Of a stretch of DNA of 24,896 bases, positions 1-24,896 are shown one piece after another. A program made the translations under genes and the position numbers. Under the pieces are notes generated by a model. It searched no databases, had not been told where the DNA came from, and saw only the letters and a program-made list of their open reading frames with translations. This stretch comes from a bacterium (lineage in GTDB: Bacteria > UBA9089 > JASEGY01): positions 1 to 24,896 of the forward strand of contig JASEGY010000009.1 of the NCBI GenBank assembly GCA_030019105.1, given 5' to 3'. Every line of letters begins with the position of its first letter. Position 1 is the stretch's first letter.

Positions 1-1
1 A

Positions 2-118
2 ATAGCCTATCTTGAATTCGCTTACCCCAAAAACATTATCTTAAAAGCTATATTTATGACCGTGCTGAGTATAACTGATTACCGAAAAGGGGTGAATCGA
101 TGGAGGCAGCCTTCCTGA
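2..118 (+). CDS. possible 3' end of an upstream gene (partial, unidentified)
   Basis: An open frame enters from the left edge and runs 38 codons to TGA at 116-118, overlapping the start of the next gene by 19 nt. The peptide ends in a hydrophobic/basic stretch (ILKAIFMTVLSITDY then RKGVNRWRQPS), which could be the membrane-proximal tail of a glycosyltransferase or transporter, but no family motif is present. Support is limited to the open frame, plausible codons and the fact that overlapping gene ends are the rule in this cluster. The Shine-Dalgarno of the next gene (AAGGGGTG, 86-93) would lie inside it. It may equally be a chance open frame. Confidence 0.3.
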   Translation: MAYLEFAYPKNIILKAIFMTVLSITDYRKGVNRWRQPS

Positions 119-1434
119 GATTGGGAATATTTCTCATTGCGGTAATTATCACGGCGATATATATCTTCAAAAGCGCCTTTTTCACCCATACTCATCCGCT
201 GATTCTGGCTCTTCTGGCCCTTCTGGCCGGGGAAGTTGGCGCCATAAAAATTGCGGGGCAATCGGGCAAGATACTGTATGCCGACCTGGTTCTCTTCCTT
301 TTCTTAGTATCTATATTGATAAGATACATCAGCTCAAAGAAATCCATTATCCCCCGAACTTCTCTGGATATCCCTATTATGGTCTTTATCTATATCAACA
401 TCTTCTCGGTTTATAATTCCATCGATTTCATGACTTCTATCTCTGAGCTAAAAGAGTTAGTGGTGGGATTTGTCGTTTTCTGGTTAGTAGTCTGGGCGGT
501 AAGGGAAGAGGGAGACATCAAGCGGCTCTTTTTGAGCCTGGCGACCTTCGGTTTTTTAATGGCTGTATACTTATTTTTGGTTACTATCTTACAAGGTTCA
601 GGCTTTTTAGATGCTGTCGCTGCGAGGAAGATAGACCTCCCCTGGGGAAGGTCAAATTATCTGGCCACTTTCTGGGACTTGATCATCCCTGTTACGATTG
701 GGTTATTTATCAATGCCCGTCGTTTTATCTCTCGAATAAGCTTCGGGACAGCTATTTTCATTATGCTGGCCGGCCTGCTCATCACCCTCTCCAAGGGGGG
801 AATAGGCTCCCTTATCCTTGCTCTCATTCTGGGGATTAGCATTTTTTTCAGAAGTCAGAAGAAAGTAATCTATTTTATTACTCCTCTCTTGATAGTTATT
901 CTGGCTATCATTTATTATGAACCGCTAAACAGGGCTGTCTATCAGCCTTTTTCTGAGATAATCGGTTACAGATTCAGCAAAGGGGCTATGGATTATTCGG
1001 TAGGTGAGCGGATGAAACTTTACAATATAGGATTTCAGGTCTTTACCGAACATCCTGTCATCGGTTGCGGCATCAACAACTTTGAGGTTATGGTGGGACA
1101 AATATTCGGAATAGAGTTTGTCCCGCACAACATCTTTCTTGGCACAGCCGCAGAGACAGGGACTATTGGTTTGCTTGCTCTGGGATGGCTTTTTGTGGCT
1201 ATCTTTTTGAAGTTCGTTGACTTGATTAGAAATATTGCCGATGAATACTGGCAGGGCATTCTGAAGTGGACATTTATAGGGGTTATGGCCACGTTGATTC
1301 ACGAGCAGGTAGAAACGAACCTTATTGGAAGCCAGTTCAAGATCGTCTTTTGGTTTACCATCGGGATAATTTACGCTATGCCGAGGGTAATACTATTGCG
1401 GAATGCGGATTGCCGATTGCGGATCGCGGAATGA
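100..1434 (+). CDS. O-antigen ligase / polymerase family membrane protein (Wzy_C domain; Wzy, WaaL or PglL-type)
   Basis: A 444-residue polytopic inner-membrane protein with roughly ten or more hydrophobic segments. It shows the signature blocks of the Wzy_C/O-antigen ligase superfamily: GRSNYLATFW before a membrane helix, a TLSKGG segment, the periplasmic-loop block 'R..LYNIGFQVFTEHPVIGCGINNFE', and HNIFLGTAAETGTIGLLAL near residue 342. Members use undecaprenyl-PP-linked glycans as donor, and either polymerise repeat units (Wzy), attach them to lipid A (WaaL), or transfer them to protein (PglL). Sequence alone does not separate these. Because the locus also encodes a Neisseria-like PglC-PglD fusion, an O-oligosaccharyltransferase role is worth considering (inference). 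The ATG at 100 follows AAGGGGTG at good spacing. The last ~12 residues (NADCRLRIAE) are encoded by heptad repeat DNA, so the native C-terminus was probably replaced or extended. Confidence 0.85.
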   Translation: MEAAFLRLGIFLIAVIITAIYIFKSAFFTHTHPLILALLALLAGEVGAIKIAGQSGKILYADLVLFLFLVSILIRYISSKKSIIPRTSLDIPIMVFIYINIFSVYNSIDFMTSISELKELVVGFVVFWLVVWAVREEGDIKRLFLSLATFGFLMAVYLFLVTILQGSGFLDAVAARKIDLPWGRSNYLATFWDLIIPVTIGLFINARRFISRISFGTAIFIMLAGLLITLSKGGIGSLILALILGISIFFRSQKKVIYFITPLLIVILAIIYYEPLNRAVYQPFSEIIGYRFSKGAMDYSVGERMKLYNIGFQVFTEHPVIGCGINNFEVMVGQIFGIEFVPHNIFLGTAAETGTIGLLALGWLFVAIFLKFVDLIRNIADEYWQGILKWTFIGVMATLIHEQVETNLIGSQFKIVFWFTIGIIYAMPRVILLRNADCRLRIAE

Positions 1435-1497
1435 AAAGATTCGCAACCGTTTGCGGATTGCAGAATAGAGAAATAAATCCGAAATGCGAAATACAAA
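1398..1497 (+). repeat. heptad repeat element spanning the ligase stop codon and the intergenic gap
   Basis: Five tandem 7-nt units of the type GCGGAWT lie at 1398-1432 and run into the TGA stop (1432-1434). After a spacer, GCGGATT and GCAGAAT follow at 1453-1466, then three units in the opposite sense (ATCCGAA, ATGCGAA, ATACAAA; 1477-1497). The forward-heptad/spacer/reverse-heptad layout matches the in-frame element at 9083-9165. It supplies the C-terminus of the upstream protein and stops just before the ribosome-binding site of the next gene. Confidence 0.75.
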
Positions 1498-1511
1498 GAA
1501 GGGTATTTTAG

Positions 1512-2087
1512 ATGAGAATAGTAGATAAAATATGCAGCAAGCTGAAAACTAAATTAATATACAGTCTTTTTTTAAAGGAGATTGGGAAACGGTCAATAAT
1601 TTATAAGCCATTAAAATTAACAAATCTACAAAACATAACCATTAAGGAACGGGTTCAGATAAATGAATTTGTCTGGCTTTTCACCTTTAAAGTAACCGAT
1701 AAAGACCCTCAGCTTGTGATCGACAGCGGCGCCAACATCGGGCATTTCAACCACATAGCTTGCATAAATGAAGTCTATATCGGCAAAAATGTCTTGACCG
1801 GAGATAAGGTGTATATATCGGACCACCAACATAGTTATGAGGATATTGCTGTTCCCGTCAATGATCAACCTTTGGTTTCAAAAGGCAAAGTCTATATTGG
1901 AGAACATACCTGGATAGGTGAGAATGTCTCGATTCTTAGTTGCAGGATTGGGAAACATTGTGTTATTGGAGCTAATTCTGTGGTTAATAAGGATATTCCT
2001 GATTATAGTGTGGCCGTGGGAGCCCCGGCTAAGGTCGTAAAAAGATATGATCTTCATTTAAAAAGATGGGTAACTGCTCAGCCATAA
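1512..2087 (+). CDS. left-handed beta-helix acyltransferase (hexapeptide repeat, WbbJ/maltose-galactoside O-acetyltransferase-like)
   Basis: 191 residues. After a ~60-residue N-terminal part, the protein shows [LIV]-G-x4 hexapeptide turns (IDSGANIGHF, VYIGKNVLTGDKVYIS, VYIGEHTWIGENVSIL, CRIGKHCVIGANSVV) and the typical acyltransferase exit 'DIPDYSVAVGAPAKVV'. SDHQHSYED carries the probable catalytic histidine. It probably O-acetylates (or otherwise acylates) a sugar of the surface glycan in the cytoplasm, using acetyl-CoA and working as a trimer. ATG 1512 is preceded by AAGAAGGG. The first ~150 bp are clearly more AT-rich than neighbouring genes. The final codons (VTAQP) fall in TAACTGCTCAGCC, nearly the terminus of the repeat element at 11005-11367, so its C-terminus may be repeat-derived. 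Confidence 0.85.
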   Translation: MRIVDKICSKLKTKLIYSLFLKEIGKRSIIYKPLKLTNLQNITIKERVQINEFVWLFTFKVTDKDPQLVIDSGANIGHFNHIACINEVYIGKNVLTGDKVYISDHQHSYEDIAVPVNDQPLVSKGKVYIGEHTWIGENVSILSCRIGKHCVIGANSVVNKDIPDYSVAVGAPAKVVKRYDLHLKRWVTAQP

Positions 2088-2092
2088 GTTAC

Positions 2093-2529
2093 AAGGGGGG
2101 AAAGTCAATGGATTTATCTATCATAATTGTAAACTACAAAGTAAAAGAGCTGCTCAGGGATTCTTTGCACTCGATTGCAGAGCAGACAAAGGAAATCTCT
2201 TATGAAGTAATTGTAGTGGACAATAATTCCAGCGATGGAAGCCAGGAGATGCTCAAAGGAGAATTCCCGGAAGTAACTTTAATCGCTAATAAGATCAATC
2301 TGGGGTTTGCCGGGGCCAATAACCAGGGGATAGAAGTTAGTCAAGGCAGATATGTCCTTCTGTTAAATCCGGATACCATTGTCCTGGATAGGGCCTTAGA
2401 AAAGCTGGTCAAATATATGGACTATCATCCGGAGGCTGGAATAGTGGGGCCGAAATTACTTAACGCTGACCGAAGTTTACAGTTGTCCTGCGGAAGTGCC
2501 CCCAACCTCTGGAATATGTTCTGCGCCCA
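2093..2529 (+). repeat. first copy of a ~437-bp near-identical duplication (5' half of GT2 gene A)
   Basis: It pairs with 3151-3587 at a constant offset of 1058 nt. The first 245 nt (2093-2337, including the Shine-Dalgarno) are identical. By eye, about 7 substitutions occur in the remaining 192 nt, after which the copies diverge sharply. Confidence 0.95.
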
Positions 2530-3103
2530 TCTCTATCTAAACCGGATATTTCCCAAAACCAGGTTTTTTGACTCATACAAACATGGTTATGGGTGGAATT
2601 ACAATGCTATCAGTGAAGTAGATTGGGTCTCCGGCGCCTGCCTTATGGTCAGACGGGAAGTCATTGAAGATATCAGGCCTTTGGACGAAGGTTTCTTCCT
2701 CGCCTTTGACGAGGGCGACTTTTGCAAGAGGGCAAAGGCTGCCGGCTGCCATATCCATTATTATCCTCAGGTCCGGATCATTCACCTGGTAGGACAGGCC
2801 ACTAAAAAGGTACCCCAGACCAGGATATATAATTATCGGAGCGCCCTGAGGTACTTTCGCAAACATCATTCCTTGCCCGCGGTCTTCCTTTTAAAAGGCA
2901 TCTTTACCCTTTCCCTTACCGTAAAATCAGTGATAAATCTTGTTTTTTTTCTTATCTGTCCCGGGAAGAGGCAAGGTATCCTTTACAATTTAGGCGCTTA
3001 TCAAAGCGCCTTCAAGGAAGTAATAACCTGCGGTAATCGTGATTCGTGTTCGTTATCCGTGTTCGTAAAGGACCGAAAGAAAGGGAAAAACGGATACGGA
3101 TAA
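2108..3103 (+). CDS. glycosyltransferase family 2 (rhamnosyltransferase-like), tandem copy A
   Basis: 331 residues from ATG 2108. That start is preferred over the in-frame ATG at 2066 because it follows GGGGGGAAAGTC, is shared exactly with copy B, and begins with the classic GT-A strand MDLSIIIVNYK. Motifs: VVDNNSSDGS (nucleotide-binding, ~37-46), the LLNPDT metal-site region (~84-89), WVSGACLMVRR, and FDEGDF (acceptor/base region). This matches WbbL-like GT2 enzymes that add a sugar from an NDP donor to a lipid-linked glycan at the inner membrane. A hydrophobic segment near the C-terminus (FTLSLTVKSVINLVFFLI) suggests membrane association. Compared with copy B, the C-terminus is extended by ~17 residues (after VITCGN) encoded by repeat DNA. 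Donor and linkage cannot be predicted. Confidence 0.9.
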   Translation: MDLSIIIVNYKVKELLRDSLHSIAEQTKEISYEVIVVDNNSSDGSQEMLKGEFPEVTLIANKINLGFAGANNQGIEVSQGRYVLLLNPDTIVLDRALEKLVKYMDYHPEAGIVGPKLLNADRSLQLSCGSAPNLWNMFCAHLYLNRIFPKTRFFDSYKHGYGWNYNAISEVDWVSGACLMVRREVIEDIRPLDEGFFLAFDEGDFCKRAKAAGCHIHYYPQVRIIHLVGQATKKVPQTRIYNYRSALRYFRKHHSLPAVFLLKGIFTLSLTVKSVINLVFFLICPGKRQGILYNLGAYQSAFKEVITCGNRDSCSLSVFVKDRKKGKNGYG

Positions 3104-3150
3104 CGGTCACGGGGGACGATTTTGTTTCGAAATCCGCAATCTGCAATTGA
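3035..3150 (+). repeat. degenerate interspersed repeat forming the tail of GT2 copy A and the gap to copy B
   Basis: The segment contains 'CGTGATTCGTGTTCG' type units, a perfect 10-bp inverted repeat CGTTATCCGT (3051-3060) / ACGGATAACG (3096-3105), then heptad-type AATCCGC AATCTGC AATTGAA (3129-3149). The GT2 stop codon (3101-3103) lies inside the right arm. Comparable 'ATTCGTG' and 'ACGGAT' units occur in the gap at 11000-11391. Confidence 0.7.
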
Positions 3151-3587
3151 AAGGGGGGAAAGTCAATGGATTTATCTATCATAATTGTAAACTACAAAGT
3201 AAAAGAGCTGCTCAGGGATTCTTTGCACTCGATTGCAGAGCAGACAAAGGAAATCTCTTATGAAGTAATTGTAGTGGACAATAATTCCAGCGATGGAAGC
3301 CAGGAGATGCTCAAAGGAGAATTCCCGGAAGTAACTTTAATCGCTAATAAGATCAATCTGGGGTTTGCCGGGGCCAATAACCAGGGGATAGAAGTGAGTC
3401 AAGGTAGATATGTCCTTCTGTTAAATCCGGATACCATTGTCCTGGATGGGGCCTTAGAAAAGATGGTCCAATATCTGGACTATCATCCGGAGGCAGGAAT
3501 AGTGGGGCCGAAATTACTTAACGCTGACCGAAGTTTACAGTTGTCCTGCGGAAGTGCCCCCAACCTCTGGAATATGTTCTGCGCCCA
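3151..3587 (+). repeat. second copy of the ~437-bp near-identical duplication (5' half of GT2 gene B)
   Basis: Counterpart of 2093-2529. It starts exactly at the Shine-Dalgarno run of the second GT2 gene. The sharp drop in similarity after 3587 suggests gene conversion or recombination limited to the 5' half. Confidence 0.95.
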
Positions 3588-4101
3588 ATTCCATCTAAAC
3601 GAGATATTTCCCCATCTCAGGTTTTTTGATTCATACCGGTATGGTTATTGGTGGGATTACCATGCTGCCGGTGAAGTGGATTGGGTCTCCGGCGCCTGCC
3701 TGATGGTCCGGCGGAAGGTCATTAAAGATATCGGGCCTCTGGACGATGGTTTCTTCCTCTACTTTGAAGAGGGCGACTTTTGCAAGAGGACAAAGGAGGT
3801 CGGCTGCCAGATCCATTATTGCCCGCAGGCCCGGCTTTTCCACCTGGTTGGCCAGGCGACTAAAAAGGTGCGTCGAACCAGGATAGATAATTATCGGAGC
3901 GCCCTGAGATACTTTCGCAAGCACCACTCCTGGCTACAGGTATTGTTTTTAAAGGGCATCTTTACCCTTTCTCTCACCATAAAATCGGTAGTTAGCTTTA
4001 TTTCCTTTCTTATTTACCCTGAGGAAAGGGGAGACATACTTTACAATTTAGGTGTGTATCGAAGCGCTTTCAGGGAAATGATGGTCTCCGGGGGAAAATG
4101 A
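3166..4101 (+). CDS. glycosyltransferase family 2 (rhamnosyltransferase-like), tandem copy B
   Basis: 311 residues, paralogue of copy A. It has the same N-terminal GT-A core (VVDNNSSDGS, LLNPDT), WVSGACLMVRRKV and FEEGDFCKR, and a similar C-terminal hydrophobic segment. The first ~76 residues are identical to copy A. The acceptor-side half differs at many positions (e.g. FHLNEIFPHLRFFDSYRYGYWWDYHA versus the copy A equivalent), so the two enzymes may add similar sugars to different acceptors (inference). The start has GGGGGG at 3153-3158. The stop overlaps the next gene by ATGA (4098-4101), so translation is probably coupled. Its natural C-terminus (REMMVSGGK) shows what copy A lost or gained. 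Confidence 0.9.
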   Translation: MDLSIIIVNYKVKELLRDSLHSIAEQTKEISYEVIVVDNNSSDGSQEMLKGEFPEVTLIANKINLGFAGANNQGIEVSQGRYVLLLNPDTIVLDGALEKMVQYLDYHPEAGIVGPKLLNADRSLQLSCGSAPNLWNMFCAQFHLNEIFPHLRFFDSYRYGYWWDYHAAGEVDWVSGACLMVRRKVIKDIGPLDDGFFLYFEEGDFCKRTKEVGCQIHYCPQARLFHLVGQATKKVRRTRIDNYRSALRYFRKHHSWLQVLFLKGIFTLSLTIKSVVSFISFLIYPEERGDILYNLGVYRSAFREMMVSGGK

Positions 4102-4616
4102 CTATGATCAGCAAGTTTGCCATGAGACTTTATAAGGGGTTTCTTCAAATAAGATGGCTCCTGAGGCTTTACATGGTCAAATTAAAATTGACCTTAAAGG
4201 GAGTGGAATTCAGGATAGGGAAAGGCAGCTTTTTCCCCTCCAGCGCTTCTCTTGACGGAACGGCCGGCATAGGAAAGATAAGGATTGGGGACAAGGTGTA
4301 TATCGGGCGTTACTCCATCATCCATAGCAAAGAGCTGGTTAGTATCGGCAGTAATTGTCTGATTGCCGACATGGTGACCATCAGGGACAGCGACCATTGT
4401 TTCAGCCAATTGGACAAGCCCATCTGTGAACAGGGGTTTGACATCGCCCCGGTGGTGATTGAAGACAATGTCTGGCTTGCCGCTAAGGTTACTGTAACTA
4501 AAGGAGTCAGGATCGGCCGAAATTCGATCATTGCGGCCAATGCGGTGGTGATCACCGATGTTCCCCCTGACACCATCTTTGGGGGCATCCCGGCCAGAGA
4601 ATTAAGGAGACGATGA
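4098..4616 (+). CDS. left-handed beta-helix acyltransferase (hexapeptide repeat), second in locus
   Basis: 172 residues. Hexapeptide turns run from about residue 55 (IRIGDKVYIGRYSIIH, VSIGSNCLIADMVTI, VVIEDNVWLAAKVTVTKGVRIGRNSIIAANAVV) to the family exit 'DVPPDTIFGGIPARELRRR'. DSDHCF supplies the likely catalytic histidine. The N-terminus has a hydrophobic/basic stretch. A sugar O-acetyltransferase acting in the cytoplasm is most likely; serine acetyltransferase-like proteins are an alternative but are usually longer at the N-terminus. The ATG at 4098 overlaps the GT2 stop, and a second ATG at 4104 is possible. It overlaps the following GT4 gene by 4 nt. Confidence 0.85.
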   Translation: MTMISKFAMRLYKGFLQIRWLLRLYMVKLKLTLKGVEFRIGKGSFFPSSASLDGTAGIGKIRIGDKVYIGRYSIIHSKELVSIGSNCLIADMVTIRDSDHCFSQLDKPICEQGFDIAPVVIEDNVWLAAKVTVTKGVRIGRNSIIAANAVVITDVPPDTIFGGIPARELRRR

Positions 4617-5770
4617 CCATGAAGAAGACGACCATCTTACAACTTATCGGCACCCTGGACTTTGGGGGGGCGCAGAGCCTGTTATTATCACAGCTTAAAA
4701 ATATAGACCGGAATAAATACCGGATCAAGGTCGCTACTATTCTTCGACCAGGGGCTTTGGCCCCTTCTTTTGAGCGGCTTGGCTTTCCGGTAATCAACCT
4801 GGGGATGCATGGCAAGCTTGATCCCCGCATATTTACCAGGCTCTATCACCTGATCAAAAGTGAGCAGGTCGATATCATCCACACCCACACCTTCCCGGCT
4901 GACTTCTTTGGCCGTATGGTGGGCTGGGCAATGAGATACCCAATCATTGTTACGACGGTGCATAATATAGGTAAATTAAGGGCTGGATACAGTCTCAGGA
5001 TCGATCGGGCCCTTTCCGGCGCAAATGATCTGATCATCGCCTGCTCCGAAAAGGTTAAAGAAGTTCTTATCAGTCAGGGAATAAGGGAGGATAAGATTCA
5101 GGTCATCTGTAACGGGGTGGATGTTGAGGAGATTAACTCTCGTTGTCCCGCTTCAATCACAGGCAGGACGCCTGTGCTGCTTTCTAAGGCTTCAATCACA
5201 GGCGGGACGCCTGTGCCACTTTCTGTAGTCGGAGTTGTGGGCAGTCTCCTGCCCATAAAGGGTCATTCATATTTCATCCAGGCAGCCAAAGAGGTCAGCC
5301 GGGAATTGCCAGGGGTCAGATTTGTGATAGTTGGAGACGGCCTCCTTCGGGGCGAGTTGGAGGCATTGACGGAAAAACTCGGATTGAGCCCCAGGGTGAA
5401 CTTTACCGGCTTTCGAGAGGATGTTCTCAATCTTATGGCCGGATTTGACCTCCTTGTCCTGCCCTCTCTGGCTGAGGGGTTTGGAATTGTCCTGGCTGAG
5501 GCTATGGCCCTTTCCAAGCCGGTAGTGGCTTCAAGGGTAGGGGGAATAGAAGAGATTGTGGTAGATGGAGAGACAGGGATATTAGTGCCTCCGGCTCAGC
5601 CGGGTGAACTTTCAAGGGCCATAATTCAGGCGCTCAGAGACGGAAAAAAGGCAAGCGAAATGGGACGTAAAGGATACCAGAGGGTTAAAGCCAGGTTTGA
5701 TATAAAGACGAAGGTAAGAGAATTAGAGGGGGCTTATGAGCGGCTGATGGCAAAGAGGGCGGTTCGATGA
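4613..5770 (+). CDS. glycosyltransferase family 4 (GT-B fold) with an in-frame repeat insertion
   Basis: 385 residues. The N-terminal acceptor domain (LIGTLDFGGAQSLLLSQL, THTFPADFFGR) and C-terminal donor domain (VVGVVGSLLPIKGH; EGFGIVLAEAMALSKPVVAS with the E-x7-E pair near 288-296; GGIEEIVVDGETGILVPP) are complete. It transfers a sugar from an NDP donor to the lipid-linked intermediate with retention. Between CNGVDVEEINS and VVGVVG, residues ~180-204 are encoded by two copies of a 39-bp palindromic repeat (5150-5224) and lie in the interdomain linker. The ATG at 4619 is better spaced from AAGGAG (4604-4609) than ATG 4613, so the true start may be 4619. The gene overlaps or abuts both neighbours. 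Confidence 0.9.
   Translation: MTMKKTTILQLIGTLDFGGAQSLLLSQLKNIDRNKYRIKVATILRPGALAPSFERLGFPVINLGMHGKLDPRIFTRLYHLIKSEQVDIIHTHTFPADFFGRMVGWAMRYPIIVTTVHNIGKLRAGYSLRIDRALSGANDLIIACSEKVKEVLISQGIREDKIQVICNGVDVEEINSRCPASITGRTPVLLSKASITGGTPVPLSVVGVVGSLLPIKGHSYFIQAAKEVSRELPGVRFVIVGDGLLRGELEALTEKLGLSPRVNFTGFREDVLNLMAGFDLLVLPSLAEGFGIVLAEAMALSKPVVASRVGGIEEIVVDGETGILVPPAQPGELSRAIIQALRDGKKASEMGRKGYQRVKARFDIKTKVRELEGAYERLMAKRAVR
5150..5224 (+). repeat. two in-frame copies of a 39-bp-period palindromic repeat inside the GT4 gene
   Basis: Units at 5150-5185 and 5189-5224 both read GCTTCAATCACAGGC-RGGAC-GCCTGTGC..CTTTCT. The core is a perfect 7-bp-arm palindrome CACAGGC/GCCTGTG around GGGAC in unit 2 (AGGAC in unit 1). 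The period is 39 nt = 13 codons (ASITGRTPVLLSK / ASITGGTPVPLS). This looks like an interspersed REP-like sequence captured in coding DNA. Confidence 0.9.
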
Positions 5771-6939
5771 AAAGATTGAAGATAGCTCAAATAGCGACTG
5801 CCAGTATATCTCTCCGTTTCCTTCTCTTGAGGCAGATAAAATATCTAATGGATGAGGGATATGAGGTAAAAGCCGTCTCCTCTGATGGCGGCTATCTTGA
5901 TGAGGTAAGGGAGGCAGGAGTAGAGATAAAAACGATTAATATAGATAGAAAAATAAAACCTCTGGCAGATCTGGTCTCTTTAATAAAACTCATCCGATAT
6001 TTCAAAAAGGAAAGGTTTGATATTGTTCATACCCACACGGCCAAGGCCGGATTCCTGGGACGGCTGGCGGCCCGGATAACCGGGGTGCCGATAATCATTC
6101 ATACTGCCCACGGATTTCCTTTTCAGCCGGGGCTTCCGGGAATGAAAGACCGTTTCTACTTCTGGCTGGAAAAGTTCACGGCCTTGCTCTCTGACAGGAT
6201 ACTCTCCCAAAACAGCGAGGATGTCCAAACAGCTCTCAGGCTTGGATTAGTTAAGCCGGACAAAATTCGGGAGATCGGAAATGGGATTGATCTTGGCCTC
6301 TTTGATCCGGATCGGATAGCCGGACAGATCAATGTGGAGGAAAAACGAAGGGAGTTGTTTGGAGACTCAGGCCGGACTATCTTCCTTACCATTGCTGAGA
6401 TGATCGAACGAAAAGGGCTGGGCTACCTTTTAAAGGCTATTAGCCAGGTAGTAAAAGAGGAGAGGAATTGTGGATTCGTTCTGGTTGGGGACGGTCCTCT
6501 TCGGGCCGGTCTGGAGGCTCAGGCAGAGGAGTTGGGGCTTTGCCATCACGTTCGGTTTCTGGGGTTCAGAACCGATATCCCTTTGCTTTTCTCCTTAGTC
6601 GATGGTTATATTCTCTCCTCCCTTTCCGAGGGTCTGCCCAGGTCAATCATTGAGGCGATGGCTATGACCCGGCCTGTAATTGCCACTGATGTCAAGGGGT
6701 CAAGGGAAATGGTCAAAGACGGAGAGACCGGCTTTCTGGTTCCGGCTCAAGACCCGGCTGCCCTGAGCCGGGCCATCCTGAAGATTATCCGAAATAAAGC
6801 AGAAGCTAAAGCAATGGGTTTGGCCGGACGAGAGAGGGCCAAAAGATTCTACAATGAAACCGATGTTATGGCCCGGTTAAATGGAGAATATCAGGAATTA
6901 CTCCGCCTTAAAGGCCTTTTAAGGAGTATTTTAAAATGA
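5767..6939 (+). CDS. glycosyltransferase family 4 (GT-B fold)
   Basis: 390 residues, intact GT4. The N-terminal domain has RQIKYLMDEGYEVKAVSSDGGY and HTHTAKAGFLGRLAARITGVP. The donor domain has IAEMIERKGLGYLLKAI, LVGDGPLRAGLE, FLGFRTDIPLLFSLVDGYILSSLSEGLPRSIIEAMAMTRPVIATDVKGSREMVKDG, with the E-x7-E motif in EGLPRSIIE. The HTHTAKAG and HTAHGF blocks resemble PglA/WbnK-type enzymes that add HexNAc (for example GalNAc) to undecaprenyl-PP-linked sugars, which would fit an enzyme acting early on a bacillosamine primer, but donor specificity is inference. The start overlaps the upstream stop by ATGA, and its own stop overlaps the next gene by ATGA. Unlike the neighbouring GT4 it has no repeat insertion. 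Confidence 0.9.
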   Translation: MKRLKIAQIATASISLRFLLLRQIKYLMDEGYEVKAVSSDGGYLDEVREAGVEIKTINIDRKIKPLADLVSLIKLIRYFKKERFDIVHTHTAKAGFLGRLAARITGVPIIIHTAHGFPFQPGLPGMKDRFYFWLEKFTALLSDRILSQNSEDVQTALRLGLVKPDKIREIGNGIDLGLFDPDRIAGQINVEEKRRELFGDSGRTIFLTIAEMIERKGLGYLLKAISQVVKEERNCGFVLVGDGPLRAGLEAQAEELGLCHHVRFLGFRTDIPLLFSLVDGYILSSLSEGLPRSIIEAMAMTRPVIATDVKGSREMVKDGETGFLVPAQDPAALSRAILKIIRNKAEAKAMGLAGRERAKRFYNETDVMARLNGEYQELLRLKGLLRSILK

Positions 6940-9710
6940 ATAACCGGAAAGAAACTAAAACAAACTTCGGAGTAAGAGAGGATACCCGAGACCTGAGGCA
7001 GTGCTGGGAAGTGCTCCTTTACTATAAATGGTCCATCGGCTTAGTGGTGCTCATCTTCTTCCTGGTCACCCTGATTATCAGCCTCAGGATGACGCCTCTC
7101 TATACTTCTTCCACCAGGCTCCTTCAGGTAGAGTCCAAAGGGCAATTGACCTTTGGGAATAATAATGTGCCGGAGTTTACTCCAGGATATGAGATTGAGA
7201 CAATGGCCCAACTGCCCAAGACCCGGCCGGTGTTAGAAACTGTAATTAACAAACTTAACCTTAAAATAAAGCCCGAAGGATTGGCCGGCATGGTTACTAT
7301 TGGCTGGAGCAAAGAGACAAAGATTATAACTATTTGGGCTAAATATCCTGATCCAATTATGGCCCAAAAGATTGCCGGCACCCTGGCTGAAGCTGCTATC
7401 CGGGAGGAGCTCGGACTTCATAAACTGGAAGCTGAGGCAAAACATGGATATTTAATAAATCAGTTGGCCAGAGTGGAGGAAAACCTGGACAGGACTGAGG
7501 AAAAGATGAAGGAGTTTGAAGAGGAAGAGCGGGTCATCGATATTGATAAACGAAAGGGGCCTACCCAGTTTTCTGAACAGGCCCTCAGCTTGGTGCGGGC
7601 AGAGGAACACTTAAACCTTCTGGAAGAGGAATCTCAGGCAGAGCTTGTGGCCGCTGACGCCAGGGTAAAAAAGTTTGAAGAAGAATTAGGGTTGAAAGAA
7701 ATAAACTATGAGGTGTTTCAAGAAGGAGAAGAAAAGGAGCCTGGCCCAGTTCAGGAGGCCCTTCTTATTGAATATATTAAGCAGAAGACCGAGATTTCGG
7801 CTCAGAAAGCCAAAGTAGAGAATTTTAGAGGTGGTAAAAAGCGGATTTGGACCAGAATGAAGGAGGTCCCGGAAAAACAACTTTCTCTGGCCCGCTTAGA
7901 GAGAAAAAGACAGATTAATGAGCAGTACTTTCTCTCCCTGAAGGAGAAGTTGGAAGAGACCAGATTGGGCATGGAATCAGAGGTGGGCAATCTGAGGGTG
8001 ATTGAACCGCCCGAGATGCCGGCTAAACCGAACTGGCCCAATATACCAATAAATATCCTCATTTCCCTCGTCATTGGGGTAATGTCTGGTGTTGGGCTGG
8101 CCTTCCTGCGAGATTACCTCGACAGTACGATCAAAAGCCTGGAGGCAATAGAGGAACATTTCACCCTTCCTTCGCTGGGCCATATCCCTTTCCTGGCTAA
8201 AGATAAAAGATTGATCGATATCCAGGGATCACACCCTGGAATCACTGAGATTTATAGCCCCATCTCCCACGAACTCAACAGGATTAAAGGCAGCCCAGCC
8301 GTCCCGGCTGTGAATGAGAAAGAAAGGGGCAAAAACTCCTTCCTGATTACCAGCACTGTGGCCGGGGAAGGTAAGTCAACCACGGCCTTGAATCTGGCTT
8401 TAGCTTCAAGTATGGAGGGCAATAAGGTCATTCTTCTGGAGGCTGATATGAGAAGCCCCTCCGGCCTGACTATGACAATGGGCCTCCCGGTAAGATACGG
8501 CCTGCAGGACTACTTAATGGACAAAGCCTCTCTGGAAGAAGTCTTAATAGAGACCAAACAGCCTAATCTAAAACTCCTGCCGGCTCGAAAAAATATGAGG
8601 GATGATAATTGGGTTGATCTCCTCAACTCTACCCGGATGAAAGAACTTATTGAGCGGCTCAAGCAGGAGGCGGATATTCTTTATATTGACTCTCCGGCCA
8701 TTCTGCCGGTATTTAACATCTCCTCTTTAGTAAAGGAGATAGATGGGGTTATCTTCATCGTTAAAGCCCATGGCCCCAAAGTAAAGGCGGTCAATTTTGC
8801 CTTAGAGCGGCTGAGTAAGATAAACGCCCCTCTCATGGGGACATTGCTGACTAAGGTCAGGGTGTCAAAAAAGGATATACATTACTACTATTCCTACTGT
8901 CACGCTCCTGTCCGGCAGCGGTTCCGGATGCCCTTTAATTTATTGAAGAAAAATATTCCCCTGGGCCTTCCTTCGGTCAGGAGTATTCTGATCTGCCTGG
9001 CCATCCTTTTTCTATCTATCTTTTACCTGGCCAATCCCGGAAATTTAGGTTTGGAAGAAGGGGCAGAAGCGAAGGAAACAGTGGATTTCGGAATGCGGAA
9101 TGCGGAATGCGGAATGCGGATTTATCCCGATCCGAAATCCGAAATCCGAAATCCGAAATCCGAAGATGTCAGGAAGTCAGAGATTCAGAATCAGACTCTG
9201 ACCATGGGAGTTGCCTATGCTATTCAGATAGGGAGCGAGACCTCCCTGGAGGCAGCCGGCTATTTACAAAACCGGGCCTTTGAGGCCGGCTTCAGTTCCT
9301 ATCAGCAGGCAGAAAGGGTTAGACAGCCTATCTACCGGATTTTTATCGGGAAGTTGTATCCTGCCATGGAGCGGGCTGAAGAAGAAGTAGCTAAGGTCAG
9401 GGCTATGGGATATGAAACCAGGGTTGATACTCAACCCAATCACCATTACATTATCTTCCTGGGGGAATATCCGGCTCGATCTGAGGCCTTGGAACTGGTC
9501 AGAAGACTTGAGGCAGATAGTATCTCTCCACGTCTCATCTCTGACTATAAAGAGATAGATATTTACCGGGTCATGGTGGCTTGCCCTGGCGGGCCTGAAG
9601 AGGTCAGGAGAAAAAGAGAAGAGTTGGAAGAGGCTGGTTTCAGTACCTTTATTCGGTGCTTGAGCAGCAGCAGCAGCGCCGCTGTGACACAAAAGGCAGG
9701 TAAAATCTGA
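6936..9710 (+). CDS. Wzz-type chain-length regulator fused to BY-kinase, with an extra membrane helix and two SPOR-like repeats
   Basis: 924 residues. Order: TM1 (~33-50), Wzz/periplasmic domain with long coiled coil (~60-365), TM2 (~372-390) preceded by the proline-rich PPEMPAKPNWPN, cytoplasmic tyrosine kinase with Walker A VAGEGKST (~475-482), Walker A' VILLEADMRSP (~498-508) and Walker B ILYIDSP (~581-587), then a tyrosine cluster YYYSY (650-654) suited to autophosphorylation. Bacterial tyrosine kinases of this kind set polysaccharide chain length through phosphorylation cycles. Unusually the chain continues: a third hydrophobic helix (~682-699), a repeat-encoded segment (~718-743), and two SPOR-like units (~759-831 and ~836-907, e.g. 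YAIQIGSETSLEAAGYL, YRIFIGKLYPAMERAEEEV), which by topology would be periplasmic. Canonical BY-kinases stop at the Tyr tail. The gene ends in an AGC run (SSSSS). Start and stop overlap both neighbours. Confidence 0.88.
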   Translation: MNNRKETKTNFGVREDTRDLRQCWEVLLYYKWSIGLVVLIFFLVTLIISLRMTPLYTSSTRLLQVESKGQLTFGNNNVPEFTPGYEIETMAQLPKTRPVLETVINKLNLKIKPEGLAGMVTIGWSKETKIITIWAKYPDPIMAQKIAGTLAEAAIREELGLHKLEAEAKHGYLINQLARVEENLDRTEEKMKEFEEEERVIDIDKRKGPTQFSEQALSLVRAEEHLNLLEEESQAELVAADARVKKFEEELGLKEINYEVFQEGEEKEPGPVQEALLIEYIKQKTEISAQKAKVENFRGGKKRIWTRMKEVPEKQLSLARLERKRQINEQYFLSLKEKLEETRLGMESEVGNLRVIEPPEMPAKPNWPNIPINILISLVIGVMSGVGLAFLRDYLDSTIKSLEAIEEHFTLPSLGHIPFLAKDKRLIDIQGSHPGITEIYSPISHELNRIKGSPAVPAVNEKERGKNSFLITSTVAGEGKSTTALNLALASSMEGNKVILLEADMRSPSGLTMTMGLPVRYGLQDYLMDKASLEEVLIETKQPNLKLLPARKNMRDDNWVDLLNSTRMKELIERLKQEADILYIDSPAILPVFNISSLVKEIDGVIFIVKAHGPKVKAVNFALERLSKINAPLMGTLLTKVRVSKKDIHYYYSYCHAPVRQRFRMPFNLLKKNIPLGLPSVRSILICLAILFLSIFYLANPGNLGLEEGAEAKETVDFGMRNAECGMRIYPDPKSEIRNPKSEDVRKSEIQNQTLTMGVAYAIQIGSETSLEAAGYLQNRAFEAGFSSYQQAERVRQPIYRIFIGKLYPAMERAEEEVAKVRAMGYETRVDTQPNHHYIIFLGEYPARSEALELVRRLEADSISPRLISDYKEIDIYRVMVACPGGPEEVRRKREELEEAGFSTFIRCLSSSSSAAVTQKAGKI
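8296..8310 (+). repeat. short palindrome with GGGAC core in the Wzz-kinase linker
   Basis: CAGCC-GTCCC-GGCTG has 5-bp arms around the complement of GGGAC, the same arm-core-arm design as the repeat in the GT4 gene at 5150-5224. It encodes SPAVPAV between the Wzz part and the kinase. Short enough to be chance. Confidence 0.35.
9083..9165 (+). repeat. in-frame heptad repeat element inside the BY-kinase gene
   Basis: Four tandem GGAATGC units (9090-9117), a short spacer, then five tandem TCCGAAA-type units (9131-9165). The left edge GGATTTCGGA (9083-9092) is a perfect inverted copy of TCCGAAATCC (9131-9140), so the element can form a hairpin. It is translated as MRNAECG- and SEIRNPK-type 7-residue periods, between the third membrane helix and the SPOR-like repeats. 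Confidence 0.92.
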
Positions 9711-10999
9711 TGGTAACGCTAAAGAGATTAATAGATATTATAATTTCCGTGACCGGTCTGGCGCTTACTGCCCCTTTGTTGTTGACGGCAGCAATTCTAA
9801 TCAAGCTCGATTCTAAGGGTCCGGTCTTTTTCTGCCAGGAGCGGATCGGGCAGGGCGGCCGTCCCTTTAAGATCATCAAATTTCGAACCATGACGGCTGA
9901 GGCAGCTAAAGAGAAGGTAAGTTGCGAGGTCTGCCCGGGTGATTCCAGGTTAACCAGGTCAGGTAAATTACTCCGGGCAACCGATATCGATGAAATCCCC
10001 CAATTGATCAATGTCTTGAAGGGGGAAATGAGTTTGGTCGGCCCCAGGCCCACCATTAAAGAACAGGTTGATAATTATACCCCGAATCAGAGGAGACGCC
10101 TGGAAGTAAAGCCGGGTATTACCGGTTGGGCTCAGGTTAATGGGAGGATCCATATACCCTGGGAAGAGAGGATAAAGTTGGACCTGGAATATATTGATCG
10201 GCAATCACTTCTGTTCGATCTGAAGATTCTGATTAAAACAATATGGGTTGTGTTGGAGGGGGTCACTGCTCGGGAGCATTGTTCATCCTTTGGACCGGTT
10301 TCACAGTTCACACAGTCCACAAAGTCCACACAGTCCATAGAAGGCAGCTTGCAGGCTAATATGGATTCGGTTATTATTTATGGCGCCAGCGGACATGCCA
10401 GGGTTATTATTGACATTCTGGAAAAGAGTGGTCCATACCGGATAGCAGGTCTTCTGGATGATGATAATACCCTGTGGGGCCGGCAGATATATGGATACGA
10501 GGTTCTTGGGGGCGGGGATATGCTCGTAAAGTTGAGTCTGGCCGGGGTAAAAAAAGGTATTGTCGCGGTGGGAGAGAATAAAATAAGATGCCAATTGGCC
10601 CGAAAGATGGTTGAGTTGAGATTTGATTTGATCAAGGCGATCCATCCTTCGGCCCAGATTGCGAGGGGGGTGATGATAAAGGCCGGCTCGGCGATTATGG
10701 CCGGGGTAGTTATCAATGCCGATTCCATACTGGGAGAAAATGTGATTATAAACACAGCGGCTACTATTGACCACGATAACCGGATAGCCGATGGTGTTCA
10801 CATCTGTCCTGGCGCCCACCTGGCTGGCGGGGTTAGTGTTGGCCGCTTTAGCCGGATTGGAATCGGGGCAGCCGTAATCCAGGGAATAATGATTGGTGAG
10901 GATGTGATTATCGGAGCAAATGCGGCTGTGATCAGGAATATACCCGATTATGCGGTGGCCGTGGGGGTCCCCGCCCGGGTAATTAAGATTAAAAAATGA
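9710..10999 (+). CDS. bifunctional phosphoglycosyltransferase-acetyltransferase (PglC-PglD fusion, Neisseria PglB-like)
   Basis: 429 residues. Residues 1-~187 are a polyprenyl-phosphate monotopic phosphoglycosyltransferase: N-terminal re-entrant hydrophobic helix (IISVTGLALTAPLLLTAAIL), KFRTM, catalytic Asp-Glu dyad D94-E95 in DIDEIPQL, GPRP, and KPGITGWAQVNGR. Residues ~218-429 are a PglD/NeuD-type acyltransferase: VIIYGASGHARVIIDIL, then a left-handed beta-helix with probable base H355 in TIDHDN and the exit IPDYAVAVGVPARVI. Together they would N-acetylate UDP-4-amino-sugar to UDP-diNAc-bacillosamine and load the phosphosugar on undecaprenyl phosphate. The two halves are joined by ~28 residues, of which QFTQSTKSTQSI come from a 9-bp repeat. 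ATG 9710 overlaps the kinase stop by one base. An internal ATG at 10361 could in principle start a separate PglD but has only a weak upstream ribosome site. Confidence 0.9.
   Translation: MVTLKRLIDIIISVTGLALTAPLLLTAAILIKLDSKGPVFFCQERIGQGGRPFKIIKFRTMTAEAAKEKVSCEVCPGDSRLTRSGKLLRATDIDEIPQLINVLKGEMSLVGPRPTIKEQVDNYTPNQRRRLEVKPGITGWAQVNGRIHIPWEERIKLDLEYIDRQSLLFDLKILIKTIWVVLEGVTAREHCSSFGPVSQFTQSTKSTQSIEGSLQANMDSVIIYGASGHARVIIDILEKSGPYRIAGLLDDDNTLWGRQIYGYEVLGGGDMLVKLSLAGVKKGIVAVGENKIRCQLARKMVELRFDLIKAIHPSAQIARGVMIKAGSAIMAGVVINADSILGENVIINTAATIDHDNRIADGVHICPGAHLAGGVSVGRFSRIGIGAAVIQGIMIGEDVIIGANAAVIRNIPDYAVAVGVPARVIKIKK
10303..10338 (+). repeat. 9-bp tandem repeat x4 forming the PglC-PglD linker
   Basis: Four units: ACAGTTCAC, ACAGTCCAC, AAAGTCCAC, ACAGTCCAT. 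The 9-bp length preserves frame and encodes a Gln/Thr/Ser-rich linker exactly between the two enzyme domains. Confidence 0.9.
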
Positions 11000-11004
11000 G
11001 GTAT

Positions 11005-11367
11005 CTACTCAGCCACGAATTAACACAAATTGACACGAATACACACGAATAAAAGCAGCAATCCACCAATTTAGCCGATGAGTCAAATAGAACACGGATT
11101 GTACGGATGAGACGGATACACACGGATAATAAAAACAATAGCCTTCATAAAAACTAAAGGTAGTGACGCTATCCACACTCAGGAGTTAATCCTTTAGGAT
11201 TTCATTATGAAAGGCTAAAGCCTAAAATCCGAAATATAGCTTGCTTTAGCTTTCGTGTGCCTCATTGAATAAAAATCAGTGGAAATCCGTCGAATCCGTG
11301 TCATCAGTGTGCTATAAAAATTCGTGATAATTCGTGTTCATTCGTGGTTAATAAAGAGGCTGAGTAG
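11005..11367. repeat. intergenic repeat element with 10-bp terminal inverted repeats (fills the 10,999-11,392 gap)
   Basis: CTACTCAGCC at 11005-11014 is matched by GGCTGAGTAG at 11358-11367. Inside, 'CACGAAT'-type units (11014-11050) and 'ACGGAT'-type units (~11093-11130) on the left are mirrored by 'ATTCGTG' and 'AATCCGT' units on the right (~11283-11348), so the whole ~360 bp is folded as a large imperfect inverted repeat. The centre holds AGGCTAAAGCCT (11212-11223), the core also found at 14546-14557. No open frame of note is present. It could be a non-autonomous (MITE-like) element or a nested set of REP sequences. Confidence 0.6.
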
Positions 11368-11391
11368 TTACAAAATGAGGAGGGAAAAAAA

Positions 11392-12582
11392 ATGATTAAA
11401 CCTGCTGTTCTTGGAGGAAGACCAATGTTTGAAGAGGAGATGCATATTACCAGGCCGACTCTTCCCAGACTGGATATCGACCTATTCAAACACCTTGACA
11501 GGATGTTTTCTATGGGGGCCATTACCAACGGTCAATATGTCCGGGAGTTAGAAGAGAAGGTGGCTGATTATCTGGGGGTAAGGCATGCCATAGCCGTCTC
11601 TTGCTGCACAAGCGGCTTGATGTTGGTCATCAAGGCCCTCGGGCTTTTCGGAGAGGTAATCCTGCCCAGTTTTACCTTTTCGGCTACGGCTCATGCCCTG
11701 ATGTGGAATAGTATTACGCCGGTCTTTGTTGATTGTGATCCGGAGGGATATAACCTCAATCCTGACCTTATTGAAGCCTCAATTACCGACCGGACTTCAG
11801 GGATAATGGCTGTTTACACCTTTGGTAATCCACCCCGGATAAAGGCCCTCGAAGAAATAGCCGCCAGAAACAACCTGAAATTGATCTTTGATGCAGCCCA
11901 CGGTTTCGGTTCGGAATATCAAGCCAAAAGGCCGGGGAGCTTTGGTCATGCGGAGGTCTTTTCCATGAGTCCAACTAAACTTCTGGTGGCCGGCGAGGGG
12001 GGCATCGTGACTACCAACGACGATGAATTGGCCAGAAAGATACAGATCGGAAGAAACTACGGTAACCCCGGGGATTATGACTGTGAATTTGCCGGCCTCA
12101 ATGCCCGAATGGAAGAGTTCAATGCCTACCTGGCCCTGGCCAGTTTGCCAAACTTAGAGGGATTTGTTCAGAGGCGGAACGATCTGGTTGCCTCCTACAA
12201 GAAAGAATTGGCCGACATGCCCGGTCTCTCTTTCCAAAGAATCGACCCAGCCGACCGGAACTCCTATAAAGATTTTTCCATCCTGATCGAGCCTTTAACC
12301 TTCGGCCTCAACCGGAACCAACTGGCCCAGGCTCTAAAAGCCGAAAAGATAGATACTAAAAAGTACTTCTATCCCCCGGTTCACCGACAAAAGGCTTATG
12401 CTTTTCTCTACGCCGGATACGAGGAGAGTTTGCCGGTAACCGGGTATGTGACCGAGAATATCCTTTGTCTGCCCCTTTATTCTCATATGGAGGAAAAGGA
12501 AGTCCTCAAGATATGCTCGGCCATAAAGCGGATATACGACTTCCGCGAAGATATTGCCAGGATAGGTGATGAAAATGCTTAG
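11392..12582 (+). CDS. DegT/DnrJ/EryC1/StrS family PLP-dependent sugar aminotransferase (probable PglE role)
   Basis: 396 residues, full length for the family. The N-terminal part has the substrate/PLP elements GAITNGQYVRELEEKVADYLGVRHAIAVSCCTSGL, the aspartate of the IFDAAHGFGS block that pairs with the PLP ring nitrogen, and FSMSPTKLLVAGEGG, in which K196 is the predicted Schiff-base lysine. These enzymes transaminate 4-keto-6-deoxy nucleotide sugars using glutamate. Placed between the PglC-PglD fusion and a PglF-like dehydratase, the likely product is UDP-4-amino-4,6-dideoxy-HexNAc (inference). Acting on another keto-sugar cannot be excluded, and the SPTKLLVAGEGG lysine block differs from the ATK-type block of some PglE-like enzymes. 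ATG 11392 follows GAGGAGGG (11377-11384). The stop overlaps the next gene by ~14 nt. Confidence 0.88.
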   Translation: MIKPAVLGGRPMFEEEMHITRPTLPRLDIDLFKHLDRMFSMGAITNGQYVRELEEKVADYLGVRHAIAVSCCTSGLMLVIKALGLFGEVILPSFTFSATAHALMWNSITPVFVDCDPEGYNLNPDLIEASITDRTSGIMAVYTFGNPPRIKALEEIAARNNLKLIFDAAHGFGSEYQAKRPGSFGHAEVFSMSPTKLLVAGEGGIVTTNDDELARKIQIGRNYGNPGDYDCEFAGLNARMEEFNAYLALASLPNLEGFVQRRNDLVASYKKELADMPGLSFQRIDPADRNSYKDFSILIEPLTFGLNRNQLAQALKAEKIDTKKYFYPPVHRQKAYAFLYAGYEESLPVTGYVTENILCLPLYSHMEEKEVLKICSAIKRIYDFREDIARIGDENA

Positions 12583-14476
12583 AGAACACTACTATTCCTT
12601 TCTGGCCCTGATCCTGGATATCCTGCTTATAAATCTGGCCCTGCTCCTGGCCCTTCTTATCCACTTCGAGGGGGCCATCACCGTTGAGCATATCCAGGCT
12701 TTGAGCTATACGGCCCTGCTTTCCAGCGTAGTTAGGGTGGGAACTTTGGCCGGGTACGGTTTATATCGCTGCCCCTGGCGATACCCCGCCGATCTGGGTG
12801 CTGCCATCCGAATAGCCAAAGCTGTACTCACCAGCTCTCTCCTGATCGTGGTTATCCTATTCGTTTATCCGTCGTTATATGGAAAGAAGACCCTGGGGCT
12901 TTCCGGCCTCTACTACCCTGGTCCGGTTTTTATCATTGAATCCCTTCTCTGCTTTCTGCTGATAGGTATTTCACGATTCATACCCAGAATACTTCAGACT
13001 CTGCGGAAAAAGGAGAAAGAGGGGACAAAAAGGGTCCTCATTGTTGGGGCCGGTGAAGCCGGAGAGATGCTGGTTCATGAAATGGTAGACCGCCCGGAGT
13101 TCGGCTATCATCCGATAGGTTTGGTTGATGACCACCGCCCCATGCAAGGGATGCGCATTCACTCCGTGCCTGTGATAGGGACAATAAAGGATGTGCCCAG
13201 GTTGGTAGAGGAAAAGAAGGCAGATATGGTCGCCATTGCGATCCCATCCATGGGAAGTGATCGAAGCAAGCAAATTTACGAGATGTGCCGCCGATCTAAG
13301 GTTGCCCTAATGATTCTGCCCCGGATTGAAAACCCAACCGAGAAATTCATCCGCCTCTCCCGACTCAGGAATATTCAACCTGAGGACCTTCTTCTTCGGG
13401 AAGAGAGCACGGTTGATATTGAAGAAATCGCTTCTTACTTAGGCGGGAAGACGGTGATGGTTACCGGCGCCGGAGGCTCAATCGGTTCCGAACTCTGTCG
13501 TCAGGTGGCCATGTTCGGCCCGGAAAAACTCCTCTTGCTCGGTCGAGGGGAGAACAGTATTTATCAGATCATGATGGAGCTTTCCGAGACCTATCCCTAT
13601 CTCTCCCTTAGGCCTATCATCGCCGACATTAGGGATAAGCCCAGGATAGAGCGCCTCATCGAAAAGTACCGTCCTGACATCATCTTCCATGCCGCCGCCC
13701 ACAAACATGTCCCCCTGATGGAGCTTCAACCGGAAGAGGCCATCAAGAATAACGTCCTGGGAACAAAGAACCTGGCTGAGGCGGCTTGTAAATATGGGGT
13801 GTCCCGGTTTGTTATGACCTCTTCAGACAAGGCGGTCAATCCAACTAATATTATGGGGGCCTCGAAACGAATCTGTGAACTTATCCTCCAGTCTAAAAAA
13901 GAAGAGACCAAATTTGTATCGGTCAGGTTTGGGAATGTGTTGGGCAGCCGGGGTAGTGTGGTCCCTTTGTTTAAGAAGCAAATTGCTGACGGAGGACCGG
14001 TAACCGTTACCCATCCCGAAATTACCCGTTATTTTATGACTATCCCCGAGGCAGTCCAACTTGTCCTTCAAGCCGGCGGGATGTATCAAAATGGACAAAC
14101 ATTTATGCTTGATATGGGCTCTCCGGTCAAGGTCATAGACCTGGCTAAGACCATGATTCAACTGGCCGGGTTGGAACCGGAGGAAGACATCAAAATCGAA
14201 TTTACCGGCCTTCGTCCGGGTGAGAAACTCTATGAAGAGCTTCTCACCGCCAGTGAAGGTCTAAAGGCGACCAAACATCACAAGATATTAATTGGCCAGC
14301 CGGATGTAGTCAATCGAGACAAACTTGAGAAGGATATTAAGATACTGGGAACTCTGGCTGAACAGATGAAGACAGAGGCTCTCATTGCTAAGGTGGCCGA
14401 AATAGTTCCCGAGTACCGTCCTTCACGGAGGCATCAGGATTTAGGGGTTGTTGAAGAATCGCCCCTGGCAGCATAG
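12569..14476 (+). CDS. membrane-bound nucleotide-sugar 4,6-dehydratase (PglF/WbpM/CapD family)
   Basis: About 635 residues. Four hydrophobic segments in the first ~140 residues, a CoA-binding-like Rossmann domain (VLIVGAGEAGEMLVHEM), then an SDR dehydratase domain beginning at G300 (GAGGSIGSE). Active-site block SSDKAVNPTNIMGASKR has D420, K421 and M429, matching the Asp-Lys...Met arrangement of PglF/WbpM, where methionine replaces the usual SDR tyrosine. It converts UDP-GlcNAc to the 4-keto-6-deoxy sugar, the first step to bacillosamine or related sugars, at the inner membrane. ATG 12569 is preferred (AGGA at 12559-12562); GTG 12566 and ATG 12575 are alternatives. It overlaps the aminotransferase gene. 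The stop codon TAG (14474-14476) overlaps the left arm of the inverted-repeat element that follows. Confidence 0.92.
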   Translation: MKMLREHYYSFLALILDILLINLALLLALLIHFEGAITVEHIQALSYTALLSSVVRVGTLAGYGLYRCPWRYPADLGAAIRIAKAVLTSSLLIVVILFVYPSLYGKKTLGLSGLYYPGPVFIIESLLCFLLIGISRFIPRILQTLRKKEKEGTKRVLIVGAGEAGEMLVHEMVDRPEFGYHPIGLVDDHRPMQGMRIHSVPVIGTIKDVPRLVEEKKADMVAIAIPSMGSDRSKQIYEMCRRSKVALMILPRIENPTEKFIRLSRLRNIQPEDLLLREESTVDIEEIASYLGGKTVMVTGAGGSIGSELCRQVAMFGPEKLLLLGRGENSIYQIMMELSETYPYLSLRPIIADIRDKPRIERLIEKYRPDIIFHAAAHKHVPLMELQPEEAIKNNVLGTKNLAEAACKYGVSRFVMTSSDKAVNPTNIMGASKRICELILQSKKEETKFVSVRFGNVLGSRGSVVPLFKKQIADGGPVTVTHPEITRYFMTIPEAVQLVLQAGGMYQNGQTFMLDMGSPVKVIDLAKTMIQLAGLEPEEDIKIEFTGLRPGEKLYEELLTASEGLKATKHHKILIGQPDVVNRDKLEKDIKILGTLAEQMKTEALIAKVAEIVPEYRPSRRHQDLGVVEESPLAA

Positions 14477-14607
14477 TACAGCTCGGCGGAAGTTCTTCCC
14501 CGGTTTCAACCTGCTTGCCGGGCAGCCGCAACCTTTAGGTTGCGCAGGCTAAAGCCTGCGACTACCAGGTGCAGAAAACCAGGGAGGTATTTCCGCCGAG
14601 CTGTACT
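14475..14607. repeat. inverted-repeat element with perfect 17-bp ends and two internal REP hairpins
   Basis: AGTACAGCTCGGCGGAA (14475-14491) is exactly complementary to TTCCGCCGAGCTGTACT (14591-14607). Inside are two adjacent hairpins, GCAACC-TTTA-GGTTGC (14528-14543) and GCAGGC-TAAA-GCCTGC (14544-14559), followed by GACTAC. The left end overlaps the dehydratase stop codon. It may act as transcription terminator for the glycan operon and/or be a MITE-like insertion. No open frame. Confidence 0.8.
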
Positions 14608-14707
14608 GGTTTTAAGTAATTACCAGAACGATACATTTTTATATTTTATAAAGTATATATTTTAATATATGTAAAATTTTGCTATATTTCTGTAATAATT
14701 CTCGATA

Positions 14708-14736
14708 TTGACTATTCTTTATTTATATGGTATAAT
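14708..14736 (+). promoter_or_regulatory. strong sigma70-type promoter of the giant surface-protein gene
   Basis: TTGACT (14708-14713), 17-nt spacer, TATAAT (14731-14736) in a very AT-rich stretch (~14,620-14,785). Predicted transcript start is ~14,743, giving a ~43-nt leader before AAAGGGAGG (14772-14780) and ATG 14786. The gene is therefore probably transcribed separately from the glycan operon. Confidence 0.8.
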
Positions 14737-14785
14737 AATAACTGGAAGACTTGAATTTCTATTAATTTTTCAAAGGGAGGGTGTT

Positions 14786-17700
14786 ATGAATAGGAACCTT
14801 AAGCAGTCTTTGGCTGCTATCTTCTTTATCTCCATGCTGGTGGTAACCAACCTCGTCCAGGCGGATACCTACACGGTAACTAACCTGAATGATTCCGGTA
14901 ATGGCTCTTTACGCTGGGTTTTGGACCAGGCCAAAAACCATTCAGGCCTGGATACGATCAAGTTTGATCTTTCTCTGCAGGGCGGAGTCATCTACGTCAC
15001 CGGCGGGGAACTGTGGGTAGAGGGCGACAAGACGACCATTGATGCCTCCGGCCTCTGGACAGGCAATATGCCTGGTATTACCATCGATGGGAGCCGGGGC
15101 GGCAACTGGGAAGGCCTGACTATCAGCGCTGATCGCTGTGCTGTCTATGGCTTGTATATCACAAGTTTTGAAGATGATGGCTTGCAGTTCACATCATCTG
15201 CTTCAGACAACATCATTGGCGGACCAGGTCATCAGGCCAATGTTTTTGGTAACTGCCGGGGCGAAGGTATTGAAATATACGGTGGTTCTAACACTGTTTA
15301 TGGTAATTACATCGGACTTACACCTGATGGCGATCCTATCGGTAATGGGGGCTGTAATGGCCTGGGGGGCCTGGTCTTTGGCCATAATGGAGCCAAAAAT
15401 AACCGTCTGGAAAACAATGTTATTGCTTACAATTATGGTATGGGAACCAAGAGCTGGAAGTCTAAAGGTTACGGCAATCTCATCACCCGCAACTCTTTTT
15501 ATCAGAATAAAGCCGAATACAGGGACTGTGATTACACCCATTATGGTTTAGGGATTGATCACAATAATGATGGAGATGGCCTTACCCTCAATGATGGGCA
15601 AAAAAACTCCAGCCAATTTAATAGGGGGATGGACTTCCCTGTCTTTACTCTCGTTAGTTTAAATGGGACTACCCTCCATTTAGAAGGTTACGTCGGTACT
15701 GCCGGCAATTCTACCTTTGCTAACTCGACGGTCGAAGTCTTTATCGCTGATCCTGACCCCAGTGGGTACGGAGAAGGCAAGACTTATCTGGGCAGTTTCA
15801 CTACCGGCTCCACCGGCGATTTTAAGGTCGATCTGACCGTAAGCGGCCTGTCAGCAAACGATCAGATCACAACCACGGCCACGGATCCTTCCAACAACAC
15901 CTCGGAATTTTCGAAGATATTCATACCAATGCTCACTTGCACTCTTTCATCTGAGGCCGGATCGGATAAGACCATTGACTACGGTTACTCAACTACTATC
16001 GGCGGCTCACCCGTTGCTTCGGCCGGAACTCCGCCTTACACCTATTCCTGGACACCCGCCAGCGGTCTTGATGATCCGGCGGCGGCTAATCCCATTGCTT
16101 CGCCTGATACTACCACCATCTATACTGTGACCGTCACCGATGCCCAGGGTTGTCAGGGCACCGACAGTCTCACTATTACCGTTAATCCTTCGGGAACCAC
16201 CCTTATTGATGGTTTCAATGTAACTTACGATGGACGAAACTACGATACCGAGAACAACCGGACGACCTTTACTTACACCGTGTCCGGAACCGGCCTTGAT
16301 CCTGCCTTGAGCCACTTTACCATCGGGCTCCCTTCTTGTGATCCTGCGGTGAAAGTTGTCGTTTATAGTCCTGATAATTCTATTGAAATTGGGAAAGAGC
16401 CCACCACCGGCTTATTTGGCATTAAGTGGGACATTGGCCTTGAACCGGACCAGTCCCGAACCTATTCCTTTACCCTGGAAGGGAAATATGGTGAGGAAAC
16501 TATTCAGGTAGCCGTTAAAGCAGGCAAAGAAGCCGAGATTGGAACTATCACCGGTCTGGCTTGCCCTCTTAATCCTCCTCCTCCCAGCCTACCAACTTGT
16601 TCCTTTGACTTGCCTAATACTGTAGAGGCAGGGTCCAGCATCTCCATAGATGCCACAGTCAATGAAGGAATGCCGCCTTACCATTACTCCTGGAATGATG
16701 ATTGCGGTCAGAATTTCAGTTCCTTTACCGTTGAAGACCCTGATTGGACAGCGCCCACCCGGGCCGAGCCGGCCTGGCGGGCCGAGCCGGCCTGGCGGGC
16801 CGGCACCTGCGCCTTGACCTTGCAGGTGACCGATGCCGCCGGTTATCAGAGCAGATGCCAGGGAAGCGTGGAGATTATTCCCGCTACACCTTTCTGTCCC
16901 TCCGATATGGCTGGGGCTGGACCTGACCGACAGATATTATCCGGCGAGTCAATCCAAATAGGCGGTTCACCTACCGCTTTGGAAGGAACTCCACCTTACA
17001 CCTATTTATGGACGCCAGGCACTGGTCTTAATAACCCGGCAGCGGCCAATCCGCAGGCCTCACCTGCTGCGACCACGACTTATACGGTTATGGTCACCGA
17101 TGCCAATAATTGTCATGATAGCGATCAGGTAACAGTTAATGTCTTCCAATGCGGCTTCCTTACCGTCGAGGCCGGAGATGACCAGGTCTTTTGCGCCCGG
17201 ACAGAAGGGCCGACTACCGTGGTGCTTAGTGGGTGCGCTTCATCGGATGAAAGCGGGGCGGATATTCTGAAATATGCCTGGAGCACGGGTGAGACTACCT
17301 GCCGCGCCTTTCATACCTTCCCTGAGCCGGGTGACTATCCGGTCACTCTAACCGTAACCAATGAGTGGGGCTGCACTGCCTCGGATACAGTCAATATCCT
17401 GATTACCCGTTCAGCCACCCCTGGAGGGCACTTGATTAATCTTAGTATATTGAGCCCGAATGAGTCAGTCGATCTCTGCCAGGAGGCTGCCTTTAGTCTC
17501 ACGGCTGAGAGCAAGATCGAAGATACCACTACCTCTATTTGGATCGAGGCCGTCTTGCCGCCCTATTTTCGTTACATGCCGGGGACAACCCGAATTACTT
17601 TGCCTGAAGGCGGCCTGTTTCAGGATCCCTGGTTTGACCCCATCGATGAACGGCATTTAGTCTGGAACCTAAAGGACGAACCCCTGATCAAGATGTTGAC

Positions 17701-20700
17701 CAACGATGTTTTAAATATTACCTTCATGGCCAGGCCGGGTTGTAAGGCCTATCCTCCTGAGAAAAATTTTTTTACTCAAGCCATCATGATGTTTGAAGTT
17801 GCTGGTGGTTGTTATGAGGTAACCGCGGCTTCGAATATGGTCATTACTGAGTCGCCGGGGCTGGTAGTGAGAACATCGCCTGATCCGGCGGCTTATTATT
17901 TAGACGATGAATTTAACTGGACCATTCAAGTCGAGAACACTGGTTTCGGGGATGCTTATGGATTCAGCTTAACTGAGGAGATTGGGGCCGGCTTAGAGCC
18001 GGTTGATCTTGATCCAATTACTCCTGGGATTCAACCCGTCGTGGCTGATACCATTCCCCCCGGCATACCGGGTCCATCTACCCAGCCAATCATAGAGGGG
18101 AATATGTCAGCCTGGAATTTTTCAGAGATGACTTTAGTAGGGAAGTCTGAGAGTAAAGATGAAGACAGGCGAAGCTATGAAGTTACCTTGAGGCTCAAGG
18201 TCATCTCCTGTGAGAATTTGACTGTTACTTCTTTTGTTGGAACCGGCTGCGATAATGAGGCCTGTGCAACTAATGTCTTCACCTCTTCGGTGGAGTTGTT
18301 GAACCCTACAGCCCAAATTACAGCCACCAAAACATATATTGCCAACAAGACTGATGAGAAATACGGCTACGAGATGAGCACATGGTCTCATCCACCCACG
18401 GTTAGCATAATTATTGAGAATAAGGGGGAGGCGCCGGCCACAGATGTTTTTTACACCTATTATCTTTACGATACCACTGAAACCGAATGGTATATTGATA
18501 TTGCCGGCTGCAGCCTCCCTCCTGATGCGATCCTGACCTATAATGATTATAGTTCAAGTGAAATGAAAGACAATGGACACGGGGATAAAGCTTATTCAGC
18601 CACCTGGAAGTTTGACCAAATCGAGGCCGGAGAAACGGTCACTATTACCTTTAATCTCCCCTTTATTTATCCTTACGGCGTCTATAATGGCAAATGCGAT
18701 CCCTATTGGGACTGGTATGGAGGATACAACCCGGCTCTTCACAAAGTCGCTTACTATGAACTCTCTTATAACAGGAATTGCCATGAAACTACCAGGGAAG
18801 GCGGACTTGACGGGGGACCACCGCTGCCGGCCTTTCCCAATGTCAAATATGATCTTATATCCGGGCCGGCGGAGCTCGTTGAAGGTCAAGATAGCCGCTT
18901 TAATTATGCCATTGAATTTTGTCAGTCCTGGTGGATGGATGGGGCCGAATGCTTTGAAGGACCGGATACCGATTCTGTTCGCTTAGTGGACATCTTTCCC
19001 CCTTATACTGAATTGGCCGGGCCGATTGAAGTCAGCAGTATTAATGGAAGTGATTCGGTAAGACTTCAGGAAGGCCTTGATTACACCTTAGCCTATGATC
19101 AAGAAAAGAAGCAATTTACGCTCTCTATCGGCATTACCCGGTGGCGTAATACCTTTAACCATAGTGATTGTCAGTCTGTTAAGGTCCCCTTGCAGGTAGT
19201 TGAAGGCGAATGCCGTTCGGGCGAATATGCCAATGCATACCGGTTCGACTTTAATTGTGGTAATGATGATACCTATACTATCTGTGGTGAGGCCATCCCG
19301 GTCCAACTCTTCTGCCGTGAAGGATGTGAAGGGATCGGGGGCATGAACACTATTACCGACCGTAATCCGGCACTCCCCTGTGACGAGATCGCCTTTAGCG
19401 TCGCTTATAAAGTCTCCGGCACACCAGGCCATTCTTATGACCGGGTTGTCCTCTTTAATGATTTCTGGACGGATTTTAGCGGTGATAAAGCGCCGCTTAC
19501 ATATCTTGGTCCGACCACTGTCCGGCGCAATGGCGTTGATATCACGGCTAATTTCCCTCATCTGGAAGAAACCGTTCCGGCCTCTCTCCAGGATGGTTTC
19601 TATCACCCTGGTGGACCAGGACCTGATTCAGGAGAGGCCGAATATGCCTGGGACCTGAGCGGAACTGTTTTTAATGTGGAAGATACCATCACCCTCCTTT
19701 ATAAGATGCGTGTCTCAAGCTATGCACCCTACCCGGGAGTAGAAAATAAACTTGATTGGGTTTACACCCAGATATCCGGCCAAAACGGTGAGGATCATTC
19801 CACCCGGTGTGAACCGATGGCTTATCTTCTGGATGTGATTAAATACGAAGGCGGAGGAGGCTATATTGAGTCCGGCTGGATTCCAGAGGATGGTATCTTA
19901 AAAACCTGCTCCGAGACAGGGGAGTTTAGAGTGACTATCTATACAGAGAGCGATGAGGAAGGGGACATCTCCTCCGGTGATGACAGATATTTTATTACAG
20001 ACCAGAAACTCCGTGTTTATCTCCCCCCTGGCCTGGCATACTCTCCGGCCACTTCCCATTCCCGAATTCAGTATGTCTCAAGGACCATCCCCTGGACATG
20101 GGTTAATGATATTATCCCTGAGATTACTACTTCTGAGGCGACCGGTGGTCAAATCCTGACCTGGCAGATGGATACCCTGACCAATACAAGCGGGGACACC
20201 ATTGCGGTCAAACCGGAGGAGTGGATGCGAATCTACACCTATTTCAGGCTTATGCCCACCTGTCAGTGGCAAGGCTGCAAGGACCAGCGGCTTGATTTAA
20301 ACGGCGACGGTGACTTTGATGATATGTTCATCCGGCTTACCGGTCTTGATTCCTGTGGTCGAGAGGTGATCAGAGAATATGACTACCGGTTCACCAATCA
20401 GCATCCTGAATTATCCCTCACCCTTTTTCCTGAAGAACAGACGATTAGTGATACCTCTGCCTTTTTCGATCTGGAGCTTACCAATACAGCCAAGGCAGTT
20501 GATGCCGTCAATTTCTGGATTTACGCTGATTTTGCTCCGGATATCGTCCTTTCTTCTGTCTATGATATTACCTCCGGCAAACCCGGTCTCAATATCACTG
20601 AGACGGCCCAGGTTGAGCAGAATAATATTTACCTTCGGATAGGTAATATCTTTCCCGAAGAGACGAAAAAAATCCGGATCTATGTAAGGCTCAAGGATAC

Positions 20701-23695
20701 TGACGGAAATAGTTATGCCTGCAGCACCGGCGACGGCTTCTTAGAGACAGGAATAACAGTTGCTGCCGGCTGGGGCTGCCTTTATCCGGATGATCCGGGA
20801 TATTCAATGACTGCTGCCTGTCAGACTATTACTAAGACAGCCAGGATAAGATTGGGCGGCTCCAGTTTCCAGATATCAAAGGATATACCCGATCCAATTC
20901 ACTTCTGTGCCGAAGAGACAATGATAATACATTTCTTAAACACCAATATTACCCCCCTCTACCGGATTGATATCATCGATACCTTGCCGGTCGGCATGCA
21001 GCATGTTACCACCACCTCGATAAAATTGGTCAAGAAGGGGGAAGCCCTTGATATTACCGGGCTTGCCGACGATATCTTCTCTTCCGATCTCCAGCCGGAG
21101 GTAACCGAACAGGAGAAGGGCACACCTTATGCCTATCAGGTCCTGAGGTGGACATTACCGGGCACAATTGTGCTTCCGCCCGGATACGACCTTCAAATAA
21201 CCTTTACCTGTCTGGCTGATTGCTATTATCAGGACGCCAATCACGCCGCTATTCTGGGCATAGCCCATGCGCCCTGCGGTAAAGAGATCATGCTCTGGGG
21301 GAGAGATATCTATTATTCGCCTCCTATCCTTCTGCCCAAAGGCGAGCGGGCCTGGTTTAGGATGACCCAGACAGTAAGCGAATTAGATGCTGTTCTTAAT
21401 CAGCCGGCCACCATCACCATTGCCTTTACCAATTATCCTGAAAATAAGCCCGGTCAAGCCGCTGCAAAGGTAATGATTATGGATGTTCTCCCGGCAGGCG
21501 GACATTATGTCCCCGGAACCGGTGGGGGAACAGTAAACGGATCGCCCTTCAGTCGTGATCCGGATGGGATCTATGCCGTGGATGCCTCTCCGGGCTATGT
21601 GGTTCATAATGGAAGCCGGCTTTACCTGCCCCGCGATCCGAATGAAGAAGAGGATGAAGCCCAGGGGCTCCTTGATGGCCAGGAGATTTTAGTCTGGGAT
21701 ATGCCTGATATTGATCCGGGGCAAGGTGGTCGGATTAATTTTGACTACCGGATGGAATTTAATTGCAGTTCTAATCTGGCCCTAAATCTGGGGATGATTT
21801 ACTATGCCTCTCAGACGCCTTGTTCCACTGAGCCGGGCGGCTTCTGCCGTGAAACCGGATTTAAAGACTGGCTCTGGAAACCGGTGCCTATGCTTAATCC
21901 GAAGTTAAAGTTGACCAGGCAGCCTCTTTCTCAATCCGTCGCCTGTGGAGATACTCTAACATGGGAGATTACGGTAAAGAATGTAGGCAGCGGCGTAGCT
22001 GCCAACCTGGTTGTCCGCGATATCTTAGGAAATAACATGGAATTTGAGGCCGCCAACTACGGGGGAAGTGAATCGGGTGGTCTGGTCATGTGGGACTTTC
22101 AGGGCGGGAGCGCCCCGCCTGAACTCATTGATGCTGACAACGATGGGGTAAAGAATGACCTGCCCGGGAATAATACCAAAATAACCGTCACCCTGAGCGC
22201 CGGAATACTGGGCTGCAGCGCCGGCGATAAGGCTTATGCCTCCTGGGGCGTAGGAACGACCGAGTGCCCTTCTTCCGGCGTATCAGGAACAACGGCTACC
22301 GTCCTTTTGCCTGAACTTGAGGCCGTTAATACCCCAATTTCCCCACGGAATGGAATAGTTGCGCCTGGTGAAGATGCGGTCTATGAAATCACCATCAAAA
22401 ATATTGGCGATCCCGGGTCTTATCTCTCCGGTATCATCGTTACCGACACCCTGCCTGAAGGTTGGAGCTTAGTTTCTACTCCGGCCATCAATCGGGGCAG
22501 TCTGATTGATCCTCCCCGGATTAGTGATGGAGGCATGCTCACCTTGAAGGTTGATCCCTTTATCCGGCTCGGAACCGCTCCAGCTGACTCTTTAACCATC
22601 ACTCTGTCTGTAGATTCCAGCGATCTGAACTGTGGAAGCAGCGTTACCAATGTTGCCCTGGTCCGGGCGGACAGGTTCAATTGCAATTCTATCATCAACA
22701 CCAATTCAGTTGCCGCCTCCAGGGTTGAAGTAAGATGCAGCGGAGAGCAAAATATACCTTTAGGCGTGGAGGCTGGTGATGTAGACGGTGATGGTGGGCT
22801 TACCTTAAAGGATGTAGCGATGATCTTTAATATTTATCTCGGAAAGGTTAAGCCCGCCCCATGGCAAGAGAGGATAGGAGATTACAACCAAGATGGGGAG
22901 ATTACCTCCTGCGATGCCTATCTCGTTTATCAGGTGGCCATAGGGCAGGAAGGAACTCAGGGTAGTACTCAGGTGGCCGCGGCTCCAGTTTTAAAGAAGG
23001 CTGTCACCTCAGACCTGAGGATATTCCTTTGGTCTGAAGAAGGAGTCACGCAACTGGATGATCCTTATTCGGTGGGGATAAAATTAAATCCAGGTTCAGG
23101 GATTAGATTTTTTGGGATAGAGGTGGCATATAATCCAGAGCTCTTGGAGTTTAAAGGGTTTGTCAAATCTATTTTAGCTAAGGACTTTGATCATTTTGGG
23201 GTTAATGAGATTTCTCCTGGTCTCCTTCGGATAGGGGGCATTGCCCTGGCCCAACCAGTGAGCGGAGGGGAAAACTATCTCACCAATCTCTTCTTTGTAA
23301 CCCGAAAGGAAGGCTGCGGTGCTGTTGTCCTTACCCATCCGATGGACGACCTGGTCGGAGCCGAAGTTGGTCCTGAAGAGAGAATCAGGATAAAGAGAAT
23401 TGTCAGACCCGTTGTCGGTCAGAATTATCCTAATCCCTTAAACCCGGAGACATGGATTCCATTTGAGTTATTCGAGGCATGCCGTGTAGAGATGAAGATT
23501 TATGCCCTTTCGGGGCAACTAATTCGTACCCTTGATCTGGGTGAAATGGAAGCGGGCTTCTACGAAACTCCAGAAAAGGCTGCCTATTGGGATGGCCGGG
23601 ATGATGAAGGAATGAAGGCAGTCAGCGGTGTGTATCTTTATCAACTCAATGCCGGGGGATTTATCTCAACCAGGAAGATGGTTGTTTTAAAATAA
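14786..23695 (+). CDS. giant secreted multidomain surface protein (beta-helix, PKD, DUF11 array, dockerin, cohesin-like, FlgD/T9SS-like C-terminus)
   Basis: About 2,969 residues from ATG 14786. That start is chosen because the longer open frame begins at TTG 14708, which is the -35 box. Signal peptide MNRNLKQSLAAIFFISMLVV..VQA with cleavage before D27. Residues ~27-300: TYTVTNLNDSGNGSLRW followed by right-handed beta-helix repeats (GSNTVYGNYIG, NRLENNVIAYN). ~384-872: four PKD-like modules and one unassigned module (~472-592; GLDPALSHFTIGLP, GIKWDIGLEPDQSRTYSFTL). ~880-2655: about eleven DUF11-like modules, cysteine-rich, several with calcium-type loops (DLNGDGDFDD). ~2663-2719: dockerin-like pair DVDGDGGLTLKDV and DYNQDGEITSCDAYL. 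~2741-2870: cohesin-like domain. ~2878-2969: FlgD-Ig/T9SS-like domain (QNYPNPLNPETWIPF, GVYLYQL, ending MVVLK). Probably a cell-surface or matrix adhesin/scaffold. No catalytic domain is evident. Confidence 0.9.
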   Translation: MNRNLKQSLAAIFFISMLVVTNLVQADTYTVTNLNDSGNGSLRWVLDQAKNHSGLDTIKFDLSLQGGVIYVTGGELWVEGDKTTIDASGLWTGNMPGITIDGSRGGNWEGLTISADRCAVYGLYITSFEDDGLQFTSSASDNIIGGPGHQANVFGNCRGEGIEIYGGSNTVYGNYIGLTPDGDPIGNGGCNGLGGLVFGHNGAKNNRLENNVIAYNYGMGTKSWKSKGYGNLITRNSFYQNKAEYRDCDYTHYGLGIDHNNDGDGLTLNDGQKNSSQFNRGMDFPVFTLVSLNGTTLHLEGYVGTAGNSTFANSTVEVFIADPDPSGYGEGKTYLGSFTTGSTGDFKVDLTVSGLSANDQITTTATDPSNNTSEFSKIFIPMLTCTLSSEAGSDKTIDYGYSTTIGGSPVASAGTPPYTYSWTPASGLDDPAAANPIASPDTTTIYTVTVTDAQGCQGTDSLTITVNPSGTTLIDGFNVTYDGRNYDTENNRTTFTYTVSGTGLDPALSHFTIGLPSCDPAVKVVVYSPDNSIEIGKEPTTGLFGIKWDIGLEPDQSRTYSFTLEGKYGEETIQVAVKAGKEAEIGTITGLACPLNPPPPSLPTCSFDLPNTVEAGSSISIDATVNEGMPPYHYSWNDDCGQNFSSFTVEDPDWTAPTRAEPAWRAEPAWRAGTCALTLQVTDAAGYQSRCQGSVEIIPATPFCPSDMAGAGPDRQILSGESIQIGGSPTALEGTPPYTYLWTPGTGLNNPAAANPQASPAATTTYTVMVTDANNCHDSDQVTVNVFQCGFLTVEAGDDQVFCARTEGPTTVVLSGCASSDESGADILKYAWSTGETTCRAFHTFPEPGDYPVTLTVTNEWGCTASDTVNILITRSATPGGHLINLSILSPNESVDLCQEAAFSLTAESKIEDTTTSIWIEAVLPPYFRYMPGTTRITLPEGGLFQDPWFDPIDERHLVWNLKDEPLIKMLTNDVLNITFMARPGCKAYPPEKNFFTQAIMMFEVAGGCYEVTAASNMVITESPGLVVRTSPDPAAYYLDDEFNWTIQVENTGFGDAYGFSLTEEIGAGLEPVDLDPITPGIQPVVADTIPPGIPGPSTQPIIEGNMSAWNFSEMTLVGKSESKDEDRRSYEVTLRLKVISCENLTVTSFVGTGCDNEACATNVFTSSVELLNPTAQITATKTYIANKTDEKYGYEMSTWSHPPTVSIIIENKGEAPATDVFYTYYLYDTTETEWYIDIAGCSLPPDAILTYNDYSSSEMKDNGHGDKAYSATWKFDQIEAGETVTITFNLPFIYPYGVYNGKCDPYWDWYGGYNPALHKVAYYELSYNRNCHETTREGGLDGGPPLPAFPNVKYDLISGPAELVEGQDSRFNYAIEFCQSWWMDGAECFEGPDTDSVRLVDIFPPYTELAGPIEVSSINGSDSVRLQEGLDYTLAYDQEKKQFTLSIGITRWRNTFNHSDCQSVKVPLQVVEGECRSGEYANAYRFDFNCGNDDTYTICGEAIPVQLFCREGCEGIGGMNTITDRNPALPCDEIAFSVAYKVSGTPGHSYDRVVLFNDFWTDFSGDKAPLTYLGPTTVRRNGVDITANFPHLEETVPASLQDGFYHPGGPGPDSGEAEYAWDLSGTVFNVEDTITLLYKMRVSSYAPYPGVENKLDWVYTQISGQNGEDHSTRCEPMAYLLDVIKYEGGGGYIESGWIPEDGILKTCSETGEFRVTIYTESDEEGDISSGDDRYFITDQKLRVYLPPGLAYSPATSHSRIQYVSRTIPWTWVNDIIPEITTSEATGGQILTWQMDTLTNTSGDTIAVKPEEWMRIYTYFRLMPTCQWQGCKDQRLDLNGDGDFDDMFIRLTGLDSCGREVIREYDYRFTNQHPELSLTLFPEEQTISDTSAFFDLELTNTAKAVDAVNFWIYADFAPDIVLSSVYDITSGKPGLNITETAQVEQNNIYLRIGNIFPEETKKIRIYVRLKDTDGNSYACSTGDGFLETGITVAAGWGCLYPDDPGYSMTAACQTITKTARIRLGGSSFQISKDIPDPIHFCAEETMIIHFLNTNITPLYRIDIIDTLPVGMQHVTTTSIKLVKKGEALDITGLADDIFSSDLQPEVTEQEKGTPYAYQVLRWTLPGTIVLPPGYDLQITFTCLADCYYQDANHAAILGIAHAPCGKEIMLWGRDIYYSPPILLPKGERAWFRMTQTVSELDAVLNQPATITIAFTNYPENKPGQAAAKVMIMDVLPAGGHYVPGTGGGTVNGSPFSRDPDGIYAVDASPGYVVHNGSRLYLPRDPNEEEDEAQGLLDGQEILVWDMPDIDPGQGGRINFDYRMEFNCSSNLALNLGMIYYASQTPCSTEPGGFCRETGFKDWLWKPVPMLNPKLKLTRQPLSQSVACGDTLTWEITVKNVGSGVAANLVVRDILGNNMEFEAANYGGSESGGLVMWDFQGGSAPPELIDADNDGVKNDLPGNNTKITVTLSAGILGCSAGDKAYASWGVGTTECPSSGVSGTTATVLLPELEAVNTPISPRNGIVAPGEDAVYEITIKNIGDPGSYLSGIIVTDTLPEGWSLVSTPAINRGSLIDPPRISDGGMLTLKVDPFIRLGTAPADSLTITLSVDSSDLNCGSSVTNVALVRADRFNCNSIINTNSVAASRVEVRCSGEQNIPLGVEAGDVDGDGGLTLKDVAMIFNIYLGKVKPAPWQERIGDYNQDGEITSCDAYLVYQVAIGQEGTQGSTQVAAAPVLKKAVTSDLRIFLWSEEGVTQLDDPYSVGIKLNPGSGIRFFGIEVAYNPELLEFKGFVKSILAKDFDHFGVNEISPGLLRIGGIALAQPVSGGENYLTNLFFVTRKEGCGAVVLTHPMDDLVGAEVGPEERIRIKRIVRPVVGQNYPNPLNPETWIPFELFEACRVEMKIYALSGQLIRTLDLGEMEAGFYETPEKAAYWDGRDDEGMKAVSGVYLYQLNAGGFISTRKMVVLK
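16761..16801 (+). repeat. 18-bp tandem repeat (x2.3) in a PKD-like loop
   Basis: GGGCCGAGCCGGCCTGGC occurs at 16761-16778 and 16779-16796, followed by the partial unit GGGCC. It encodes RAEPAWRAEPAWRAG within the module that otherwise reads DWTAPT...TCALTLQVTDAAGY. It is markedly GC-richer than its surroundings. Confidence 0.9.
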
Positions 23696-23714
23696 TTAAA
23701 TTATGGCAATGGTC

Positions 23715-23823
23715 ATCGTTTCGGCCACTCAAGTCGAAAATGGGAAATTAGGAAATGGGAAGTATCTTGACTTACTTCCTATTTCCCATTTCTTACTTCC
23801 TATTTTTAAATGGCCGAAACGAT
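23715..23823. repeat. inverted-repeat element downstream of the giant gene
   Basis: ATCGTTTCGGCCA (23715-23727) pairs perfectly with TGGCCGAAACGAT (23811-23823). The interior is a purine-rich run of GGAAATGGGAAGTA-type units and its approximate complement (TACTTCCTATTTCCCA), so nearly the whole 109 bp can fold back. It begins 20 nt after the stop codon and may serve as terminator, but there is no terminal T-run. It resembles a small non-autonomous element. Confidence 0.7.
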
Positions 23824-23882
23824 AAACAAGGCCGGGATGGTTCACTTTAGTGTGAAGCTTGCGGGTATGTGGATAACTGTTT

Positions 23883-23940
23883 GTAGTAGCAAAGCTTGCT
23901 TTGCTTGAGTAGGATTAGCAGAGCAAGCTCTGCGACTACA
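23883..23940. repeat. REP-type double hairpin, same family as 14528-14565
   Basis: GTAGT, then GCAAAGC-TT-GCTTTGC (23889-23904), then GCAGAGC-AA-GCTCTGC (23918-23933), then GACTACA. The 'GCAGRSC-loop-CTGC-GACTAC' end matches the second hairpin at 14544-14565 in layout. Confidence 0.75.
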
Positions 23941-24124
23941 AGTTGCCCGGAAGAAATCACAGGAAAAACGATGAAAATGAACCGTCCCACAAGGCCAATT
24001 TTTTGAAGCTCAGATTATTGAGGCTTTCGTTAGCTAAAAGTATATTTTAAGGGCTATGGTAAGCTATAAGTATATAAAGACATTATATTATAAGAATAAT
24101 ATAAAGAGAAGTCAATAGTATCTG

Positions 24125-24153
24125 TTGATTTGCAAGGGAAAATGTGGTATAAT
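24125..24153 (+). promoter_or_regulatory. sigma70-type promoter-like site without a downstream ORF
   Basis: TTGATT (24125-24130), 17-nt spacer, TATAAT (24148-24153), within an AT-rich stretch (~24,040-24,165). It is the same geometry as the giant gene's promoter. The sequence that follows holds no open frame but leads to the hairpin at 24251-24308. Confidence 0.5.
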
Positions 24154-24159
24154 AAAAAG

Positions 24160-24312
24160 AGTATTAGTGTGCGCTAACATATTATCCAGCCAGGACAGTT
24201 ATACTCAACGCGGGTATAATCTGCGATTTTGTATCTTGTAAACTGCTGTCTGGTAGTCTGGTGAGTGGTGGCCTGGTATTTACCAGACTACCACTCACCA
24301 GACTACCAATTT
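24160..24312 (+). ncRNA. candidate small RNA between promoter-like site and hairpin
   Basis: A transcript from the site at 24125-24153 would start near 24,160 and reach the 19-bp stem at 24251-24308, followed by AATTTT. No known RNA family is recognised. The candidate rests only on promoter geometry and the terminal hairpin, and the hairpin may instead be another interspersed repeat. Confidence 0.2.
24251..24308. repeat. long perfect hairpin (19-bp stem), possible terminator
   Basis: TGGTAGTCTGGTGAGTGGT (24251-24269) is exactly complementary to ACCACTCACCAGACTACCA (24290-24308). The loop contains a further CTGGTA/TACCAG palindrome. AATTTT follows. The 'CCAGACTACCA/ACTCACC' wording is itself internally repetitive. 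Confidence 0.8.
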
Positions 24313-24737
24313 TGAACTATGCCCAAAATCACTATTTCAGACCTCATTCCTGCCCAACAGGGCAACTATGTAACTCTTTGAGTAGAGCTGTCCTGCGCTG
24401 TTCCAGGAAAATTAGACATTAGATGGCAGCCCTGAACGACACAACCTGCAACGAATTAATATGTTAGCATTTCGGGGCCGCTGTTTTTGCCTCGGGGAAG
24501 AAGGGGACGGTTTACATAAGCCTTCTGATAATAGATAGTAACAAGCAAAATACCCCCCTCCATTCCTCCCATCCGATGACGACATTGTTAATATTTTTAT
24601 TACAACTGATTGATTTTGGTAAGTTTACATAAACCGCCCCTTTGTCTCCTATGCTGGATAAACCGTCTTTTTTACAGGATTCAAGCGAAGCAAGACTGCT
24701 TTAAGCTGAGGAGCCTCAGTCTTTCCTAATCTTCCTC
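24309..24737. other. gene-free stretch with repeat remnants
   Basis: No open frame with start signal and family resemblance was found. A 20-codon frame from ATG 24319 (MPKITISDLIPAQQGNYVTL) stops early and has no ribosome-binding site. GCTAACATATTA (24173-24184) is matched in inverse at 24457-24468, suggesting the ends of another ~296-bp element that would include the candidate RNA and hairpin. Confidence 0.4.
24503..24643. repeat. imperfect inverted repeat with GGGGACGGTTTACATAA-type ends
   Basis: The left end GGGGACGGTTTACATAA lies near 24503-24519 and the right end TTTACATAAACCGCCCC near 24624-24640. A related motif ATGAAAATGAACCGTCCC occurs at ~23971-23988. Such 'GGGACGGTT..' ends are of the kind seen around REP-associated (RAYT-type) sequences; no transposase is present. 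Confidence 0.5.
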
Positions 24738-24896
24738 TTATTCATTTCTTAATCTATTCAAATCTCCATGAGAGAAATCACGTTTCCCGTGAATCAGTGT
24801 AAGAATTCGAACATCGTTAGGAAGTAATTCATAGATAAGCCGATATAATATTACCCCGCAACATTTGCGTTGTCCGCGAGAATGTTACGATTGCGG
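24738..24896 (-). pseudogene. RelE/ParE-family toxin, partial and apparently frameshifted
   Basis: On the reverse strand, the frame ending at TAA 24738-24740 reads VILYRLIYELLPNDVRILTLIHGKRDF followed by SHGDLNRLRNE. It fits the C-terminal pattern of RelE/ParE toxins (YRxIYxl...VxIL.vxHGkRDf). Extended upstream, this frame meets a stop at 24885-24887, whereas the +1-shifted frame (IVTFSRTTQMLRG) reads on in a family-like way. The shift point is a run of four C's (+ strand 24854-24857). The gene is either inactivated by one extra G/C or shows a homopolymer sequencing error. The N-terminal part, and any antitoxin, lie beyond the window. Confidence 0.6.

Follow-up and report, generated by a model that had tools for sequence, protein, structure and literature searches.

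Background

Several classes of very small repeats have been described in bacteria. Rickettsia palindromic elements are dispersed repeat DNA that lies in frame within genes for conserved proteins and is tolerated there (PMC2229807, PMC10969869). Heptanucleotide repeats (STRR, of the TAACTGA and GGGAATC types) have a period of seven and are mostly intergenic, though some reach into linkers or the ends of genes (PMC4679880, also for Mrazek 2007; PMC4692102). REP/REPIN sequences are short palindromic repeats found in tens to hundreds of copies, and small dispersed repeats (SDR) are named in the same source (PMC3116915). PARCEL repeats are palindromic, lie in coding sequence and are patchily distributed (PMC2996958).

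Results and Discussion

Repeat arrays in the window

The window is a stretch of 24,896 nucleotides, for which the original prediction had listed short repeats lying in frame inside genes or at their ends. TRF and sequence reading re-found the arrays, and translation confirms that in every gene named the frame either runs through the array or ends within it. The features are as follows, with the evidence for each in parentheses.

1395..1434, plus strand: degenerate ATTGCGG heptamer array (TRF 1395-1430) at the end of an O-antigen ligase-like gene, 100-1434 (TRF, translation, Pfam)
3035..3103, plus strand: 3' tail on the first GT2 gene (2066-3103), derived from repeats and with a 13-nt array at 3037-3066 (TRF, paralogue alignment)
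3166..4101, plus strand: second GT2 paralogue, which has no such tail, an apparently empty site (translation, paralogue alignment)
5150..5224, plus strand: 39-nt unit, 1.9 copies, in a GT4 gene, 4613-5770 (TRF, palindrome count, fold, homologue interval)
9089..9164, plus strand: two heptamer arrays, (CGGAATG)4.6 at 9089-9120 and (ATCCGAA)5 at 9130-9164, in a BY-kinase gene, 6936-9710 (TRF, Pfam)
10302..10337, plus strand: four 9-nt units of CACAGTCCA type in a PglC-PglD linker, gene 9710-10999 (TRF, 72 pair-pattern matches, Pfam)
11014..11346, no strand assigned: intergenic composite of CACGAATT/CACGGATT-type repeats (TRF, sequence reading)
16760..16802, plus strand: 18-nt GC-rich element, 2.4 copies, in a giant surface-type protein gene, 14708/14834-23695 (TRF, genome-wide matches, frame)

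Arrays of ATGCGGA and of TCCGAAA are open in all six frames, as had been claimed, and translation extends this to the 18-mer, the 9-mer and ATTGCGG; the 39-mer is not open in all six. The copy at 16760..16802 reads RAEPAW RAEPAW RA. Its assignment to a PKD loop is not established, because the Pfam hits of the giant protein lie elsewhere, at residues 375-450 and 793-855; no Pfam family matched the segment around 16760. The O-antigen ligase-like protein has Wzy_C at residues 218-361, and its last codons are the heptamer array itself (RNADCRLRIAE, then stop). Motifs related to the composite at 11014..11346 are nearly all intergenic in genome samples. The sample rate predicts 1.27 gene-internal repeats for the window, which has four (Poisson P 0.04), and the idea that the locus is a special repeat-capturing site was rejected.

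Segments absent from relatives

The repeat segments are missing in relatives, namely among 119 homologues of the GT4 protein, in the tandem GT2 paralogue and in solved relatives of other genes. In the GT4 protein, the interval with the 39-nt units spans 55 residues, against mostly 44-46 in the 119 homologues, and the units stand where those homologues carry about 15 other residues. The 39-nt unit contains a 7-bp palindrome, CACAGGC-GCCTGTG (fold z -3.65). The GT2 genes are 88.7% identical over 920 bp, the second copy lacking about 50 nt at the repeat tail. The pair offers a filled site and an apparently empty one.

The original prediction went further and had repeats create gene fusions, which is not borne out. 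The PglC-PglD protein (Bac_transf 5-182, PglD_N 221-299 by Pfam) carries its repeat between the two domains, yet both domains also occur together in 93 of 119 other hits, among the matches listed, and the repeat-encoded peptide is found in none of the linkers of the homologues listed; repeats as the cause of this fusion were rejected. In the BY-kinase (AAA_31 476-610, SPOR 811-864 by Pfam) the heptamer arrays, at residues 717-744, separate the kinase/membrane part from the SPOR part. Here, too, repeats were rejected as the cause, on a single counter-example, the BY-kinase-SPOR protein P0257, whose tail is without heptamer peptides.

An 18-nucleotide element within genes

Four repeat patterns were searched for across the genome of the window (G000, 1053 contigs), with the backward pattern as control, and the repeats do occur genome-wide and above chance. 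The pattern of three ATGCGGA units is found in 19 places (backward 0), the CACAGGC palindrome has 18 matches (backward 0), the 9-mer pair pattern 72 (backward 2) and the 18-mer 258 at two mismatches or fewer (backward 0). Array and gene counts were made on a 450 kb sample of G000, leaving out contigs C410-C810, with genes called by a purpose-written hexamer-score caller; this overlooked at least one ORF (363 aa, carrying two 18-mers), which means that for every repeat family the intergenic count may be somewhat too high. The one other genome of the genus, the draft G001, served for comparison.

The 18-mer is a GC-rich dispersed element, (GGGCCGAGCCGGCCTGGC)n with n = 1-3 in tandem, whose ends are fixed in phase at most loci. 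In a search of 386 genomes it was found 220 times in G000 and four times in G001, while the other 384 genomes together gave no more than the backward pattern did, 12 matches in 11 genomes for each. Among the genomes searched, it is restricted to this genus. Twenty of 21 examined loci lie inside ORFs, with all six frames used, and each such ORF has a Pfam domain somewhere; the host genes include hemC, ubiD and that of UDP-GlcNAc pyrophosphorylase. An unsupervised search likewise drew its top gene-internal 14-mers from the 18-mer. By the hexamer-score caller alone, 8 of 11 sample loci are in genes, or 10 of 11 with the two in the overlooked ORF, and neither figure exceeds the coding fraction (P 1.0 and 0.31, respectively). 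The 18-mer is the only family without gene avoidance. Searching G001 for hemC returned no match, G001 being distant although of the same genus.

Six 18-mer genes could be tested against solved relatives, and four show an excess of whole units (12, 12, 12 and 24 residues). MutS2, with one unit, is longer by 2 residues rather than 6, and a three-unit radical-SAM protein by 9 rather than 18, both in loosely aligned loops.

The element resembles Rickettsia palindromic elements in lying in frame within conserved genes, as its ORF locations and the excess over solved relatives show. Those elements are 105-146 bp long, with a long stem-loop and terminal inverted repeats, whereas the present unit has 18 nt in one to three tandem copies, is read in all six frames and folds no better than shuffled sequence (z -0.71 for one unit, -1.46 for two). 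PARCEL encodes one conserved 25-residue motif; the peptide of the 18-mer varies with frame. In the literature searched (titles and abstract openings, mostly without subscription papers), no 18-nt element inside genes came up. The literal 14-16 nt repeat strings occur in none of the papers of the library searched.

Period-7 arrays between genes

Period 7 accounted for 119 tandem arrays, against 1 in a Markov copy, while periods 8 and 9 gave 17 and 24; period 7 dominates again in G001. The excess over neighbouring periods and the mostly intergenic location recall the heptanucleotide repeats of other bacteria, which were described as one or a few families; here each sampled genome has some 35 families of unit (35 in the G000 sample), with other sequences. 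Only 15 of 104 period-7 clusters in the G000 sample are gene-internal, against 73.5% expected, and 5 of 147 in G001, a depletion in genes of about five-fold and twenty-fold, respectively. Gene-internal arrays are also rarer than in-frame survival would predict. That all heptamers are open in six frames was rejected: families open on both strands number 24 of 35 in G001, a clear excess over shuffled units (1 of 500 letter-shuffles), and 17 of 35 in G000, a weak one (48 of 500). Period-7 arrays sit mainly between genes. Within a gene they would survive only if they carry no stop and keep the frame, and there they often occupy tails, linkers or variable segments.

A 22-nt palindrome is embedded in heptamer arrays in phase with their period: when it is excised, period 7 continues across the join at 13 of 16 loci. 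Nostoc SDRs (Elhai et al. 2008) are reportedly 21-27 nt long and often embedded in heptamer arrays. Among the present repeats only the palindrome shares this trait, a likeness of description; unlike Nostoc SDRs, the 18-mer lies mostly inside genes.

Proposed origin and spread

The genome carries several very small dispersed repeat families with opposite behaviour towards genes. We consider it probable that these are several separate families, of which the 18-mer spreads as whole units and is tolerated in genes. With 18 nt the unit is six codons, stop-free in any frame, so each insertion keeps the frame and is tolerated in genes at about the coding fraction. On the best reading, the elements would work like Rickettsia palindromic elements at far smaller size, being tolerated in genes where stop-free and a multiple of three. 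The 18-mer comes in complete units, one to three in tandem, whose ends are nearly fixed, and may have been copied recently into its present sites by a trans-acting enzyme or by a repair/template-switch process; we infer both its mobility and its agent. Among the genomes covered, one per species, neither a pair of strains with filled and empty sites nor a mover came to light. For the 22-nt palindrome and for the doublet of the 18-mer a phage carrier was rejected, viral contigs giving 0 exact matches. More tentatively, the unit could be a mobile element suited to genes, with near-neutral peptides, whole-unit insertion into housekeeping genes and a recent expansion in one genus, and among the shortest known with such a lifestyle.

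The original prediction instead proposed one genome-wide process that seeds coding-tolerant repeats and yields linkers, tails and gene fusions. Its genome-wide extent stands, every gene-internal repeat seen keeps frame, and the heptamer families of G001 favour units open on both strands; in G000 that preference is weak, and only the 18-mer shows no avoidance of genes. The depletion of heptamers in genes, their shortfall against in-frame survival, the differences among families in length, GC and gene preference, and the fusions found without repeats make a single process unlikely.

Movement in trans by a RAYT (Y1 transposase), as for REP/REPIN, would suit the palindromic 39-mer and 22-nt repeat, and G000 has one Y1_Tnp gene. 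That gene has no 18-mer, palindrome or 39-mer core nearby (in its 2,142 bp locus the best match has 8/19 mismatches); the draft G001 is without a Y1_Tnp match yet holds 61 palindromes and four 18-mers, and G003, G013 and G018, with 3, 6 and 5 matches, have no 18-mer. REP are, moreover, extragenic and near RAYT, whereas the 18-mer is mostly in ORFs, and we regard this origin as quite improbable.

Many inserts are found in linkers or near termini, including those of PglC-PglD, the interdomain regions of ETF-alpha and L083 and the N-terminal side of GrpE, as they might be if they were selected as useful linkers or loops rather than merely tolerated. Such selection seems very improbable, given that one 18-nt DNA yields six different peptides in functionally unrelated genes and that HemC, UbiD and UDP-GlcNAc pyrophosphorylase hold the 18-mer within the catalytic-domain match. 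An assembly or binning artefact, suggested by the fragmented draft and by some arrays at contig ends (L013 and L207, for example), can hardly explain copies in conserved genes on many contigs with frame kept, or the dominance of period 7 in a second genome.

The 18-mer, with more than 200 copies mostly in genes, is a natural experiment on which protein positions accept foreign hexapeptides, in six versions. Comparing strains would also provide a direct test of how repeats spread when they are too small to encode anything. In proteins from metagenomes, segments such as RAEPAW, QAGSAR, NPKSEIR or RIADCGL should be treated with caution, as they can be repeat DNA and not protein families.

As a separate observation, the heptamer AATCCGC is present in viral contigs, in 46 stretches.

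Repeat families and samples

The original prediction held that short-repeat arrays lie in frame within several genes of the window, and TRF with translation found the named arrays there, in frame. A search of the units against G000, the window's own draft genome (4.34 Mb in 1053 contigs, 95% complete, the window being contig C1053), was the check proposed with that prediction, and the units listed below recur across the genome.

Matches to repeat units in the whole of G000
Unit (mismatches allowed): matches; reversed pattern
ATGCGGA x3: 19; 0
AATCCGC x3: 153; 0
CACAGGC palindrome of the 39-mer (<=2): 18; 0
18-mer (<=2): 258; 0
9-mer pair (<=1): 72; 2

Locations were assessed in a G000 sample of 80 contigs chosen blind to repeats (449,572 bp including 20,997 N, with C410-C810 outside the sample) and in 40 stretches (685,788 bp) of G001, the sole same-genus genome found.

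Period-7 arrays are abundant but depleted in genes

Exact arrays of at least 10 matched steps were counted in both samples and in Markov copies of them. The G000 sample contains 119 period-7 arrays in 35 unit families, with 17, 24, 8 and 3 arrays at the neighbouring periods 8, 9, 10 and 11, against a single period-7 array in its Markov copy; the G001 sample contains 188 in 35 families, against 0. Period-7 arrays also occur in five of 12 other same-phylum genomes (13 stretches of 11-20 kb) and in one of seven stretches from other phyla. AATCCGC x3 is present in 16 of 386 genomes, with 153 matches in G000, 30 in G001 and 1 to 8 in each of 14 others. An AATCCGC x3 array is also seen in 46 viral-contig stretches (L213-L258). 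Earlier work, as cited in excerpts of PMC4679880, describes heptanucleotides as the most abundant class in most bacterial genomes and proposes polymerase contact length as the cause of the excess.

The 104 heptamer clusters of the G000 sample and window comprise 15 that are gene-internal, nine at 3' ends, two at 5' ends and 78 that are intergenic, where random placement over the predicted genes would put 73.5% inside genes. For the 147 clusters of the G001 sample, the corresponding figures are five, six, one and 135, with 71.9% expected. Because survival of in-frame, stop-free insertions alone is computed to leave 32-48% of clusters gene-internal, depletion in genes exceeds that due to frame loss. 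Of the arrays inside genes, most have both strands open (17/20 in G000, 7/7 in G001), a property that is partly built in because a gene would terminate at any stop. Examples are 12 extra residues ahead of a Pyr_redox_2 domain (stretch L083), MqnA with two arrays, and a ComEC-type protein. Heptamers inside ORFs are already known from Beggiatoaceae (PMC4679880).

An 18-nt element that does not avoid genes

The GC-rich 18-mer, with a window copy at 16760-16802, ranks first among gene-internal repeats in an unsupervised 14-mer search of the G000 sample. We examined 21 loci: 11 from the two samples together, one from the window and nine from eight short stretches picked, with their context unseen, among the listed exact matches. 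All but the intergenic L161 lie inside ORFs (20/21). The gene caller used here placed eight of the 11 sample loci in genes; two more sit in a 363-aa ORF that the caller overlooked, which scores well as coding sequence and contains a DUF11 domain, giving 10/11. Tested against the coding fraction, neither share stands out (P 1.0 and 0.31), but each departs from the gene-internal share of heptamers in the G000 sample (14/103): for G000 loci alone, P is 2e-4 (7/10) or 1e-6 (9/10). The 18-mer therefore shows no avoidance of genes; only when all 21 loci are pooled is there a hint of a preference for them (P 0.013). Two separate single 18-mers, oppositely oriented, occur in one DUF11 protein (L160:2515-3603).

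A Pfam domain occurs somewhere in each of the 20 ORFs; at the site of the window copy itself, the Pfam search finds none. Hosts include a protein of UDP-GlcNAc pyrophosphorylase type, porphobilinogen deaminase, UbiD, MutS2, ETF-alpha, GrpE, a class I tRNA synthetase, a GXGXG/amidotransferase protein, a CarD/TRCF-type protein, radical SAM proteins, and TPR and surface proteins. Hand-read translations show all six reading frames in use (3, 7, 1, 2, 5 and 2 times). The start of the element falls in phases 0-2 at 18 of the 21 loci, and its end falls in phases 0-3 or at the contig end at most of the 21, so both ends are nearly fixed; at L207 the contig terminates within the array, leaving the upstream side alone visible.

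Insert length was taken as the number of residues by which the site exceeds the best solved relative. HemC, UbiD and UDP-GlcNAc pyrophosphorylase, with two units each, all show +12 residues, or 36 nt, and ETF-alpha, in which two exact units lie beside degenerate ones, shows +24. MutS2 (one unit, +2 against a whole-unit expectation of 6) and a radical SAM protein (three units, +9 against 18, the relative being remote) do not fit.

The 19-nt core (<=1 mismatch) occurs 220 times in G000 and four times in G001; elsewhere, 12 matches in 11 of 384 genomes equal the backward control. Folding of a single unit is no stronger than that of shuffles (z -0.71), and two units give z -1.46; that of the 39-mer is stronger (z -3.65). 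In-frame siting in conserved genes is shared with Rickettsia repeats described in excerpts of PMC2229807 and PMC10969869, although those measure 105-146 bp. Titles and abstract openings in a literature search yielded no report of an 18-nt, mostly intragenic unit.

A 22-nt palindrome and other dispersed motifs

The unsupervised 14-mer search also brought up, in G001, the 22-nt palindrome CACCCACTTCGTGGGTACCCGG, present in 25 copies in G000, 61 in G001 and none in the other 17 same-phylum genomes searched. When it is excised (loci with <=3 mismatches), the period 7 of the flanks is kept across the join at 13 of 16 loci from the two genomes, as judged by at least 13/21 matches, a level reached at 0.5% of random places. 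The flanking heptamers vary from locus to locus. Three genomes of other phyla hold five, two and three copies (L259-L268), with different flanks that lack heptamers; horizontal spread, convergence or binning error could each account for the core there.

A GTAACNNTTCAGCCAC motif resembling an inverted-repeat end occurs at 137 places in the 686 kb G001 sample, 127 of them intergenic (L110-L129, L165-L184), and a pair of related ends lies at about 11010-11370 of the window. All 51 sites of a AGGCTAAAGCCTAAACTCC repeat in the G000 sample and window are intergenic (L050-L109, L145-L164), and the G001 sample has none.

Proposed mechanism

We favor a process in which small dispersed repeats would be copied to new sites, with selection then filtering for frame and stops. 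For the heptamers, slippage-like growth would be the simplest step, as literature excerpts suggest. A RAYT (Y1_Tnp) acting in trans is a candidate mover. The single Y1_Tnp gene of G000 has no 18-mer, palindrome or 39-mer core copy near it; G001 has no Y1_Tnp match, yet carries its 61 palindromes; and G003, G013 and G018, three further genomes, possess Y1_Tnp and lack the 18-mer. This leaves a RAYT as a possible but unsupported mover of the 18-mer.

Other inserts in the window

The repeat-bearing interval of GT4 (39-mer at 5150-5224) spans 55 aa, whereas most of the 119 homologues have 44-46 there; about 25 repeat residues thus seem to replace about 15. The PglC-PglD linker, which holds the 9-mer, varies freely among homologues. 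At 2066-4101, two tandem GT2 paralogues share 88.7% identity over 920 bp and are a recent tandem duplication; the 3' end of the first carries repeat DNA of about 50 nt, which is missing from the second.
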